DNA of 64,000 bases from positions 310,001 through 374,000 of the forward strand of contig NZ_CP140772.1 of assembly GCF_037893185.1 (NCBI RefSeq). Direction: 5' to 3'. The notes under the pieces are model-generated. The model was not told where the DNA came from. It made no database searches and saw only the letters and a list, made by a program, of their open reading frames with translations. Every line of letters begins with the position of its first letter. The first letter of the stretch is position 1. Made by a program: the position numbers and the translations under genes. Shown here piece by piece: positions 1 to 64,000 of the stretch. This DNA is from Chitinophaga sp. 180180018-3 (GTDB taxonomy: Bacteria; Bacteroidota; Bacteroidia; Chitinophagales; Chitinophagaceae).

Positions 1-512
1 AACCTGGTCACCAGGGGAACATTCCCATAAAAATCACATAACACGGCATAGTAGGACGCTCTCAGTACTTTGAGTTCGGCCAGTGTAGCGGGTTTTGCAT
101 CGCCTACGGGTATCAGGCCGGATTCTATCTGGTAAATAATACGGTTGCAGTTGGTAATCCCTGCATAAGTTCTTGACCAGGTTTGATTCACTACGTCGTC
201 GTCTGTAGTCCAGGTGTGGCGGTGTAAACGCTGGTACACCCCATCATCGAACCAGCCCCATGGACGTTTGGGTATCACCAGCTGATCAGCTGTCACTTCC
301 TGCGCACGCCACAAACCATTCCAGTCGAGCAATATAAACCGCCACTGGGAATAACCGGCGCCTACCAGTGCGGCTATATCATCCTTAGTAGGATTAAATT
401 CCGTGGAGATAATAGTAGTATACGGTTTATCTTTTAATTTGGTACAGGCCACGCCCGTTACAATCATCAGCATAACTAACGGTAACGCATATATGTTAAA
501 GCGCATTTTCAT
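1..512 (-). CDS. SusD/RagB-family outer-membrane lipoprotein (partial, N-terminal part)
   Basis: The gene starts with ATG at 512 and runs off the left edge of the window, so only about 170 residues are visible. The N-terminus is a lipoprotein signal (hydrophobic stretch followed by VACTK, lipid-anchored Cys about residue 23). The text after it (WRFILLDWNGLWRAQEV, NCNRIIYQIE, LRASYYAVLCDFYGNVPLV) is typical of SusD/RagB, the glycan-binding lid that sits on a SusC transporter at the cell surface. It begins only 18 nt after the end of the SusC gene, so the two are certainly cotranscribed. An alternative ATG lies two codons further in. The substrate cannot be told from this part; family assignment is confident. 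Confidence 0.9.
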   Translation of the reverse strand, partial: MKMRFNIYALPLVMLMIVTGVACTKLKDKPYTTIISTEFNPTKDDIAALVGAGYSQWRFILLDWNGLWRAQEVTADQLVIPKRPWGWFDDGVYQRLHRHTWTTDDDVVNQTWSRTYAGITNCNRIIYQIESGLIPVGDAKPATLAELKVLRASYYAVLCDFYGNVPLVTR

Positions 513-530
513 GTGCGGTAATTTTAGTGG

Positions 531-3500
531 TTAAAAATTCAGATTCACACCAATTGTAAAAGAACGGGTAGTAGGATATTTATCACGGTCGTCCATACCG
601 GGGTTCAGTCCCATCCTGTTTACTTCAGGGTCTAACCCTTTGTAACCGGTAATAATGAATGTATTCAGGGAAGAAACATATACCCTGGCTCCCTTCAGGT
701 ACTTGTTTTTCAGACCGGCAAATGTATAGCCCAACGTAATGTTATCTATCTTCCAGAAATCTCCGTTTTCTACATAGTAGCTGTTAAATTCCAGCGCATT
801 TACTTTTAGTTCGGTTTTCCCAAATACCTTGTCATAGGCAGATCTCAGGATATTATAATTCTGTATGGTGGGATTCTCCATGTACATACGCTGGGAGTTG
901 ATGATCTGGTAACCGAAAGCCCCGCGCATGGTAATACCCAGGTCGAAACGCTTATAAGAGAAATTGTTATTCCAGCCGGCATAATATTTAGGCAGCCCAT
1001 TTCCAATAACTTTCTTATCCTCAAAAGCGTGAGGGAAATCGTCGTACTTAACCGGTTTACCATCTCTTCCTTCGTATATCCATTTCCCCTTATCATCAAT
1101 ATCAATTACTTTATAACCATAAAAATCGCCTATGCCTTTCCCAACAGTTACAATATTGGTAAAGGTTTGGATAGGTATGCCCGCTGCACCGGTGGTGAAG
1201 TAAGGTGTGGTAGTCTGGTATAATTCGTTGGATAAGCTGATTAATTTGTTGGTATTGGTAGAGTAATTAACGCTGGTGTTCCATACAAAGTCATTCGTCT
1301 TAACCGGCACAAAGTTCAGCATGATTTCTATTCCCTTGTTTTCCATCTTACCTACGTTGGCGGTAGTAAGCGGGTATAGATTCGGTGGACTGGGCACCGC
1401 ATAGTTATACAGCAATCCTTTGATGCGACGGTTGTATACATCGATATTACCACTGATACGGCCCTTGAGCAGGCTAAAATCCAACCCGATATTGGCTTCG
1501 GATTTTTCTTCCCAGCGGATAAATGGATTGGGATTGGTAGCAGGCACCAGGATCTTGGACCATTTACCGTTAGTATACACATAGTCGCCATAACCGATCA
1601 ATGGTTTGCTGAGAAAGCCTGCATTAGGCGGATTTCCGGTGATACCATAACCGGCGCGCAGTTTCAAATCATCGAACAGGTGTTGCTGCCTCATAAACCC
1701 TTCATTGGAAATTCTCCATCCACCGGATACCGCCCAGAAATTTCCCCAGGGATTATTGGCTCCATACAGCTGGCTGGCGCCCTCTCTTCTCAAACTTGCC
1801 AGTAACAGGTATTTGTCGGCATAGTTATAATTGAGCCTGCCGAAAAAACTAATGAGGTTTGTTTCTGTTTTATAGCTGCTGATATTAGCCAGCTTGTTTT
1901 TTATGCCTTCTCCCAGCCCCAGGTTATTATAGCCAAACAGGTCGGTAGGAAAATCCTGGTTATCTGTATAGTTGCCGGATGATTCGTTTTCCTGGTAACC
2001 GTATCCACCCAATAGGGTAAAGTGATGTTCTCCAAAGTGCCGGTTATACTCCGCAGTCCACTCCGTCAGGCGGTCGATCGATAAGTCGGAAGCCACGGAG
2101 GCAAAGCCATTCACGCCACTTTTGATGTTGGAGATATGCTTCTTGGACTCTGCGTATCCTTTGTTGGAATTAAACCGGGCATAGGAAAACAATGCCGACA
2201 GCTTTAAATTATCTATAGGGGTATACGTTACCGTTGCATTCATACGGGAGTTTACATTCTTCGCCTGGCCGTCGCTTTCATACAGCAGCGCCAGTGGATT
2301 TTCGTAGTCGAAGTTGCCTGTTTGCTCATAGAAGTCGCCGTTGGCTTTACGTACCGGTTCAGTAGGATTGCGGATCACCGTTTGCCGGTATATCCATCCA
2401 TTGAAACTATTGATGCCATTATTGTTACGGTTATAGTTGTTGGTTTGATTGAGGATGCCCACATTTAGTTTTACTTTATCGTTAAACATACTGTGGTTGA
2501 CATCAATTCTTCCGGAAAAGGTATTATTGTCGCTCTTTTTAAAAATGCCTTGTAATGCGCGGTAGTTACCGGATACAAGGTAGTTGGTGGTGGCGTTGCC
2601 CCCGCGGATGGTAAGGTTATGTACATGTGAAAGTGGAGTGCGGGTAGCTTCCATCAGCCAGTTAGTGGAACTGCCGGCATCCCAGGATGCGAGCCTGGTG
2701 CCCGCTTTGATTTGGTCGCGGTAATCCTGGGCGGTGAGCATATCCAGTTTCCGGGAAATCACTTGCGTGGTAGCATAGCCGCTATAGTCGACCGTGTTGG
2801 AGAAACTGCCGCGGGCTCTTTTTGTGGTGATGATGATCACGCCATTAGAACCTCTTACTCCGTAGATAGCAGCAGAAGAGCCATCTTTGAGCACATCCAC
2901 AGATTCAATATCCTCCGGCGCTACTGTTTTAAGATCGCCCGGTACGCCGTCGATAATCACGAGAGGATTGGCATTGGCGCCATACAGGGTGGTGTTGCCG
3001 CGCAGTAATATCTGAGAACCAGCGGTAGGATTACCGCTGGGCGTACCAATCGTCATACCGGCTACTTTTCCCTGTATGAGTTGTCCTGCGTCCTGCACAG
3101 GGCCTTTCACGAAGTTGGCCGATTTAACGGTAGCCACGGCGCTGGTCACATCTCCGCGGCGCTGGGTACCATAGCCAATCACTACGGCTTCCTGCAGATT
3201 GGCCACGGTGGATTTCAGCACCACATCAATAGTGGTACGACCGGATACTGGTATTTCCTGGTCCTGGAAGCCGAGATAGGAAAATACAAGTATAGCGTCG
3301 GTACTGTTTGTATGTAGCGTATAGTAGCCGCCAACGTCTGTGGTGGTACCGGTAGCACTATTCTTTATTTTCACGTTTACACCGGGTAGTGCTTCGCCTT
3401 TATCGTCTGTTACCTTACCTTTTACAGGTTCCTGCGTATTGAGATGATCACCGGTATTAACGGGTGCTGGGTTTTGTTTGCTTTCCTTTTCTACGATGAT

Positions 3501-3836
3501 CACCAGGTTATCTTTCTGCAGGTAGTTGAGCCGTGTATCTTTCAGGATCTTATCCAGTACAACTGTTACGGGCTGTTGGTTAGCTGCAATGGATATATGG
3601 TTATAACCGGCTACCAGCTGATCGTTATATACTACACCAAGCCCACTTTTCTTTTCTATCAGGGTTAGTATTTCCGGTAGTGGTTTATCGGACAGCTGCA
3701 GATCAATCTTGACCGAACTTGCACTGGGCCTGATTTGCGGCCCTGCCCACAAACTGGTGGCAGTGACGCTGAGGAGGAATAGTATGCACCCTATTCTCAG
3801 CAGGGCATGAAGATGGCACCAAATGAATTTTTTCAT
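531..3836 (-). CDS. SusC/RagA-family TonB-linked outer-membrane transporter with STN domain
   Basis: A 1101-residue TonB-dependent channel. In order: signal peptide (about 1-31, ending SLWA), STN domain (about 45-115), carboxypeptidase-regulatory-like Ig domain (about 138-210, GKVTDDKGEALPGVNV), plug (about 215-340, with VVIGYGTQRRGDVTSA and LKDGSSAAIYGVRGSNGVI) and a 22-strand-type barrel ending in phenylalanine (VNLNF). It would import an oligosaccharide or other large nutrient with the SusD protein encoded just downstream. The STN domain is the signalling module by which such receptors talk to a FecR anti-sigma; a FecR and an ECF sigma gene lie immediately upstream on the same strand, so expression is probably induced by the transported ligand. 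Substrate unknown; no glycoside hydrolase gene is visible beside it. Confidence 0.95.
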   Translation of the reverse strand: MKKFIWCHLHALLRIGCILFLLSVTATSLWAGPQIRPSASSVKIDLQLSDKPLPEILTLIEKKSGLGVVYNDQLVAGYNHISIAANQQPVTVVLDKILKDTRLNYLQKDNLVIIVEKESKQNPAPVNTGDHLNTQEPVKGKVTDDKGEALPGVNVKIKNSATGTTTDVGGYYTLHTNSTDAILVFSYLGFQDQEIPVSGRTTIDVVLKSTVANLQEAVVIGYGTQRRGDVTSAVATVKSANFVKGPVQDAGQLIQGKVAGMTIGTPSGNPTAGSQILLRGNTTLYGANANPLVIIDGVPGDLKTVAPEDIESVDVLKDGSSAAIYGVRGSNGVIIITTKRARGSFSNTVDYSGYATTQVISRKLDMLTAQDYRDQIKAGTRLASWDAGSSTNWLMEATRTPLSHVHNLTIRGGNATTNYLVSGNYRALQGIFKKSDNNTFSGRIDVNHSMFNDKVKLNVGILNQTNNYNRNNNGINSFNGWIYRQTVIRNPTEPVRKANGDFYEQTGNFDYENPLALLYESDGQAKNVNSRMNATVTYTPIDNLKLSALFSYARFNSNKGYAESKKHISNIKSGVNGFASVASDLSIDRLTEWTAEYNRHFGEHHFTLLGGYGYQENESSGNYTDNQDFPTDLFGYNNLGLGEGIKNKLANISSYKTETNLISFFGRLNYNYADKYLLLASLRREGASQLYGANNPWGNFWAVSGGWRISNEGFMRQQHLFDDLKLRAGYGITGNPPNAGFLSKPLIGYGDYVYTNGKWSKILVPATNPNPFIRWEEKSEANIGLDFSLLKGRISGNIDVYNRRIKGLLYNYAVPSPPNLYPLTTANVGKMENKGIEIMLNFVPVKTNDFVWNTSVNYSTNTNKLISLSNELYQTTTPYFTTGAAGIPIQTFTNIVTVGKGIGDFYGYKVIDIDDKGKWIYEGRDGKPVKYDDFPHAFEDKKVIGNGLPKYYAGWNNNFSYKRFDLGITMRGAFGYQIINSQRMYMENPTIQNYNILRSAYDKVFGKTELKVNALEFNSYYVENGDFWKIDNITLGYTFAGLKNKYLKGARVYVSSLNTFIITGYKGLDPEVNRMGLNPGMDDRDKYPTTRSFTIGVNLNF

Positions 3837-4018
3837 ACATTTGAACGTTTTGGTTAAATAAATGGTCGTTTATTTTTCTAAACAGGGCGGCCATAGGCTG
3901 CCTGATAGCCAGCTATGATTTCACAGATCATACTGGTTATTTTTTGATGTTTGTCAGTACATGTACAAAGCGATTTAATCTAATCTGTAATTGCTCTTTT
4001 ACGAAAGAACCAGATGAT

Positions 4019-4972
4019 TTACAGTGATATAACTTTATCTTTCATGGAATAATTAAGTTTGTTGGCTTTGGTAATGGCGAAAAGAATTTTATCCAGCGGG
4101 TCGTTGGTACTGAAGGTGGCGGTAAAACGAATATGCCGTGTTGCATCCTTGCTGAAGGTAAAGGTTACATTATAGTTGTTTTCCAGTATCAGGGCTACCT
4201 TTTCCAACGTTTCATTTCTGAATTGCAGTTTTCCATTTAACCACCCGGTGTTGTCGGCAGCGCTGACCTTTTTTTTCTGTATCCCTGCAGGCGAGAAGGC
4301 CGCTTGCTCATCAGGCAGCAATATCATAGCGTTGGGTCCATAGCGGTCCTTTACTGCTACTTTTCCTGTCACTACGGTTATCTTCACTTCTCTGGCCACA
4401 GTATAAGCCTGTACATTGAAAGAGGTGCCCAATACCGTTGTTTGTGTACCGGCGGTGGCTACTGTAAAAGGGCATCGTTCCTGCGATTGTATCTCAAAAA
4501 AGGCTTCTCCTTCCAATAATGTTACACTTCTGCTGTTGCCCTTGAAAACCCTGGGATAGCGAAGACTGGATCCGGCATTGAGCGTAACAACAGAGCCATC
4601 GCTCAGCGTGAATCGCAGGCGCTGCCCTTTACCCGCCCTGGTGGTAGCATACGCCGCGTTGCCTGTTTCCGTACTTTTAAAAAAAATAAAACTACCTATC
4701 AGTATAACTATAACTGCTGCGGCTATACGAAATGAATGAGACATGCGTACCAGAGGATGTACTGCCAGTTGCCGGTCTATTTTCGCTTTGAGGCGCCGCC
4801 TCACTTCGTTCTGGTCAAAGTTCACCATATCATGCTCTCCTGCAGCTGAACGATTGTCCAGCCACTGTTCCAGGCGTCTTTGTTCTTCCGGTGTACATTC
4901 CCCTTTTAAATAACGGTCCAGCAAACGTTCTGTCGCTTTTTCTTTCATCAGAAAAAATTTGGGAATCATCAT
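4019..4972 (-). CDS. FecR-family anti-sigma factor
   Basis: A 317-residue membrane-spanning anti-sigma factor. The cytoplasmic N-terminal part (LLDRYLKGECTPEEQRRLEQ) is the usual sigma-binding segment, a single transmembrane helix lies at about 83-98, the periplasmic FecR domain follows (LSDGSVVTLNAGSSLRYP, LLEGEAFFEI), and the C-terminus (LQFRNETLEKVALILE to the end) is the DUF4974-type domain common in Bacteroidota. It should hold the neighbouring ECF sigma inactive until the STN domain of the SusC protein reports ligand binding. The listed start is the longest; an ATG at 4948 (MKEKATERLL) would give a more typical N-terminus. It lies between the sigma gene (upstream) and susC (downstream), the classic order. 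Confidence 0.93.
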   Translation of the reverse strand: MMIPKFFLMKEKATERLLDRYLKGECTPEEQRRLEQWLDNRSAAGEHDMVNFDQNEVRRRLKAKIDRQLAVHPLVRMSHSFRIAAAVIVILIGSFIFFKSTETGNAAYATTRAGKGQRLRFTLSDGSVVTLNAGSSLRYPRVFKGNSRSVTLLEGEAFFEIQSQERCPFTVATAGTQTTVLGTSFNVQAYTVAREVKITVVTGKVAVKDRYGPNAMILLPDEQAAFSPAGIQKKKVSAADNTGWLNGKLQFRNETLEKVALILENNYNVTFTFSKDATRHIRFTATFSTNDPLDKILFAITKANKLNYSMKDKVISL

Positions 4973-5068
4973 AACACGTGGTCAATAAAGTAGTGTCTGA
5001 AAAGAAACTTTGGTAGTAGGAGAAGGGAAGTTTTTTTTTGGATATTTTTTTATTCGTCGCAACAGTGA

Positions 5069-5623
5069 TTACACATTGAGTTTCAGGTGCAGGTATTTCA
5101 GGGCATTGTTAATTTGTTTCTTCACTGTTTTATCGGAGATGTTGAGTTTGTGGGCAATTTCTTTGTTGGAAAGATCTTCTTTCCTGCTCAGGATAAATAC
5201 TTCCCGCATCTTCAGGGGGAGTTTGTCAATTTCCTGGTTCACCATGTGCGATAATTCATTGGCATCCAGCTGCCGTTCAAACACATCGTCTGCTTCTGAA
5301 AACAGGAGTCCCCACGACTTCCGGAAGGAGTCCTTTTTCATTTGCTGCCGGATATAACGGAAACCTCCATATCGCACACAGGAAAAGAGATAAGTATACA
5401 ACGATGTGATGTTACCCAGGTTATGGCGCCGTTTCCATAACGACACAAATACTTCCTGTAGAATATCTTCCGCCTCTTTGGTGTCTTTGATGGCTTTTAC
5501 CAGGTAAAAGTAAAGTTGTTCCCAATAGCGCAGGTATATCACATCAAAAGCTTCCCTGTTGCCTTCTATAAGCAAGTTTAATAGAACATCGTCTGCATAT
5601 TGTTGAAAATGCACACCATTCAT
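5069..5623 (-). CDS. ECF RNA polymerase sigma factor (sigma-70 family)
   Basis: A 184-residue ECF sigma with region 2 at about 20-75 (AFDVIYLRYWEQLYFYL, AEDILQEVFVSLW) and region 4 at about 125-180 (LPLKMREVFILSRKE, NKEIAHKLNISDKTVKKQI). It belongs to the Bacteroidota FecI-like group that pairs with FecR and SusC/SusD. It heads the minus-strand cluster sigma, FecR, SusC, SusD and is presumably the activator of susCD. The gene starts with ATG at 5623 with an AT-rich leader upstream. No sign of truncation. Confidence 0.93.
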   Translation of the reverse strand: MNGVHFQQYADDVLLNLLIEGNREAFDVIYLRYWEQLYFYLVKAIKDTKEAEDILQEVFVSLWKRRHNLGNITSLYTYLFSCVRYGGFRYIRQQMKKDSFRKSWGLLFSEADDVFERQLDANELSHMVNQEIDKLPLKMREVFILSRKEDLSNKEIAHKLNISDKTVKKQINNALKYLHLKLNV

Positions 5624-5891
5624 AAGTGGAAAATTAACATAAACGTGAAACCTGCCCTATCCCCGGAAAAAAATCACCTGCTGCAGATTGATTTTTACAC
5701 CTGTGCTATACGCTGTTATTATTAATTGTCTAATATACAATTAATAATTATTAGCCGCCTAATTTTTTTAAGAGGATACAAAAACAACGTTGTAACCAGG
5801 AACAACAACCGTGATCCTGGCGCCCTCCCTTTTTATTTTTTATTCTTAAATCTTGATTCCCAATTCCTAATTCTTTCCTAACTTCGCACCC
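5624..5891. other. Divergent intergenic region between the ECF sigma gene and the Cys/His small protein
   Basis: About 270 bases without a convincing gene. It is AT-rich with a TTATTATTAATTG...CAATTAATAATTA near-dyad around 5716-5750. At 5835-5877 there is a solitary half of the AATTAAGAATT-type repeat found elsewhere in the window (reads as its right arm; no matching left arm is present). A near-consensus -7 element TAACTTCG lies at 5879-5886, 5 nt before the GTG start of the next gene. Confidence 0.5.
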
Positions 5892-6263
5892 GTGAAGCAC
5901 CTTTCTCTCATATGCATTCTCTTCGGCCTGCTGTTGCAAAACTTCAGCAAGAGCCTGATTGTCATGCAGTTTAAGGTGAATCAAACATATATTGCCAAAG
6001 AATTATGTGTGAACAGAGACAAGCCGCAGATGCATTGTAACGGGCATTGTCATCTGAAGAAAGAATTGGACAAGGACACACAGCCGGAAAAAAATAACAA
6101 TAACGGGAAAGATAAATATGAAGTAATGTTTGTAGATCCGATACAATCATTCAGTATTTCATCTCCCGATAATCAACTCTCCTTTATCTCTTATTACAAG
6201 GCTCCCCGCCTGAGCAAGCGCTCCTCATCAATATTTCACCCGCCGCAGCTGGTAGTAGCCTGA
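5892..6263 (+). CDS. Small exported Cys/His-motif protein upstream of a TonB receptor (metal-binding candidate)
   Basis: A 123-residue protein starting with GTG. The first 25 or so residues are hydrophobic (ICILFGLLLQNF), suggesting a signal or anchor. Residues 33-57 carry the dense motif C39, then H48-C49-N-G-H52-C53-H54-L-K-K, which looks like a soft-metal (Cu or similar) ligand set. The middle is polar and low complexity (DKDTQPEKNNNNGKDK) and the end reads SSSIFHPPQLVV. I recall small proteins of this form next to TonB receptors in other Bacteroidota, but no function is known to me. It is 66 nt upstream of the TonB receptor gene and surely part of its operon. Metal handling is my inference. 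Confidence 0.7.
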   Translation: MKHLSLICILFGLLLQNFSKSLIVMQFKVNQTYIAKELCVNRDKPQMHCNGHCHLKKELDKDTQPEKNNNNGKDKYEVMFVDPIQSFSISSPDNQLSFISYYKAPRLSKRSSSIFHPPQLVVA

Positions 6264-6329
6264 TAATGGACCTTATACTACCTGATTAATCCTGTTCGCT
6301 TTTACGCGAATAGCTAATGATTTATTTAC

Positions 6330-8612
6330 ATGAAACAATGTTGTTTACTCATCATTGCGTGTATGGCTGTTTGTAATAGTTATGCACAGCAATTGCATGG
6401 GCGTGTGGCTGATGCCCTGACTAAAGAGGCATTGCCCGGCGTGAATATACACCTGCTGCATACTGCCACAGGATGTAATACCAATGCGCAGGGAAAATTC
6501 GTGCTGCCAGCCGCCGCCGCTGATTCAATAGAAATATCATATGTAGGCTATCTCACCAGGCGGCTGACCGCAGCAGAGGCAGCAGCTTTGCCGGTAATCT
6601 ATCTGCCGGCAAGTACTACCAGCCTGAATGAATTGGTGGTATCCACCTCCCGGGATAAGCAGCGACGTTCAGACGCTCCGGTGGCTATCAGTACCATTTC
6701 TGCCCAAACGCTGAATGAAACCAAAGCCACTACCCTCGACAGAGTACTGAATAAAGTAAGTGGCGTATATATGGTAGACCTGGGAAATGAACAGCACACC
6801 ATGGCTATCCGTCAGCCTATTGGTTATAAAAGTCTGTTCCTCTATCTGGAAGATGGCATTCCGATCCGCACCATCGGCGATTTTAATCATAATGCACTCA
6901 TTGAAATCAATATGGCTGCGCTGAAAAACATTGAAGTGATCCGCGGACCTGCTTCTTCTTTGTATGGCTCCGAGGCAGTAGGCGGGGCTGTGAATTTCAT
7001 TACTGCTTCGCCCACGCTGGTGCCTACTGCCAGAATTCAGCTCGAAGCAAGTAACTGGGGATATAAAAGAACAGATTTTAGTATATCCAATACCGTTAGT
7101 AAGGTTGGCTTTAATGTAAGTGGTTATTACGCTGATCAACAGAATGGATATATGGATCACAGCAACTTTCATAAACTGGCGCTGACAGGTAAACTGGAAT
7201 ACCAGGTCGATACAAAAGATAAATGGACGAACGCAGTTACACTGATCAATTACAAAACTGATCAGACCGGAGGGCTTGATAGTACGCACTTCTTTGCCAG
7301 GGATTATAAGAACTTCCAGACATTTACCTACCGCGAGGTAAAAGCGTTGCGGGTGCGTAGTACGCTGGAACATGAATGGAACAGCAACAGCCACACCAGC
7401 GTTACTTTATTTTTCCGTAACAATACTATTGGTCAGAATCCTTTTTACTCAATAAAAGATATCCGTGGAACCCTGAAAGCCAATGGCCAGATCAACAGCG
7501 ACGGTTTCAATAGTTACGGCGTAATTGCTCAGCACAGACAACAGTTTGCATGGAAAGACGCAGCCCTGATAACAGGTGTCAGCGCCGATTTTAGTCCGGC
7601 TACCTATGTCGCTAACTATATAGATATTACGAAAGATCCCGCCGGTTACTATGTTAGCTACCGCAATACCGATTCGCTGCTGACAGATTACAAGGTAGGA
7701 CTACTGAATAGTGCCGTGTATACACAGTTCGAGTTTTCACCCCTGCAGCATATGAAAGTGGTGGCCGCATTGCGTTACGACCGGATGGACTATAACTTTG
7801 TCAATCATCTTACTCCATCAGCTTATACAGGCGCTCCCAGCGAACGCAATAACTTTAATGCACTAACACCTAAGCTGGGATTGACATACGACCTCGGCAA
7901 TGGCAGAGGATTATATGCTAACTATAGTGTAGGATTTGCGCCGCCTAATATCTCGGAATTATATACCGGTGTAAAAGTTCCGGTGCTGAAATCAGCCACT
8001 TATCAGAACTACGAAGCTGGTGGATGGTTTGCGTTTGCAGGAAAGAAAGGGTATGCAGATCTCAGCATATACCGGATGAATGGCAGCAATGAGATAATAA
8101 GTGTGAGAAATGCAGATGGCATGTATGAAAACCGGAACACAGGAGCTACTACCCATAGCGGTGTGGAATGGAATATAAAGTATACGCCTATACGTAGTTT
8201 ATTTATCCGCACCAGCGGTACATACGCAGAACATCTGTTCAAGGCATATGCAGATGGTAGTAAAGTATATAATAATAACCAGATGAATGGTGCGCCACGC
8301 TGGATCACCAATACAGAAGTTACCTGGAAACCTTTGTTGCTGAAAGGGTTCAGGATAGGTGCCGAATGGCAGCATATCGGGAAGTACTATATGGACCCCG
8401 CAAACACTGCTGTTTACAACGGTTACGATCTCTTCAATGCCCGGGCAGGATATGCCTGGAAAGGATTTGAATGCTGGCTGAATTGTATGAATATCGGTGA
8501 TCAGTTATATGCCACTACTGCAGAGAAATCTGCTTATGGAAAAACCTATAGAATAGGCCCGCGACAGACATTCAACTTCGGAGTAGCTTATACGTTCACC
8601 GGAAAAAAGTAG
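6330..8612 (+). CDS. TonB-dependent outer-membrane receptor (siderophore/metal type)
   Basis: A 760-residue receptor with a signal peptide (about 1-19, NSYAQ), a carboxypeptidase-regulatory-like domain (about 22-95, GRVADALTKEALPGVN), a TonB-plug domain (about 105-225, LNELVVSTSRDKQRRSDAP, IEVIRGPASSLYGSEAVGG) and a 22-stranded barrel with the usual C-terminal aromatic region (FNFGVAYTF). It lacks the STN domain and the SusC signature and has no SusD partner, so it is of the small-ligand (metal, siderophore, vitamin) type. It is flanked by a Cys/His small protein and, 4 nt downstream, by a Cys-rich propeller lipoprotein; together these suggest metal import, possibly copper. Ligand not determinable from sequence alone. 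Confidence 0.92.
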   Translation: MKQCCLLIIACMAVCNSYAQQLHGRVADALTKEALPGVNIHLLHTATGCNTNAQGKFVLPAAAADSIEISYVGYLTRRLTAAEAAALPVIYLPASTTSLNELVVSTSRDKQRRSDAPVAISTISAQTLNETKATTLDRVLNKVSGVYMVDLGNEQHTMAIRQPIGYKSLFLYLEDGIPIRTIGDFNHNALIEINMAALKNIEVIRGPASSLYGSEAVGGAVNFITASPTLVPTARIQLEASNWGYKRTDFSISNTVSKVGFNVSGYYADQQNGYMDHSNFHKLALTGKLEYQVDTKDKWTNAVTLINYKTDQTGGLDSTHFFARDYKNFQTFTYREVKALRVRSTLEHEWNSNSHTSVTLFFRNNTIGQNPFYSIKDIRGTLKANGQINSDGFNSYGVIAQHRQQFAWKDAALITGVSADFSPATYVANYIDITKDPAGYYVSYRNTDSLLTDYKVGLLNSAVYTQFEFSPLQHMKVVAALRYDRMDYNFVNHLTPSAYTGAPSERNNFNALTPKLGLTYDLGNGRGLYANYSVGFAPPNISELYTGVKVPVLKSATYQNYEAGGWFAFAGKKGYADLSIYRMNGSNEIISVRNADGMYENRNTGATTHSGVEWNIKYTPIRSLFIRTSGTYAEHLFKAYADGSKVYNNNQMNGAPRWITNTEVTWKPLLLKGFRIGAEWQHIGKYYMDPANTAVYNGYDLFNARAGYAWKGFECWLNCMNIGDQLYATTAEKSAYGKTYRIGPRQTFNFGVAYTFTGKK

Positions 8613-8616
8613 CAAC

Positions 8617-9828
8617 ATGAAATGGATACCGTTTATATTATTAGTGTTGATAAGTGCCTGTGGTAAAGGACGTGTGGAGATGGGCAATGAATTGGTACTA
8701 TCTCACGCTGAGATGGAAGCCTCCTGTCCTTATCTTACTAAAGATACTTCAGGAAAACCTGTGGTCTGCTGGGTGGAAAAAGCAAAGAATGGGAACACAG
8801 GGTATGTATACTATTCAGTATCTAACGATAATGGATATACGTTTTCTGATCCCGTTCAGATTGCCGCTTCAGCGGGAGTATATCCGCATGATGAAAATCT
8901 GCCGAAGATGCTGTTTATGCCGGGAGGCCGTGTGGTGGCTATGTTTGGTATAGAAGCAAATGATCCGCGGAATAAGTACGCCGGTAAAGTGATGTATACC
9001 CTGTCTGGCGACAATGGGAAAACCTGGCAGCCCGCCGTATCACTTGTTACCGATACAGCCGGTTACGATCAGCGTTATTTCGATCTGGCGTTGCTGCCGG
9101 GAGGAGAGGCCGCCGCTATATGGCTCGATAACCGAAAAGATACTAACGCAGAAGGCTCTACGCTTTATTTCAGTACTACCCGGAGTGGAAGCGGCTTCCG
9201 GGAGGCACGCCCGGTGGCTGCTACCACTTGCCAGTGTTGCCGCACCAAACTGTACGTGTCGGCCGATGGGAACGTTCATCTGGCATACCGGGATATCATC
9301 AACGACTCCATTCGTGATATGGTACATCAGGTGTCAACGGATGAGGGCAAAACATTTTCTGCGCCTGTGCGCATCAGCGCCGATAACTGGGTGGTGAACG
9401 GATGTCCTCACACGGGTCCTGCCATGACCGCCAACAGCAAAGGACTGCATTTCGCCTGGTTCACGATGGGAGGCGGACAGGGAGCTTTCTATTGCCGCTC
9501 AACAGATAACGGTAAAACCTATACGCAGAAAGAATCACTCGGAAAATCGCCTATGGCCAGGCATCCGCAAATGACTACCACAGGCGACGAAGTAATGATA
9601 ACGTGGGATGAACCAGTAAAATGGAAAAATGATTTCAACAGCCGTATTGGCTTTCAGTATAAATCAGCCGAAGGCAAAACAATCAACACCGGTTACCTGA
9701 CAGCTGACAGCACTTACGCCAATTTCCCTGTAGTAAATGCCCTAAACCCTGAAGCTGTGCTGGTGGCGTATAAGAAAAGAACACCCAAGGGCAGTGAAGT
9801 GGTAGTAAGGATGTTGAGACTGAATTAA
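8617..9828 (+). CDS. BNR/sialidase-fold lipoprotein with CxCC and GCPH motifs
   Basis: A 403-residue beta-propeller lipoprotein. The signal peptide ends in a lipobox (LISAC, Cys15). Several BNR/Asp-box turns are visible (SNDNGYTFSDP, SGDNGKTWQP, STDEGKTFSAP, STDNGKTYTQ). Two unusual motifs stand out: C205-Q-C207-C208 and N-G-C263-P-H265. From memory, propellers with CxCC and GCPxxGP motifs are annotated as exo-alpha-sialidases but lie beside copper-related genes such as Sco; I could not check this. The Arg triad expected of a true sialidase is not evident. It follows the TonB receptor by 4 nt. The last three sense codons and the stop lie inside a 53-nt palindrome arm. Metal-binding surface protein is my best guess; true sialidase activity is doubtful. 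Confidence 0.75.
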   Translation: MKWIPFILLVLISACGKGRVEMGNELVLSHAEMEASCPYLTKDTSGKPVVCWVEKAKNGNTGYVYYSVSNDNGYTFSDPVQIAASAGVYPHDENLPKMLFMPGGRVVAMFGIEANDPRNKYAGKVMYTLSGDNGKTWQPAVSLVTDTAGYDQRYFDLALLPGGEAAAIWLDNRKDTNAEGSTLYFSTTRSGSGFREARPVAATTCQCCRTKLYVSADGNVHLAYRDIINDSIRDMVHQVSTDEGKTFSAPVRISADNWVVNGCPHTGPAMTANSKGLHFAWFTMGGGQGAFYCRSTDNGKTYTQKESLGKSPMARHPQMTTTGDEVMITWDEPVKWKNDFNSRIGFQYKSAEGKTINTGYLTADSTYANFPVVNALNPEAVLVAYKKRTPKGSEVVVRMLRLN

Positions 9829-9942
9829 GAATTGAAAAAGAAGAATTAAGAATAAAGGCAGAGATAGTAAACACGAATGCAAACGTTGCTACTATCTCTG
9901 CCTTTATTCTTAATTCTTCTTTTTCAATTCTTAATTCAGTCT
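9817..9942. repeat. Long perfect palindrome P1 (53-nt arms, 20-nt spacer)
   Basis: Positions 9817-9869 and 9890-9942 are exact reverse complements over 53 nt. The spacer (AACACGAATGCAAACGTTGC) carries the family core: GATAGTA, a one-sided AAC, then a weak inner stem, then TACTATC. The left arm contains the last three sense codons and TAA stop of the propeller lipoprotein gene; the right arm touches the stop codon of the 47-residue minus-strand ORF. It sits between convergent genes and could terminate both transcripts. Confidence 0.95.
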
Positions 9943-10085
9943 TAGGCTCTCTCCAGGTACAATCCCTGCGCCGCAGCCCATCGTCCATAATGGCCTTTGC
10001 GGGAATTGCCAAAGTAGAAACGCCATTCGTCCTTCCATCTGGGATAGTACAGACGCAGCAAGTACATAGTGATAAATGTAAGCAT
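9942..10085 (-). CDS. Small hypothetical protein (47 residues)
   Basis: ATG at 10085 to TAA at 9944-9942. The peptide starts MLTFITMYLLRLYYPRW and continues with WRFYFGNSRKGHYGRWAAAQ; its composition (aromatic, basic, Gly) and lack of low complexity look like a real small protein, not noise. It lies downstream of the SDR gene on the same strand with a 138-nt gap and ends at the base of palindrome P1. I do not recognise a family. It is too short to be sure of; a membrane-associated N-terminus is possible. Confidence 0.45.
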   Translation of the reverse strand: MLTFITMYLLRLYYPRWKDEWRFYFGNSRKGHYGRWAAAQGLYLERA

Positions 10086-10223
10086 AGGGATATGGTTTCA
10101 AGTTCAGGATAGTCTTAGTTCAGTTGGCACCAATCTTTTACATACAATTGCTCAGATGTAAAAAATATGTTGATTTTTTCAAATATAAAAACTATCACTT
10201 ACCTTTGAAATCACATCAATGTG

Positions 10224-10979
10224 CTATTTTTTATCGAAGTAGTAAGCGTTCGCCTGCTGTAAAGGCGTCACTACCAGGTCGTTAATACAAACATGCGGAG
10301 GAAGACTGCTACAGTAGTATACCACATCCGCTACATCCTGGGCCGTTAACGGAATAAATCCTTTGTATACATCTTTAGCTTTGTCTTCATCACCCTTGAA
10401 CCTTACGAGAGAGAATTCAGTTTCTGCAGCGCCCGGATGTACCGCCGTTACCTTGATCCGGTAAGGCAACAGGTCTATCCGCATTCCCTGGGTAATAGCA
10501 TCCACGGCAGCTTTGGTAGCGCAGTAAACGTTTCCTTTGGCATATACCACTTTGGCAGCGGTAGAACCGATATTGATGATATGACCTTTAGTACGGGAAC
10601 GCATCCATGGAATTACCACGCGGGATACATATAAAAGCCCTTTCACATTGGTGTCGATCATGGCATCCCAATCTGCTGTATCGCCTTCATCAATGGTGCC
10701 AAGCCCTGCTGCAAGCCCGGCATTGTTCACAAGCACATCGATTTTCCTCCATTCTTCCGGAATGTTCCCCAATACGCTATTGACTTCTTCTTCTTTTCTT
10801 ACATCGAAATTTAATGCCAGCACATTGATACCAAATTCCTGGATAAGCTGGGTCTGCAATGCTTCCAGTCTTTCTTTGCGTCTGCCGGTTATTATCACGT
10901 CGTAACCTTTACCAGCAAACGTAGTTGCGCAAGCCTGACCAAATCCGGCAGTAGCACCGGTGATAAGAACAATTCCCAT
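10224..10979 (-). CDS. SDR-family NADP-dependent oxidoreductase (YdfG-like)
   Basis: A 251-residue classical short-chain dehydrogenase. The nucleotide-binding motif TGATAGFGQA is at residues 7-16, NNAG at about 85-88, the catalytic Ser in NIGSTAAK at about 137, and YCATK (Tyr/Lys) at about 151-155. The closest recognisable group is YdfG-like 3-hydroxy acid/serine dehydrogenases (NADP, malonic semialdehyde reduction), from GRRKERLEAL and the overall length. It is a single gene with its own promoter: an exact TAAATTTG -7 element lies at 11006-10999 on the minus strand, 20 nt before the ATG. Substrate is inferred only. Confidence 0.9.
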   Translation of the reverse strand: MGIVLITGATAGFGQACATTFAGKGYDVIITGRRKERLEALQTQLIQEFGINVLALNFDVRKEEEVNSVLGNIPEEWRKIDVLVNNAGLAAGLGTIDEGDTADWDAMIDTNVKGLLYVSRVVIPWMRSRTKGHIINIGSTAAKVVYAKGNVYCATKAAVDAITQGMRIDLLPYRIKVTAVHPGAAETEFSLVRFKGDEDKAKDVYKGFIPLTAQDVADVVYYCSSLPPHVCINDLVVTPLQQANAYYFDKK

Positions 10980-10998
10980 GATATGCAGTTTTTTGGTG

Positions 10999-11006
10999 CA
11001 AATTTA
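10999..11006 (-). promoter_or_regulatory. Bacteroidota -7 element for the SDR gene
   Basis: Reads TAAATTTG on the minus strand, an exact TAnnTTTG match, ending 19 nt upstream of the ATG at 10979. No good -33 TTG at 17-23 nt spacing. Confidence 0.5.
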
Positions 11007-11013
11007 CTAAGGT

Positions 11014-12942
11014 TCAGCGGATAAGGGTAACGGTTCCCTGTTTTGTGATGTCTTTCCCGTTGAAGTCCGTACCTTTTAAGATCCAGATGTAGGTGTCTAC
11101 AGGTGCAGGCCTGCCTTTGTAAGTGCCATCCCAGCCTGTGCGGAAATCTGTGGATGAATATACTTCAACGCCCCAGCGGTTGTAAATGCGGAAGTATTTG
11201 TATTGGGTAATACCTACCGGTATAAACCGGAAGCGATCATTCAGTCCGTCGCCATTTGGAGTAAACGCATTGGGAATATACAACTCCGGGCCAGTATAGT
11301 ATTTTACATTCACAGTGGCATAGCCGAAGCATCCCTGCTGATTGGATACACGCAATGTATACGATATATCCTGGTTGTAGTTCAGGACAGGATTGGCGAT
11401 CATCGGATTGCTCAGGCCGGCAGATGGCGTCCAGCTATAAAATTCGCCTCCGCTGCCCTGCATGACCAGCTGCTGCCCTCGGGCCAGAATGGTGTCGTGT
11501 CCGGCAAAAGGATTCACTTCATAGATCCTTACATTTTCAACGATCGTTTTTTCGCATTGTTTATCAGTCAGCAGTTTCATGGAAATCGTATATACGTCTC
11601 CTTTAGTAAATACATGCTCCAGCGTTTTTTGCGTGCCGGCAGTAATCAGGCTGTCGGCCAGATCAAAGCTCCATACATGACTGGTAATATGTCCGTACAG
11701 ATAAGAAGAGGTATCCGTAAACTGTATCGGATCGCCTTTACAGAGGCCGCTGATAGTGAATCCTGCTTTCAATCCCGGATAATTGCGGACAATGCCGGTA
11801 GCACTGTCGCTACAGCTCAGTCCGGGATTTACTACCATCTTAACGTGATATACACCGGTATCAGGATATTGATGATAGAACAGTGTTTTGTCTTTGGTCA
11901 GCGTATCTGTACCATCTCCGAAGGTCCAGTAGTAGGTAGATGTAAAACCCGCCATGCTGGAATTGCTGACAGGGATCTGCAGCGAAGGATCCTGTGTGCA
12001 ATTATTCAGCACCGGTGGGAAAATGGCGGTAATGTTTGTCTGGCAGTTGAATACAGTCAGCAGTATGTCTTTACTATGTGTGCCCAGGAAAGTTTTGCTG
12101 ACAGGATCATATTCATCCACACAAACAGTAATCACGTATTTACCTGCTGCTGTTGGAGTACATGTGATGATGCCGCTGGCAGAAATGGAAAGCCCGGGAT
12201 TGCCCGCCATTGGATTACTGCCATTATAAGGCGGAATATAGCGTACGGTGGTATTATAGGGCGGGGGAGTGGCAGAATTATTTTCATTGGCCCGGCCACT
12301 ACCGTCTGTTAATGCGTTGCACAGATGATAGACAAGGCTATCGCCATCTTCATCATAGGCGGCATAATTGAGCCGGAATGGTACGCTGTTGCATATAACA
12401 ATGGCGGTGTCTTTATTGAAGTACGCACTGTTGTTATTAGGCCTGCTTTCCGTGCCTGGTATGGTGGTGTAGTAGGTGGAACCTTCATGTTCTGAATCGT
12501 AGATGTTACTCAGCTTTTCGCCACGACAGCAACGTTGCGAGGAAATATAGTATCCGCCGGGAATAGGCGGAAGTTCAATAGAAGCATTGTAGAATGCTAC
12601 CTCCAGGTGTTGCGCCTGCGGGGCGAGACATGGATTTTTCAGCGTATCAATCAGCGGAAGGGTATGGTCAATGTAGAGGTAGGCAGATAAAACTTTGCCA
12701 CCGGAAGCGGTATATACATTTGCTGTAACGGGATTCTCAAATCTGTCGATACAACCTTGACGGTCGCCACAGGTAAAGTCTGCGTCGCGATATAGCTTGA
12801 GGGTGATGAGATAACGGTAGCGGGTATTATCTCCATTTCTTCCTAACGTCTTATAATAAATCTCGCCACCTATGATATGATATCCAGCTGCAAGAACAGG
12901 AAAGAAGCAGCAGCTCAATATCAGAAAAACTGCTTTCTTCAT
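11014..12942 (-). CDS. PKD-domain surface protein with gliding-motility/T9SS C-terminal domain (642 aa)
   Basis: Secreted protein with a signal peptide (about 1-18), an N-terminal domain starting HIIGGEIYYKTLGR that is shared with its neighbour, Cys-rich segments (SSQRCCRGE), PKD repeats (about 305-470, YYWTFGDGTDTLT) and a C-terminal domain beginning about residue 553 (ELYIPNAFTPNGDGLNDRF, IYNRWGVEVY, GWDGTYKGRPAPVDTYIW) that is the type B sorting domain of the type IX secretion system (TIGR04131-like). It would be exported by T9SS and attached to or released from the surface. It lies 64 nt downstream of a longer paralogue on the same strand. Function beyond adhesion or surface structure is unknown. 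Confidence 0.88.
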   Translation of the reverse strand: MKKAVFLILSCCFFPVLAAGYHIIGGEIYYKTLGRNGDNTRYRYLITLKLYRDADFTCGDRQGCIDRFENPVTANVYTASGGKVLSAYLYIDHTLPLIDTLKNPCLAPQAQHLEVAFYNASIELPPIPGGYYISSQRCCRGEKLSNIYDSEHEGSTYYTTIPGTESRPNNNSAYFNKDTAIVICNSVPFRLNYAAYDEDGDSLVYHLCNALTDGSGRANENNSATPPPYNTTVRYIPPYNGSNPMAGNPGLSISASGIITCTPTAAGKYVITVCVDEYDPVSKTFLGTHSKDILLTVFNCQTNITAIFPPVLNNCTQDPSLQIPVSNSSMAGFTSTYYWTFGDGTDTLTKDKTLFYHQYPDTGVYHVKMVVNPGLSCSDSATGIVRNYPGLKAGFTISGLCKGDPIQFTDTSSYLYGHITSHVWSFDLADSLITAGTQKTLEHVFTKGDVYTISMKLLTDKQCEKTIVENVRIYEVNPFAGHDTILARGQQLVMQGSGGEFYSWTPSAGLSNPMIANPVLNYNQDISYTLRVSNQQGCFGYATVNVKYYTGPELYIPNAFTPNGDGLNDRFRFIPVGITQYKYFRIYNRWGVEVYSSTDFRTGWDGTYKGRPAPVDTYIWILKGTDFNGKDITKQGTVTLIR

Positions 12943-13006
12943 GATGGGGATTACTGCTATCTTAATTTAACAAAAAAACAGCAGATCCGGTTCAATTCCT
13001 GCAACT

Positions 13007-15619
13007 TTATCTTACGAGGGTTACGGTGCCTTTGCGCTGAATAGTGTTATTGCTAACATCCTTCCCCTGCACTATCCATACGTATGTCCCTATTGCGGCC
13101 GGTTGCCCGTTTACAGTGCCATCCCAACCTTTCATGTACTCAGTGGTGGAGTACATCAATTTTCCCCAGCGATCGTACACCCTGAAATATTCCAGTTTCA
13201 CAATCCCCACCGGAAGTGGCCGGAAAATATCATTTACGCCGTCGCCATTGGGAGAGAATGCATTAGGTATATAGAGTTCCGGCCCTTTGATAAAACGAAC
13301 AAAAATATCAGCTGTACCCGAACAACCTTCCTGCGTATAGGCGGTAACGGTATATGTAATGTCGCGGTTATACGTAGTTACCGGATTATAAATATTGCTG
13401 TTGTTCAATCCATCCGGGGGCGACCAGGTATATCTTACACCTCCGCTGGCGTTGAGCTGGAAAGGCGTATTGAGCATGATGATGGTGTCGTTGCCGGCAA
13501 AAGCGCGCACTTTCGGCACCACATTTACTTTGACAGTAGCAGTAACAGGTTTGGGGCATCCCAGTGTATCCGTTACCGTTACTGTGTACAGGGTAGTATC
13601 AACCGGCCGGCCAATGGTTACAGCGGAGGTGGATTTATCCACGTAGAAGGGGGGCGACCACCGGTAGTAGGCGCCTCCACTGGCTCGGAGTGTTACCGGA
13701 ACGCCGAAACAAACCGTGGTATCGGGAGCTGCGGTAGCTTTGGGGGGATCTACTACTTTAAGCGCCATCGTATCAGCACTATGGCATTTGCCGAGGGATA
13801 CTTCTATTTCATAACTCTGCCGGGGTGGCGCAGGCGTCACCACGGCATCTGCGGTTTGCGATACTACCCTGTTCTGCGGAAGTTCCTTCCACCGGAAAGC
13901 ATATTTGCCATCTGCAACAGCATGTAAATGGATTTCATCGTTGGTACAAACAGTGCTGTCGGGAGTACTGGTTACATAGATGGTATCTCTCACATCTACC
14001 TTTATATCCCTGGTATTAACACATTGCTGCATGTCGGTAAAAGTCACGCGGTAGGTGACTGTCTTGCGTGGAAAAACGATCGGGTTAGCAGTATTCGGAT
14101 ACAGGATAAAATAGTTGTCGGGCGTCCAGGCGAACGATCCCTGCATGGGACTATTGGCCCACATCTGCAGGCTGTCTTTGGCACAAAGCAGTGTATCAGA
14201 AATAGCGTTAAACGGTGGTTTATCGTATACAATCAGCGTATCTGTTACCGTTTGTTCGCAGCCCTTCACATTGCGGGCATACAGGGATACTACATAGGTA
14301 CCCGGCGTTTTATACAGATAGTTGGGATTGGCCAGGTTGGAGGTATCTCCGGTGCCAAAATCCCATTTGTAATAGGCAATAGCACCGGCATCCGAACGGG
14401 TAGGGGAAGAGTTAAACTGGGTGCCTTTATTGGCACAGAGCCCTGCGGCAGTGAAGTCTGTTTTGAATACGGGGAACGCATACACTGTTGCGGTAGCACT
14501 GTCGCCACAATTACTGTTTTTATCTACATAGAGCTTTACAGGATAAATACCCTCCTGCGCATAAGTATGTTGCAGTGGCGCCGCACTGGTGGTCTCCTGC
14601 GTAGTGCCATCTCCAAAATCCCAAAAATAGGGCTTACCTAATGTGCTGTTATTGAGGAACGTGACGGTTAAGCTGCTGCAATCCGAATATTTATCCGGCA
14701 TCGCAGCGGTTACCTGTTTAACGCAGGTGGTCACGGTAATATGAAAATCCTTTCGCACCGTGCCAATCTGTTTTCCGTTGCGGTATTCATTCACACAAAC
14801 AGTCACCACATATTTACCGGGTGGAGGGGCAATTCCGGAAATAATCCCCGTTTTAGGATCTATCACCACATCTTTTCCCAGGGGCTGTGATCCGGAAAAC
14901 GGGCTGATATAAGAAACGAAACTATAGGGTGGCGCTACCGCTGGTGGAGGCGGTTTGTTTGGCTCGGTGGTTTTGCCTCCTTTATAGGCATCGCAGAATT
15001 CATATTGCAGTTGATCTCCATCCGGGTCTGAAGCTGAAAAATCGTAGGTGAATTTCTTTCCTGAGCAAACGAGGGTAGCCTCTTCTTTGTTAAACTGCGG
15101 GCTGGAATTCCCGGTAACGCCACTGGCGGCGCCAGGAATATCCACAAAATAGGTGGCGCCTGTGCCGAGGTTACCCAACCGGTCGCCGGGAATGGGTTCA
15201 TTAACGATATTGACAAGGTCAGTACTGCGGCAGCAACTCTGGAAGGCAACGGTGTAGCCCTGATTGTTGGAAGGTAAAGTGAATGTAGTGGTGAAAGTAC
15301 CTATCTGGTAACAGATCTGGGGAGGGTTGACGATACAGGGATCTACCTGCCCCAGTTGTTTCTCTATAAAATCACTGCGGTCTACAGTGCTCTGTCCTAC
15401 CTGGCTGTTATCGTCTTTATTAAATGCAGTCAATATAACCTGGGTAGGCATTGCCGCAGTATTTTCACTTCCGATACCACAGATGCGGTATAGCTTCAGT
15501 GTAACACTATACTGATTACCTCCGATATATCTGTAATATACCTGACCTCCAATGATATGACTGGCATGTGCGCTGAGGGCGCACACCATGCATAGCAGGA
15601 TGACAGTCAGTTTTCTCAC
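13007..15619 (-). CDS. PKD-domain surface protein with gliding-motility/T9SS C-terminal domain (870 aa)
   Basis: Paralogue of the 642-residue neighbour. Signal peptide (about 1-19, LSAHAS), the same N-terminal module (HIIGGQVYYRYIGGNQYSV), a paired-Cys segment (FQSCCRSTD), PKD repeats (PYFWDFGDGTTQET, YYKWDFGTGDTSN), further Ig-like SprB-type repeats (about 560-780), and the type B T9SS sorting domain from about residue 778 (ELYIPNAFSPNGDGVNDIF, VYDRWGKLMY, GWDGTVNGQPA). The extra length relative to the neighbour is extra repeats, so the pair probably arose by duplication with repeat gain or loss. Likely a cell-surface adhesin; ligand unknown. Confidence 0.88.
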   Translation of the reverse strand: MRKLTVILLCMVCALSAHASHIIGGQVYYRYIGGNQYSVTLKLYRICGIGSENTAAMPTQVILTAFNKDDNSQVGQSTVDRSDFIEKQLGQVDPCIVNPPQICYQIGTFTTTFTLPSNNQGYTVAFQSCCRSTDLVNIVNEPIPGDRLGNLGTGATYFVDIPGAASGVTGNSSPQFNKEEATLVCSGKKFTYDFSASDPDGDQLQYEFCDAYKGGKTTEPNKPPPPAVAPPYSFVSYISPFSGSQPLGKDVVIDPKTGIISGIAPPPGKYVVTVCVNEYRNGKQIGTVRKDFHITVTTCVKQVTAAMPDKYSDCSSLTVTFLNNSTLGKPYFWDFGDGTTQETTSAAPLQHTYAQEGIYPVKLYVDKNSNCGDSATATVYAFPVFKTDFTAAGLCANKGTQFNSSPTRSDAGAIAYYKWDFGTGDTSNLANPNYLYKTPGTYVVSLYARNVKGCEQTVTDTLIVYDKPPFNAISDTLLCAKDSLQMWANSPMQGSFAWTPDNYFILYPNTANPIVFPRKTVTYRVTFTDMQQCVNTRDIKVDVRDTIYVTSTPDSTVCTNDEIHLHAVADGKYAFRWKELPQNRVVSQTADAVVTPAPPRQSYEIEVSLGKCHSADTMALKVVDPPKATAAPDTTVCFGVPVTLRASGGAYYRWSPPFYVDKSTSAVTIGRPVDTTLYTVTVTDTLGCPKPVTATVKVNVVPKVRAFAGNDTIIMLNTPFQLNASGGVRYTWSPPDGLNNSNIYNPVTTYNRDITYTVTAYTQEGCSGTADIFVRFIKGPELYIPNAFSPNGDGVNDIFRPLPVGIVKLEYFRVYDRWGKLMYSTTEYMKGWDGTVNGQPAAIGTYVWIVQGKDVSNNTIQRKGTVTLVR

Positions 15620-15637
15620 AACAAGCTGAGTTTAAGA

Positions 15638-16429
15638 TTATAGTTGACAAAAGGCTATAAACTGTTCCAGGATCACATTGCTTTCTGTAGTGATCTCCCA
15701 CATACCCATGTGGCCCACGTTATTAAAAATATGTACACTACTGGTAGAAGGTAGTGTGATCTGCGGTAAAATATTGTCGAGCGGCACAGCATTATCATCA
15801 CTTCCTATGATAAACAAAACCGGTTTCCGCAAACTGCTGAGCACACTGGTTCTGTCTGGTCGGGCTGCCATTGCTTCATACCAGGCAATTAGCGCCGGTA
15901 ACTGGCATTCGAGGCACATCTTTACATAATCGTCTACCAGCCCGGGATGCTCATTTTTGCTGTATGGACTGAACATATTAGGCAGTATTTGCCGTAAAAA
16001 AGTTTCAGCACCATATTCTTCCATCATCTTAATGGATTTGCGCCGGCCTTCTTTTTTCTCTTCACTGTCGGGTTTAGCGGTGGAATGAAAAAGTCCCAGG
16101 CCTTTTACCAGTGAGGGATATTTTTCAGCCAGCGCCAATGCAACATAGCCACCCATAGAATGGCCAATGAGGATAGCTTCTTTAATATTTTCTGCCAGCA
16201 GGATGGAATAAACATACTCCGCCATAGATTCGATAGACAGGGGAGTTGTGAGAGGCGCAGCGGCCGTTCCAGGTAAATCAGGAATAATAAGGTGGCAATG
16301 GTTTTTTAACGTAGTTATTTGTTTGTTCCATAGAGCCGAATTCTCCGAAAAACCGTGTATGAGTACTACTGCAACGCCTTCACCTTCATCCAGCCAGGTG
16401 ATGTTTCCGTCATTGATTGATTTCCGCAT
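15638..16429 (-). CDS. Alpha/beta-fold hydrolase
   Basis: A 263-residue single-domain hydrolase. The oxyanion segment VVLIHGFSEN is at about 20-30, the nucleophile elbow GHSMGG at about 87-92 (Ser89), an acid in IIGSDDNAVP about 210, and the catalytic His in NNVGHMGMWE about 240. This is the esterase/peroxidase-like family with no lid-specific signature, so the substrate cannot be named. The ATG lies 20 nt inside the end of the lnt gene, so the two are translationally coupled. No signal peptide; cytoplasmic. Confidence 0.88.
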   Translation of the reverse strand: MRKSINDGNITWLDEGEGVAVVLIHGFSENSALWNKQITTLKNHCHLIIPDLPGTAAAPLTTPLSIESMAEYVYSILLAENIKEAILIGHSMGGYVALALAEKYPSLVKGLGLFHSTAKPDSEEKKEGRRKSIKMMEEYGAETFLRQILPNMFSPYSKNEHPGLVDDYVKMCLECQLPALIAWYEAMAARPDRTSVLSSLRKPVLFIIGSDDNAVPLDNILPQITLPSTSSVHIFNNVGHMGMWEITTESNVILEQFIAFCQL

Positions 16430-18020
16430 TTTTTAACCCGGGAATAAATCGTGAAATAAAAGCATGTATCAGTAACAAGATACAAAATATTAAAGCTGCT
16501 TTCGACACCAAATCGCCATTCCGGACATAGAACGTATTTCCCCCGTTCAGGGTTACAGTTGCTTTGAAAACTCTTTGTTGCCAGTAAGGCTGCGGCTGAA
16601 AGATTTCTCCTGCCGGGCTTATGACTGCTGATATACCGGTGTTGGCACTGCGAACCACCCATTTCCGTGTTTCTATGGCACGGATACGTGCATACTGCAA
16701 ATGCTGACGATGGCCTTCTGTATTTCCCCACCATCCGTCGTTGGTGATAATAACCAACAGATTAGCTCCCTGTTTGATGCGGGAGGCAACATAATTACTG
16801 AAAACAGATTCATAGCAGATAACCGGGAAAACATTCGCACTGTCGGCCGGGTTGGTGAACATTTCTACGCCCGGTACCCGGCCATAACTGCCGGTGATGC
16901 CGCCAAAATCAAGTGCCACGCTTTTCAGAAAAGAAAAATAGCGCACATAGGGAACCAGTTCTGCTCCGGGCACAAGTTCATATTTATGATAAATCTGTAT
17001 GCCGGGAGTAGTATCTATTTGAAGTGCACTGTTATAGGCATCCCAGCGGGAGCCGTCGTTCATTTGCCGCGCGGTAGCGGGAATATCGTCGGTGTTGTTG
17101 TAGTGCTTGAGGGTGGCTGCACCGGTGATCAGTTTGGCTTTGGGATAGTGGCGGAGCAGTTCTCTGATCGCAGTTATTTCCGGCTGATAATTCAGTTCAT
17201 GCTCCCAGGCTCCGGTCGGAAACAAGGCTGTTTCGGGCCAGATGATATACCGGGTATTGCTGTCGGCTTTTTCGGCTGTCAGCCTCAGAAATATTTGCAG
17301 CTGATCCATCACGGTGCCGGTAGCAAATTTCTCGTCGTAAGGATCTATGTTGGGTTGTACCACCACTACCTCTGTTTTCCTGCCTTTGCTGACCGTAGGG
17401 ACCATCATAGCAGAAAAGAGCAGTGGTAGTCCGATCAGTAACGCCGGTTTCCAGAGCTCCCGGGTTAATACCTGTTTCCATGAAAATTCGTGTATACGGG
17501 CCCGTTTCCAGATGCTGTAAATAAGGATGTTAGTCAGTAAAACCCACAACGAGCCACCGCTGGTACCCGTTATCTCGTACCACTGTATCCATCCCGGCCG
17601 GATGGCAAATGCGTGGCCCAGCACCAGCCACGGCCAGCTGAGTTCCCAGGTTTGATGGATGTATTCAAAGGTAAGCCAGTATACAATTAATGCAAACCAG
17701 GCGGCTGCTTCAGACAATCTTTTCCGTGTATTCCGGTAAGCCAGCCAGGGAATGCTCATCAGCAGGGCATTGAAGGTATTGGCAAATACTCCGCTGGCAG
17801 GAACCGTTGTATTTCCTACCCACCAGGTAGAGGCCACATTCCATATCAGAAACGCCAGATAAATAAGCCCGAAATACTTCCACCTGTTATGTACTTTCTC
17901 ACTGATATACAACAACGGAGTAAATGCTACAAATATCAGCGGTGTCAAAGGCATGGTAGGCCAGGCCAGCCAGAAGAGCAAACCAGAGAGAATACTAAGT
18001 AGTATAAAAGGCTTTTTCAA
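16410..18020 (-). CDS. lnt: Apolipoprotein N-acyltransferase
   Basis: A 536-residue inner-membrane enzyme that adds the third acyl chain to the N-terminal Cys of lipoproteins. About six transmembrane helices occupy the first 230 residues and one follows near the C-terminus (KAALIFCILLLIHAFI). The nitrilase domain between them shows the catalytic triad: Glu in IIWPETALFP, Lys in IYHKYELVPGAELV, Cys in VFPVICYESVFSNY. Length is normal for the family. Its 3' end overlaps the hydrolase start by 20 nt. Many lipoproteins in this window (SusD, propeller, phosphatase) would be its substrates. Confidence 0.94.
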   Translation of the reverse strand: MKKPFILLSILSGLLFWLAWPTMPLTPLIFVAFTPLLYISEKVHNRWKYFGLIYLAFLIWNVASTWWVGNTTVPASGVFANTFNALLMSIPWLAYRNTRKRLSEAAAWFALIVYWLTFEYIHQTWELSWPWLVLGHAFAIRPGWIQWYEITGTSGGSLWVLLTNILIYSIWKRARIHEFSWKQVLTRELWKPALLIGLPLLFSAMMVPTVSKGRKTEVVVVQPNIDPYDEKFATGTVMDQLQIFLRLTAEKADSNTRYIIWPETALFPTGAWEHELNYQPEITAIRELLRHYPKAKLITGAATLKHYNNTDDIPATARQMNDGSRWDAYNSALQIDTTPGIQIYHKYELVPGAELVPYVRYFSFLKSVALDFGGITGSYGRVPGVEMFTNPADSANVFPVICYESVFSNYVASRIKQGANLLVIITNDGWWGNTEGHRQHLQYARIRAIETRKWVVRSANTGISAVISPAGEIFQPQPYWQQRVFKATVTLNGGNTFYVRNGDLVSKAALIFCILLLIHAFISRFIPGLKNAEINQ

Positions 18021-18231
18021 GAATTAGAAATTAGGAATGAAGAATTAAAGCGAAGATAAGTGCGGAAAATAAGAATTACGAATTGAGATGATAAGGACAA
18101 TGAAGAAATAATGAAAAGCAAAACGTCCGGCAGTTATACCGGACGTTTTTATTTATACTCTTGGGAAAAGTACGTTTATTACTGATCTATACCATTCTTA
18201 ATTCTTCACTCGTCATTCTCTATTCTCCATA
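18021..18231. repeat. Degenerate AATTAAGAATT-type repeat halves around the guaB terminator
   Basis: Between guaB (3' end) and lnt (5' end). At 18020-18060 the sequence AATTAGGAATGAAGAATTAA resembles a left arm of the palindrome family, and 18192-18230 (CATTCTTAATTCTTCAC) resembles a right arm, but the two no longer match well and a terminator hairpin lies between them. This looks like an old, decayed copy. Confidence 0.5.
18120..18150 (-). terminator. Rho-independent terminator for guaB (bidirectional form)
   Basis: AAAACGTCCGG, an 8-nt loop CAGTTATA, then CCGGACGTTTT: an 11-bp perfect stem. On the minus strand the stem is followed by TTTTGCTTTT, about 80 nt after the guaB stop; on the plus strand it is followed by TTTTTATTTA. 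Confidence 0.8.
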
Positions 18232-19704
18232 TTATCTGCTGTAATTCGGCGCTTCCTTAGTGATCACCACATCATGCGGGTGGTTTTCTTTTACAGTAGC
18301 AGCGGTGATCTTAACGAATTGCGCTCCCTGTAATGCCTTGATATCTTTTGAACCAGTGAGGCCCATACCTGCTCTCAGGCCGCCAACAAACTGTTGTACG
18401 ATTTCAGACAGCATGCCTTTGTAAGGGACACGGCCTACGATACCTTCCGGAACCAGTTTCTTGATATCATCTTCGTCCTGGAAGTAACGGTCTTTACTAC
18501 CTTCCTGCATCGCTTCGATAGAGCCCATACCACGGTAGGATTTGAATTTACGTCCTTCGTAGATGATGGTTTCTCCGGGACTTTCTTCCACTCCGGCGAA
18601 AATAGATCCGGCCATGATGGTAGAAGCTCCTGCTGCCAGTGCTTTCACCATATCGCCGGTATAACGGATACCTCCATCTGCAATTACCGGGATACCCAGT
18701 TTTTTCAATGCGTCTGAGGCTTCCATCACTGCGGAAAGCTGAGGGAAACCGGCACCGGTTACAATACGGGTGGTACAGATAGAACCAGGGCCCACACCTA
18801 CTTTCACCGCATCTGCTCCTGCCTGTGCAAGCGCCAGGGCGCCATCAGCAGTGGCAATGTTACCAGCAATTACCTGCAGTTTCGGGAAGGTTTTCTTTAA
18901 TTTCTTCAGGCTGTTGAGTACAGCGATGGAATGTCCGTGAGAACTATCCAGGCAAACTACATCCACGCCTACGTTGATCAGTGCCTGTGCACGATCCAGC
19001 AAATCGGGGGTAATACCCAGTGCAGCTCCTACGAGTAAACGGCCGAATTCGTCCTTTACAGCATTAGGATAGCTGGTCAGCTGCAGTATATCACGGTAAG
19101 TGATCAATCCTGCCAGTTTGCCCTGTTTGGTAACTACAGGCAGCTTTTCAATTTTATATTGTTGCAGGATCTTTTCCGCCTTTCTCAGGTCAGTGCCTTC
19201 CGGAGCAGTGATCAGGTTTTCGCTGGTCATTACATCCTTTACGAGGCGCTTTTTATTTTTTTCGAATCTCAGATCTCTATTAGTAAGGATTCCTACCAGT
19301 TTGGTGTTGTCGTCGATTATAGGAATACCGCCAATGCCGTTTTCCTTCATCAGCCGCAATGCTTCACCGATAGTAGCGTCGCCTTTCAGTGTAACCGGAT
19401 CCATGATCATCCCGCTTTCGCTACGTTTTACACGCCTTACCATTTCAGCCTGGCGTTCAATGCTCATGTTTTTGTGCAGAATACCTATACCGCCTTCTCT
19501 CGCCAGCGCAATGGCCAGTGTAGCCTCAGTAACAGTATCCATTGCGGCAGATACCATTGGTATATTAAGGCGTATGTTTTTTGTTAATTGCGTAGAGAGA
19601 TTGACTTCTTTAGGCAGAACTTCTGAGTAGGCCGGTACAAGGAGCACATCATCAAATGTAAGTCCGTCAGCTACGAATTTGGGTTTAGATTTTCCCGCAG
19701 GCAT
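18232..19704 (-). CDS. guaB: IMP dehydrogenase
   Basis: A 490-residue enzyme that oxidises IMP to XMP with NAD+, the first committed step to GMP. The TIM-barrel starts at about 10 ([17 protein letters not shown]), a pair of CBS domains is inserted at about 95-205 ([35 protein letters not shown]), and the catalytic loop [15 protein letters not shown] carries the active-site Cys near 305. The flap and C-terminus ([30 protein letters not shown]) are complete. It has its own promoter and a strong terminator, so it is a single-gene unit. Confidence 0.97.
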
Positions 19705-19741
19705 GATGCAATTATTAATCAGTTATAAAAATAATTGCACG

Positions 19742-19749
19742 CAAATGTA
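19742..19749 (-). promoter_or_regulatory. guaB: Bacteroidota -7 element for guaB
   Basis: TACATTTG on the minus strand (exact TAnnTTTG), 37 nt upstream of the guaB ATG. A convincing -33 element is not visible. Confidence 0.5.
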
Positions 19750-19923
19750 CATCTTTTTAGACAATAAATAAAATATTCACCTCGCTGCATAGCGAAGCCG
19801 GCAGGGGGATTTGTTAATTAAATATTAACAGAACGAAGGTTGGCGCCTGCTTTACAGCCACCAGCGAGAATCCGCGGATAAGTCATCCGCAGGTCATTAA
19901 TCATAAACCCGCTTTGGCAGCAT

Positions 19924-21051
19924 TCACCAACCGGCTGTTAGTTCGTACTGTTGCCCCGGAAGACTCTTCACCACCTGGTGCATTTCCAGGTTAAAGACTG
20001 CTACTGCTACCTGGCTCCCCGATAAACGGGACCGCAAATAAAGCTCCTCCAGGTGCATAGGCGATTTTTCACGGAATAAGGCTAGGATCAGTTGCTCATC
20101 TGCCGAAAACTCAGGGAAGAGTGGTGGTTGAGCCAATGCATCCTTTTTCAGATCCACTGGCTTCTCCTGCCAGCCCATCAAATCCAGTATGTCGTTTGCA
20201 CTGGTAGTAAGCACTGCTTTATTTTGCCGGATCAGTTCATTGCAACCGGCCGACTGTGTATCCTGTATACGGCCGGGAATACAGCATACTTCCCGGTTAT
20301 AGCCGTTGGCCAGGTCGGCAGTGATGAGTGAGCCGCCCCGAATCCCGCTTTCAATAACGATCGTTACATCGCTGATACCAGCCACAATGCGGTTCCGGCG
20401 GGGAAAATTCTGCCTGTCGGGCTGGGTTTGGCTGGGATAATCTGTCAATAGCCCGCCCTGTTCCAGCATGTCGGCTGCTATCTGACGGTGCCCGGGCGGA
20501 TAGATTCTGTCTAACCCGTGCGCCAATACACCTATAGTGGGCGTATTCGCCTTCAGCGCAGCTTTATGGGCAAGTATATCGATGCCGTAAGCCAGGCCGC
20601 TGACAATCGTTACTCCGGCCTCCGCCAGGGCATTAACCAATGCTTCGCAAACAGACCTGCCGTAAGCCGTGGGAAATCTGGTCCCCACAATATTCACTAT
20701 TCTCGCAGGATTCAGATCCGTATTGCCCTTAAAGTAAAGCATCGCCGGATTGTCGGGGCAATGGAGCAGGCGCCTTGGATAAGCCGGATCCGTACAAAAA
20801 ACAGGCTGTATGCCGTATTTTTCCATGAAGGCTATTTCACGCCCAATGGTATCGAAATCGCGGAAGCTAAGCAGGGCACTGGCCCTTATGGCGCCTACTG
20901 TCTCAATTCTTGTTAATTCATATTTACCGGCTTTAAATACATCGGTGGCGCAACCAAAATGTTCAATTAGTTTTTTGATAATTACATCGCCAACCATGGG
21001 AACGCGGGTTAATGCAATCTGGTACATTAATTCCTCGGGCATAACAAACAA
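19924..21051 (-). CDS. dprA: DNA-processing protein DprA (Smf)
   Basis: A 375-residue protein that loads RecA on incoming single-stranded DNA during natural transformation. An N-terminal HhH/SAM-like part (about 1-75, LTRVPMVGDVIIKKLIEHFG) precedes the Rossmann domain (about 95-295) with GTRFPTAYGR, SGLAYGIDILAHKAAL, GVLAHGLDRIYPPGH and ESGIRGGSLITADLANGYNR. A C-terminal winged-helix (DprA_WH) follows from about 310 (SADEQLILALFREKSPMHLE). Complete. It is divergent from the phosphatase gene at 21133 and upstream of no other competence gene in the window. Confidence 0.96.
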   Translation of the reverse strand: MFVMPEELMYQIALTRVPMVGDVIIKKLIEHFGCATDVFKAGKYELTRIETVGAIRASALLSFRDFDTIGREIAFMEKYGIQPVFCTDPAYPRRLLHCPDNPAMLYFKGNTDLNPARIVNIVGTRFPTAYGRSVCEALVNALAEAGVTIVSGLAYGIDILAHKAALKANTPTIGVLAHGLDRIYPPGHRQIAADMLEQGGLLTDYPSQTQPDRQNFPRRNRIVAGISDVTIVIESGIRGGSLITADLANGYNREVCCIPGRIQDTQSAGCNELIRQNKAVLTTSANDILDLMGWQEKPVDLKKDALAQPPLFPEFSADEQLILALFREKSPMHLEELYLRSRLSGSQVAVAVFNLEMHQVVKSLPGQQYELTAGW

Positions 21052-21086
21052 TTATTTTGTGGAATTTACAATTTTCTGCGGCTCTT

Positions 21087-21112
21087 TATGTTTGCAACAT
21101 GAATTATTTTTG
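21087..21112 (+). promoter_or_regulatory. Two -7 elements upstream of the e(P4)-type phosphatase gene
   Basis: TATGTTTG at 21087-21094 and TATTTTTG at 21105-21112 are both exact TAnnTTTG matches. The second overlaps the first possible start codon at 21112, which argues that translation begins at the ATG at 21133. Confidence 0.5.
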
Positions 21113-21132
21113 TGCGTACTAATTTTTTTTCT

Positions 21133-21948
21133 ATGAAGATGAAATGGTTGTTAACCGGTTTGCTGATCACCAGTGCCTTCGCTTGTAAAACCACGGCTCC
21201 GGTAGCGGAAAAGAAAACAGTTCATACACAACTGATTCCGGAAGGCCCGGCATGGGCTGCATTGTGGCAACAACAATCCGGCGAATATAAAGCCCTATGC
21301 CTGCAGGCCTATCAGCTGGCTGCTTTGCGGCTCGATCAATACCTTACTGCCAAAGGCAATAAGCCGCTGGCAGTAGTAACAGATATCGATGAAACCGTAC
21401 TGGATAACAGTCCTTATTCCGTTCAGCAAGCCCTGGCCGGAAAAGGATACGATGATAAAAGCTGGATGGAATGGACCGCCAAAGCCGTTGCAGACACGGT
21501 TCCTGGCGCACCTGCCTTTTTTAAATATGCCGCATCTAAAGGAGTAAAAGTATTTTATATCACCAACCGTGCTGAAAGCGAACGTGCTGCCACCCTGAAA
21601 AATCTGCAACAGTATAACTTCCCGGATGCAGATAATCAGCACCTCCTGCTGAAAACAACGACTTCAGGCAAAGAGCCCCGCCGCCTGCAGGTATTACAGC
21701 AATACGATATCGTGATGCTCTTCGGCGACAACCTGAGCGATTTCTCCGCTATCTTCGATGGGAAACCTTTTGAAGAAAGGAATGCTGCCGCTCTCGGAGC
21801 TGCGCCGAACTTCGGCAGTAAATTCATCGTTCTCCCCAATCCTATGTATGGCGACTGGGAAGGCGCTTTGTACAATTTTCAGTATAAGCTTTCTACGCAG
21901 GAGAAGGATTCAATTATGAAAAGCAAACTCAGAACAATTAAGAATTGA
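21133..21948 (+). CDS. e(P4)-family acid phosphatase / 5'-nucleotidase lipoprotein
   Basis: A 271-residue lipoprotein (lipobox ITSAFAC) of the class C acid phosphatase family, HAD superfamily. Motif I is VVTDIDETVLDNSPY; motif II/III regions are VFYITNRAESER and IVMLFGDNLSDFS. Homologues dephosphorylate NMN and other nucleotides at the outer membrane so that nucleosides can be taken up. I chose ATG 21133, not the GTG at 21112, because that GTG lies inside a -7 promoter element and because 21133 gives a clean lipoprotein signal. The last four sense codons and stop (ACA ATT AAG AAT TGA) form the beginning of palindrome P2. Confidence 0.93.
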   Translation: MKMKWLLTGLLITSAFACKTTAPVAEKKTVHTQLIPEGPAWAALWQQQSGEYKALCLQAYQLAALRLDQYLTAKGNKPLAVVTDIDETVLDNSPYSVQQALAGKGYDDKSWMEWTAKAVADTVPGAPAFFKYAASKGVKVFYITNRAESERAATLKNLQQYNFPDADNQHLLLKTTTSGKEPRRLQVLQQYDIVMLFGDNLSDFSAIFDGKPFEERNAAALGAAPNFGSKFIVLPNPMYGDWEGALYNFQYKLSTQEKDSIMKSKLRTIKN

Positions 21949-22051
21949 GAAAGAAGAATTAAGAAGAAGAGCGGAGATAGTCGCGATATTTGTATTCGCG
22001 TTTACTATCTCCGCTCTTCTTCTTAATTCTTCTTTCTCAATTCTTAATTGT
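21934..22051. repeat. Long perfect palindrome P2 (48-nt arms, 22-nt spacer)
   Basis: 21934-21981 and 22004-22051 are exact reverse complements. The spacer has an inner stem (CGCGATA with TATTCGCG). Read on the minus strand the core is GATAGTAAACGCGAATA, so this copy is inverted relative to P1, P3 and P4. Both convergent genes end in the arms with the same four residues, -TIKN, encoded by identical bases. Confidence 0.95.
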
Positions 22052-23929
22052 CATCACCGTGCGTCGGTTCTGCGCCCTTCCCTCCTCTGTATCATTATCC
22101 GCTACCGGCTGTGTTTTTCCATAGCCTTTTGAGGTGAGCCGTGCGGCCGAAATACCTTTTTCGGTCAGGTATTGTACTACCGCTTTTGCACGGTTTTCAG
22201 AAAGGATCTGATTGTCTTTATCAGTGCCCACATTGTCAGTATAGCCGGAAATTTCAATTTTGATAGCAGGATTCTCCTTTAACAACTGTACGAGTTTATC
22301 GAGTTCTGTAATGGATGCAGGTTTAAGACTGTATTGTTTGGTATCAAAGAAGATATTGTGCAGTACAATGCTCGCATTAGCCGTCAGCGGTTGCAGCGGG
22401 ATATTCTTTTCAAAAGGAGTACCCGGATTATGATCTTTCAGTGAGAAATGATCTGAATAAAACAGGTATCCCTGTTTGTTCACGTGCATAGCGTAGTCCT
22501 TGCCCACCGGCAGTGGTGCAAGGTAGTCGCCGTTGTCATTTGCTTTTACCTTTGCGATGTGGTAGCCTCCCTGCAGATCAGTTATTTCGATATCCGCTGC
22601 AAGCCGGGCATGGGTGGCGGTATCATACACGAATCCTTTTACGTATAATGTTTGCAAGGGCCGTGCTTCCGGGTATAGTTCGAAGCTGTAGATATCCAGA
22701 CTGCCAAACCCTTCAGCCCTGTCTGATGCAAAATAGGCAGTGGTGCCGTTGGCATCTACTACCAGCGAGGCATCTTCATCTATGGTGTTGATAGGATAAC
22801 CCAGATTGATGGCAGGGCCCCAGCTGCCATCAGGCTGACGGCGGGAGTAAAAGATATCCATTCCGCCATAACCGGGATGACCGTTAGAGGCAAAATAAAG
22901 TGTCTGGCCATCGGCATGTATAAAAGGAGTGCTTTCATTGCCTTTGGTGTTAATATTGGGCCCGAGGCGTTCCGGTGTGCTCCAGTGCCCATTAGGCTGC
23001 AGATTGCTTACAAATATATCTGAACCGTTATCTGGTGTTTGACGTGCAAAATAAAGCGTTTGTTTGTCTGCGCTGAGGCAGGGTTGCGACTCCCAGTCGC
23101 GGGTGTTGATGGGAGCACCGAAATTTTTGGGAGCAGTCCAGCCCTTTTCTGTCTTTTCTGAGTAGTACAGATCGCAGCTGCCTTTACCTTCCGGAAAGTC
23201 GCAGCCCGTAAATACCAGCATGGTACCATCTTGTGAAATGTTTTGTGCGCCTTCATTGAAATTAGAGTTTACCGGTTCACCCATGTTTTCAGCAGGTGAC
23301 CACTTATTATTGTTATCGCGATGGGTTATATAAAAATCTTCATTGCGGTTATTGACGCGCCGCGTATAGATCAGTGTTTTGCTGTCGATGGTCAGCGATG
23401 GGAAATACTCCGGATCCTTGCTGTTTACATTGGCTCCCAGGTTCTCCGGATGAAAAGGCACTGTTTTTCCGTTATGTACCGCAAATTCATAATTTGCTTT
23501 CAGGTTTTCCGCGATTGGGCTTTTAGCTTTGGCTACTGCCAGGTACTGGTTAATCAATTGGAGAGCGCCTGTAAAGTTTCCGGTGCCTGCCATCGCTTTG
23601 GAATAAGCTATCATCACAGGTTTCAGGCCGCTGCTGTCGAGCTGTTTCAGTTTTTCAAAAGCTGTATTGGACGCTTTATAGTTTTTCATTTCCAGATAAC
23701 AAAGCCCCATCTGACCATATGCATCCGTGAAATTTGGGGCTGATTTTAAGGCCTCTTCCAGGTAACCAATCGCGGCAGCGCTCTGATAATTCCTGAAAGC
23801 TTCTATTGCTTTATCAAAACTGGCTTTGGCTTTTTTAGGTGCGTTTTCATAGGAAACTATCTGGGACTGTGCCAGCAGGGAGATGCTGCACAGGCAGCCC
23901 AATAGTATCAACAGGCAGGTTTTTTTCAT
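22037..23929 (-). CDS. OmpA-family protein with TPR and PD40 (WD40-like) repeats
   Basis: A 630-residue periplasmic/outer-membrane protein. Signal peptide about 1-20 (SLLAQSQ), TPR repeats (about 25-150, NYQSAAAIGYLEEALKSAPN, AFEKLKQLD), PD40 beta-propeller repeats (about 170-400, DPEYFPSLTIDSKTLIYTRR, GSDIFVSNLQPNG, GGMDIFYSRRQPDGSWG), a carboxypeptidase-regulatory-like domain (about 430-500) and an OmpA C-terminal peptidoglycan-binding domain (about 515-630, IEISGYTDNVGTDKDNQILSENRAKAV). This architecture is shared with PorE of the type IX secretion system, so it may anchor T9SS to peptidoglycan; there are usually several paralogues. The start at 23929 is chosen because the longer form adds 35 residues before a good signal peptide. 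Confidence 0.88.
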   Translation of the reverse strand: MKKTCLLILLGCLCSISLLAQSQIVSYENAPKKAKASFDKAIEAFRNYQSAAAIGYLEEALKSAPNFTDAYGQMGLCYLEMKNYKASNTAFEKLKQLDSSGLKPVMIAYSKAMAGTGNFTGALQLINQYLAVAKAKSPIAENLKANYEFAVHNGKTVPFHPENLGANVNSKDPEYFPSLTIDSKTLIYTRRVNNRNEDFYITHRDNNNKWSPAENMGEPVNSNFNEGAQNISQDGTMLVFTGCDFPEGKGSCDLYYSEKTEKGWTAPKNFGAPINTRDWESQPCLSADKQTLYFARQTPDNGSDIFVSNLQPNGHWSTPERLGPNINTKGNESTPFIHADGQTLYFASNGHPGYGGMDIFYSRRQPDGSWGPAINLGYPINTIDEDASLVVDANGTTAYFASDRAEGFGSLDIYSFELYPEARPLQTLYVKGFVYDTATHARLAADIEITDLQGGYHIAKVKANDNGDYLAPLPVGKDYAMHVNKQGYLFYSDHFSLKDHNPGTPFEKNIPLQPLTANASIVLHNIFFDTKQYSLKPASITELDKLVQLLKENPAIKIEISGYTDNVGTDKDNQILSENRAKAVVQYLTEKGISAARLTSKGYGKTQPVADNDTEEGRAQNRRTVMTIKN

Positions 23930-24073
23930 AGTATATAATAGTAGCTGTGTAATTAACGAAAATACTACGAAAAATAGTGCCGGGAAATTAGAGATATCAT
24001 AAACAACCGGGCGGAAACAAGTGGATAATTGCACCTGTTTCCGCCCGGTTTAAGTATGTTGCTGAATTCCCGC

Positions 24074-24700
24074 TCAGGGAACATTGATGTATTTGTGGAT
24101 TTGCAACGACATCGTCCATTGCGGATTATCCTTGATATATGCTGTGATCAGCGGTGTCATCTCTGTACTGCGATCCCACTCCGGCTGTAAATACAGCTTA
24201 CAATGTTTGCCGGCCAGTGCGGCATATTTTTCCGCCCACGCAAAATCTGTCTTGTTAAAGATCACCACTTTCAGTTCATGTGCCAGCCGGCAGATCTCCG
24301 GTAACGGCGCCTTGAATTTTTTAGGAGAAAGTGTGATCCAGTCCCAGCTACCGCTCAGTGGAGAAGAGCCGGAAGTTTCTATATGCGTGCGGAAACCTTC
24401 CTTGTGTAACGCTCTGGTAAGCCCATCCAGCTGATGCATCAATGGTTCTCCGCCAGTGATCACTGCAATACGCCCCGGATAACGGGCGGCTTCTCCTACG
24501 ATGTCGGATATTTCCAGTTGCGGATGTTTGTCGGCATCCCAGCTTTCTTTTACATCACACCATACGCATCCTACATCACAGCCACCAAGCCGGATGAAAT
24601 AAGCTGCTTTTCCCTGGTAATAGCCTTCTCCCTGAATGGTGTAGAAGCGCTCCATTACCGGTAGTGTGCTTGTTTTGATATTAGTACTTACTACAGACAT
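24074..24700 (-). CDS. queE: 7-carboxy-7-deazaguanine synthase (queuosine pathway)
   Basis: A 208-residue radical SAM enzyme converting 6-carboxy-tetrahydropterin to 7-carboxy-7-deazaguanine. The cluster motif is GCDVGCVWCDV (C-x3-C-x2-C) at about residues 41-49, preceded by ERFYTIQGEGYYQGKAAYF and followed by ITGGEPLMH and HIETSGSSPL. Length and motif order are typical. Tgt, the enzyme that inserts the deazaguanine into tRNA, is encoded 27 kb away in the same window; queC, D and F are not here. A near -7 element (GACCTTTG) lies 13 nt upstream of the ATG. Confidence 0.95.
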   Translation of the reverse strand: MSVVSTNIKTSTLPVMERFYTIQGEGYYQGKAAYFIRLGGCDVGCVWCDVKESWDADKHPQLEISDIVGEAARYPGRIAVITGGEPLMHQLDGLTRALHKEGFRTHIETSGSSPLSGSWDWITLSPKKFKAPLPEICRLAHELKVVIFNKTDFAWAEKYAALAGKHCKLYLQPEWDRSTEMTPLITAYIKDNPQWTMSLQIHKYINVP

Positions 24701-24743
24701 ATTCTTACTTCACAAAGGTCGGATTTTTTCCAACCATCCGTTA

Positions 24744-25631
24744 TTAGTTCATACTTCCTTTTAACCCAACTGCGGCATGATAAGTGTTCTTCAGCAAAGC
24801 GGCAATGGTCATGGGACCTACGCCTCCGGGAACCGGAGTGATATAGCTGCATTTGGGCGCCACTTCATCAAATTTAACATCTCCTTTCAGGCGGAAACCA
24901 CTTTTCTTGCTGGCATCTTCCACACGGTTGATACCCACATCCACTATGATAGCTCCTTCTTTTACCATGTCGGCAGTAACAAAATCAGGCCTGCCGATAG
25001 CAGCAACAATGATGTCGGCCTGGCGGCATATTTCAGCCAGATTGTGTGTGTGCGAATGGGTAAGGGTTACCGTGCAGTTACCTGGATTGGTATTGCGGCT
25101 GAGCAGTATACTGATGGGAGTACCCACGATGTGGCTGCGACCTATTACTACGGCATGTTTACCTTTAGTAGGAATATTGTAATGTTCCAGCATCAGCATA
25201 ATCCCATAAGGAGTAGCAGGAATGAAAGCGGGCAAGCCACTCACCATTTTACCCACATTCATCGGGTGAAATCCATCCACATCCTTGCTGGGATCAATGG
25301 TGTTGATTACCAGTTCTTCGTTGATGTGTTTGGGTAATGGCAGCTGTACCAGTATACCATCTACGTCCGGATTTTCATTCAGCAGAATAATCTGATCAAG
25401 CAAATGCTTTTCAGAGATCTGCGCATCAAAACGGAGAAGCGTTGAATTATAACCGCATTCTGCACATGATTTAACTTTGGATGCAACGTAGGTTTCACTT
25501 GCTGGGTTGTTACCTACCAGGATGGCTGCCAGATGAGGGACTTTTTTGCCTGCAGCTTTTAATTCAGCCACCTTAGCGGCCAATTGAGTTTTTATGGTCT
25601 CGGAAACGAGTTTACCGTCTAAAATTTGCAT
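24744..25631 (-). CDS. folD: Methylenetetrahydrofolate dehydrogenase / cyclohydrolase
   Basis: A 295-residue bifunctional one-carbon enzyme. Recognisable parts are the substrate motif [18 protein letters not shown] (with the catalytic Lys), [34 protein letters not shown] (NADP site) and [18 protein letters not shown] at the end. The start at 25631 (MQILDGK) is preferred over one 10 codons upstream because an exact -7 element lies at 25642-25635, leaving an almost leaderless transcript. It is followed on the same strand by queE after 43 nt. Confidence 0.95.
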
Positions 25632-25634
25632 GTG

Positions 25635-25642
25635 CAAAGGTA
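25635..25642 (-). promoter_or_regulatory. folD: -7 element for folD, 3 nt before the start codon
   Basis: TACCTTTG on the minus strand, exact TAnnTTTG. Its closeness to the ATG at 25631 implies a very short or absent leader. Confidence 0.45.
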
Positions 25643-25660
25643 AGGAAAAAGCTGAAAGCA

Positions 25661-25736
25661 AAAAGCTACCACAACATTTGAATGCAAACGCCCGCAGGAT
25701 GCCGGCTTGCGTCCGTCAATGGCTGTAGTAGCTTTT
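25661..25736. repeat. Imperfect long hairpin upstream of folD
   Basis: AAAAGCTACCACA (25661-25673) pairs with TGTAGTAGCTTTT (25724-25736) with one mismatch; the inner part is GC-rich (GCAAACGCCCGC ... GCCGGCTTGCGT). It lies between the divergently placed ends of pckA and the folD promoter. It resembles the palindrome family in size and design but shares no arm sequence with it. Confidence 0.6.
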
Positions 25737-25792
25737 ACACTTAGGGGTCTGGGTTGTCTTTAGTGGAAATTATAAGGCAAAACAACATGTAA

Positions 25793-25822
25793 CCTTCCGT
25801 CGGACATATATCCGACGGAAGG
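25793..25822 (-). terminator. pckA: Hairpin 18 nt after pckA (terminator without U-tract)
   Basis: CCTTCCGTCGGA, loop CATATA, TCCGACGGAAGG: a perfect 12-bp stem. On the minus strand the following bases (TTACATGTTG) lack a clear T-run, so it may act as a transcript-end stabiliser as much as an intrinsic terminator. Confidence 0.6.
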
Positions 25823-25840
25823 ATCAGATCACAGTAGGTA

Positions 25841-27442
25841 TTAAATTTTAGGTGCTGCAGCCAGCATCTCTGGTGTGGCCCCGGCTGCATATTTTTCGAA
25901 GTTGCGGATAAATTGCGCCGCCAGGTCTCTCACTTGCACATCGTAAGCGGCTTTATCGGCCCAGGTATTGCGCGGATCCAGTATGTCGGCCGGTACACCC
26001 GGGCAACTGTCTGGGATCGCAACACCGAATACCGGATGCGGGTGGAAGTTGGCCTTGTCCAGTTCGCCATTCAGCACTGATGAAATCATCGCACGGGTAT
26101 AAGCCAGCCTGATGCGGTTGCCGGTACCGTATGCACCGCCGGTCCAGCCGGTATTGATCAGCCAGACTTTAACGTTGTGGTTACGCATCTTTTCTCCCAG
26201 CATCTGCGCATACTGCGCCGGATGCAAAGGCATGAAAGGTGCTCCGAAACACGCACTGAAGGTGGATTTCGGCTCTGTTATTCCTGCTTCTGTACCTGCT
26301 ACCTTGGCGGTATAACCGGAGATAAACTGGTACATCGCCTGTTCGGGCGACAACCGTGATATGGGCGGTAATACACCGTAGGCATCGCAGGTAAGGAAGA
26401 ATATATTTTTAGGAATTCCGCCTTCTGCGGGCTCCTGCGCGTTATCGATGTAATGCAGCGGGTAGGATACGCGGGTATTTTCGGTAATGGATTTATCCGC
26501 GTAGTTTACCGTGTGGGTGCCAGGGAAGAACTTAATATTCTCCAGCAGTGCGCCCTCACGTACGGCATGAAATATCTGTGGTTCCTTTTCTTCCGAAAGA
26601 TCAATACATTTTGCATAACAACCACCTTCGAAGTTGAACACACCATTTGGCGTCCAGCCGTGCTCGTCGTCGCCGATCAGCTTGCGCTGCGGATCAGCAC
26701 TCAGCGTGGTTTTACCCGTTCCGCTCAAGCCGAAAAAGATGGCCGTATCCCCGTCTTTGCCCAGGTTGGCAGAACAGTGCATACTCAGCACTTTATGGTG
26801 ATGCGGCAGTTCGAAATTGAGAATGGTGAAAATACCTTTCTTAATTTCTCCGGTATAGGCACTGCCCCCGATAAGGATCATCTTCTTCCTGAAATTCACT
26901 ACCGAGAAGTTTCCCTGGCGGGTACCATCCGTAGCAGGATCTGCGAGGCATCCCGGCGCCTGTATCACTGTCCAGTCGGTTTGCATGTAATCCAATTCCT
27001 CTTCTGAAGGCCGCAGGAACATATTGTACGCAAACAAACTCGACCAGGGCAGCTCTGTAATCATACGTATATTCACGCGGTAGTCCTGGTTAGCGCATGC
27101 ATAGCCATCGCGCATCCATACTTCTTTTCCGCTGAAATAACGGGTGATCCTGTTATATAAACGATCAAAGTGTTCTTCGGAGATAGGAATATTGAAATCG
27201 TTCCAGTTAACAGTGTTGGCAGTGATGTTGTCTCTTACAATGAATTTGTCCTTAGGCGAGCGGCCGGTATATTCGCCGGTATTAACGGCCAGGGCTCCGG
27301 TGTCTGCATATTCCCCTTGCTTGCGGGCGACGGTTTGTTCCGCCAGCTCTTCAGGAGATAGTTGGTAATAAACGTTAGCTACGTTCTCTATGCCAAGTCC
27401 CCGTAAGTCAGCAATAGGATTCCTTACGCTACTCATTTGCAT
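25841..27442 (-). CDS. pckA: Phosphoenolpyruvate carboxykinase (ATP)
   Basis: About 533 residues; converts oxaloacetate and ATP to PEP, CO2 and ADP, the entry to gluconeogenesis. Motifs: RSPKDKFIVRD, GLSGTGKTTLSADPQR (Walker A), LIGDDEHGW (kinase-2/metal site), FEGGCYAKCIDLS, GGIPKNIFFLTCDAYGVLPP, and YTAKVAGTEAGI with GAPFMPLHP. The start at 27442 (or 27436, two codons later) is chosen because the -7 promoter element at 27477-27470 overlaps the longer start at 27472. Single-gene unit with a good promoter and a strong 3' hairpin. Confidence 0.96.
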   Translation of the reverse strand: MQMSSVRNPIADLRGLGIENVANVYYQLSPEELAEQTVARKQGEYADTGALAVNTGEYTGRSPKDKFIVRDNITANTVNWNDFNIPISEEHFDRLYNRITRYFSGKEVWMRDGYACANQDYRVNIRMITELPWSSLFAYNMFLRPSEEELDYMQTDWTVIQAPGCLADPATDGTRQGNFSVVNFRKKMILIGGSAYTGEIKKGIFTILNFELPHHHKVLSMHCSANLGKDGDTAIFFGLSGTGKTTLSADPQRKLIGDDEHGWTPNGVFNFEGGCYAKCIDLSEEKEPQIFHAVREGALLENIKFFPGTHTVNYADKSITENTRVSYPLHYIDNAQEPAEGGIPKNIFFLTCDAYGVLPPISRLSPEQAMYQFISGYTAKVAGTEAGITEPKSTFSACFGAPFMPLHPAQYAQMLGEKMRNHNVKVWLINTGWTGGAYGTGNRIRLAYTRAMISSVLNGELDKANFHPHPVFGVAIPDSCPGVPADILDPRNTWADKAAYDVQVRDLAAQFIRNFEKYAAGATPEMLAAAPKI

Positions 27443-27469
27443 AAAAGCAAGATTGTTTTGGTGTAATAG

Positions 27470-27499
27470 CAAAACTAGGGTTTTTTTGATATTGTCAAA
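27470..27499 (-). promoter_or_regulatory. pckA: pckA promoter with both -33 and -7 elements
   Basis: On the minus strand: TTTG (27499-27496), 18-nt spacer, TAGTTTTG (27477-27470). This is a full match to the Bacteroidota consensus TTTG-N17-23-TAnnTTTG, about 28 nt upstream of the ATG. Confidence 0.7.
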
Positions 27500-27733
27500 T
27501 TTTATAGGTGTTATACCATTAAAATTTAGAAAATACTTACGAGTATCGGGGGATCATTGCGATATCTTCAGTATGTCTGTGTTTCCTTGCAGGATTGTCA
27601 AACTAAAAAAGGGTTAATATAACATTAAATACCAGTAAGGAAATATTAGTACGATTTTGTCATTTAATGATGCAGATATTGACCGATTTGGTAATTCAGC
27701 GGCAATCGCCGTTCGCAGGTCCGAAATTTTAGC

Positions 27734-27741
27734 TAGGTTTG
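27734..27741 (+). promoter_or_regulatory. -7 element for the Xaa-Pro aminopeptidase gene
   Basis: TAGGTTTG, exact TAnnTTTG, 24 nt before the ATG at 27766. It overlaps an upstream in-frame TTG (27739), which is therefore an unlikely start. Confidence 0.5.
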
Positions 27742-27765
27742 GAGCCTCATTTGAAAATAAGAGAT

Positions 27766-29058
27766 ATGAAGAATCTGCCCTTAGATCCGCAGCTGTTCGT
27801 GAAGAACCGTCAGCGTTTTGTGGCAAAAATGCAGCCACAGTCCATAGCTATAATTAATTCCAATGATGAATTGCCTACTAACGGCGATGCCTTGTATAAG
27901 TTCAAACAGAATTCCGACCTGTACTGGCTGACCGGAATCGATCAGGAAGATACCATGATAGTGTTGTTCCCGGATAATCCTGATCCCAAATACCGCGAAG
28001 TGCTGGTATTGGTGCGGCCTAACGAGCTGAAGGAAAAATGGGATGGTCACCGGCTGCGTAAAGACGAAGCACTCGCCATTTCCGGCATCGCTACCGTAGT
28101 GTGGCTGGATAGCCTGGACGCGTTTTTACAGCAATGGATTAATGATGCGGCTAACATCTACCTGAATTCCAACGAAAATAACCGTAAGTCTAATCTGGTG
28201 CCGGTAAGAGATTACCGCTATGCCCAGGAAATGAAAGTGCGTTATCCGTTACATCACTACCTGCGTGCAGCCGTTATATTCAAGGAACTGCGTGCCGTAA
28301 AAACACCGGAAGAGATCAGGGTAATACAGCAGGCGATCGATATCACTGAAAAGGCTTTCCGCCGGCTGTTGACATTCATTAAACCAGATGTATGGGAACA
28401 TGAGATCCATGCAGAGATCCTGCATGAGTTCCTGCGAAACCGTTCCGGCGGAGAAGCGTATGGCTCTATTATCGCATCAGGCGACCGCGCCCGTACGCTG
28501 CATTATGTATCTAATAACGATGAGTGTAAAGACGGAGAGCTGATCCTGATGGATTTTGGCGCAGAATACGGTGGCTATAACGCCGACCTTACCCGTACCG
28601 TACCGGTAAATGGTAAATTCACCGCCCGCCAGCGTGAGGTATACAATGCCTGTTTACATCTTCATAACTATGCTAAATCTATCCTGCGCCCGGGTATCAC
28701 CATCGCGAAGTACCACGAAATGGTAGGAGAGGAAGCCACCAGAGAATTTATAAAACTGAAATTACTTACGGAAGAACAGGTGAAGAACCAGGATCCGGAA
28801 AATCCGGCCTATCGCAAGTACCTGTATCATGGCATATCTCACCATCTTGGCGTGGATGTACACGATCTCGGACCTTCTTTCCATAAACCGATTCCTGAAG
28901 GAGCGGTAATGACAATTGAGCCGGGAATTTATATTGAAGAAGAAAAAATGGGTGTCCGCATTGAAAACAATATCTGGCTGACAGCCGAAGGTAATGTGGA
29001 CCTGATGAAAAATATGCCGATTACAGCGGATGAAATTGAAGCACTGATGGCCCGCTGA
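27766..29058 (+). CDS. pepP: Xaa-Pro aminopeptidase (M24B family)
   Basis: A 430-residue metallopeptidase removing N-terminal residues before proline. An AMP_N domain (about 1-140, LPLDPQLFVKNRQRFVAKM, DLYWLTGIDQEDT) precedes the pita-bread domain with all five metal ligands: two Asp in LMDFGAEYGGYNADLTRTV, His in GISHHLGVDVHDLG, Glu in TIEPGIYIEEE and Glu in VRIENNIWLT. Complete and cytoplasmic. Start at 27766 is supported by the promoter position. Monocistronic; pssA follows after 130 nt. Confidence 0.94.
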   Translation: MKNLPLDPQLFVKNRQRFVAKMQPQSIAIINSNDELPTNGDALYKFKQNSDLYWLTGIDQEDTMIVLFPDNPDPKYREVLVLVRPNELKEKWDGHRLRKDEALAISGIATVVWLDSLDAFLQQWINDAANIYLNSNENNRKSNLVPVRDYRYAQEMKVRYPLHHYLRAAVIFKELRAVKTPEEIRVIQQAIDITEKAFRRLLTFIKPDVWEHEIHAEILHEFLRNRSGGEAYGSIIASGDRARTLHYVSNNDECKDGELILMDFGAEYGGYNADLTRTVPVNGKFTARQREVYNACLHLHNYAKSILRPGITIAKYHEMVGEEATREFIKLKLLTEEQVKNQDPENPAYRKYLYHGISHHLGVDVHDLGPSFHKPIPEGAVMTIEPGIYIEEEKMGVRIENNIWLTAEGNVDLMKNMPITADEIEALMAR

Positions 29059-29188
29059 TCAGTTTGATTTTTTTGACGCTCCTGATGAATTGAAAAGGTA
29101 AAACAAAAGATAATCATCAAAATTATATCTTCGCTGCTGCCTCTGTTCATCAGGAGTGTCAAAAACGTCATAATTAATCAGTGGTTTC

Positions 29189-29956
29189 ATGAAACAACTA
29201 CCCAACATACTTACCCTATGTAACCTTTTTTGCGGCGCCCTGGCGATTATATGTATACTATATGCGCCGGAGTATCGTGCTGAAATTAACGGTGCCGACT
29301 ATACGATTATCAGCCCCGAACCTGTTTATTGGGCGTCCGCCCTGGTAGTAATAGCCGGAATTTTTGATTTTTTTGATGGAATGGTAGCCCGGCTGCTTCG
29401 TGTGAGCGGTCCTATGGGAAAGGAACTCGATTCACTGGCAGATGTGGTGACTTTCGGTGTAGTGCCCGGTATGATGCTGTTCCGTTTGCTGCGCAGTGCT
29501 TATTTTCAGCAACCCGATGTATTTGACGTATCTATCATCAATCTGGCTCCGGCCTTGCTGGTACCTTGTTTTGCGGCTTACCGCCTTGCCAAATTCAATA
29601 TAGATGTAAGGCAATCCGAAAGTTTCATCGGAGTACCTACTCCTGCAGTAGCCCTGCTGGTGGCATCTTTTCCCCTGATCGTGCTTTTCAATCCGTTCAA
29701 CCTGGCGCATTGGTTCCAGAACATCTGGGTATTATACGTCGTTATCGGCTTGCTCTGTTACCTGATGGTAGCCGAAATTCCCATGATCAGCCTGAAGTTC
29801 AAGAATAAGAGCATTGCTGCCAACTGGCCACGCTTCCTGCTGATTATCCTCACTATACTGAGCATTCCGGTGCTGAAATTTGCTGCAGTACCGTTTGTTT
29901 TCGTGTGTTATGTGGTGCTGTCGGTGGTGGTGCCTCCGAAGATAATTACGAATTAA
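29189..29956 (+). CDS. pssA: CDP-diacylglycerol-serine O-phosphatidyltransferase
   Basis: A 255-residue integral membrane enzyme making phosphatidylserine, the precursor of phosphatidylethanolamine. The CDP-alcohol phosphotransferase signature is complete at about residues 64-90: DFFDGMVARLLRVSGPMGKE followed by LDSLADVVTFG (D-G-x2-A-R-x8-G-x3-D-x3-D). About seven transmembrane helices. The C-terminus (PPKIITN) ends inside the left arm of palindrome P5, whose bases encode the last two sense codons and the stop. Confidence 0.95.
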   Translation: MKQLPNILTLCNLFCGALAIICILYAPEYRAEINGADYTIISPEPVYWASALVVIAGIFDFFDGMVARLLRVSGPMGKELDSLADVVTFGVVPGMMLFRLLRSAYFQQPDVFDVSIINLAPALLVPCFAAYRLAKFNIDVRQSESFIGVPTPAVALLVASFPLIVLFNPFNLAHWFQNIWVLYVVIGLLCYLMVAEIPMISLKFKNKSIAANWPRFLLIILTILSIPVLKFAAVPFVFVCYVVLSVVVPPKIITN

Positions 29957-30057
29957 GAATTACGAATTACGAAATGCATAGCAGATATAAGCGAGTGATA
30001 TGTTATCCGCTTATATCTGCTATGCATTTCGTAATTCGTAATTCTTAATTCGTAATT
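29944..30057. repeat. Long perfect palindrome P5 (50-nt arms, 14-nt spacer)
   Basis: 29944-29993 and 30008-30057 are exact reverse complements; the arms are made of AATTACG and AATTAAG units outside and GCATAGCAGATATAAGCG inside. The core differs from the GATAGTAAACGCGAAT core of P1-P4. The left arm holds the pssA stop codon and the right arm ends 7 nt before the -7 element of purS, so it sits between two codirectional genes, not convergent ones. Confidence 0.95.
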
Positions 30058-30064
30058 TTTATCG

Positions 30065-30072
30065 TACGTTTG
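30065..30072 (+). promoter_or_regulatory. purS: -7 element for purS
   Basis: TACGTTTG, exact TAnnTTTG, 19 nt before the purS ATG and immediately after palindrome P5. Confidence 0.5.
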
Positions 30073-30091
30073 CGGCAAAATTTCTAGCACA

Positions 30092-30337
30092 ATGACTTTT
30101 ACTGCACATATCAATGTGATGCCACTGAAGGAATTATTGGATCCGCAAGGAAAAGCGGTAATGGGTGGTCTCAAGAACCTGGGTTTAGGCCAGGTACAGG
30201 ATGTACGTATTGGTAAGCACATTACCCTGCAGATCGAAGCTGCCAGCCAGGAAGAGGCAAAACAGATCGCGGAGAATGCCTGCCAGAAGCTGTTGGCAAA
30301 CCAGGTAATGGAATCTTTCGAAGTACATATACAATAA
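30092..30337 (+). CDS. purS: Phosphoribosylformylglycinamidine synthase, PurS subunit
   Basis: An 81-residue protein with the PurS pattern: an N-terminal beta strand (TAHINVMPLKE), the DPQGKAVMGGLKNLG segment, and VQDVRIGKHITLQIEA, ending FEVHIQ. PurS bridges PurQ and small PurL in the split FGAM synthase of purine synthesis. Neither purQ nor purL is in this window, so purS stands alone here, with its own promoter. Confidence 0.92.
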   Translation: MTFTAHINVMPLKELLDPQGKAVMGGLKNLGLGQVQDVRIGKHITLQIEAASQEEAKQIAENACQKLLANQVMESFEVHIQ

Positions 30338-30363
30338 CTGATTGCGTGCTGTAACGGCACAGT

Positions 30364-30443
30364 ACAGGAAGTTCGCAAAGGAGTGGAGATAGCGCAGGAA
30401 CCTAACCGGGCGGATCTCCCACCTCTGCGAACTTCCCTGTTTT
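30364..30443. terminator. Long imperfect hairpin downstream of purS
   Basis: ACAGGAAGTTCGCA ... TGCGAACTTCCCTGT with an inner GTGGAGAT/ATCTCCCAC pairing; about 25 bp of stem over 80 nt. The right arm is followed by TTTTACG. Likely ends purS transcripts before rsmI. Not related in sequence to P1-P7. Confidence 0.6.
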
Positions 30444-30469
30444 ACGTACTTATATAAGGGAATTGAATT

Positions 30470-31138
30470 ATGAAACTATATCTCGTTCCATCTCCCATTG
30501 GTAATCTTGCAGATATTACCTACAGGGCTGTGAAAGTGCTGGAAGAGGCTGATCTGATACTGGCGGAAGATACACGCACTTCCGGTGTACTGCTGCGGCA
30601 TTACCAGATCAATAAGCCCGTAACCCCCTATCATCAGCATAACGAGCATAAAATAGTGCAGCATCTGTTGCAACAGCTGCAGGAAGGCAAAACAATGGCG
30701 CTGCTGACCGATGCCGGTACGCCAGGCATATCGGACCCTGGTTTCCTGCTGGTGAGGGAATGTACCCGCGCCGGCATCCCGGTAGAATGCCTTCCGGGCG
30801 CCACAGCGTTTGTTCCGGCGCTTGTTAACAGCGGTATTCCTATGAACCGGTTTGCATTTGAAGGTTTCCTGCCACTCAAGAAAGGACGCCACACACTGTT
30901 TACCCGGCTGGCCACAGAAGAACGTACCATCGTTTTCTATGAATCCCCCATGCGGCTGGTAAGAACCCTCGCGGATCTGATCCAGTATTTTGGCCCCGAC
31001 CGCCCCTGCTCTGTGAGCCGGGAACTGACCAAGATGTTTGAGGAAAATAAACGCGGTACCCTGCAGGAAGTACATGATTACTATGCGGAGAAAGGGGTGA
31101 AGGGAGAAATTGTAGTGGTGGTACAGGGCTGCGAATAA
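30470..31138 (+). CDS. rsmI: 16S rRNA (cytidine1402-2'-O)-methyltransferase
   Basis: A 222-residue tetrapyrrole-methylase-fold enzyme methylating the ribose of C1402 in the decoding centre. Signature start LVPSPIGNLADITYRAVKVL, EDTRTSGVLLRHY, LLTDAGTPGISDPGFLLVRE, and LPGATAFVPALVNSG; RFAFEGFLPLKKGRH follows. Short version without the extra C-terminal domain, as usual in Bacteroidota. Confidence 0.95.
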   Translation: MKLYLVPSPIGNLADITYRAVKVLEEADLILAEDTRTSGVLLRHYQINKPVTPYHQHNEHKIVQHLLQQLQEGKTMALLTDAGTPGISDPGFLLVRECTRAGIPVECLPGATAFVPALVNSGIPMNRFAFEGFLPLKKGRHTLFTRLATEERTIVFYESPMRLVRTLADLIQYFGPDRPCSVSRELTKMFEENKRGTLQEVHDYYAEKGVKGEIVVVVQGCE

Positions 31139-31204
31139 TTTTTTTCCCAACTGACATAGGGTTGTCATACCGGGGTTGTTGTTTTGTAACCAGAAACTTT
31201 TACC

Positions 31205-32275
31205 ATGTCTATCACTGATATTGCATCCCGGCGACTACAACACCAACAATTACAGAAAACTGCTCTGAAAACACCCGACAGCATGGTGTCTTTTTTCGGA
31301 GCAATGCAGGCACAGGACTACGCCAGCAGCAAATGGGGCATAGGCGCCCGCCTCCCGGGGTGTACCCATGCGGATGTAGAAAACGCCATCCGGCAAAAGA
31401 AGATTATCCGTACTACCGTATTCCGTGGCACCCTGCACCTGGTGGCAGCTGCCGATGTACGTTGGATGCTGCAGCTGGCCGCACCGTCCGTAAGAACCCG
31501 CGGAAGAAGCATGCAACGTAAACTCGGCTTGGATGAACCCTTGTTCGATCGGATTAAACAACTGCTGATAAAATTGCTGGAAGGCGGTAAACAGCTTACC
31601 CGTAAAGAAATCACCGCTTATTTACAGGCAAACGGAATCAATACCGACGAAAACAGGATGAATCATATCCTGTACGAAGCCGCTATCTCAGGGATTACCT
31701 GTAACGGCGCCCTGCGGGAAAAACAGTTTACCTACACGCTGCTCGACGAATGGCTGCCTGCCTCGGATATGCTTGATAAAGAGACAGCACTGCAAACCCT
31801 GGCCCGGCGATTTTTTACCAGTCACGGGCCAGCTACTGTGGCTGATTTTGCACAATGGTCAGGTTTCCCGATGAAGGAAGCACGGGAAGGATTGGAAAGC
31901 GCCCGCTCTGCCCTGGTGGCAAAGCAGGCCGGGGATGTTACCTGGTGGATGGCGCCCGGCAGAACCAGGCCCGTTACTACATCTGCGTTGCTGTTGCCCG
32001 CTTTCGATGAATATTTCGTTGGCTACAAAGACCGTAGCACCGTGATTGATATGCGGCATGCCAGTAAAGTGATGACCCTGAACGGTATTTTCAATCCCCT
32101 GATGGTACGTGACGGGCAGGTAATAGGCGCCTGGAAGCGTACGATTAAGAAAGATACCGTTAGCATTGTAACTGCACCTTTCCGGTCAATGAAGAAGGCT
32201 GAATTAAAAGACTTTGAGCCGGCTGCATTGAGGTATGCGGCCTTTCTGGGCTTCACCCTGCAGGAATTCAAATAA
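31205..32275 (+). CDS. Winged-helix DNA-binding protein of the HTH_42 (AlkZ/YcaQ-like) superfamily
   Basis: A 356-residue protein of three tandem winged helices. Family marks are GAMQAQDYASSKWG at residues 32-45, LARRFFTSHGPATVADFAQW at about 198-217, and LLPAFDEYFVGYKDRS near 264. Gln35-x-Gln37 matches the QxQ catalytic motif of AlkZ-type glycosylases, which excise alkylated or cross-linked bases. The group to which this sequence belongs is usually labelled only 'winged helix DNA-binding domain protein', so glycosylase activity is an inference from the motif. Stands alone after rsmI. Confidence 0.85.
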   Translation: MSITDIASRRLQHQQLQKTALKTPDSMVSFFGAMQAQDYASSKWGIGARLPGCTHADVENAIRQKKIIRTTVFRGTLHLVAAADVRWMLQLAAPSVRTRGRSMQRKLGLDEPLFDRIKQLLIKLLEGGKQLTRKEITAYLQANGINTDENRMNHILYEAAISGITCNGALREKQFTYTLLDEWLPASDMLDKETALQTLARRFFTSHGPATVADFAQWSGFPMKEAREGLESARSALVAKQAGDVTWWMAPGRTRPVTTSALLLPAFDEYFVGYKDRSTVIDMRHASKVMTLNGIFNPLMVRDGQVIGAWKRTIKKDTVSIVTAPFRSMKKAELKDFEPAALRYAAFLGFTLQEFK

Positions 32276-32282
32276 TGAGTAT

Positions 32283-32972
32283 TCATGCCTCCGTGTAGCT
32301 GAGAAGACCTTTCTCATTTACTATCCGGATACTTTTTCCCGAGATAATGATCAGGTTTTCCGATATAAATTCATTCAGTATGCGGAAGATGGTTTCATAG
32401 GTAGTGCCGATATAGGAAGCCAGATCCTGCTTGCTGAGAGAAAGATGAATGAAGCCGTCATCCGAACGCCCAAACAACTTTTCCAGTAGCAGCAGGGCCG
32501 TGGCGCACCTTCCTTTTACCGGCATATGGGCCAGGTTACGTATCTGCTTTTCTGAAGTTTGCAGTTCCTGCGCATAAAAGAGCATCAGGGCATAAAGCAG
32601 TTCCTGGTTTACGCGTAATGACGACTGGAAAAAATCCATTTCAAAGAAGCATACCCTGACGGAACTCAACGTGGTAGCCGATACCGGAAAGATTGGTTCA
32701 GTGCCCCCAATTCCCCGGTGCCCGACAATGTCGCCCGGACCCGCAAAACGAACAATCAGCTCTTTGTCGCTTCCCCAGTGTTTATGGACCTTTACAACAC
32801 CTTCGTAGATAAAATAAATGCCCGTTACCCGCTCGCCTTCACGGAACAATACCTCGTTCTTGCGTAACACAAAATTCTTCCGATGGAGCGCAATAGCAGT
32901 GCCCCATTCACTCATTGATAACCTGCAAAGCAGGCAGGTTTTTCCGTCGCAACCCTGTTTATCTTTCTTCAT
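32283..32972 (-). CDS. Crp/Fnr-family transcriptional regulator with FNR-like cysteines
   Basis: A 229-residue regulator: cyclic-nucleotide-binding-fold sensor domain (about 25-145) and a Crp-type winged helix (about 150-225, LSKQDLASYIGTTYETIFRIL with the recognition helix). Unlike CRP it has an N-terminal cysteine group, C8, C13 and C16, plus C108 (SSVRVCFFEMDFF) at about the place of the fourth [4Fe-4S] ligand of E. coli FNR. The spacing (x4, x2) differs from FNR (x2, x5). Its ATG lies 14 nt inside the end of cobA, so it is cotranscribed with it, opposite the nir genes. I infer an oxygen- or NO-responsive controller of the nitrate island. Confidence 0.88.
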   Translation of the reverse strand: MKKDKQGCDGKTCLLCRLSMSEWGTAIALHRKNFVLRKNEVLFREGERVTGIYFIYEGVVKVHKHWGSDKELIVRFAGPGDIVGHRGIGGTEPIFPVSATTLSSVRVCFFEMDFFQSSLRVNQELLYALMLFYAQELQTSEKQIRNLAHMPVKGRCATALLLLEKLFGRSDDGFIHLSLSKQDLASYIGTTYETIFRILNEFISENLIIISGKSIRIVNEKGLLSYTEA

Positions 32973-33735
32973 GTGTAAAATGCCGGGAGGATATAAAAGG
33001 AAATGGATCCGATAACAATGATTGCAGGGATACTACTTCCCCGACAATAATAATGGCGGGGTTACCGATGTTTTCAGCCCGGGCCCGTAGTGCAATATCC
33101 TTTACAGTACCAGTTACCATTTTGGCGCTGGTAGTAGTGCCTTCCTGGATAACAGCGGCAGGCGTTTCTTTCTTCCCGCTATTCATAAAAATATCCATGA
33201 TCTGTTCCAGTTTGTTCATGGCCATCAATATGACTACAGTAGCAGTGGAACGTGCCGCCAGTTCTACATCTCCGGAGATGTCGCCCGACCGGGTAGTGCC
33301 TGTTGTAACCCAGAAGCTCTCCGCCATTCCGCGGTTGGTGAGCGGCACCATTTGAGAAGCCGGTACCGCTATGGCACTGCTGATGCCGGGAATAACAGCT
33401 ACGGCTACCCCGTGTTCCCTGGCATAAGTGATTTCTTCCACCGCTCTGCCGAAAACAAACGGATCGCCGCCTTTTAACCGGACTACATGACCATGTGCGA
33501 GTGCCATTTCTACGATCAGCTGGTTGATCTCCTGCTGCGACAGGGTATGGCAGCCATAGCGTTTGCCGGTGAACCGTATGATCGCTCCTGGAGATGCATA
33601 TTCCAGTAAAGAAATGTCTACCAGGGCATCATATAATATAACATTGGCCTGACGTATCGTACGAATCGCTTTCAGGGTGATCAGCTCCGGATCACCGGGG
33701 CCTGCACCTACTAATGATAAAAAAGGCCGGTTCAT
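32959..33735 (-). CDS. cobA: Uroporphyrinogen-III C-methyltransferase
   Basis: A 258-residue SUMT that makes precorrin-2 from uroporphyrinogen III, the first step to siroheme. Motifs: LVGAGPGDPELITLKA at about 8-23, RLKGGDPFVFGRAVEE at about 82-97, and GISSAIAVPA with GSDI-type C-terminal segments (LMAMNKLEQIM, PAAVIQEGTT). The single-domain form lacks CysG's dehydrogenase/chelatase part, which must be elsewhere. Divergent from nirB, whose product needs siroheme, so the pairing makes metabolic sense. Confidence 0.94.
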   Translation of the reverse strand: MNRPFLSLVGAGPGDPELITLKAIRTIRQANVILYDALVDISLLEYASPGAIIRFTGKRYGCHTLSQQEINQLIVEMALAHGHVVRLKGGDPFVFGRAVEEITYAREHGVAVAVIPGISSAIAVPASQMVPLTNRGMAESFWVTTGTTRSGDISGDVELAARSTATVVILMAMNKLEQIMDIFMNSGKKETPAAVIQEGTTTSAKMVTGTVKDIALRARAENIGNPAIIIVGEVVSLQSLLSDPFPFISSRHFTHEER

Positions 33736-33917
33736 AATTTTATATTATAAAATAAATAATGTGATATAATTTCAATTTTTCAAGATGAAATTAATATAAA
33801 ACTATTAATTTTATAACTAACATCATGCACCTAGATTTAAAATCTTCACCAAAACAATAAATAATATTATATAGAATTAATTATAATATAATTTATTCAG
33901 GTCTTAAATCTACTCCA
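33736..33917. promoter_or_regulatory. Divergent control region cobA/nirB with an AT-rich dyad
   Basis: 182 nt, about 85% A+T, shared by cobA (left) and nirB (right). It contains the dyad AAATTAATA-6-TATTAATTT (33788-33811) and a looser ATTTCA/TGAAAT pair (33769-33791). These are candidate operators for the neighbouring Crp/Fnr-type regulator; the sequence is not the classic TTGAT-N4-ATCAA. No clear TAnnTTTG is present, which would fit activator-dependent promoters. Confidence 0.4.
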
Positions 33918-36416
33918 ATGAAAATAGTTGTTATTGGAAATGGCATGGTGGGATACAAATTCTGTGAGAAGCTATGTGCCAGGATCACCCCCGGAGCGGT
34001 GGACCTGGTGGTTTTCGGAGAAGAACCCCGACCTGCATACGACCGGGTACATCTCACGTCCTGGTTTGATGGTAAAACAGCTGAAGAGCTCCTGCTGGCC
34101 ACACCGGAATGGTATACGCAAAAAGGCATACGCCTGCATCTGGGCGACCCGGTTATCCGCATCGACCGGGAACACAAAATGATTTATGCTGCTAAAGGTG
34201 CCGCCGAGGCCTACGACTATCTTATTATGGCCACCGGTTCGGCTGCCTTTGTGCCGCCGGTGCCGGGAATTGATAAGAAAGGCGTATTCATTTACCGCAC
34301 AATCGAAGATCTGGAAATGATGAAAGCCCATGCACAGCGGGCCAAAACCGGGGCGGTGATTGGTGGGGGACTGCTCGGGCTGGAAGCTGCCAAAGCTTTA
34401 CTGGATCTTGGGATCAGAGATGCCCATGTGATAGAATTCTCCTCCAGGCTGATGCCTCGCCAGATCGATGAAAAGGGATCGGTATTGTTACAGGGAAAGC
34501 TGGAGGAACTGGGGCTTAAAGTACTGACCAACAGAAATACGAAAGTGATCACCGGCGATGAATATATCACCGGATTGCAGTTTACAGACGATACTTTCCT
34601 GCAGGCGGATATGCTCGTGATTTCAGCGGGCATCAGGCCCAGGGATGAACTGGCAATAGCAGCGGGCCTGGAAACTGGGGCCCGTGGCGGCATTGTGGTA
34701 AATGAACAACTACAGACCTCCGATCCATCTATCTATGCCATCGGGGAATGCGCACTTTATAATAATATGATATACGGACTGGTGGCGCCGGGATACGAAA
34801 TGGCAGAAGTGGTGGCCGCACATATTTCCGGTGAGCTGAAAGCATTCACCGGCTTTGATATGAGCACCAAACTGAAACTCATCGGGGTGGATGTTGCCAG
34901 CTTCGGAGATCCTTTTACCGCTCCTGAAAACTGCCGTAGTATTGTTTTTGAAGACAAATACAAAGGCGTTTATAAACGCATCGATATTACGCCGGATGGC
35001 CGCCAATTGCTGGGAGGTATTCTCATTGGTGAAGCTGAAGCCTATAATCTGTTGTTACAAACAGCAAAGAATAAACTGGTACTGCCTGCGGATCCCGAAT
35101 CCCTGTTGCTGGGCCCGGCCCGGGAAAGCACTACCGGTAGCACCGGACTGGATGCCTTACCCGATGAGGCCCTGATCTGCAGCTGCGAAAGCGTCAGCAA
35201 AGGCGCGATATGTCAGGCGGTGACAGACGGGCATGAAACCCTCGATGAGGTGAAGAAATGTACAAAGGCCGGTACCTGCTGCGGCGGATGTACTCCCATG
35301 GTAAAAGATATCATCACCGCTACGATGAAAGCCCAGGGCAGGTACATCCGCAACGTTATCTGCGAACACTTTGCCTACTCCCGGCAGGAAATGATAGATC
35401 TCGTAAAAATCAAATCACTACGCTCATTCGACGAGGTACTGGATCATTACGGTGATGGCGAAGGCTGTGAAATATGCAAACCCGTCATTGCTTCTATCCT
35501 CGCCAGTTTGTGGAATGATATGATCCTGGGTAAAGGAAATGACACGGCGCAGGACTCGAACGACAGATACCTGGCTAATATTCAGAAAGGAGGCACTTAC
35601 TCTGTAGTACCGCGTATTCCGGGCGGAGAGATAACACCTGAGAAATTGATTACTATCGGAGAGATCGCCAGGAAATATCATCTCTATACAAAAATCACCG
35701 GCGGACAACGTATCGATCTTTTTGGTGCGCACCTCGTAGACCTGCCGAAGATATGGGAAGAACTGATTGCTGCCGGCTTCGAAAGTGGCCACGCATACGG
35801 GAAAGCACTGCGTACCGTGAAAAGCTGCGTAGGCTCTACCTGGTGCCGTTTCGGACTGCACGACAGCGTCAGCTATGCTATCCGCATCGAAGAGCGTTAT
35901 CGGGGCCTTCGTGCCCCACATAAAATCAAATCTGCTGTATCAGGCTGCATCAGGGAATGCGCAGAAGCGCAGTCGAAAGATTTTGGCATCATCGCTACCG
36001 AAAAAGGCTGGAACCTGTATGTATGCGGAAACGGAGGCTCCAAGCCGCAACACGCCATGTTACTGGGAGCCGACCTCGACAGCGAAACCTGCATCAAATA
36101 CATCGACCGGTTCCTGATGTTCTATATAAGAACCGCGGATCCGCTTACACGTACTGCTACCTGGCTGAATAAGCTCGACGGCGGAATAGATTATCTCCGC
36201 AATGTAGTGGTGAATGATAGTCTTGGTATTGCCGCGCAGCTGGAAGTTGAAATGCAGCTGCTGGTCGACAGCTACAAATGTGAGTGGAAAGAGGTCGTGG
36301 AAAACCCGGAATTGCGTAAGCGGTTCACCCACTTTATCAATGCACCGGAAGACAAAGATCCTACAGTGAAATTCGAAACGCTTCGCCAGCAGAAAAAAGC
36401 TGCTGACTGGAAATAA
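33918..36416 (+). CDS. nirB: Assimilatory nitrite reductase [NAD(P)H], large subunit
   Basis: An 832-residue cytoplasmic enzyme reducing nitrite to ammonium. Order: FAD/NAD(P) oxidoreductase (about 1-390, VIGNGMVGYKFCEKL, GAVIGGGLLGLEAAKAL), BFD-type [2Fe-2S] domain (about 420-475, CSCESV, GTCCGGCTP), then the siroheme/[4Fe-4S] reductase half (about 545-800). The siroheme-cluster ligands are C637 (SCVGSTWC), C643, C677 and C681 (SGCIREC). nirD follows after 25 nt. Complete, and every expected cofactor ligand is present. Confidence 0.96.
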   Translation: MKIVVIGNGMVGYKFCEKLCARITPGAVDLVVFGEEPRPAYDRVHLTSWFDGKTAEELLLATPEWYTQKGIRLHLGDPVIRIDREHKMIYAAKGAAEAYDYLIMATGSAAFVPPVPGIDKKGVFIYRTIEDLEMMKAHAQRAKTGAVIGGGLLGLEAAKALLDLGIRDAHVIEFSSRLMPRQIDEKGSVLLQGKLEELGLKVLTNRNTKVITGDEYITGLQFTDDTFLQADMLVISAGIRPRDELAIAAGLETGARGGIVVNEQLQTSDPSIYAIGECALYNNMIYGLVAPGYEMAEVVAAHISGELKAFTGFDMSTKLKLIGVDVASFGDPFTAPENCRSIVFEDKYKGVYKRIDITPDGRQLLGGILIGEAEAYNLLLQTAKNKLVLPADPESLLLGPARESTTGSTGLDALPDEALICSCESVSKGAICQAVTDGHETLDEVKKCTKAGTCCGGCTPMVKDIITATMKAQGRYIRNVICEHFAYSRQEMIDLVKIKSLRSFDEVLDHYGDGEGCEICKPVIASILASLWNDMILGKGNDTAQDSNDRYLANIQKGGTYSVVPRIPGGEITPEKLITIGEIARKYHLYTKITGGQRIDLFGAHLVDLPKIWEELIAAGFESGHAYGKALRTVKSCVGSTWCRFGLHDSVSYAIRIEERYRGLRAPHKIKSAVSGCIRECAEAQSKDFGIIATEKGWNLYVCGNGGSKPQHAMLLGADLDSETCIKYIDRFLMFYIRTADPLTRTATWLNKLDGGIDYLRNVVVNDSLGIAAQLEVEMQLLVDSYKCEWKEVVENPELRKRFTHFINAPEDKDPTVKFETLRQQKKAADWK

Positions 36417-36441
36417 TTTTCTTCATAAAAAATTTACTGCT

Positions 36442-36816
36442 ATGTCTATTTCTTCAACAACCATTCACTGGTTTTTTGCCTGCAGAACATCGGATGTACC
36501 CACCAATGGCGGTGTTTGCGTAAAGTACAAAGAGGAGCAGATTGCATTGTTTTATTTTGCCCGGAGAGATGAATGGTATGCTACCCAGAATCTTTGTCCG
36601 CATAGGCAACAGATGGCGCTGAGTCGCGGTATGACTGGCACCACCAAAGACGAACCCAAGGTAGCATGTCCCTTTCATAAGAAAACATTTTCGCTGCTCG
36701 ATGGTCGCTGTTTATCTGATGAGGCCGAATGTGCACTGACGGTTTACCCGGTGCGTATCATCGACGACCTTGTATACATCGGCGTGAGTGAAGGAACAGA
36801 AATGGCAGAAGCATAA
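36442..36816 (+). CDS. nirD: Nitrite reductase small subunit (Rieske-type)
   Basis: A 124-residue Rieske-fold protein that partners NirB. It keeps the cluster ligands C52-x-H54 (NLCPHRQQMAL) and C76-x2-H79 (VACPFHKKTF), so it could hold a real [2Fe-2S] cluster; some NirD proteins have lost these. It starts 25 nt after nirB. Confidence 0.93.
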   Translation: MSISSTTIHWFFACRTSDVPTNGGVCVKYKEEQIALFYFARRDEWYATQNLCPHRQQMALSRGMTGTTKDEPKVACPFHKKTFSLLDGRCLSDEAECALTVYPVRIIDDLVYIGVSEGTEMAEA

Positions 36817-36824
36817 ATAGGAAA

Positions 36825-36849
36825 CCCGGCAGCGGGCAGGCTGGCCGGG
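36825..36849 (+). terminator. GC-rich hairpin between nirD and the porin-like gene
   Basis: CCCGGCAGC (36825-36833) pairs with GCTGGCCGGG (36840-36849) with one bulged C. There is no T-run after it, so it may be a processing or attenuation site inside the operon that sets nirBD above the downstream genes. Confidence 0.45.
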
Positions 36850-36897
36850 CTTCTGATTTCAAAATGGATTGACTCACTTAAAATCAACCAAAGGTAC

Positions 36898-38190
36898 ATG
36901 AAAAAATGGTTTCATGGCAGCATAGGACTCATGTTGCCTGGGCTGTTACTGTCGCATTACAGCTATGCCCAGTTCACCCTCGGAGCTCAGCTGCGCACCC
37001 GCTCTGAGCTTCGCAACGGACAAGGCGCTCCCCAACCCCAGGGCGCGGCCCCGGCTTTCTTCACCTCTCAGCGCACCCGGCTGATGGCCGGTTTCAGCGC
37101 ATACCGCATTAAACTGGGCCTGACGGTACAGGATGTACGTGTATGGGGGCAGGATGTTTCTACCATAAACCGCACTACTACGCCCGATAACAACGGCTTT
37201 ATGCTGCATGAAGCCTGGGCGGAAATCCTGCTTACGGATACGGTGGTAAAAAACAAAAGCCTGTCCGTTAAAATCGGCCGTCAGGAACTGGTGTATGACG
37301 ACAGCCGGTTGTTAGGTAACCTCGACTGGCTACAGCAGGGACGCCGGCACGATGCGGCGGTGGTGAAGTATGAAAGCAGCTCCTGGACAATGCACGCAGG
37401 ATTTGCTTTCAATCAGAATAAGGAAAATGCCTCAGGCACCATTTATAATCCCGTTCCTCCGGGCAATTATACCGCTAATACCAACGGGGGAAGTGCTTAT
37501 AAAAGCCTGGAATACCTGTATGTTTCCAGGAAGTTCGATAAAGGTCATCTTTCCTTTCTTTTTCTTTCCGATCAGTTTTCGAAATATCGTGTCGACAGTG
37601 TAGCGAAAACCTGGGAAGGGCCTGCATATAGCCGCATTACAACCGGTCTGTTCTATACCGTGGAGGGTACTCATTTATCCGGTACGGCATCCGCTTACTA
37701 CCAGGGAGGTACTAACGCAAACGGGCAAACGATTAATGCAACGCTGCTCTCCGGGTATTTGCAATATGCCGTTTGCAGCAATTTCGGCGCAGGCCTCGGA
37801 GTGGATTATACAACTCCTGATTTCGATCCGTTGTATGGTACTCCACATAAGTTCTGGGGATATATGGATTATTTCTACGTTGCCAGTCCGTTTGGAAACA
37901 AAGGGCTGCAGGACTATTATCTCAGAACAAAGCTGACAGCCGGTTCCCGCTGCACAATAGGCGCTGATGTACACGAATTCTATAGCGCTGAAATGAGCAA
38001 AAAATTCGGAACAGAGGCGGATATCGTTGCTACCTACGCACTTACAAAGATGATAGGATTTGAAGCCGGCTATAGCCACTTCTGGAGCACTGCTTCACTG
38101 GCCGCTGTAAAGAATGTTAAAGACCCGGCTGCCAATAGCAACTGGGCATATGTAACGATCAATATCCATCCCGAATGGAAATTTAAATAA
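36898..38190 (+). CDS. Alginate-export-family outer-membrane porin-like protein
   Basis: A 430-residue outer-membrane barrel with a signal peptide (about 1-24, HYSYAQF) and alternating aromatic strands (TLGAQLRTRSELRNG, LSVKIGRQELVYDDSRLLG, VTINIHPEWKFK at the C-terminus). It fits the alginate_exp (AlgE-like) family. Placed between nirD and the NarK-type transporter, it is much more likely to be an anion channel for nitrate or nitrite than an alginate exporter; no polysaccharide gene is near. That role is inferred from position only. Confidence 0.8.
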   Translation: MKKWFHGSIGLMLPGLLLSHYSYAQFTLGAQLRTRSELRNGQGAPQPQGAAPAFFTSQRTRLMAGFSAYRIKLGLTVQDVRVWGQDVSTINRTTTPDNNGFMLHEAWAEILLTDTVVKNKSLSVKIGRQELVYDDSRLLGNLDWLQQGRRHDAAVVKYESSSWTMHAGFAFNQNKENASGTIYNPVPPGNYTANTNGGSAYKSLEYLYVSRKFDKGHLSFLFLSDQFSKYRVDSVAKTWEGPAYSRITTGLFYTVEGTHLSGTASAYYQGGTNANGQTINATLLSGYLQYAVCSNFGAGLGVDYTTPDFDPLYGTPHKFWGYMDYFYVASPFGNKGLQDYYLRTKLTAGSRCTIGADVHEFYSAEMSKKFGTEADIVATYALTKMIGFEAGYSHFWSTASLAAVKNVKDPAANSNWAYVTINIHPEWKFK

Positions 38191-38207
38191 CAACAAATAA
38201 CAGTACA

Positions 38208-39497
38208 ATGCCCGCTCTCGATAAAATAAAAATATTTAGTCTGGATACCATCCAGATGCGTACTTTTCATATTACCTGGCTGATGTTTTTCGTCTGTTTC
38301 TTTGGCTGGTTCGGTCTTGCTCCGCTGATGCCAACGATCAGAACCGATCTTGGGCTTACGAAAGCGCAGGTAGGTAACATCATCATTGCATCTGTATCCG
38401 GCACCATTATAGCCCGCCTTGTGATAGGCAGGCTCTGCGATACATGGGGACCGCGTAAAACAGCGATACGCCTCTTATTGCTGGGATCTGTACCGGTATT
38501 CCTGGTAGGATTATCAAGAGATTATACCTCTTTCCTTGTTTTTCGTTTAGCCATCAGTGTTATAGGTGGTTCTTTCGTAATTACACAGTTCCATACTTCT
38601 CTGATGTTTGCGCCGGCTATCAAAGGTACGGCTAATGCCATTACCGGTGGTTGGGGTAATCTGGGCGGCGGTGTAACTAATATGGTGATGCCGCTGATCT
38701 TCGCTGCCATTGTAGGAATGGGGTTTACTAAAGGGGAAGCCTGGCGTTATGCCATGATTCTGCCGGGTTTGATGATGCTGATAGTGGCGTGGTTGTATTA
38801 CCGCTATACGAAGGATACGCCGGAAGGTAACTTCGATGAGATTGGTCGCAATAGCCGGCAGGCCAAAACAGATTGGTCTGTATTGCGCGACTGGCGCATC
38901 TGGGCGTTGACATTGGCCTATGGCATGTGTTTCGGTATGGAAATCACTTTTGATAATGTGGCTTCTTTACACTTCGTGGACACTTTTCACCTGTCGCAGA
39001 GCAGTGCTGGCTTCTGGGCCGGGGTATTTGGTTTCATGAACCTTTTTGCCCGTGCATTGGGAGGCATTGTGTCTGATAAAGTAGGTGCTGTATCAGGGAT
39101 GAAAGGGAAGGGCCTGTTGCTGGCTTTTATGTTGCTGATGGAAGGCGCAGGGCTGATACTTTTTGCTCAGTCGGGCTCACTTGTGCTGGCAATTATTTCA
39201 ATGCTTGGCTTTGCCCTGTTCCTGAAAATGGCCAACGGCGCTACTTACGGTATAGTACCATTTATCAGTGAAAAAAATACCGGCCTGGTGAGCGGAGTGG
39301 TAGGAGCCGGCGGTAATCTGGGTGGAATGATGTTTGGTTTTCTGTTTAAGTCAGAGCACATCACCTACGTACAGGCATTTACGTACATTGGGCTAACAGT
39401 GATCACCATAGGATGTATTGTACTGCTGACACGATTTACACCAAGACAGGAAACCGATGAAGAGCAGGTAGTCAATGCTCCGGTGGCGATGTCCTGA
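38208..39497 (+). CDS. Nitrate/nitrite MFS transporter (NarK/NasA type)
   Basis: A 429-residue 12-helix carrier. NarK-family hallmarks are GWFGLAPLMPTIRTDLGL at the start, ARLVIGRLCDTWGPR (loop 2-3), and the two Gly-rich nitrate signatures: AITGGWGNLGGGVTNMVMP in TM5 and SGVVGAGGNLGGMMFG in TM11. It should import nitrate, with or without nitrite exchange, for the reductases encoded around it. 17 nt after the porin gene and 19 nt before the fused reductase gene, so a single operon. Confidence 0.94.
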   Translation: MPALDKIKIFSLDTIQMRTFHITWLMFFVCFFGWFGLAPLMPTIRTDLGLTKAQVGNIIIASVSGTIIARLVIGRLCDTWGPRKTAIRLLLLGSVPVFLVGLSRDYTSFLVFRLAISVIGGSFVITQFHTSLMFAPAIKGTANAITGGWGNLGGGVTNMVMPLIFAAIVGMGFTKGEAWRYAMILPGLMMLIVAWLYYRYTKDTPEGNFDEIGRNSRQAKTDWSVLRDWRIWALTLAYGMCFGMEITFDNVASLHFVDTFHLSQSSAGFWAGVFGFMNLFARALGGIVSDKVGAVSGMKGKGLLLAFMLLMEGAGLILFAQSGSLVLAIISMLGFALFLKMANGATYGIVPFISEKNTGLVSGVVGAGGNLGGMMFGFLFKSEHITYVQAFTYIGLTVITIGCIVLLTRFTPRQETDEEQVVNAPVAMS

Positions 39498-39516
39498 AAG
39501 CGTTAAAAGATGAATT

Positions 39517-42500
39517 ATGCGGTCGACTCTTAAAACTACCTGTTGTTATTGCGGTGTTGGTTGCGGCATACTGGTACATAAAGACCGGCAGGGAAAACTG
39601 TATGTGGAAGGAGATCCTTCGCACCCCGTGAATAAGGGAATGCTTTGTTCAAAAGGAATGAACCTGCATTATACGGTAATGGATACAACCGACCGGTTAC
39701 TTTATCCTGAAATGCGCTACCATCGGGAATTACCGAGGCAGCGGGTAACATGGGATCAGGCATTGGAACGTACTGCTGCAGTGTTTTCTTCCATCATCAG
39801 GAAGTATGGGCCGGATGCCGTGGCATTTTATGCCTCCGGTCAGTGCCTGACGGAAGAGTATTATGTAGTCAATAAACTGATAAAAGGATTCATCGGCAGC
39901 AATAATATCGATACAAATTCCCGGCTTTGTATGAGCAGCGCTGTAGCCGCTTACAAGATGGCATTGGGAGAAGACGCAGTACCGGGCACTTACGACGATA
40001 TAGAGCAAACCAGCTGTATTTTTGTGGCCGGCGCCAACCCCGCCTGGTGCCATCCTATTCTGTGGCGCCGGGTGGAAGCTGCCAGGGCGGCGAATCCACA
40101 GCTAAAGATCATTGTGAGCGACCCCAGGGTAACGCAGAGTTGCAGTATCGCCGATCTGCATCTGCAGATTAATCCCGGTACCGATATAGTACTCCATCAT
40201 GCTATAGGCCGGTTGTTGATAGAGCAGGGAAAAACGGACCATTCATTTATAACAGCACATACCGAGGGATTTACGCAGTATCGCGAATGTGTGATGCAAC
40301 GCAGCATCAGCGAGGCGGCTGCTATTTGTGGTATAGCCGAAGACGCCATCAACACCGCTGCTACATATATCGGAGCGGCAGAGGGGTTCATGACCTTATG
40401 GACAATGGGACTGAATCAAAGTGTTGTGGGTGTGAATAAGAATCTTAGCCTTATTAATCTGCACCTGATCACTGGTCATATCGGAAAGCCAGGCAGCGGC
40501 CCCTTTTCGCTTACAGGTCAGCCTAATGCCATGGGAGGCCGGGAAGTAGGCGGACTATCCAACCTTTTGCCTGCGCACCGGGTATTGAGTGACCCTGAGC
40601 ATCGCCGGCAGGTGCAGGAATTCTGGGGCGGAACAACACTATCGGATAAACCCGGGCTTACCGCTACCGAAATGTTCGATGCCCTGAATGATGGCCGCCT
40701 GAAAGCCATCTGGATCATGTGTACCAACCCGCTGGTGAGCCTCCCGGATGTACGTGTGGCGGAAGCTGCATTGCAAAAGGCAAAGTTTGTGGTAGTACAG
40801 GAAATATCATCGAAACCGGAAACCCTGCGATATGCTGATGTAGTGCTGCCGGCTGCTGCCTGGACGGAGAAAGAGGGTACCATGACCAATGCCGAGCGCC
40901 GCATCAGCTATCTCGGCAGAATTGCCGATGCGCCCGGAGAAGCATTGCCGGACGCAGAGATCATTTGCCGGTTTGCCCGGAAAATGGGATATAACGGATT
41001 CGGCTATACGAGCATGGAGGAGATCTATAAAGAACATGTGCGCCTCACGGCTGGCACCAACATCGATATCAGCGGCCTTGATTACACCATACTGAAGAAA
41101 CAGCGAAGCGTACAATGGCCCTTCAATAAAGGGAAAGGAACCGCCCGCCTGTTTACTGACAGCTATTTCTATACCTCTACCGGCCGTGCTCTCATACACA
41201 GTTTCGGAGATACGAATGGCTCTGAACCACTGACGCCCGATCTGCCCCTGATCCTTACTACCGGACGTATCCGTGATCAGTGGCATACCATGAGTAAAAC
41301 AGGGAAAGTCAATAAACTGAAGCAGCATATTGCCAATGCTTTCCTGGAAATCCACCCGGCAGATGCACGGAAACGCGGTATCAATACCGGCGATATTGTA
41401 ACAGTAACCAACGAACGGGGGAATGTACGGGTGAAGGCCCAACTCAGCGATGCCATCAAGCCTGGAGTAGTATTTCTGCCTATGCACTGGGGAAAGATGC
41501 TGAACAGTGATCTGCATCGTGCAAACAATCTTACCAACAAGCTGCTGGACCCGGTATCAAAGCAACCTGATTTCAAATACGCTGCGGTGGAAGTGGCCCG
41601 CTATCGTAAGCCCGTGCAGAAGATCGTTGTGATCGGGGCCGGAGCCGGAGCTTGCGGGTTTGTGAAGTCGTACAGAGAGCTGAATACCACCGATGAAATT
41701 GTAGTGTTCAGCAAAGAGGATCTTCCTTTCTATAACCGCGTAATGCTGCCCGATTATATCAGCGGAACCCAGCAATGGAAGCAGCTGGTGAAAATGACGC
41801 GGGCAGAAGAAAAGGAATATAATATCACCCTGCACAGGGGAGTTAGTGTGGTACATATCAACCGTACTGCGAAAGAAATAACTGATAGTAACGGCGACGT
41901 ACATACGTACGATATACTGTTATTGGCTACCGGCAGCCGGGCGGCCAGTTTGAAAGATGTTCCGGATCTGCCGGGCATTTTTACCATGCGCACAAAACTG
42001 GATGCAGATGCCTTCAGTGAACATATAGATCCCCGCAACGGTAAAGTGATGATCGTTGGTGGCGGACTGCTTGGTATAGAACTGGCCGCTTCCCTGCGTG
42101 AAATGCGTATAGACGTTAGCGTTATACAGCGCAGCTCCCGGCTGATGGACAGGCAACTGGACGCACTGGGCGGCCAGTTGCTGTATGAAGAGCTGACCGA
42201 CAAAGGCATTGAGATCTGCTATAACGATGAAATAGATCGCTTCGCCGGGCATGAGAAACTGGAAGGCATCTATATGAAAAGCGGCCGGTATATCGCCTGT
42301 CAGGCGGTGGTGATGTCGATAGGCACCGTACCTAATATAGAACTGGCTCGCGAAGCCCGCTTAAATTGCAGCAGGGGCGTAGTAGTGAATGAATACCTGC
42401 AAACAAGCGATCCCGATGTTTTTGCCATCGGGGAAATAGCCGCGTTTAATGGCACCCTTTACGGTATCACAGCGGCTGCGGAACAACAGGCCGCAGTGGT

Positions 42501-43017
42501 GGCCCGTTTCCTGAATGGAGATATCAGCTGCTACTATCAGGGATCGCTGATGATGAATATCCTCAAGATGCACGGCACCGACCTTTGTTCGCTGGGTATG
42601 GTAGAAACGCCGGCAGATCCGGCTTACGAAGAAATCCTGTTTATTGATAAAGCCAAACGTTATTATAAAAAATGTATCATCCATCAGGACAGGCTGGTAG
42701 GCGCTATATTGATAGGGGATAAAACGGAGTTCCAGGAATTCCGCGATCTGATTGAGCAACGTATTGAGCTGTCGGATAAGCGACTGGAATTGTTGCGTTC
42801 CGGTAAGAAAGGAACACCGGTGATTGGCAAACTGGTTTGCTCCTGCGGTAACGTGGGCGAAGGAAATATCCGGGAGAAAATAAATGAAGGCTGCAGCACT
42901 CTGCAGCAGCTGTGTCAGGCTTCCGGCGCCGGTATGGGATGTGGAAGTTGTAAATCAGAAGTGAAGGCGCTGTTGGAAAAACATCTGCATAAAAATCAAC
43001 CAGTACCCGTTTTATAA
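39517..43017 (+). CDS. Assimilatory nitrate reductase fused to an FAD/NAD(P)/[2Fe-2S] reductase
   Basis: A 1166-residue fusion. Residues 1-690 are a molybdopterin (bis-MGD) nitrate reductase: [4Fe-4S] ligands C9, C12, C16 and C44, likely Mo ligand Cys in NSRLCMSSAV, and a dinucleotide-binding domain (ILTTGRIRDQWHTMSKTG, LPMHWGKM). Residues about 695-1090 are a pyridine-nucleotide oxidoreductase (KIVVIGAGAGACGFV, MIVGGGLLGIELAASL). The C-terminus is a BFD-type [2Fe-2S] domain with C1108, C1110, C1142 and C1145. In Bacillus or Klebsiella the catalytic and electron-transfer parts are separate (NasC/NasB); here NAD(P)H could drive nitrate reduction in one chain. The stop overlaps the next gene's ATG by one base. 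Confidence 0.93.
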   Translation: MRSTLKTTCCYCGVGCGILVHKDRQGKLYVEGDPSHPVNKGMLCSKGMNLHYTVMDTTDRLLYPEMRYHRELPRQRVTWDQALERTAAVFSSIIRKYGPDAVAFYASGQCLTEEYYVVNKLIKGFIGSNNIDTNSRLCMSSAVAAYKMALGEDAVPGTYDDIEQTSCIFVAGANPAWCHPILWRRVEAARAANPQLKIIVSDPRVTQSCSIADLHLQINPGTDIVLHHAIGRLLIEQGKTDHSFITAHTEGFTQYRECVMQRSISEAAAICGIAEDAINTAATYIGAAEGFMTLWTMGLNQSVVGVNKNLSLINLHLITGHIGKPGSGPFSLTGQPNAMGGREVGGLSNLLPAHRVLSDPEHRRQVQEFWGGTTLSDKPGLTATEMFDALNDGRLKAIWIMCTNPLVSLPDVRVAEAALQKAKFVVVQEISSKPETLRYADVVLPAAAWTEKEGTMTNAERRISYLGRIADAPGEALPDAEIICRFARKMGYNGFGYTSMEEIYKEHVRLTAGTNIDISGLDYTILKKQRSVQWPFNKGKGTARLFTDSYFYTSTGRALIHSFGDTNGSEPLTPDLPLILTTGRIRDQWHTMSKTGKVNKLKQHIANAFLEIHPADARKRGINTGDIVTVTNERGNVRVKAQLSDAIKPGVVFLPMHWGKMLNSDLHRANNLTNKLLDPVSKQPDFKYAAVEVARYRKPVQKIVVIGAGAGACGFVKSYRELNTTDEIVVFSKEDLPFYNRVMLPDYISGTQQWKQLVKMTRAEEKEYNITLHRGVSVVHINRTAKEITDSNGDVHTYDILLLATGSRAASLKDVPDLPGIFTMRTKLDADAFSEHIDPRNGKVMIVGGGLLGIELAASLREMRIDVSVIQRSSRLMDRQLDALGGQLLYEELTDKGIEICYNDEIDRFAGHEKLEGIYMKSGRYIACQAVVMSIGTVPNIELAREARLNCSRGVVVNEYLQTSDPDVFAIGEIAAFNGTLYGITAAAEQQAAVVARFLNGDISCYYQGSLMMNILKMHGTDLCSLGMVETPADPAYEEILFIDKAKRYYKKCIIHQDRLVGAILIGDKTEFQEFRDLIEQRIELSDKRLELLRSGKKGTPVIGKLVCSCGNVGEGNIREKINEGCSTLQQLCQASGAGMGCGSCKSEVKALLEKHLHKNQPVPVL

Positions 43018-44471
43018 TGGCGAAGCATACACATACGTTACAGTTTAATTTTACCGGCGGCATCATATCACCCGGTAAGCTGCTCGAATTGCTGGAACTG
43101 CTGGACGATGCTACGGTAACGCATGTACGCTTTGGATTGAGGCAGCAGCTGCTGTTGGATGTGCCTGATAAATCCCTGGCAAACTTTATTGCATCGTGCA
43201 ATGCGCGGCAGATCAGGTTTTCCGATACTCCCAATATACTCAGTTCATATCCTGCTGCAGATATTTTTACCAGTAATACCTGGCTGACAGAAGGTGTTTA
43301 CAAGGATGTGTTTAATCAGCTGGATTATCAGCCTGCACTTAAAGTGAACATCTGCGATAGCCGGCAGACGTTTGTGCCCTTGTTCACCGGACATATCAAC
43401 TGGATCACTTCCGGCTCCCTGCATTACTGGTATTTATATCTGAGGCCCCCCGGCAGCCAGGAACTTTTTCCATGGCCGGAACTCGTGTATACAAACGACA
43501 TTGCAACAGTTAGCCGGAAGGCAGAATTGTTGTTGTTGCAAGGCGTTTCGCCTGATATTGCTTATCAGGATATAAAAAATACATCGACTTATATCTCAAA
43601 AGAAAAAGACAAAGAACCTGATTTTCTGCCTTTTCATCTGCCTTATTATGAAGGGTTCAATAAACATCACAACAGTTACTGGCTGGGGATTTATAAAAGA
43701 GACGAGGATTTTTCCACTGCTTTTTTAAAAGAAATCTGTATCCTGTGTATGGAAACCCGCATTGGTCAGTTATATGCAACTCCCTGGAAATCGCTTGTGA
43801 TCAGGAATATCGACACTGCTCATCGCAGGCTCTGGGATTTTATTTTAGGTAAGCATGGCATCAATGTGCGGCATGCGGCAAATGAGCTGAACTGGCAGGT
43901 GGAAGATAACTGCGAAGATGGTCTGATCCTTAAACGGCACATTATCCGGTATTTCGATATTGCGGATGTGCGTACCTATGGCCTTTGCTTTAGTGTGAGA
44001 GTGTTCCGGCCGGCCAGTTTATTTGGAAACATTGTAATCAGGAAACGGGAAAACCCGCAGGGTAGCCGCCTTAAGTATATGCAGCGATATGATATTTTGT
44101 ATACTGCCGATTTTAACGCCAATACCGGCTCACTGATACCCTACCGGGAAAATGTATCAAAAGAACATCTGGGCCCTTATGTGTCTTCATTATGCCGGTT
44201 GTTTTATGAACAAAGCAGTAAGACCGATACGCTGATGAATTTTGTTAATGAACAGCGAACATTGGCCCAGCCCGATCATAAGGAGTATATCCTGCATCAA
44301 TGCACTAATTGTTACACCGTTTATGACCCCGTTGCCGGCGACCCCGCCCATGCTGTTCAGCCAGGAACTCCCTTCAGTGAAGTACCTGCTATTTACACCT
44401 GTTCTGTATGTGATGCAGGCCGGGATGATTTTAAAGAAATAAAGAACACAGACCTGCTTTTCCGCGGCTGA
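43017..44471 (+). CDS. Siroheme-reductase-like protein with C-terminal rubredoxin domain
   Basis: A 484-residue protein. The N-terminal part resembles the ferredoxin-like half-domain of nitrite/sulfite reductases (FTGGIISPGKLLELLELLDD, LKVNICDSRQTFVPLFTGHI), and the middle keeps the general fold, but the C-x5-C ... C-x3-C siroheme/[4Fe-4S] ligands seen in the NirB encoded upstream are absent. The C-terminus is a rubredoxin: C429-T-N-C432 and C462-S-V-C465 with YTVYDPVAGDP between. ATG overlaps the preceding stop (TAATG), so tightly coupled to the fused nitrate reductase. I infer a redox carrier or chaperone for the assimilation pathway; I know of no assigned function. Confidence 0.8.
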   Translation: MAKHTHTLQFNFTGGIISPGKLLELLELLDDATVTHVRFGLRQQLLLDVPDKSLANFIASCNARQIRFSDTPNILSSYPAADIFTSNTWLTEGVYKDVFNQLDYQPALKVNICDSRQTFVPLFTGHINWITSGSLHYWYLYLRPPGSQELFPWPELVYTNDIATVSRKAELLLLQGVSPDIAYQDIKNTSTYISKEKDKEPDFLPFHLPYYEGFNKHHNSYWLGIYKRDEDFSTAFLKEICILCMETRIGQLYATPWKSLVIRNIDTAHRRLWDFILGKHGINVRHAANELNWQVEDNCEDGLILKRHIIRYFDIADVRTYGLCFSVRVFRPASLFGNIVIRKRENPQGSRLKYMQRYDILYTADFNANTGSLIPYRENVSKEHLGPYVSSLCRLFYEQSSKTDTLMNFVNEQRTLAQPDHKEYILHQCTNCYTVYDPVAGDPAHAVQPGTPFSEVPAIYTCSVCDAGRDDFKEIKNTDLLFRG

Positions 44472-44543
44472 TCCCGTTTATATATTTTATTTTGGCCCCA
44501 TTACCAGGATGTTTATTTTAGCTGCTAAATAAAAAGATAAGGA

Positions 44544-46433
44544 ATGAAGTTTAGGGTTACAACGGGCAGATGCCTGGCCATCGGACTGCTGGCAGGCAGC
44601 TGTTTTCAGGCGAGTGCACAATCTGATCGCTGGCAGCAGCGGGTGAAGTATTCGATGGATATAAAGATGGATGCACCTGCTAATCAATTTAAAGGGCAGC
44701 AACATCTGGAATATTACAATAACTCACCTGATACACTGAAAAAAGTCTTTTATCACCTCTACTGGAACGCATTTCAGCCAGGCAGCATGATGGATGTCCG
44801 TAGCCGTGAATTAGGTAAAGTTGTTCTGGGAAGAGACAAAAACGGCAATGAACGCCGCGACTGGGACCCTCGTGTGCGTGACAGGATCTCTAAACTTCAA
44901 CCTAACGAAATAGGCTATCAGAAAATAATATCGCTGAAGAGAGATGGTAAGCCGCAGGCATTCAAAGTAGTGGAAACCATATTGGAAGTACCGCTGGATA
45001 AGCCTGTCCTGCCTCATTCAAAAACTGTTTTTGATATGGAATTTGAGGCCCAGGTACCAGTGCAGATCCGCCGTAGCGGCCGCAATAACTCCGAAGGGAT
45101 CGACTTTTCTATGTCGCAGTGGTATCCTAAAATGTGCGAATATGATTACGAAGGCTGGCATCCTACTCCCTATATTGCCCGTGAATTTTACGGCGTATGG
45201 GGCGACTACGATGTGAAAATAACCATCGATAAAAAATACGTGTTGGGAGGCACCGGTTACCTGCAGAATCCCCAGCAGATTGGCTACGGTTATGAAGCGC
45301 CGGGAACCAAAGTAAACAGGCCCGCAGGTAATACACTCACCTGGCATTTCATCGCCCCCAATGTGCACGACTTTGTGTGGGCTGCAGATCCCGATTACAA
45401 GCATATTACCCAGAAGGTAGATGGATTCACTGCACATTTCCTTTACATCGATAACGAGCATACACACGAAACCTGGCCTCAGCTGGCGAAGATGGTTCCT
45501 GTTGCATATGCTTATGTCAAGGCGCATTATGGCCCTTATCCATACGAACAATATTCCTTTATTCAGGGAGGCGACGGCGGTATGGAATATCCAATGGCTA
45601 CGCTGATTATGGGTAACGGAAAAATGGATGGCTTGTATGGCCTGGCCATGCACGAATGGATGCATAGCTGGTACCAGGGTATGCTGGGTACCAACGAAAG
45701 CCTGTATCCATGGATGGATGAAGGCTTCACCACTTTCGCAGAAAATAATATACAGTACAATACCATCGATTCACTGAAAGGCCGGAATCCACTGGAAGAT
45801 GCTTACGCCGGCTATTTTGCGCTGGTAAGAAGTCCATACGAAGAACCTGCATCCACGCATTCAGACCATTACAACACCAACTATGGCTACAGCCTTTCTG
45901 CCTATTCTAAAGGTGCAGTATTCCTCGAGCAACTTAGCTATGTGATCGGAACACAAAACCGCGATAGCGGACTGCTGCGCTATTACAGGGAATGGCGCTT
46001 CAAACACCCGAATGCGAACGACTTTATCCGGGTAATGGAAAAAGAAAGCAATATTCAGCTGGATTGGTACAGGCAATATTTCATCAATTCCGTAAAGCAT
46101 ATTGATTACGGCATCGACAGCGTATACCCGAAAGGCAATAAAACAGTAGTTCGCCTGCGCCGGATCGGGCTCATGCCTATGCCGATCGATTTTATGGTTA
46201 CAGATAAAAACGGAAATAAAGTGCTGTACTACATTCCGCTGTCGCTGATGTTCGGCGAAAAGCCCAATGATTATGCCGGCATAAAACGCATCGTAAAAGA
46301 TCCCTGGTATTGGACCAATACCAACTACGAAGTAGAAATAGATACTCCCTTATCTGAAGTACAGGAGCTGGAAATAGATCCCAGTCAACGTATGGCGGAT
46401 ATTGACAGAAGAAATAACAGAATGAGCTATTAG
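44544..46433 (+). CDS. M1-family zinc metallopeptidase
   Basis: A 629-residue exported peptidase. Signal peptide about 1-25 (FQASAQS); N-terminal beta domain; GGDGGMEYPMATLI carries the GxMEN-like exopeptidase segment; the zinc site is HEWMHSWYQ with the third ligand Glu 18 residues on in WMDEGFTTFAE. Secreted, probably periplasmic or surface, M1 aminopeptidase-like. It has its own leader and stands alone. It ends one codon before palindrome P3. Confidence 0.93.
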   Translation: MKFRVTTGRCLAIGLLAGSCFQASAQSDRWQQRVKYSMDIKMDAPANQFKGQQHLEYYNNSPDTLKKVFYHLYWNAFQPGSMMDVRSRELGKVVLGRDKNGNERRDWDPRVRDRISKLQPNEIGYQKIISLKRDGKPQAFKVVETILEVPLDKPVLPHSKTVFDMEFEAQVPVQIRRSGRNNSEGIDFSMSQWYPKMCEYDYEGWHPTPYIAREFYGVWGDYDVKITIDKKYVLGGTGYLQNPQQIGYGYEAPGTKVNRPAGNTLTWHFIAPNVHDFVWAADPDYKHITQKVDGFTAHFLYIDNEHTHETWPQLAKMVPVAYAYVKAHYGPYPYEQYSFIQGGDGGMEYPMATLIMGNGKMDGLYGLAMHEWMHSWYQGMLGTNESLYPWMDEGFTTFAENNIQYNTIDSLKGRNPLEDAYAGYFALVRSPYEEPASTHSDHYNTNYGYSLSAYSKGAVFLEQLSYVIGTQNRDSGLLRYYREWRFKHPNANDFIRVMEKESNIQLDWYRQYFINSVKHIDYGIDSVYPKGNKTVVRLRRIGLMPMPIDFMVTDKNGNKVLYYIPLSLMFGEKPNDYAGIKRIVKDPWYWTNTNYEVEIDTPLSEVQELEIDPSQRMADIDRRNNRMSY

Positions 46434-46558
46434 CTTTTAATTAAGAATAGAGAAAGGAGAATGAAGAATGCCAGCGAAGATAGTAAACGCGAAGATCACA
46501 TTCGCTACCATTTTCGCTGGCATTCTTCATTCTCCTTTCTCTATGCTTAATTAAAAGC
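46433..46558. repeat. Long near-perfect palindrome P3
   Basis: Left arm from 46433 (GCTTTTAATTAAGAATAGAG) pairs with the right arm ending 46558, about 48 nt with one mismatch outside and a few inside. The core again reads GATAGTAAACGCGAA ... ATTCGCTACCAT with the one-sided AAC bulge. It sits between convergent genes; the patatin-like gene's last two sense codons and TAA lie in the right arm. Confidence 0.92.
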
Positions 46559-47555
46559 CGAAGGCTTTTTCTGCAATTCTTTCTCCTTCCCTCAGCATCT
46601 CCTGCATTGCCATCGGTTCAAATCCTAGTCCTCCCATATCTGCGTCCAGTGGGATTTCCGGCCGGATAACATGCAGATTTATTTTTCGCTTATCCTCAAA
46701 AGGATTGTGCGCGACGTCGCTGAAACAGCGGTCGATGTCGGCCGCCGGTACACCTGCCTGAGCAAGGTTGGATCTTACTTCGTTGAGATAGGCAATGGCG
46801 TCGTTAGTGAGCCGGGTACTGTTGATGCCATTGGCGGCTATACTGTTAGTACTGCTATCCATTTGCTTTTCCAGTATCTCGAGGATGGTTTTAAACAGCC
46901 TGTTGTCTTCTTCATCATTTTCCGGCGTAAGGAGGATGGCGTATATATTATCGGCTCCTTTATCGATCGCCAGTTTTACCGGATCATAATGTATGCCTCC
47001 CGCACTGGTGAATTGCTGTACATGATCAGGAAGAGAGGCTACTGACACAGGTGGCATGAACACCGGAATGCTGCAGGCTGCCTGCACGGCTTCGCGGAAA
47101 GTAAAGTTGTCGTGCAGTGAAACGATTTCAAAATCGTGCAGCGACCCGTCTGCAATACCGGGTGTGAAATAGGTAGTTCGATTGGATTGCAGGCAGTGCG
47201 CCGCAATGAACACCTGTTTATTCAATTCCTGCAAGGCTGCAAATCGCGCATCAGTGAAGATATTGGTGATTTTCTGAGTAAAAGGGGTTGAGTTGTAGAG
47301 TGAATTGTGCTGCGGAAACCGCTGCATCATCGTGCTGGTATTGAAAAGATCGGCGGTCCTGTTGCTGGTAAAGAGCTTTTCCAGCAACAGGATTTCTCCC
47401 AGAGCGGCCAGTGGTGTAATCAATGCACTGGTGCCAGTTCCACAAAAAAAATCGAAGTTAATATCCGGCCGGTGAGAGAAAATATATTTGAGAACACCCA
47501 CAGCAAAAGCAGCTCTGGAGCCGCCTCCGCTGATGACTAATGCTGTTGTCGCCAT
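46551..47555 (-). CDS. Patatin-like protein lacking both catalytic residues
   Basis: A 334-residue patatin-fold protein. The oxyanion loop is intact (SGGGSRAAFAVG, residues 9-20) and the conserved VQAACSIPVFMPPV segment is at 157-170. However the nucleophile elbow reads G39-T-G41-T-S43-A where GTSTGA (G-x-S-x-G) is expected, so Gly occupies the Ser position and Ser the next Gly position. The catalytic Asp of the DGG motif is replaced: S184-A185-G-G. Codons are GGC-ACC-AGT and GCG. With both dyad members gone, phospholipase activity is unlikely and a binding or regulatory role is more probable. Otherwise a full-length, intact gene. Confidence 0.88.
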   Translation of the reverse strand: MATTALVISGGGSRAAFAVGVLKYIFSHRPDINFDFFCGTGTSALITPLAALGEILLLEKLFTSNRTADLFNTSTMMQRFPQHNSLYNSTPFTQKITNIFTDARFAALQELNKQVFIAAHCLQSNRTTYFTPGIADGSLHDFEIVSLHDNFTFREAVQAACSIPVFMPPVSVASLPDHVQQFTSAGGIHYDPVKLAIDKGADNIYAILLTPENDEEDNRLFKTILEILEKQMDSSTNSIAANGINSTRLTNDAIAYLNEVRSNLAQAGVPAADIDRCFSDVAHNPFEDKRKINLHVIRPEIPLDADMGGLGFEPMAMQEMLREGERIAEKAFGF

Positions 47556-47591
47556 GGAGATTTATTAGGTGACAACAAATTAATTAAAAAA

Positions 47592-48158
47592 TCAGAATAT
47601 CAGTTGCTGAAGCTGGTTTTCCCAGGTATGCCCTAGTAGTTCCTGGTCCCGCAATTTATCGAGGTGATGTTCATTATGATACACAATGCTGTAGAGCATT
47701 TCACGAATCGTAATTTTCCCCAGCAACGGATGAGGCAAACGGTATTTGTCGAGGTCTTTTTCCGACCATGAGGCAAGCTTCTCATTTAGCCTGGCCTTTT
47801 GCAACAGGAAGCCCTGTATCAAAGCCGGACGCTGAGCAGGGTACACTACTCCCGGATGGTAGGCCCGGCCCGCTACCGCACCAGCGGCAACTACCTTGCT
47901 GAATTGCCCGGCCAGCTGCTCATATGAACGAACAGGTAACTGGTTGGTACCAAAATAGCGCAGGGTAATTTTGGGAAATCCCAGGGCGCTGCTCACAGGC
48001 CGTATGGATTTTATAAGATGATCCAGCTGTTGGCCGGCAGACCATTTGCCATAAGGAGAAGCTGTAAAACGTATATCCGGCAGCGTATTGACAAAGTCAA
48101 TGAAGTTGTCGAAGCTGGTGTTAAGTAACTTAATTATCTCATGTTTGTTCAGGTACAT
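47592..48158 (-). CDS. DinB-family protein
   Basis: About 188 residues, four-helix DinB/YfiT fold with the metal histidines in GQQLDHLIKS (about residue 47) and VYHNEHHLDKLRDQ near the C-terminus. Family members are metal-dependent and often act as thiol (bacillithiol or similar) transferases; the exact role here is unknown. Start at 48158 (MYLNKHEIIK) is preferred over an upstream in-frame ATG at 48188. It lies 37 nt upstream of the patatin-like gene on the same strand and may be cotranscribed. Confidence 0.85.
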   Translation of the reverse strand: MYLNKHEIIKLLNTSFDNFIDFVNTLPDIRFTASPYGKWSAGQQLDHLIKSIRPVSSALGFPKITLRYFGTNQLPVRSYEQLAGQFSKVVAAGAVAGRAYHPGVVYPAQRPALIQGFLLQKARLNEKLASWSEKDLDKYRLPHPLLGKITIREMLYSIVYHNEHHLDKLRDQELLGHTWENQLQQLIF

Positions 48159-48353
48159 AGGAAATGATTTTAGCGGATTCAAAAACACATTACCTGGCGC
48201 CGTATACTGAAATACCCTGGCCTCTGCATTCTCTTTGAAGTTACATCAGATTTGTGAACCGGCCAACTGGAAATTACATATAAAATTATTTTATGTGCAA
48301 AAAAATATTCGATTGGACGGAAAATAAGCGCGTACAGCTAGAAAAAAGTTAAA

Positions 48354-48563
48354 TTATTCTAGTGCGGCGCATTCAAAACCCTGTTTTTGTACAAATTTGA
48401 TGATAATATCTTCATCTACTTCGAGGTCAGCAATACGCAGCACCTTGTCACAATCGTCCAGGTCTACATGGCAGGATCCTACCGGAAAACTGTCGGAAAT
48501 AGCCCGGATCACGTATTGTCGCTCTTCCGGGCTGTGTATATTGGTTTTGAATATGCCTATCAT
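48354..48563 (-). CDS. Small HMA-like (ferredoxin-fold) protein without metal motif
   Basis: A 69-residue protein with a beta-alpha-beta-beta-alpha-beta pattern (MIGIFKTNI, RQYVIRAIS, GSCHVDLDDCDKVLRIADL, DEDIIIKFVQKQGFECAAL) like heavy-metal-associated domains, but without the MxCxxC metal loop. It is the last gene of a three-gene minus-strand unit after an ECF sigma and a membrane protein. Function unknown; protein-protein signalling is possible. Confidence 0.7.
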   Translation of the reverse strand: MIGIFKTNIHSPEERQYVIRAISDSFPVGSCHVDLDDCDKVLRIADLEVDEDIIIKFVQKQGFECAALE

Positions 48564-48575
48564 AGTCGGAGATTT

Positions 48576-48980
48576 TTAATGTGATTCTTTTTCTTCGTTT
48601 TTAAGGTCATCACGGCGTTCCTCCCACTGATCGTGGCGCCAGCCGCCGAAACCCCGGCAACGGTTGCGGAAATGTTCCTTCATCCTTTCCTGTTCTTCCG
48701 GCGTCATATTCGCCATTTTCTCCCGCATGCGGGCTTTCCATTCGCGTCCACGTTCCCATTTGCTACCGTGATGATTGTGCCATCCGAAGAGCAATTTTCC
48801 GAGCAGCAACAGGCCAAGTGCCTGCCAGAATGTGATGATCGGGCCATGGAAAAGATCGGGTATCAGGTTGTTCCATAATAACATGGTAGCAAACCCCACA
48901 GCCGTGATAAACACGATTCCCAATACTAAAAACTTCATCACATGAAGGCCTTTGTTCCTTCTTCCATATGTGTGTCTCAT
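48576..48980 (-). CDS. Small membrane protein with charged C-terminal helix
   Basis: A 134-residue protein (or 120 if it starts at ATG 48938, MKFLVLGIVF). Two transmembrane helices (FLVLGIVFITAVGFATMLLW and ITFWQALGLLLLGKLLFGW) are followed by a very charged tail (MREKMANMTPEEQERMKEHF, then a Glu/Arg-rich end). The MTPEEQERMKEHF stretch recalls the LTxxQ segments of CpxP/Spy-like proteins. It starts 21 nt after the ECF sigma gene and is a likely regulatory partner of it, in the place where an anti-sigma would be. Confidence 0.75.
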   Translation of the reverse strand: MRHTYGRRNKGLHVMKFLVLGIVFITAVGFATMLLWNNLIPDLFHGPIITFWQALGLLLLGKLLFGWHNHHGSKWERGREWKARMREKMANMTPEEQERMKEHFRNRCRGFGGWRHDQWEERRDDLKNEEKESH

Positions 48981-49001
48981 ATCTTTATTAATTAATTTAA
49001 A

Positions 49002-49559
49002 TCAGTCGTTTAATAATTCCTGGTACAGTTCAGTAAGACGATCCCGCAGGTACAGTACAGCATAGCGTTTGCGCGACAACAGCGTATTTACGCCCACCCC
49101 GGTTTCTTCACTGATTTCCTTAAAGGATTTTCCTTCCACTTCGTGCTGCAGGAACACCTGCCGCTGGTCTGGGGGTAACTCGTCAATCGCCTCCATGATC
49201 GCCTCATACATGATCTTCTTTACCAATGGGGTATCAGCTTCCAGGTTTTTGTCCGACAACAGCTCCGGGAGAAATAATACCTCCTCTCCTTCAATTTCGC
49301 GCGTGTGATCTGCAAAGGGAGACTCTTTTTTCTTCCGGAACCAGTCGGTGATCTTATTGCGTGTCACTGCAAACAACCAGCCTGTTATAGAATCTATCTG
49401 GCTGCCCAGCTTCAGGTATTCAGTGAATTGATAGAAAACGTCCTGCAAAATGTCCTCCGCATCCGACGTATTACTTACCCGCTGACGGATAAAGTGAAGC
49501 AATCGCTTGCGTTCCTGCTTTACGGTTGCCTGTATGCGTTCGTTTTGCTCTATGGCCAT
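49002..49559 (-). CDS. ECF RNA polymerase sigma factor
   Basis: About 185 residues. Region 2 (about 15-75: LLHFIRQRVSNTSDAEDILQ, DVFYQF, IDSITGWLFAVTRNKITDWF) and region 4 (about 120-175: IDELPPDQRQVFLQHEVEGK, FKEISEETGVGVNTLLSRK) are complete. Not FecI-like; no FecR gene is near. Start at 49559 (MAIEQNERIQ) is preferred over 49589. It leads a unit with a two-TM protein and an HMA-like protein, which suggests envelope or metal stress control. Confidence 0.9.
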   Translation of the reverse strand: MAIEQNERIQATVKQERKRLLHFIRQRVSNTSDAEDILQDVFYQFTEYLKLGSQIDSITGWLFAVTRNKITDWFRKKKESPFADHTREIEGEEVLFLPELLSDKNLEADTPLVKKIMYEAIMEAIDELPPDQRQVFLQHEVEGKSFKEISEETGVGVNTLLSRKRYAVLYLRDRLTELYQELLND

Positions 49560-49761
49560 AATGCTATTTGAAAGGACCAGCTGTTTCATCTTAATAAGGA
49601 TGACGAAACAGCAAAACGGATATTTTAAAACTGCAGAAAAATTTTTTAAGCAGGCAGGGGGTTATATAAAGATATGAAACCTGCAACAGATGGGAAAATG
49701 CCTGGGATACCCGGCGCCGATAGCCTCTTTTCCGCCCGGCGCCTCCGCTAATAACTGAGGA

Positions 49762-50391
49762 TCAGCTTTTAGCCAATACTACATACTTCTCTTTAAAACT
49801 CTCCTCCGGAAATATATCATACACACTTACCATCCGGGGTTTTACATGACTTTCCGAGATTTCCTGTGCAAGGTCGCCTCCTTTCAGGCATATCAGCCCC
49901 TTTTCGAACTGCTTGCCAGGTATAGCCGATTTCTTCAGCAACGGTTTGCTCCAGCGCCAAAGATCGCCCAGCGGTGCTACCGCACGGGATACAACAATAT
50001 CGAACTTACGGTTCTTTATATCTTCCACCCGGCTATGTGCTGTGGTAACATTCTTCAACTGCAGGGCCTCTGCAACTCCCTGTACCACCTTGATTTTTTT
50101 ACCAATTGAATCTACAAGATGAAATTGTACCTCAGGAAAGAAAATAGCCAGGGGAATTCCCGGAAAACCTCCGCCTGTACCCAAATCCAGAATCTGCGTA
50201 CCCGGTTGAAAATCTGCAAGTGCTGCTATACTGAGAGAATGTAAAACATGCTTTTCATATAGAGCATCTATATCCTTACGGGAAATAACATTGATCTTCT
50301 CATTCCATTCCTGATATAACCCCTGTAATGCCCCGAACTGCGCCAGCTGCTCTGGTGTGAAGTCGCTGAAGTACTTTAAAATAATTTCCAT
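49762..50391 (-). CDS. rsmG: 16S rRNA (guanine527-N7)-methyltransferase
   Basis: A 209-residue SAM methyltransferase. Motif I is LDLGTGGGFPGIPLAI at about 71-86, with FHLVDSIGKKIKVVQ, VEDIKNRKFDIVVSRAVAPL and CLKGGDLAQEI following; the N-terminal INVISRKD segment is the family mark. It is separated from the codirectional glycosyltransferase gene by repeat P6, which lies in its leader. Confidence 0.95.
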   Translation of the reverse strand: MEIILKYFSDFTPEQLAQFGALQGLYQEWNEKINVISRKDIDALYEKHVLHSLSIAALADFQPGTQILDLGTGGGFPGIPLAIFFPEVQFHLVDSIGKKIKVVQGVAEALQLKNVTTAHSRVEDIKNRKFDIVVSRAVAPLGDLWRWSKPLLKKSAIPGKQFEKGLICLKGGDLAQEISESHVKPRMVSVYDIFPEESFKEKYVVLAKS

Positions 50392-50404
50392 AGTGCAAAG
50401 TAAA

Positions 50405-50485
50405 AGAATTAAGAATTAGGAATGAAGAATTAAGAATAACGATGCCCGGCATTCTTCATTCCTGATTCTTAATTCGTAATTCTTT
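50405..50485. repeat. Imperfect palindrome P6
   Basis: GAATTAAGAATTAGGAATGA ... right arm TCATTCCTGATTCTTAATTC, one mismatch over about 26 nt, with an internal AATGAAGAAT/ATTCTTCATT pair round the loop AACGATGCCCGGC. A close relative, P7, lies on the other side of the glycosyltransferase gene. Confidence 0.85.
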
Positions 50486-50489
50486 CTTC

Positions 50490-51626
50490 TTACCATTTGT
50501 TCTTCGATTTGAAAAACAACGCAGGAGTGAAAATGATGTAGTAAAGGAACATGAAGATATCCATCAGCCAGCTGATCTTGAACAGGTCGCTCTCATCCAG
50601 CTTACGCATAGCGCAATAGGTAATGATGGATTGTACAAGCACCTTTAGGCCGAATATGCCTAACACATACCAGAGGATAGGAGGAGGAAAGAATAAGCCC
50701 GCAATAAATGCAGGGTAAAAAAGAAAATGAGTGAGAGAAAACAGCCCCAGAACAAACTTGTGGCCAAAGCGGTAATGTTTGCCGGTAGACATATGCCTGG
50801 TTTTCTGACGGAACCAGCTTCTCCAGGTTTGCTTGGGCTCAGAGTAGGTGAACGCCTGTTTGTCGATCACCACGCCCACGTTTTTATTTGTAGCTGCCGT
50901 ATTTACGAACAGATCATCATCGCCGCTGGCCAGGTGCTGATGGCTGGTAAACCCTTTATGACGGAAAAACAGCTCTTTATCGTATGCCAGATTCCTGCCT
51001 ACGCCCATATAAGGCATGCCGCTCATCGCGAACGACAGGAACTGCATGGCGCTGAAGAAGGTTTCGTAACGGACAATTTTATTCAGGAACCCTGGCTTTT
51101 TGTGGTAAGCGCCGTAACCCAGCACAATTTCTTTTTCATCTGTAAAGCCCTGGCTCATGATCGACAGCCAATAGGTACTTCCCGGCTTGCAATCAGCATC
51201 GGTAAGCAATACCCTGTCGAACTGCGCTCCTTTCAGTCCGATAGATAACGGGTACTTTTTCCCTGGAATAAATTTCGCCGCCTGCTTGATCTCAATATGG
51301 CGGTAGTGAGGATAACCCGGCTCTATGGAGCGCAGGTAATACTTTGTATCGTCTTCGGAGTTATCATTGACCACAATTACTTCATACTCTGGCTTCATAT
51401 GCTGGTGGTAACGCTGCTGCAATACCCCCGGCAGATTTTTCTGCAAGTTTAACTCCTCATCTTTTGCGCAGATGATGACTGAAAAATGCCCGTCCGGTGT
51501 ATGGTCCAGGTCAAATTTTCTCTTGTAAAAGGCTACCCGGGAGAAGATAAATAAGAAATATATGATCTGTATCCCGGCTATTGTAGCAAAAAAGTATAAG
51601 GCAATTTCACCCAGATGGTCCTGCAT
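50490..51626 (-). CDS. Membrane-bound family 2 glycosyltransferase
   Basis: A 378-residue GT2. One N-terminal TM helix (about 7-26), catalytic domain with VIICAKDEELNL, YEVIVVNDNSEDDT, a DxD-type LLTDADCKPGS and QTWRSWFRQKTRH (QxxRW-like), and three or four TM helices at the C-terminus. Makes or extends a surface glycan, acceptor unknown. The gene stands alone, bracketed by two related repeats (P6 at 50405-50485, P7 at 51665-51759), and is divergent from tgt. Confidence 0.9.
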   Translation of the reverse strand: MQDHLGEIALYFFATIAGIQIIYFLFIFSRVAFYKRKFDLDHTPDGHFSVIICAKDEELNLQKNLPGVLQQRYHQHMKPEYEVIVVNDNSEDDTKYYLRSIEPGYPHYRHIEIKQAAKFIPGKKYPLSIGLKGAQFDRVLLTDADCKPGSTYWLSIMSQGFTDEKEIVLGYGAYHKKPGFLNKIVRYETFFSAMQFLSFAMSGMPYMGVGRNLAYDKELFFRHKGFTSHQHLASGDDDLFVNTAATNKNVGVVIDKQAFTYSEPKQTWRSWFRQKTRHMSTGKHYRFGHKFVLGLFSLTHFLFYPAFIAGLFFPPPILWYVLGIFGLKVLVQSIITYCAMRKLDESDLFKISWLMDIFMFLYYIIFTPALFFKSKNKW

Positions 51627-51664
51627 AATGCTCGCAAAAATATAATATTTTTATTATCTATGAA

Positions 51665-51759
51665 AAGAAAGAATTAAGAATTAAGAATTGGGAATGAAGA
51701 ATTAAGAATGCCAGGCGTTGGTATTCTTCATTCTTCATTCTCAATTCTTAATTTCTTTC
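51665..51759. repeat. Imperfect palindrome P7
   Basis: GAATTAAGAATTGGGAATGA ... TCATTCTCAATTCTTAATTTC, three to four mismatches, loop GCCAGGCGTTGGT. It lies in a divergent promoter region (glycosyltransferase to the left, tgt to the right), so it cannot be just a terminator. Confidence 0.85.
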
Positions 51760-51788
51760 CTGATCTTTGCGGGCTGAAACACAGATAC

Positions 51789-52919
51789 GTGAATTTTGAA
51801 CTGATAACTACAGATAGCGGCAGCAATGCCAGGGCCGGGAAGATCAGTACGGCTCATGGGGAAATAGAAACCCCTATTTTTATGCCCGTTGGTACTGCCG
51901 GCAGCGTAAAGGCTGTTACGCAGGAACAGCTGCGGCAGGATGTACAGGCACAGATTATACTGGGCAATACCTACCATTTATACCTGCGCCCCGGGCTGGA
52001 AGTGTTATCGCTGGCCGGCGGACTGCATAAATTCAATGGGTGGGACCGTCCCATCCTGACCGATAGCGGAGGCTACCAGGTGTTTTCCCTAGCTGCCAAC
52101 AGGAAGATCAAGGAAGAAGGAGTGGTATTTCAGTCGCATATCGACGGATCCCGCCACCTGTTTACTCCGGAAAATGTAATGGATATCCAGCGTACCATCG
52201 GGGCCGATATCATCATGGCCTTTGATGAATGCCCGCCTTATCCTTCAGAATACCGCTATGCGCGTAAATCGATGGAGTTGACACACCGCTGGCTCGACCG
52301 TTGTATCAAACGACTGGCCGATACTCAGCCGGCTTACGGTCACGAACAAACGTTGTTCCCCATTGTTCAGGGGAGTACCTATAAAGATCTGCGTAAGGCC
52401 TCAGCGGAATTCATTGCTTCCAGGGGAGCCCTGGGCAATGCAATCGGCGGACTTAGCGTAGGAGAGCCGGAGCAGGAAATGTACGAAATGTGTGGCCTGG
52501 TATGTGAGATCCTGCCGGCCGACAAGCCCCGGTACCTGATGGGGGTGGGCACACCGTGGAATATCCTGGAAAATATAGCGCTGGGCGTAGATATGTTCGA
52601 TTGTGTAATGCCTACCCGCAACGGCCGTAACGGCATGCTTTTTACCTGGAACGGAGTCATGAACATCCGTAACAAAAAATGGGCTACCGATTTCAGGCCC
52701 ATCGATGAAAATAGCCCCTGTTTCGCTACCAACTGGTATTCCAGGGCTTACCTGCGTCACCTGTTCGTTTCCGGGGAAATCCTGGGCATGACTTTGGCAA
52801 GTATCCACAACCTGGCATTTTATCTTGAACTGGTAAAAGAAGCCAGGAAACAGATCCTGGCAGGTACTTTTACCGCCTGGAAAAACCAGATGACAGCACA
52901 GCTGAAAACACGCCTGTAA
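51789..52919 (+). CDS. tgt: Queuine tRNA-ribosyltransferase (bacterial Tgt)
   Basis: A 376-residue enzyme that exchanges guanine 34 for preQ1 in GUN-anticodon tRNAs. Motifs: ETPIFMPVGTAGSVKA, TDSGGYQVFSL (catalytic Asp region), IIMAFDECPPYP, GGLSVGEPEQEM, GVGTPWNILENIALGVDMFD (second Asp). The C-terminal zinc site is unusual: where E. coli has CDCYTC this protein has PCFATN before WYSRAYLRHLF, so two of three Cys are gone. I chose the GTG at 51789 (VNFELITTDSG) because longer forms begin inside repeat P7; a near -7 element (GATCTTTG, 51762-51769) lies 19 nt upstream. Confidence 0.93.
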   Translation: MNFELITTDSGSNARAGKISTAHGEIETPIFMPVGTAGSVKAVTQEQLRQDVQAQIILGNTYHLYLRPGLEVLSLAGGLHKFNGWDRPILTDSGGYQVFSLAANRKIKEEGVVFQSHIDGSRHLFTPENVMDIQRTIGADIIMAFDECPPYPSEYRYARKSMELTHRWLDRCIKRLADTQPAYGHEQTLFPIVQGSTYKDLRKASAEFIASRGALGNAIGGLSVGEPEQEMYEMCGLVCEILPADKPRYLMGVGTPWNILENIALGVDMFDCVMPTRNGRNGMLFTWNGVMNIRNKKWATDFRPIDENSPCFATNWYSRAYLRHLFVSGEILGMTLASIHNLAFYLELVKEARKQILAGTFTAWKNQMTAQLKTRL

Positions 52920-52945
52920 AAAACACGGACAATAAAATAAACTAA

Positions 52946-52953
52946 TATCTTTG
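52946..52953 (+). promoter_or_regulatory. -7 element for the LptF/G gene
   Basis: TATCTTTG, exact TAnnTTTG, 7 nt before the ATG at 52961; a very short leader. Confidence 0.5.
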
Positions 52954-52960
52954 GGGTCAT

Positions 52961-54040
52961 ATGACTAAAATTGACTGGTACATTTTACGCAAGCTCATAG
53001 GTACTTTCATTTATTCCCTGATGATATTCCTATTGATTTCTGTGGTGATTGATGTCACGGAAAAGGTAGACGACTTTATGAAGCATCATTTGTCGCTGCG
53101 TGAAATTGTGGTGGATTATTACTTCGGGTTCATCCCGCATATCCTTGCATTGCTGTTCCCATTATTTATATTTCTGTCTGTAATATTTTTTACTTCCAAG
53201 ATGGCTTACCGCTCCGAGATCATCGCGATCCTGGCTGCCGGTGTCAGCTTCCGCCGGTTTCTGCGTCCTTACTGGGTAGGGGCCTTCCTGTTCGGCGGCA
53301 TCCTCTGGCTGGCAAACTACTGGGTGGTACCCAACGCTAACCGTATCCGTACCGGGTTTGAAAATAAGTACCTCCATAACCACGAAGATGAGAAGTCGCA
53401 ATACGACCGCACCACCCGTATCGATAGCTTTACCTATGTCACCTTCGGTACTTATGATCCGAACTACAGGAGCGGAAGCAACTTTGTACTCACTACGGTC
53501 AACAGGCAATCCATGACCTTCAAAATGAAGGCCGACCGTATTACCTGGGATTCGACTTCCCGCAAATGGCGTCTCGATTATGTAACCATACGTACGATGG
53601 ATGGCCTGCACGAGCGCTGGAGTAACAAGCAGGACACCATGCTGAAGCTGGCGCTGGTGCCGAAAGACCTGGTAGATGAAAAGAACCTGCAGGAGGCCAT
53701 GACAACCCCCGATCTGAGACGTTATATAAAGCGCGAAGCCATTCGCGGTTCTGAAGGCCTGAACACCTATTGGGTGGAATACTACAGGCGAACAGCCGCC
53801 GCATTTGCGGTGGTGGTGCTTACCCTCATCGGAGGTATTATTGCTGCCAAAAAAGTAAGGGGTGGTAGCGGACTACATCTGGCCCTGGGTATTGTCATCA
53901 GTGCCAGTTATATCATCTTCCTGCAATTTGCCACAGTATTTTCTGTTAAGGCCGACCTCAATCCACTGATAGCCGTATGGATACCCAATATCATATTTGG
54001 AGCCCTGGCATTTTATCTCTATCGCCGGGCGCCGAAATGA
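52961..54040 (+). CDS. LptF/LptG-family permease (YjgP/YjgQ)
   Basis: A 359-residue inner-membrane component of the LPS transport ABC complex. Six TM helices are arranged as three plus three (about 12-110 and 270-358) round a periplasmic beta-jellyroll (about 125-260, SFTYVTFGTYDPNYRSG). N-terminal LRKLIGTFIYSLMIFLLIS and AILAAGVSFRRFLRP match the family. The sequence does not let me tell LptF from LptG. It starts 41 nt after tgt but has its own -7 element. Confidence 0.9.
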   Translation: MTKIDWYILRKLIGTFIYSLMIFLLISVVIDVTEKVDDFMKHHLSLREIVVDYYFGFIPHILALLFPLFIFLSVIFFTSKMAYRSEIIAILAAGVSFRRFLRPYWVGAFLFGGILWLANYWVVPNANRIRTGFENKYLHNHEDEKSQYDRTTRIDSFTYVTFGTYDPNYRSGSNFVLTTVNRQSMTFKMKADRITWDSTSRKWRLDYVTIRTMDGLHERWSNKQDTMLKLALVPKDLVDEKNLQEAMTTPDLRRYIKREAIRGSEGLNTYWVEYYRRTAAAFAVVVLTLIGGIIAAKKVRGGSGLHLALGIVISASYIIFLQFATVFSVKADLNPLIAVWIPNIIFGALAFYLYRRAPK

Positions 54041-54372
54041 GGAACAGTCTTTAGCTTTTAGTTATTTAGAATTTTTAAAAATGACAGCAAAAACCTGATA
54101 GCTGTCTGAATATTTCTTTCAAAATTTTCAATTCATTCTGAAAATTTTACATTTCTTTAACGTCTTTATATATTTATACTATAAATTATTTGTAAATAAT
54201 TTATTTATAACATTATAGAAGCATTTAGCCCTGCTATATCCCTGCATGTTTTCCTTCCGAAACCGTTGTTAATTTGCCATTAAATACCACTAAATGGTGG
54301 TAACTTCGTTAACAAATCATTACTTTTGACTATTGATCGATTTTGTTTTTATAAATACACAATAGCAGTAAA
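54041..54372. other. 332-nt AT-rich region upstream of gltA
   Basis: No gene seen. It contains a perfect 10-bp dyad, AAAATTTTCA-8-TGAAAATTTT (54121-54148), a small TACCAC/GTGGTA stem (54285-54302) and an exact -7 element TACTTTTG (54321-54328) 44 nt before the gltA start. Long for this compact genome, so probably a regulatory leader for citrate synthase. Confidence 0.5.
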
Positions 54373-55698
54373 ATGGGGTATATAAAAGAGAAATTCAAGG
54401 TTAAATCGGACGAACTTAACGTTGAAGTAAAAGAACTGGTAAAAAATCACGGCACCAAGAAAATTGAAGACGTGACGCTGGCTCAGGTTTATCAGGGTAT
54501 GCGCGGTATCACCGGCCTGGTAACAGAAACCTCCCTGCTGGACGCCAATGAAGGTATCCGTTTCCGGGGTTATTCCATTCCTGAACTGAGGGAAAATTTA
54601 CCGAAAGCTCCGGGTGGTGCAGAACCTTTACCGGAAGGCTTATTTTATCTGATGCTGATTGGTGAATTACCGGGTGAAGCGGATGTTCAATACCTTTCCA
54701 GCATGTGGGGCCGCCGTTCTCATGTACCTAACCACGTTTTTGCTGCGATCGAGGCACTGCCTATTACTACCCACCCGATGACCATGTTTACGGTTGCTAT
54801 CATGGCCTTACAGACAGAATCTTCCTTCGCTCACGCTTACGCGGAAGGTATTAATAAAAAAGACTACTGGAGTTATACTTATGAGGACACCATGAACCTC
54901 ATTGCCCGCCTGCCAAGGATTGCCGCTTACATTTACCGTCGTAAATATAAGAACGGTCAGCATATACAGCCTAATGGCATGCTCGACTGGGCCGGTAACT
55001 TCGCACACATGCTGGGTTACTCCGACGAAGGATTTAAAGAACTCATGCGCCTTTACATGGTGATCCACGCGGATCATGAAGGCGGTAACGTGAGTGCACA
55101 CACTACCCACCTGGTAGGTTCTGCACTGAGCGATGCTTATCTTTCATTTGCTGCCGGTATGAACGGTCTGGCTGGTCCGCTGCACGGCCTGGCTAACCAG
55201 GAAGTGATCAAATGGATTCTTCAGATGCGTGAAGAACTGGGTGGCGGCACACCAACAAAAGAACAAATTGAAGCCTACGTACGTAAAACCCTGGCTGAAG
55301 GTAAAGTAGTGCCTGGTTATGGCCACGCTGTATTGCGCAAGACCGACCCCCGCTTTACTGCTCAGATGGAGTTTGCAAAGAAACATCTGCCGGATGATGA
55401 ACTGGTGAAAATTGTGTGGAACGTGTATGAAACAGTTCCGCCGATTTTGCAGGATCTCGGTAAGGTGAAAAACCCATGGCCTAATGTGGATGCTCACTCC
55501 GGAGCATTGCTGGTACACTATGGATTGGTAGAATATGAATTCTACACCGTATTGTTCGGCGTTTCCCGCGCACTGGGCGTACTGGCTTCCCTCTGCTGGG
55601 ACAGAGCACTCGGACTTTCCCTGGAAAGACCGAAATCTGTTACCACCGAGTGGATGAAACAGTTTGTTGAAGGAAAAGTGGATGCAATAGCCGAATAG
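54373..55698 (+). CDS. gltA: Citrate synthase (eukaryotic-type)
   Basis: A 441-residue enzyme condensing oxaloacetate and acetyl-CoA. The sequence resembles the mitochondrial type: [47 protein letters not shown] (active-site His), [16 protein letters not shown] (second His) and [14 protein letters not shown] (active-site Asp). Compared with E. coli it lacks the NADH-inhibited hexamer's N-terminal domain. A strong terminator follows at 55717. Confidence 0.95.
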
Positions 55699-55716
55699 TT
55701 ATAATTGTTTTTTGCT

Positions 55717-55756
55717 AAAAAGGGCAAGTGGTGAATTTTTACCATTTGCCTTTTTT
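55717..55756 (+). terminator. Rho-independent terminator of gltA overlapping the recG promoter
   Basis: AAAAAGGGCAAGTGGT, loop GAATTTTT, ACCATTTGCCTTTTTT: 10 bp of perfect stem (one G-U) extended by A-T pairs and a T-run. The last T is also the first base of the recG -7 element TATTTTTG (55756-55763). Confidence 0.85.
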
Positions 55757-55763
55757 ATTTTTG
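55756..55763 (+). promoter_or_regulatory. recG: -7 element for recG
   Basis: TATTTTTG, exact TAnnTTTG, 44 nt before the proposed TTG start; begins in the T-run of the gltA terminator. Confidence 0.45.
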
Positions 55764-55807
55764 TTTTTCATCAAAACAGCATAGCCATTTCTACTTTTAC
55801 AGCCATA

Positions 55808-57898
55808 TTGTCCAACCCGATTGAGTACCTGAAAGGTGTAGGCCCGCAAAAAGGAGAATTATTGCGTAAGGAAATCAGCATACACACCTTCGGTGATTTG
55901 TTACAATATTTTCCGTTCCGGTATGTGGATCGTACCCGTATCGACAAAATAGCTACCCTGAATGGTTTTGAGGATTTCGTTCAGATCAGGGGGAAGATCA
56001 TCAATATGGTGGTGATGGGAGAGAACAGGTCGAAGCGGCTGGTGGCTACGTTTAAGGACGAAACGGGCACCATTGATCTGGTATGGTTTCAGGGCTGGCA
56101 ATGGATGCAGAAATCTCTGCGCGAAAATGCAGGCTACCTGGTTTATGGCCGTATCTCTGTATTCAATGGGGTGACTCAGTTAGCCCATCCGGAAATGGAT
56201 CTGCTGACAGAGGAAATTGCTACTGGTAAACAATTCCTGGAACCGGTATATTATACTACCGAAAAACTGAAAGCCCGTGGCCTAACGGCAAAGGCTATAG
56301 GAAAACTGACAAAGAATCTGCTGGAACAGCTATCTCCATCAGAGGTAAGAGAAAATATTCCTTTGGAGGTGCTGCAGCAATACCGGCTCATGCCCCGTTC
56401 ACTGGCTTACTTCAAAATACATCTGCCTGCCGGTGAGGAGGAAGCGCGACAGGCACAACGCAGGCTGAAGTTTGAAGAACTATTCATCGCGCAGATCCGC
56501 ATATGCCGGCTGAAACTCAAGCGGCATCAGCAATCGCACGGGTATATATTCAATACCGTCGGGCAGTCGTTCAACGAATTCTACAATCAGCACCTGCCCT
56601 TTTCATTGACAGGTGCACAGAAAAGAGTACTGAAAGAAATCCGGACCGATACCGTTCATGGCCGGCAGATGAACCGCCTGGTACAGGGCGATGTGGGAAG
56701 CGGCAAAACAATGGTTGCCCTGCTTGCCATGCTACTCGCCAAAGACAACGGATTCCAGGCATGTATGATGGCGCCTACGGAAATCCTGTCGCAGCAGCAT
56801 TTCAAAAGCATCGCTGCCATGTTGGAACCGATGGATGTAAAGGTGGCGCTACTCACCGGCAGTATAAAAGGAAAGGCCCGCAAACAAATCCTGGAAGGGG
56901 CACTTGATGGCAGTATCGATATACTCGTAGGAACCCATGCCCTGCTGGAGAAAGAAGTGCAGTTCAGGAACCTGGGCATGGCCATCGTTGATGAACAGCA
57001 TCGCTTCGGCGTAGCCCAACGGGCACGCCTATGGGAAAAAAATGATATTCCGCCGCACATACTCGTTATGACGGCAACGCCTATACCACGAACGCTGGCA
57101 ATGACCATCTACGGGGATCTCGACGTATCGGTGATCGACGAATTGCCACCGGGCAGAAAACCTATTACCACCGTGCATCGTACCGAGTTCCAGCGGCCAC
57201 AGGTGATGAACTTTATAAAAGAAGAAATCAACAAAGGGCGCCAGGCGTATATTGTTTACCCACTTATCGAAGACTCCGAAAAACTGGACTATGAAAACCT
57301 GATGAAAGGGTACGAGGAAGTAAAAGCATTTTTTCCCGAACCAAAGTTCTACATCAGCATGGTTCACGGCAGGCAGCCTGCAGAACAGCGGCAGGCCAAT
57401 ATGCACCGGTTCATCACCGGCGATACCAATATCATGGTGGCTACTACGGTAATAGAAGTGGGCGTGAATGTACCCAACGCCTCTGTCATGGTGATCGAAA
57501 GTACGGAACGCTTCGGGCTTTCCCAGTTACATCAGCTTCGCGGTCGCGTTGGCCGGGGAGCAGAACAATCGTTCTGCATTCTGATGACCGGCAACAAGGT
57601 CAGTCAGGATTCAAAAGAGCGTATCAATGTAATGGTACAAACCAATGATGGTTTCCTTATTTCAGAAAAAGACATGGAACTCAGAGGCCCCGGCGACATT
57701 GAAGGCACCCGGCAAAGCGGCGTGCTCGATTTCAAACTGGCGGATATTATAGCGGACAAACCCATCCTTGATGCCGCCCGTGCCAGCGCGGAAAAGATCC
57801 TCAACGAAGATCCCGATCTGCTGCTGCCTGAAAATCAGTCATTAAAGGATTTTCTGGCCAGTCAGCGAAGTAAATCGCTCTGGAGCAAAATTTCCTGA
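55808..57898 (+). CDS. recG: ATP-dependent DNA helicase RecG
   Basis: About 696 residues; reverses stalled forks and branch-migrates junctions. Wedge/OB domain about 1-220 (NPIEYLKGVGPQKGELLRKE), Walker A LVQGDVGSGKTMVAL, DEQHR motif II in AIVDEQHRFGVAQR, TATPIPRTLAMTIYGDLDVS, and C-terminal TTVIEVGVNVPNA, LRGRVGRG and RGPGDIEGTRQSGV. No ATG is available near the expected N-terminus: the longer frame opens inside the gltA terminator, so the TTG at 55808 (LSNPIEYLKGVG) is the most sensible start. Confidence 0.94.
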   Translation: MSNPIEYLKGVGPQKGELLRKEISIHTFGDLLQYFPFRYVDRTRIDKIATLNGFEDFVQIRGKIINMVVMGENRSKRLVATFKDETGTIDLVWFQGWQWMQKSLRENAGYLVYGRISVFNGVTQLAHPEMDLLTEEIATGKQFLEPVYYTTEKLKARGLTAKAIGKLTKNLLEQLSPSEVRENIPLEVLQQYRLMPRSLAYFKIHLPAGEEEARQAQRRLKFEELFIAQIRICRLKLKRHQQSHGYIFNTVGQSFNEFYNQHLPFSLTGAQKRVLKEIRTDTVHGRQMNRLVQGDVGSGKTMVALLAMLLAKDNGFQACMMAPTEILSQQHFKSIAAMLEPMDVKVALLTGSIKGKARKQILEGALDGSIDILVGTHALLEKEVQFRNLGMAIVDEQHRFGVAQRARLWEKNDIPPHILVMTATPIPRTLAMTIYGDLDVSVIDELPPGRKPITTVHRTEFQRPQVMNFIKEEINKGRQAYIVYPLIEDSEKLDYENLMKGYEEVKAFFPEPKFYISMVHGRQPAEQRQANMHRFITGDTNIMVATTVIEVGVNVPNASVMVIESTERFGLSQLHQLRGRVGRGAEQSFCILMTGNKVSQDSKERINVMVQTNDGFLISEKDMELRGPGDIEGTRQSGVLDFKLADIIADKPILDAARASAEKILNEDPDLLLPENQSLKDFLASQRSKSLWSKIS

Positions 57899-58089
57899 CA
57901 CTTTTGACGTTTATTAATTGAATAAATGAGATAAAGAAAAGGAAATACCTGAGTGGAGAATCCCTTGAATCTATTTACCCTTATTTCCGATTCAGCGTTT
58001 TTTCTGCTGCTCCCGACCGTAACAAATTGCCAGGCTTCTGCGTTTATAGTATTATATTAGTTATTCAGTTTAAAATAAATCTAATCCCG

Positions 58090-61000
58090 TTGAAATTTAC
58101 CTTCCCGACCGGCATTATTGGATTGATTGTTTTCTTTTTACTACCAGGACTTTCAGCCCGGGCACAGCAACGTGTAAATTATACACCGTTGAACTTTACT
58201 GAAAACAAAGGACAGTGGAACCAGGATATTGTATACCGGGCAAGTATGGATGCTGCAACAGTTTTTCTCAGAAAAACAGGATTTACCTTCCTGGTTTATA
58301 ATACAAAAGATCTTTACCAACTGAATGATTTTGTTCATGGTCACGCACATGCCACTGATTCTTCCTCTCACGTGGTTCCGATAAAAGGGTTTAAAGCTGA
58401 AGAACCGGTACCGGGCGGCGGCAGTGATGGTGGTGGCAGTGGCACCACCCCTCCAACCAGGCCGGGCACCCCTCCTCCTGTAAAGGGCCATGCATATACC
58501 GTTGATTTCCTGGGAGCCAATCCTAATGCGGAAATTGCACCTGAAAAAGCGCAGGAAGCTGTGGCGAACTACCTGATAGGGAACGATCCCAGCAAGTGGG
58601 CATCTAACGTAAAATCATTTCAGGGCATCAATTATAGCAACATCTATCCGGGTATAGATGCACATGTTTATTCTGAAGCATCCCGCCTGAAATACGATCT
58701 GATCATTCATCCCGGCGCCGATCCCGGTCAGATACAGATGCAGTATAACGGCACTACCGGCATGGAACTGAAGAAAGGACAGCTGTATATCCACACCAGC
58801 GTGGATGATGTAATTGAACAGCTGCCGTATGCCTACCAGTATATCAACAACGAACGTGTATCCGTAAAAGTGACTTACCGGCTGAATGGCACTAAACTCG
58901 GCTTTAATGTTTCAGGAAAATACGATCCCGCTTACCCGCTGGTGATCGATCCTATTTATGTTTTCTCCACTGTTTCCGGTTCCCGCGCCGACAACTGGGG
59001 CTTTACAGCCACCTATGATGCAGCGGGCAACTTCTATGGCGGTGGTATCGTATTTGGTCCGGGTTATCCTACCACACCAGGTGTGGTACAAAGCTCTTTC
59101 GGTGGTACCGTAGGTGGCTCCGACTTTGACATAGGTATTTCAAAATTCAATCCCTCCGGAACAAAACTGATCTATGCTACCTATATCGGAGGCAACGGAC
59201 TGGAGCAGCCACATAGCCTGTTCGTTGATCCGGCCGGCGATCTGATCATATCCGGCAGAACTACTTCCAATAACTATCCGGCTACAACAGTGGTCGGAAA
59301 ACGAGGCGGATGGGATATTGCCATCACCAAATTAAATCCTACCGGTTCTGCTTTTATCGGCTCCATGATCATTGCCGGAACGGCCGATGATGGCGTAAAT
59401 ATTACGGCCGACAGGCGTGCAGGTGGTAACTCCCTGCTGCGTAACTATGGCGACGATGCGCGAAGTGAAGTGGTTATAGATGGGGCTGGTTATATTTATG
59501 TGGCCAGCTGTACCCGCTCAACTGATTTTCCGGTTACTCCGGGCGTGTTTCAGGGGGCTAAGAAAGATGGGCAGGATGGCGTTATTATGAAAATCAATCC
59601 CCAATGCTCCGCATTGGTATGGGCTTCCTATCTCGGTGGAAGCGGCGACGATGCTGCTTATGTAATTGCGCTGAATGGAATGAATACGCTCTATGTAGCA
59701 GGAGGTACCGGCAGCTCCGATTTCCCCGGCGTAGCCGGCGGTCTCTATAGCGCTTACAGAGGCGGGATCTGTGATGGGTTTATTGCACATCTTTCAAATG
59801 ACGGCACAAAGATTATTCAAAGCACTTACCTGGGTTCCGACAACGCGGCGGCAGATCAGATTTATGGTATACAACTCGATAAAAACGGGTTCGTTTATGT
59901 AATGGGAACTACAGAAGGCGCCTGGCCCATTGTTTCAACCGGCGCCGATTTTTATAACGAAAATGGATTGCAGTTCATCTCCAAGCTGACACCCGACCTC
60001 ACGAAATTCGTCTATTCTACCACCTTTGGCAGATCAAGGAATCTTACAAGTGTCCCCAATCTTTCACCTACGGCATTCCTGGTAGACCGGTGTGAGAATG
60101 TATATGTGTCTGGCTGGGGCGGCGGTATTAACGTACAGCTGCACTATCCCAACTCCGATACCTACGGCCTGACTACCACACCCGACGCCCTGCAGCGTAC
60201 TACCGACGGGATGGACTTTTATTTTTACGTGTTACAGAGAGATGCTATCCGGGTAAGTCCTTCACAGGGACCGCTCTATGCCAGTTACTTCGGTGGGCGT
60301 GGATTGTATGAGCACGTGGATGGAGGTACCAGCCGCTTCGATAGAAATGGCATCATCTACCAGGGCATATGTGCCTGGTGCGATGTAAGTGCCAGTGGAT
60401 TTAAGCCTACTTATCCCACTACTCCCGGCGCCTATTCAAGTACACCACCTCCGGGCTGTAATTTTGGTGCACTGAAAATTGCTTTTAACCTGGATGGTAT
60501 CAAGGCTGGAATTAAAACCCTCGACCGCCGTAACAACTATTGCGTTCCGGATGAGGTGACATTTGTGGATACTACGCTGGTGCCTGGTAAAACATACGAG
60601 TGGTATTTCGAAGACGATAATACTACACTGAAAGGTGGACCGGAACTCGACACGGTAAAGCACACCTACAAAAAAACAGGGCTCTTTAAAGTACGGTTGG
60701 TTAAAATAGATCCTGCCAGCTGTAACTATTCAGATACCGCTTATATCACCCTGAAGCTGGGAGATAACAGAGCTACCCTTGACTTTGATGCAAAGAGAGT
60801 AGATCCCTGCGACAGCCTGAAGTATCAATTTACCAATGCTTCTACTGCCACTGATCCGTTCCGCGATAGTTCGTTTATATTAGACTTCGGTGATGGTACG
60901 CCTCCGGTTTATGTGGGAGTCAAACAATTCCCACTTTATCACTATTACAAAAACGCTGGTGTATATAACGCCACGCTTACATTGATAGATACTAATTATT

Positions 61001-61800
61001 GTAACGCGCCACAAACGCTTACCAAACCTTTGCGTGTAGCCATCAATGTGGTAGCATCTTTTAATGTGCCAAGCCCGTTGTGTGTTGGTACGCAGGTGCA
61101 AATGGATAACACTACCCTGGGCGGCGAATCGTTTACCTGGAAGTTCGGCGACGATGGCACTACTTCATCAGACCCTTACCCGGTGCATACATTCCAGAAG
61201 TCCGGAACTTTTGATATTAAATTGCTGGCGCTTGATCCTAATACCTGTAACAAAAAAGATTCTATCATCAAACAGGTAACAGTAGTGGATCCGCCTAAGA
61301 CCGACTTTTCTTACCAGCCACTTAAGCCGATAGAAAACGTACCGGTGACGTTCACCAATAATACCCTGTATGCGGATCATTATCTCTGGAACTTCGGGGA
61401 TGGCGATACCACCTCCGCAGTGAATCCCGTTCACCAGTACCTGAGAACCGGTACCTATAACGTATGTCTGACATCCTTTAATAAAGAAGGATGTTCGTCA
61501 ACGGAATGTAAACAGGTGAGCTCTATTGTGGTGCCTTTGTTTGATGTGCCCAATGCTTTTGCACCCAGTGGAAAGAATAATGTTTTTTATGTTAAAGCAT
61601 TTGGTGCAGTTAAATTCAACCTTAAAATATTTAATCGCTGGGGCCAGCTGGTCTTCGAAAGTTCGGATCCGCTTGTAGGATGGGATGGCAGATTTAAAGG
61701 TAATCTCCAGCCGATGGATGCGTATGCTTATATTGTGAACCTTGAATTTACAGATGGTACCAAGGGCAGCAGATCAGGAAGTGTAACCTTGTTAAGATGA
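58090..61800 (+). CDS. SBBP/PKD-repeat surface protein with T9SS C-terminal domain
   Basis: About 1236 residues from a TTG at 58090, which gives a clean signal peptide (TFPTGIIGLIVFFLLPGLSARA); a frame extension to a TTG at 58027 adds a second hydrophobic stretch. Order: N-terminal DUF7948-like domain (NFTENKGQWNQDIVYRASMD), a Gly/Pro-rich linker, SBBP beta-propeller repeats (about 300-800, TKLIYATYIGGNG, ALVWASYLGGSGDDAAYVIA), PKD repeats (about 860-1150, YLWNFGDGDTTSAVNP) and the gliding-type sorting domain (IFNRWGQLVFES, GWDGRFKGNLQPMDAYAYIV). Followed after 6 nt by a PorP/SprF gene, the usual partner for surface proteins of this class. Confidence 0.9.
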   Translation: MKFTFPTGIIGLIVFFLLPGLSARAQQRVNYTPLNFTENKGQWNQDIVYRASMDAATVFLRKTGFTFLVYNTKDLYQLNDFVHGHAHATDSSSHVVPIKGFKAEEPVPGGGSDGGGSGTTPPTRPGTPPPVKGHAYTVDFLGANPNAEIAPEKAQEAVANYLIGNDPSKWASNVKSFQGINYSNIYPGIDAHVYSEASRLKYDLIIHPGADPGQIQMQYNGTTGMELKKGQLYIHTSVDDVIEQLPYAYQYINNERVSVKVTYRLNGTKLGFNVSGKYDPAYPLVIDPIYVFSTVSGSRADNWGFTATYDAAGNFYGGGIVFGPGYPTTPGVVQSSFGGTVGGSDFDIGISKFNPSGTKLIYATYIGGNGLEQPHSLFVDPAGDLIISGRTTSNNYPATTVVGKRGGWDIAITKLNPTGSAFIGSMIIAGTADDGVNITADRRAGGNSLLRNYGDDARSEVVIDGAGYIYVASCTRSTDFPVTPGVFQGAKKDGQDGVIMKINPQCSALVWASYLGGSGDDAAYVIALNGMNTLYVAGGTGSSDFPGVAGGLYSAYRGGICDGFIAHLSNDGTKIIQSTYLGSDNAAADQIYGIQLDKNGFVYVMGTTEGAWPIVSTGADFYNENGLQFISKLTPDLTKFVYSTTFGRSRNLTSVPNLSPTAFLVDRCENVYVSGWGGGINVQLHYPNSDTYGLTTTPDALQRTTDGMDFYFYVLQRDAIRVSPSQGPLYASYFGGRGLYEHVDGGTSRFDRNGIIYQGICAWCDVSASGFKPTYPTTPGAYSSTPPPGCNFGALKIAFNLDGIKAGIKTLDRRNNYCVPDEVTFVDTTLVPGKTYEWYFEDDNTTLKGGPELDTVKHTYKKTGLFKVRLVKIDPASCNYSDTAYITLKLGDNRATLDFDAKRVDPCDSLKYQFTNASTATDPFRDSSFILDFGDGTPPVYVGVKQFPLYHYYKNAGVYNATLTLIDTNYCNAPQTLTKPLRVAINVVASFNVPSPLCVGTQVQMDNTTLGGESFTWKFGDDGTTSSDPYPVHTFQKSGTFDIKLLALDPNTCNKKDSIIKQVTVVDPPKTDFSYQPLKPIENVPVTFTNNTLYADHYLWNFGDGDTTSAVNPVHQYLRTGTYNVCLTSFNKEGCSSTECKQVSSIVVPLFDVPNAFAPSGKNNVFYVKAFGAVKFNLKIFNRWGQLVFESSDPLVGWDGRFKGNLQPMDAYAYIVNLEFTDGTKGSRSGSVTLLR

Positions 61801-61806
61801 TGAACT

Positions 61807-62829
61807 ATGAATCAGATCGTTAAATTACCGGTATGTTTGGCAATAATGCTGATGGTGGCAGTGGGAAGTTACGGTCAGGACCTTCACTTTTCGCAGTTCT
61901 TCAATTCGCCGTTAACCACTAACCCTGCCAATACAGGCTTTATTCCCGACGGGAATTACCGTCTTGGTATTAACTTCCGCGATCAATGGGCCAGTATTCC
62001 GGTGCCTTATAAGACCATGTCGGCTTACGGAGATTTTCAGCTGTTCCGCGACAAGCTGGAATATGGCTGGGTGGGTATTGGAGGCGTGATACTCCGTGAT
62101 GTGGCTGGTGCCGGCAACCTTACTTCCACCAAAGGATATGCGTCTATAGCCTATCACCAGTTGCTGGGCTTCAGCAGCTTGCTGTCGGCCGGTTTTAATA
62201 TCGGATCTGCCGGCAAACGGGTGGATATTACCAAACTTACTTTCGGGGATCAATGGAATGGAAAGTTTTTTGACGCTCAGATCCCTACCGGAGAACCTAT
62301 TACGCAAACGAGTATTAACTACTTTGATCTGCAGGCAGGACTTAACTACGCCTATTTTCCTACTGAAAATATCTACGTGAATGTTGGATTTTCTGTACAG
62401 CATATCAACACTCCCCGCGAAACCTTTTATACAGGGAATAATGTGGTACCCCGCCGTTACATAGGATTCCTGAATGCCAGTATCAAAATGAGCGATAAGG
62501 TCATCCTTAATCCGTCCGCTTACTATTCTACACAGGTGGGTGCAAGAGAACTGATGCTGGGAGCTAATGCCGCCTATAATTTGTCGGGCGACGGTGCGCA
62601 ACAGCTTTTTGGAGGACTCTATTACAGGGCTAATGATGCTGCTATTTTCCTGGTAGGTTACCAGATCAGCAATATCAAGATGATGTTTAACTATGACGTA
62701 ACTACCTCCAGTTTATCTACTTTCAATGGCCGTAGGGGCGCCTATGAAATCGGAATAGTTTACACCGGCCTCTATAGCAACCGTACATTCAATAACGCTA
62801 AGAGGTCTACCATCTGCCCGTCTTTTTAA
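61807..62829 (+). CDS. PorP/SprF-family type IX secretion membrane protein
   Basis: A 340-residue outer-membrane protein with signal peptide (about 1-22, GSYGQDL) and the family start HFSQFFNSPLTTNPANTGF. Remaining strands (LGINFRDQWASIPVPYKTMS, GLNYAYFPTENIYVNVGFS, GLYYRANDAAIFLVGYQ) fit the PorP_SprF barrel. Such proteins attach SprB-like adhesins with type B sorting domains, here almost certainly the preceding SBBP/PKD protein, 6 nt upstream. Confidence 0.95.
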   Translation: MNQIVKLPVCLAIMLMVAVGSYGQDLHFSQFFNSPLTTNPANTGFIPDGNYRLGINFRDQWASIPVPYKTMSAYGDFQLFRDKLEYGWVGIGGVILRDVAGAGNLTSTKGYASIAYHQLLGFSSLLSAGFNIGSAGKRVDITKLTFGDQWNGKFFDAQIPTGEPITQTSINYFDLQAGLNYAYFPTENIYVNVGFSVQHINTPRETFYTGNNVVPRRYIGFLNASIKMSDKVILNPSAYYSTQVGARELMLGANAAYNLSGDGAQQLFGGLYYRANDAAIFLVGYQISNIKMMFNYDVTTSSLSTFNGRRGAYEIGIVYTGLYSNRTFNNAKRSTICPSF

Positions 62830-62849
62830 CCGGGAGTATATAGCTATAG

Positions 62850-63047
62850 TTAAACGGTACCCTCACGAAAGGTATACATGAAATATTTCAGCTGATGGAA
62901 ACCCTGAGCGGCACTATCTCCGGAGCGTATGGTATTGGGTTGGTGCAGAAGAGCCGTATGGATATCATCTTCAATCGCACATTCATGCAACTTATAAAGC
63001 AAATAAAGCGGATATTTGATCCGGAAAAATATCTTAAACAGGAGTAA
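62850..63047 (+). pseudogene. Remnant of an FAD-linked oxidase (GlcD-like) C-terminus
   Basis: An open frame of 65 codons plus TAA, without start for its first part, preceded by an in-frame stop. It reads GIHEIFQLMETLSGTISGAY, GIGLVQKSRMDIIFNR and IKRIFDPEKYLKQE. This matches the C-terminal cap of FAD-binding oxidases (glycolate oxidase/D-lactate dehydrogenase: LGGTISGEHGIGLVQK ... IKxxFDPxxILNPGK), but the conserved E-H of SGEHGIG is A-Y and the NPGK end is lost. No other part of such a gene is present nearby. A short ATG at 62895 could still make a 50-residue peptide. The best reading is a decayed fragment left by a deletion or rearrangement. Confidence 0.7.
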
Positions 63048-63109
63048 GATATTTGATTGTTAAACTTTTATCCTGGTGTTTAGTTAAACATTAATTAATA
63101 AATGTGATC

Positions 63110-63691
63110 ATGAAACGTTTACTGATATGTATTTTCTTCCTGGCCGCTGCGCAACTGACGCAGGCCCAGTATTATAAAACGGACACGCTTTCCCATAAAG
63201 GATTCGACCGTTCCCGGCTGGTGTTGGGCGGCTCCCTGGGGATGGTGTTTGGAGACTATACCAATGTAGAGGTTTCTCCGCTGATAGGTTATCGCTTCAA
63301 CGATTACCTGGCGGCCGGTATCAACGTCAACGCCCAATATGGCCAGTTCCGCTCCAGGGACTATAATGGTAACACCCTTCAGCGCGATAAATACACCATC
63401 TTCGGTGGCGGTGTCTGGGGCCGGGTGTATCCGATACCAGTTCTTTTTGTTCACATCCAGCCTGAGTATAACTTCGTTAACCAGTCTACCACTTACTATC
63501 AAACCAGCGATAAGCAAACCTATAAAACCAACTACGGTGTGCCCAGCCTTCTTGTTGGAGCAGGTTATACCCAGGGTGTTGGCGGCCGCGTGGGAATCGG
63601 TATTTCTATTATGTATGATGTACTTCAGGATAACCGTTCCCCTTACCGGAATAATCTGATATATCGTGTAGGAGCAGGACTGGGGTTCTAA
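63110..63691 (+). CDS. Small outer-membrane barrel-like protein
   Basis: About 193 residues: signal peptide about 1-20 (LICIFFLAAAQLTQAQYYK) and then alternating strands (SRLVLGGSLGMVFGDYTNVE, LIGYRFNDYLAAGINVN, VFIHIQPEYNFVN-like) ending in GAGLGF with a terminal Phe. This looks like an 8-strand outer-membrane barrel without a named family. Start at 63110 (second ATG) is preferred over 63104. Stands downstream of the FAD-oxidase remnant and ends 25 nt before palindrome P4. Confidence 0.75.
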   Translation: MKRLLICIFFLAAAQLTQAQYYKTDTLSHKGFDRSRLVLGGSLGMVFGDYTNVEVSPLIGYRFNDYLAAGINVNAQYGQFRSRDYNGNTLQRDKYTIFGGGVWGRVYPIPVLFVHIQPEYNFVNQSTTYYQTSDKQTYKTNYGVPSLLVGAGYTQGVGGRVGIGISIMYDVLQDNRSPYRNNLIYRVGAGLGF

Positions 63692-63716
63692 GCAATAATT
63701 TCTCCTGAGCGGGGGA

Positions 63717-63830
63717 AATGAAGAACAGGGAATAAAAAATTAAGAATGAAAGCGGAGATAGTAAACGCGAATATCAAATTCGCTACTATCTCCGCTTTCA
63801 TTCTTAATTTTTTATTCCCTGTTCTTCATT
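63717..63830. repeat. Long perfect palindrome P4 (47-nt arms, 20-nt spacer)
   Basis: 63717-63763 and 63784-63830 are exact reverse complements. The spacer AACGCGAATATCAAATTCGC has a perfect inner stem GCGAAT/ATTCGC; the AAC before it has no partner and makes a one-sided 3-nt bulge. This is the cleanest copy of the family core GATAGTAAACGCGAAT ... ATTCGCTACTATC. It lies between codirectional genes. Confidence 0.95.
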
Positions 63831-63892
63831 CATCTCTATATTATCCTCTTGTTAAATGTTTATAAATGCTAAACATTGTTTTACATACTCTC

Positions 63893-63900
63893 TATCTTTG
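63893..63900 (+). promoter_or_regulatory. -7 element for the HAD hydrolase gene
   Basis: TATCTTTG, exact TAnnTTTG, 26 nt before the ATG at 63927. Confidence 0.5.
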
Positions 63901-63926
63901 CTGCGAATTAATAATAACCGGAAAAG

Positions 63927-64000
63927 ATGGGAATACAGTTAGTTGTTTTTGACATTGCAGGTACTACTTTGCATGATGAATCCAATGTTGCAAAGGTACT
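63927..64000 (+). CDS. Phosphonatase-like HAD hydrolase (partial, N-terminus only)
   Basis: Only 24 residues before the window ends: MGIQLVVFDIAGTTLHDESN and a few more. The DxAGTT motif I (DIAGTT) is typical of phosphonatase-like HAD hydrolases rather than the common DxDGT. It begins with ATG after an exact -7 element. Substrate cannot be judged from this fragment. Confidence 0.7.
   Translation, partial: MGIQLVVFDIAGTTLHDESNVAKV

Follow-up and report, generated by a model that had tools for sequence, protein, structure and literature searches.

Long palindromes in a Chitinophaga genome look like gene-less copies of a selfish element with a four-helix-bundle gene

The window considered here, a 64-kb stretch of the 8.13 Mb genome of Chitinophaga sp. 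180180018-3, contains seven long palindromes, all listed without a strand. Four have perfect arms: 9817..9942 (53/53), which carries the type A core GCAGAGATAGTAAAC and overlaps the end of the plus-strand ORF at 8617-9828; 21934..22051 (48/48), which runs into the two convergent ORFs at their ends; 29944..30057 (50/50), with the words AATTACG and AATTAAG; and 63717..63830 (47/47), again with a type A core. The copy at 46433..46558 (50/53) spans the whole gap between two convergent stop codons. Two further palindromes lack a GC-rich core, namely 50405..50485 (arms 24/25 at 50406-50475) and 51665..51759 (arms 32/35 at 51679-51753), the latter lying upstream of tgt with divergent genes on either side. 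An earlier note had described these seven palindromes, the four copies with perfect arms of 47-53 nt and the building blocks shared among copies, and each of these descriptions is borne out: the window contains 19 occurrences of AATTAAGAAT where 0.34 would be expected, and a single shuffle of the window yielded no such palindromes. The two decayed copies that it had listed, an arm remnant at 5835..5877 and a copy at 18021..18231 with an ordinary terminator inside (neither with a strand), do resemble element ends, but weakly by the palindrome-masked control (E 0.13 for the former and 0.17 for the left part of the latter). The recurrence of orthologous palindromes in separate assemblies of relatives rules out an assembly artefact, and comparison with Rfam gave no match reaching the gathering threshold.

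Across 464 kb of the genome there are 24 palindromes, as against none in each of five local shuffles, and extrapolation from these 464 kb gives, very roughly, 280 gene-less copies genome-wide. Once palindromes are masked, four stretches of the 464 kb still resemble element ends with E no higher than 1, two of them being the decayed copies of the window. Among named genomes, 4 of the 11 loci with the core 18-mer belong to Chitinophaga sp. BIN2 and lie within AATTACG-armed palindromes; the other seven have no such palindrome within the 170 nt shown and look like chance. Heptamer runs adjoin one of these seven, a cyanobacterial locus (L030). Three tandem copies of AATTACG are present in 7 of 296 Bacteroidota genomes, the present one counted, and of the six others one (L159) has a palindrome at that spot according to the palindrome finder. 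The palindrome at 63717 matched no plasmid.

The sole PF05635 (S23/IVP) gene of the genome sits in the loop of one palindrome of the family. This full copy, at 8.116 Mb with secA and deoC on either side, encloses an ORF of 124 aa (PF05635 E 3.5e-24) for a four-helix-bundle protein, the only gene between the arms; there is no transposase within the element, and no recombinase was found for it. The window palindromes contain no PF05635 ORF. Both arms of the full copy resemble the palindromes, with an E of 5e-13 over 56 nt for the right end and of 2e-6 for the left, and its two ends match 25/36 and 24/36 palindromes at E up to 1, as against two matches per end in palindrome-masked DNA, where the best E was 0.13. 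Ends held in common with a gene-bearing element, as here, are a feature of MITEs. Among relatives, the orthologous secA-deoC site exists in gene-bearing, broken, gene-less and empty states, and in G100, G071 and G099 the PF05635 gene is decaying inside its arms. A host-like terminator is also seen inside the element arms at secA-deoC. The palindromes look like gene-less copies of a selfish element with a four-helix-bundle gene, and this connection might account at once for the palindromes and for the orphan protein family of rRNA insertions.

The association between PF05635 genes and inverted arms extends well past this one locus. In Chitinophaga, inverted arms with a score of at least 16 flank 25/29 PF05635 loci, against 0/169 size-matched ORFs and 4/1203 genes; at a score of at least 14 the count is 26/29 against 0/216 shifted positions, and 27/29 loci outscore all 100 shuffles of their own flanks. 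In Bacteroidota, 17 of 30 loci have inverted arms at a score of at least 14 (0/240 controls), of which just 11/30 pass the stricter score of at least 16. On plasmids, all 11 PF05635 loci, from five phyla, outscore all 100 shuffles, and two further plasmid loci were recovered through their arms. These size-matched, shifted and shuffled controls replace a cross-locus arm control that was contaminated by related loci (86/798 control pairs scoring at least 20). The arm words are 7-9 nt long and very different between PF05635 loci of the five phyla, and lag-7 self-identity, 0.25 in the background, is 0.53 for the palindromes and 0.71-0.75 for the arms of the genus and of plasmids. At the level of whole genomes, PF05635 is present in 8/13 relatives with a palindrome and 2/7 without, scored in the stretch read, which is no significant association over 20 relatives (p 0.17). 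Four relatives (G018, G019, G089 and G066) carry palindromes with no PF05635 gene, one of the gene searches having lacked a positive control, and some of the palindromes of G089 exist in that genome alone.

The earlier note had proposed that an active process copies one arm onto the other, or that each copy formed very recently, and had suggested orthologous sites in relatives as the place to look for paired change and empty sites. At such sites the arms often co-vary and empty sites do exist, but unpaired change is found as well. Thirty comparisons of orthologs at 10 element sites gave 30 paired substitutions, where a rough estimate under independent drift is 1, together with 27 paired indel columns; the same comparisons also gave 108 unpaired substitutions, and 4/10 sites were without any paired substitution. 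Column-wise pairing is unreliable in heptamer runs, where alignments shift, and the paired counts come from other tests. Paired change is also seen in ordinary terminators (8 paired and 24 unpaired substitutions in 11 comparisons), and at a plain terminator of relative G059 the right flank was copied, inverted, onto the left in a single step. Across 21 sites the mean arm distance is 0.035 within a site and 0.095 between species, figures from arms chosen for symmetry and with ordinary terminators among them. Paired multi-base change or inverted flank copying, the feature of hairpin template switching, is thus found here in incomplete form. With 108 unpaired substitutions, four sites of ten lacking any paired one, and terminators that also pair, the correction of arms is only partial, and these elements are not alone in showing it. 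Arm copying in the palindromes is supported but incomplete.

The palindromes had also been called intergenic, which applies with a reservation: several overlap the final 1-15 nt of an adjacent ORF (by crude longest-ORF gene calls), and a heptamer can therefore supply a stop codon. By the same crude calls, convergent gaps hold 11/22 placed palindromes, three of the 22 being judged outside the family, as compared with 39/263 gaps overall (p 0.00027); some copies sit between divergent genes. Location at gene ends and between convergent pairs is that of a two-way intrinsic terminator, and at orthologous sites the palindromes do swap with plain terminators, the local one often being replaced by a new copy. 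For example, a plain terminator occupies the place of the copy at 46433..46558 in relatives G018, G002 and G059, and that of the copy at 63717..63830 in several relatives, while at 50405..50485 four relatives (G089, G034, G090 and G030) have other palindromes and further relatives have shorter hairpins or none. Genome G074 carries a new element at 57346, where, by eye, terminator and palindrome are both missing from four relatives. No target-site duplication was seen on comparing filled and empty sites by eye, and local sequence is often replaced rather than plainly interrupted by insertion. Arm mismatches, taken in the transcribed direction, comprise 22 G-U, 16 A-C and 31 others (G-U versus A-C p 0.42, a weak test).

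Known systems resemble these palindromes in part. One parallel is the intervening sequence (IVS) of Coxiella 23S rRNA, described as having an S23p ORF, a 28-bp stem of terminal inverted repeats and tandem heptamers at its 5' end, with the ORF deleted in one strain and a selfish or mobile origin proposed (PMC4990558). An internal PF05635-type ORF, terminal inverted repeats that form a stem and tandem heptamers are all found in the present full copy or its arms; the IVS is lodged in 23S rRNA, whereas the present full copy is intergenic and accompanied by gene-less palindromes scattered through the genome. The Nematomorpha mitochondrial palindromes are likewise many, long and perfect, but lie inside protein genes (PMC6649704). 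The heptameric repeats of Nostoc and Xanthomonas have the same 7-nt period, but the opening of that abstract mentions neither palindromic arms nor an associated gene (PMC4692102). The titles and abstract openings listed included nothing that joins PF05635 genes to dispersed palindromes, which is weak evidence of absence given that subscription literature lies mostly outside them. Within the genome itself, the single PF00078 reverse transcriptase gene, presumably that of a retron, was considered as a mate and rejected, as the hairpin upstream of it differs in sequence by eye. Just downstream of that gene, with convergent genes on either side, lies a 27/28 hairpin with a AGCGAAGAT stem.

Several other explanations deserve weighing. 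It is conceivable, if unlikely, that the hairpins arose independently and that the four-helix-bundle gene belongs to a separate parasite inserting in their loops, such that the arms are its target and not its ends. The four relatives with palindromes and no gene, the vast excess of gene-less copies over a single gene-bearing one and the lack of significant co-occurrence over 20 genomes fit this idea, as does the residence of IVSs in helices 9, 25 or 45 of 23S rRNA (PMC4990558). It sits poorly with the PF05635 genes of five phyla, which are flanked by heptamer arms of very different words rather than by assorted hairpins, and with the gene decay within arms in three genomes. Less probable still is an origin in ordinary terminators that replication template switching, with no other process, made longer and held symmetric; their shared words would then stem from slippage together with gene conversion, and the tie to the gene would be secondary. 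Template switching as a source of hairpins, studied in RNA genes rather than in a dispersed bacterial element family, also rewrites one arm from the other with paired multi-base change (PMC8794818), and the flank copy of G059 and the paired changes of terminators are what such a process would leave; the new element of G074 at a site without terminator or palindrome in four relatives, and a gene-arm association far exceeding controls, argue against it as the whole account.

We give little credence to selection on RNA hairpins as two-way terminators, with compensatory mutation and no copying at the DNA level. Convergent placement and the swaps with plain terminators are in its favor, but terminators need less than perfect stems of ~50 bp, some copies lie between divergent genes, and the mismatches have no clear G-U preference, weak as that test is. 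The pattern of REPINs, in which inverted repeats are scattered outside genes and have one mate gene, would likewise suit the present case of many extragenic hairpins and a single-copy mate, save that the mate here is a four-helix-bundle protein instead of a Y1 transposase and the stems are ~50 bp of heptamer words (PMC3116915). Mobilization by a RAYT is nonetheless ruled out as nearly as these data permit. The earlier note had seen no such transposase near the palindromes, and PF01797 is in fact absent from the whole genome (0 matches, with 5/14 control genomes positive) and from six relatives (G018, G019, G089, G034, G090 and G030). At 12 Y1 loci of relatives inspected by eye, REPs of other types (GGGCT-nnn-GCCC, CTCCG-nn-AGGAG, CCCCGGG or CGCCCC-nnn-GGGGCG) adjoin the gene, and palindromes of the present kind occur ~2 kb from it at two loci only (L148 and L149).

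As probable, though well short of certain, we favor an account in which a small, IVS-like selfish element outside rRNA, composed of an arm, a PF05635 gene and an inverted arm, with arms of 7-9-nt words, has the palindromes as its gene-less, MITE-like forms. Counting against this account are the four relatives with palindromes and no gene, the lack of significant co-occurrence over 20 relatives, the failure to find a recombinase or target duplication, the frequent replacement of a local terminator in place of plain insertion, the host-like terminator inside the arms at secA-deoC and the mere 11/30 Bacteroidota loci at the stricter score. Loss of the gene from the element would leave a hairpin that may still spread, probably aided by a four-helix-bundle protein. 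Hairpin-templated synthesis, or template switching during replication, would copy one arm from the other, such that arms drift between copies and stay matched within each. At gene ends, the hairpin is predicted to serve as a two-way terminator and may be tolerated for that reason. The original view that copying maintains symmetry thus survives in part; the gene-bearing full form, and the palindromes that stand where relatives have plain terminators, could not be seen from the window.

A broader proposal, which we offer tentatively and would not back at even odds, is that a PF05635/IVP Avd-like gene with heptamer arms defines a class of mobile element in at least five phyla, which spreads by hairpin-templated copying without a recombinase of its own and sheds perfect gene-less palindromes into terminator sites. 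The IVSs of 23S rRNA would then be members lodged in rRNA, and the protein a mobility factor. If the protein does drive the hairpins, the role of S23/IVP, the origin of IVSs and the litter of heptamers and palindromes in some genomes would become one testable system, for which the palindromes provide natural sites for following the copying of hairpin arms.

The seven palindromes that the earlier note had located in the window (positions 310001-374000 of a single-contig genome of 8,131,986 bases) are all present at those positions, four of them with perfect arms. A sequence-blind finder, whose cut-off of 22 passes over weaker copies (one known copy scored 20), detected 24 palindromes across 464 kb, whereas five locally shuffled versions of that DNA yielded none. 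The 464 kb comprised the window and 20 stretches, mostly at 400-kb steps, with the first and last off that grid. In the 400 kb outside the window the finder returned 17, of which 14 were assigned to the family by eye; extrapolation from those 14 puts the genome total, very roughly, at 280. By crude longest-ORF calls, 22 of the 24 could be placed between genes (3 of the 24 were judged outside the family), and 11 of these 22 are flanked by converging genes, compared with 39 of 263 gaps (p 0.00027). Several run from stop codon to stop codon or provide the stop codon themselves. Their outer arms are near-repeats of the seven-letter words AATTAAG, AATTACG and AATGAAG, and in most copies enclose a GC-richer core, whose types include GCGGAGATAGTAAACGCG and GCGAAGACCTAAGCGG, followed by a short loop. 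At lag 7 the arms have a self-identity of 0.53, compared with a background of 0.25; in the palindromes of a second species group self-identity peaks at lag 8. A core 18-mer is also matched in a named Chitinophaga genome, and this match, together with the kinship of the compared genomes within one genus, assigns the window to Chitinophaga. A nested palindrome occurs in G034, a relative, where arms of CCAGGATTA words enclose an inner palindrome of other words (locus L064, 4715-5000).

We consider it rather probable that these palindromes are gene-less, MITE-like forms of an element consisting of an arm, a PF05635 four-helix-bundle gene and the inverted arm. The genome holds one PF05635 gene, and it lies between the left and right halves of a family palindrome. 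The right end of this element matches the palindromes at E 5e-13 (56 nt, 87.5%) and the left end at 2e-6, and the two ends match 25 and 24 of 36 palindromes, respectively, at E up to 1. Palindrome-masked control DNA gave two matches per end, the best at E 0.13; two of these four are the decayed copies proposed in the earlier note (5835-5877 and 18021-18231), both weak matches. Ten plasmid records, nine of them cyanobacterial and the other from Bernardetia, were matched by an AATTACG-armed element of the relative G074; in the two best, a gene annotated as a four helix bundle protein lies between the matched arms, which are perfect inverted repeats of 31 and 36 nt.

The gap between secA and deoC links the forms with and without the gene at a single site, and there the gene decays within its arms. 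Loci came from 31 of 79 Chitinophaga genomes (30 best matches and one chosen as gene-bearing), 30 of them complete, and their states were judged by eye. An intact PF05635 gene stands between arms in four (the window's genome, G086, G074 and G029); the gene carries a stop in G100 and G071 and an internal deletion in G099; G034 retains both arms with the gene absent, G030 and G073 retain arm remnants, and G101 has a different, longer gap. The other 19 show none of these states, most having a plain terminator. A host-like terminator lies within the element arms at four secA-deoC loci (L175, L190, L193 and L241) and at L182 and L200; in such elements the left arm directly follows the upstream stop codon and the right arm lies immediately ahead of the next start codon. 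One insertion event does not account for a host-like terminator inside the arms.

The association of gene and arms extends well beyond this site. PF05635 is present in 22 of the 79 genus genomes; of the 35 matches listed, 30 loci were used, 29 of them long enough (L206 was left out), including two partial genes and two genes with a stop. Inverted flanks score at least 16 at 25 of the 29, a score reached by none of 169 size-matched ORFs and by 4 of 1203 genes; of three of these four viewed, two each stand between a pair of palindromes, and the other has a palindrome on one side and a half-element remnant on the other. Lowering the cut to 14 gives 26 of 29, with none among 216 shifted positions within those loci, and 27 of 29 outscore all 100 shuffles of their own flanks. 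Arm words vary among loci (AATTACG, AAAGCAT, TTAGCTT, ATTATGA, GTCCTAG, GATTTACGG); AAAGCTATTG is common to the arms of one G090 gene and the palindromes of its species group, and GAGCGGAGAT to the arms of the G086 gene and the window's genome. Across Bacteroidota, 157 of 198 genomes carry PF05635, and among 30 loci (best-scoring matches, one per genome) 17 score at least 14, against 0 of 240 shifted positions, and 11 at least 16; 17 outscore all 100 flank shuffles, and at 13 the same test found no clear inverted arms. A homologue was found in 25 plasmid records, including the two best matches of the G074 element. Eleven more were tested, from Cyanobacteriota (7), Chloroflexota, Bacteroidota, Spirochaetota and Bacillota, and all score 17.5-42, above all 100 shuffles; two Nostoc loci are close copies. 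Lag-7 identity of arms scoring at least 14 is 0.71 in the genus, 0.75 on plasmids and 0.48 in the phylum (0.43 at lag 8). Four-helix-bundle genes on plasmids (L270, L271, L275 and L277) lie between cas2 and cas1 (Anabaena) or beside N-6 methylase, DISARM/BREX or restriction genes. Palindromes, some specific to G089, also occur in genomes without PF05635 (one supporting search lacked a positive control), and among 20 relatives the gene is present in 8 of the 13 whose examined stretch contains a palindrome and in 2 of the 7 whose stretch does not, which is no significant association (p 0.17).

REPINs, mobilized by a Y1 transposase, offer a familiar alternative for dispersed palindromes. PF01797 does occur in 19 of the 79 genus genomes, and a family-type palindrome lies about 2 kb away at 2 of 12 Y1 loci viewed by eye. 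It was not found in the window's genome, in keeping with the earlier note, which saw no such transposase nearby, nor in several palindrome-bearing relatives; and the REPs that adjoin the 12 Y1 genes (L143-L154), of types GGGCT-nnn-GCCC, CTCCG-nn-AGGAG and CGCCCC-nnn-GGGGCG, are unrelated to the family. We therefore reject REPINs on the absence of PF01797 from this genome and the presence of other REPs beside relatives' Y1 genes. The genome's sole PF00078 reverse transcriptase (L142, at 3.198 Mb), which looks like that of a retron, has a long hairpin upstream and a 27/28 hairpin with a AGCGAAGAT stem after the gene (L142:2493-2557).

Returning to the arm-gene-arm element and its gene-less forms, what stands at one site varies between species, from palindromes of different kinds to a plain terminator or neither of these. 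In the gidB-glycosyltransferase gap (window 50405), the window's genome has AATTAAG words, G089 and G090 have AAAGC words, and G034 and G030 have CCAGGATTA words; other relatives have shorter hairpins or none. Element and plain terminator alternate, by eye, at G089 28343, 97176 and 106880, G018 8527, window 46433 and 63717, and others. The earlier note had suggested seeking empty orthologous sites in close relatives; where G074 has its element at 57346, four relatives have, by eye, neither terminator nor palindrome. No target duplication was seen by eye at filled and empty orthologous sites of relatives.

Symmetry was followed in two groups of close species, one of three compared across 140-160 kb and one of five, each across 100 kb. 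At G018:127138 three species carry three arm versions, mirrored wherever the arms still pair, and at G099:76269 a substitution and a one-base deletion are both mirrored across five species. Ten element sites gave 30 ortholog comparisons of at least 70% identity and arms of at least 16 nt, those at one site not being independent: 888 pairs and 23 mismatches were unchanged, 10 were unclear, 30 substitutions were paired and 108 unpaired, and indel columns divided 27 to 27. By our estimate, independent drift at the observed rate would yield about 1 paired substitution rather than 30. Ordinary terminators, separated from elements by our own judgement, showed 8 paired substitutions and 24 unpaired ones in 11 comparisons. 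The proposal that symmetry is kept while sequence changes is partly supported: 6 of the 10 element sites have at least one paired substitution, four have none, and the 108 unpaired substitutions speak against full correction. Arms differ on average by 0.035 within a site and by 0.095 between species, over 21 sites that include terminators (Wilcoxon p 0.0008, with 55 of 71 comparisons pointing this way), a contrast overstated because arms were chosen for symmetry. The clearest single case lies downstream of secA in G059 (L239), where the plain-terminator right flank, the same in seven relatives, reappears inverted on the left, extending the terminator stem to a perfect 23 nt; it is a clean template-switch footprint. 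Mismatches in palindromes with one transcription direction (22 G-U, 16 A-C, 31 other) do not favour G-U, which fits DNA-level copying, though the test is weak. At G018:6193 the right arm alone is left in G019 and G089, and the short near-perfect palindrome in G018 may have regrown from a surviving arm.

Among the titles and abstract openings listed, a scope largely outside subscription journals, no link between PF05635 and dispersed palindromes was found; a sequence search for solved structures gave 2rld as the sole relative. The published intervening sequence of Coxiella 23S rRNA (PMC4990558) shares the anatomy of the present elements in another seat. It has an S23p ORF, preceded by two or three tandem heptamers, and a 28-bp terminal-inverted-repeat stem that contains a bulge and a single mismatch; one strain has lost 176 bp of the ORF. 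The authors of that paper refer to older proposals that such sequences were mobile, with the ORF as a part of that mobility. Unlike such intervening sequences, the present elements lie outside rRNA, and we therefore do not class them as intervening sequences. PF05635 is described in PMC10053308 as similar to Avd, a protein of diversity-generating retroelements, a likeness that hints at a role for the family in nucleic-acid copying.
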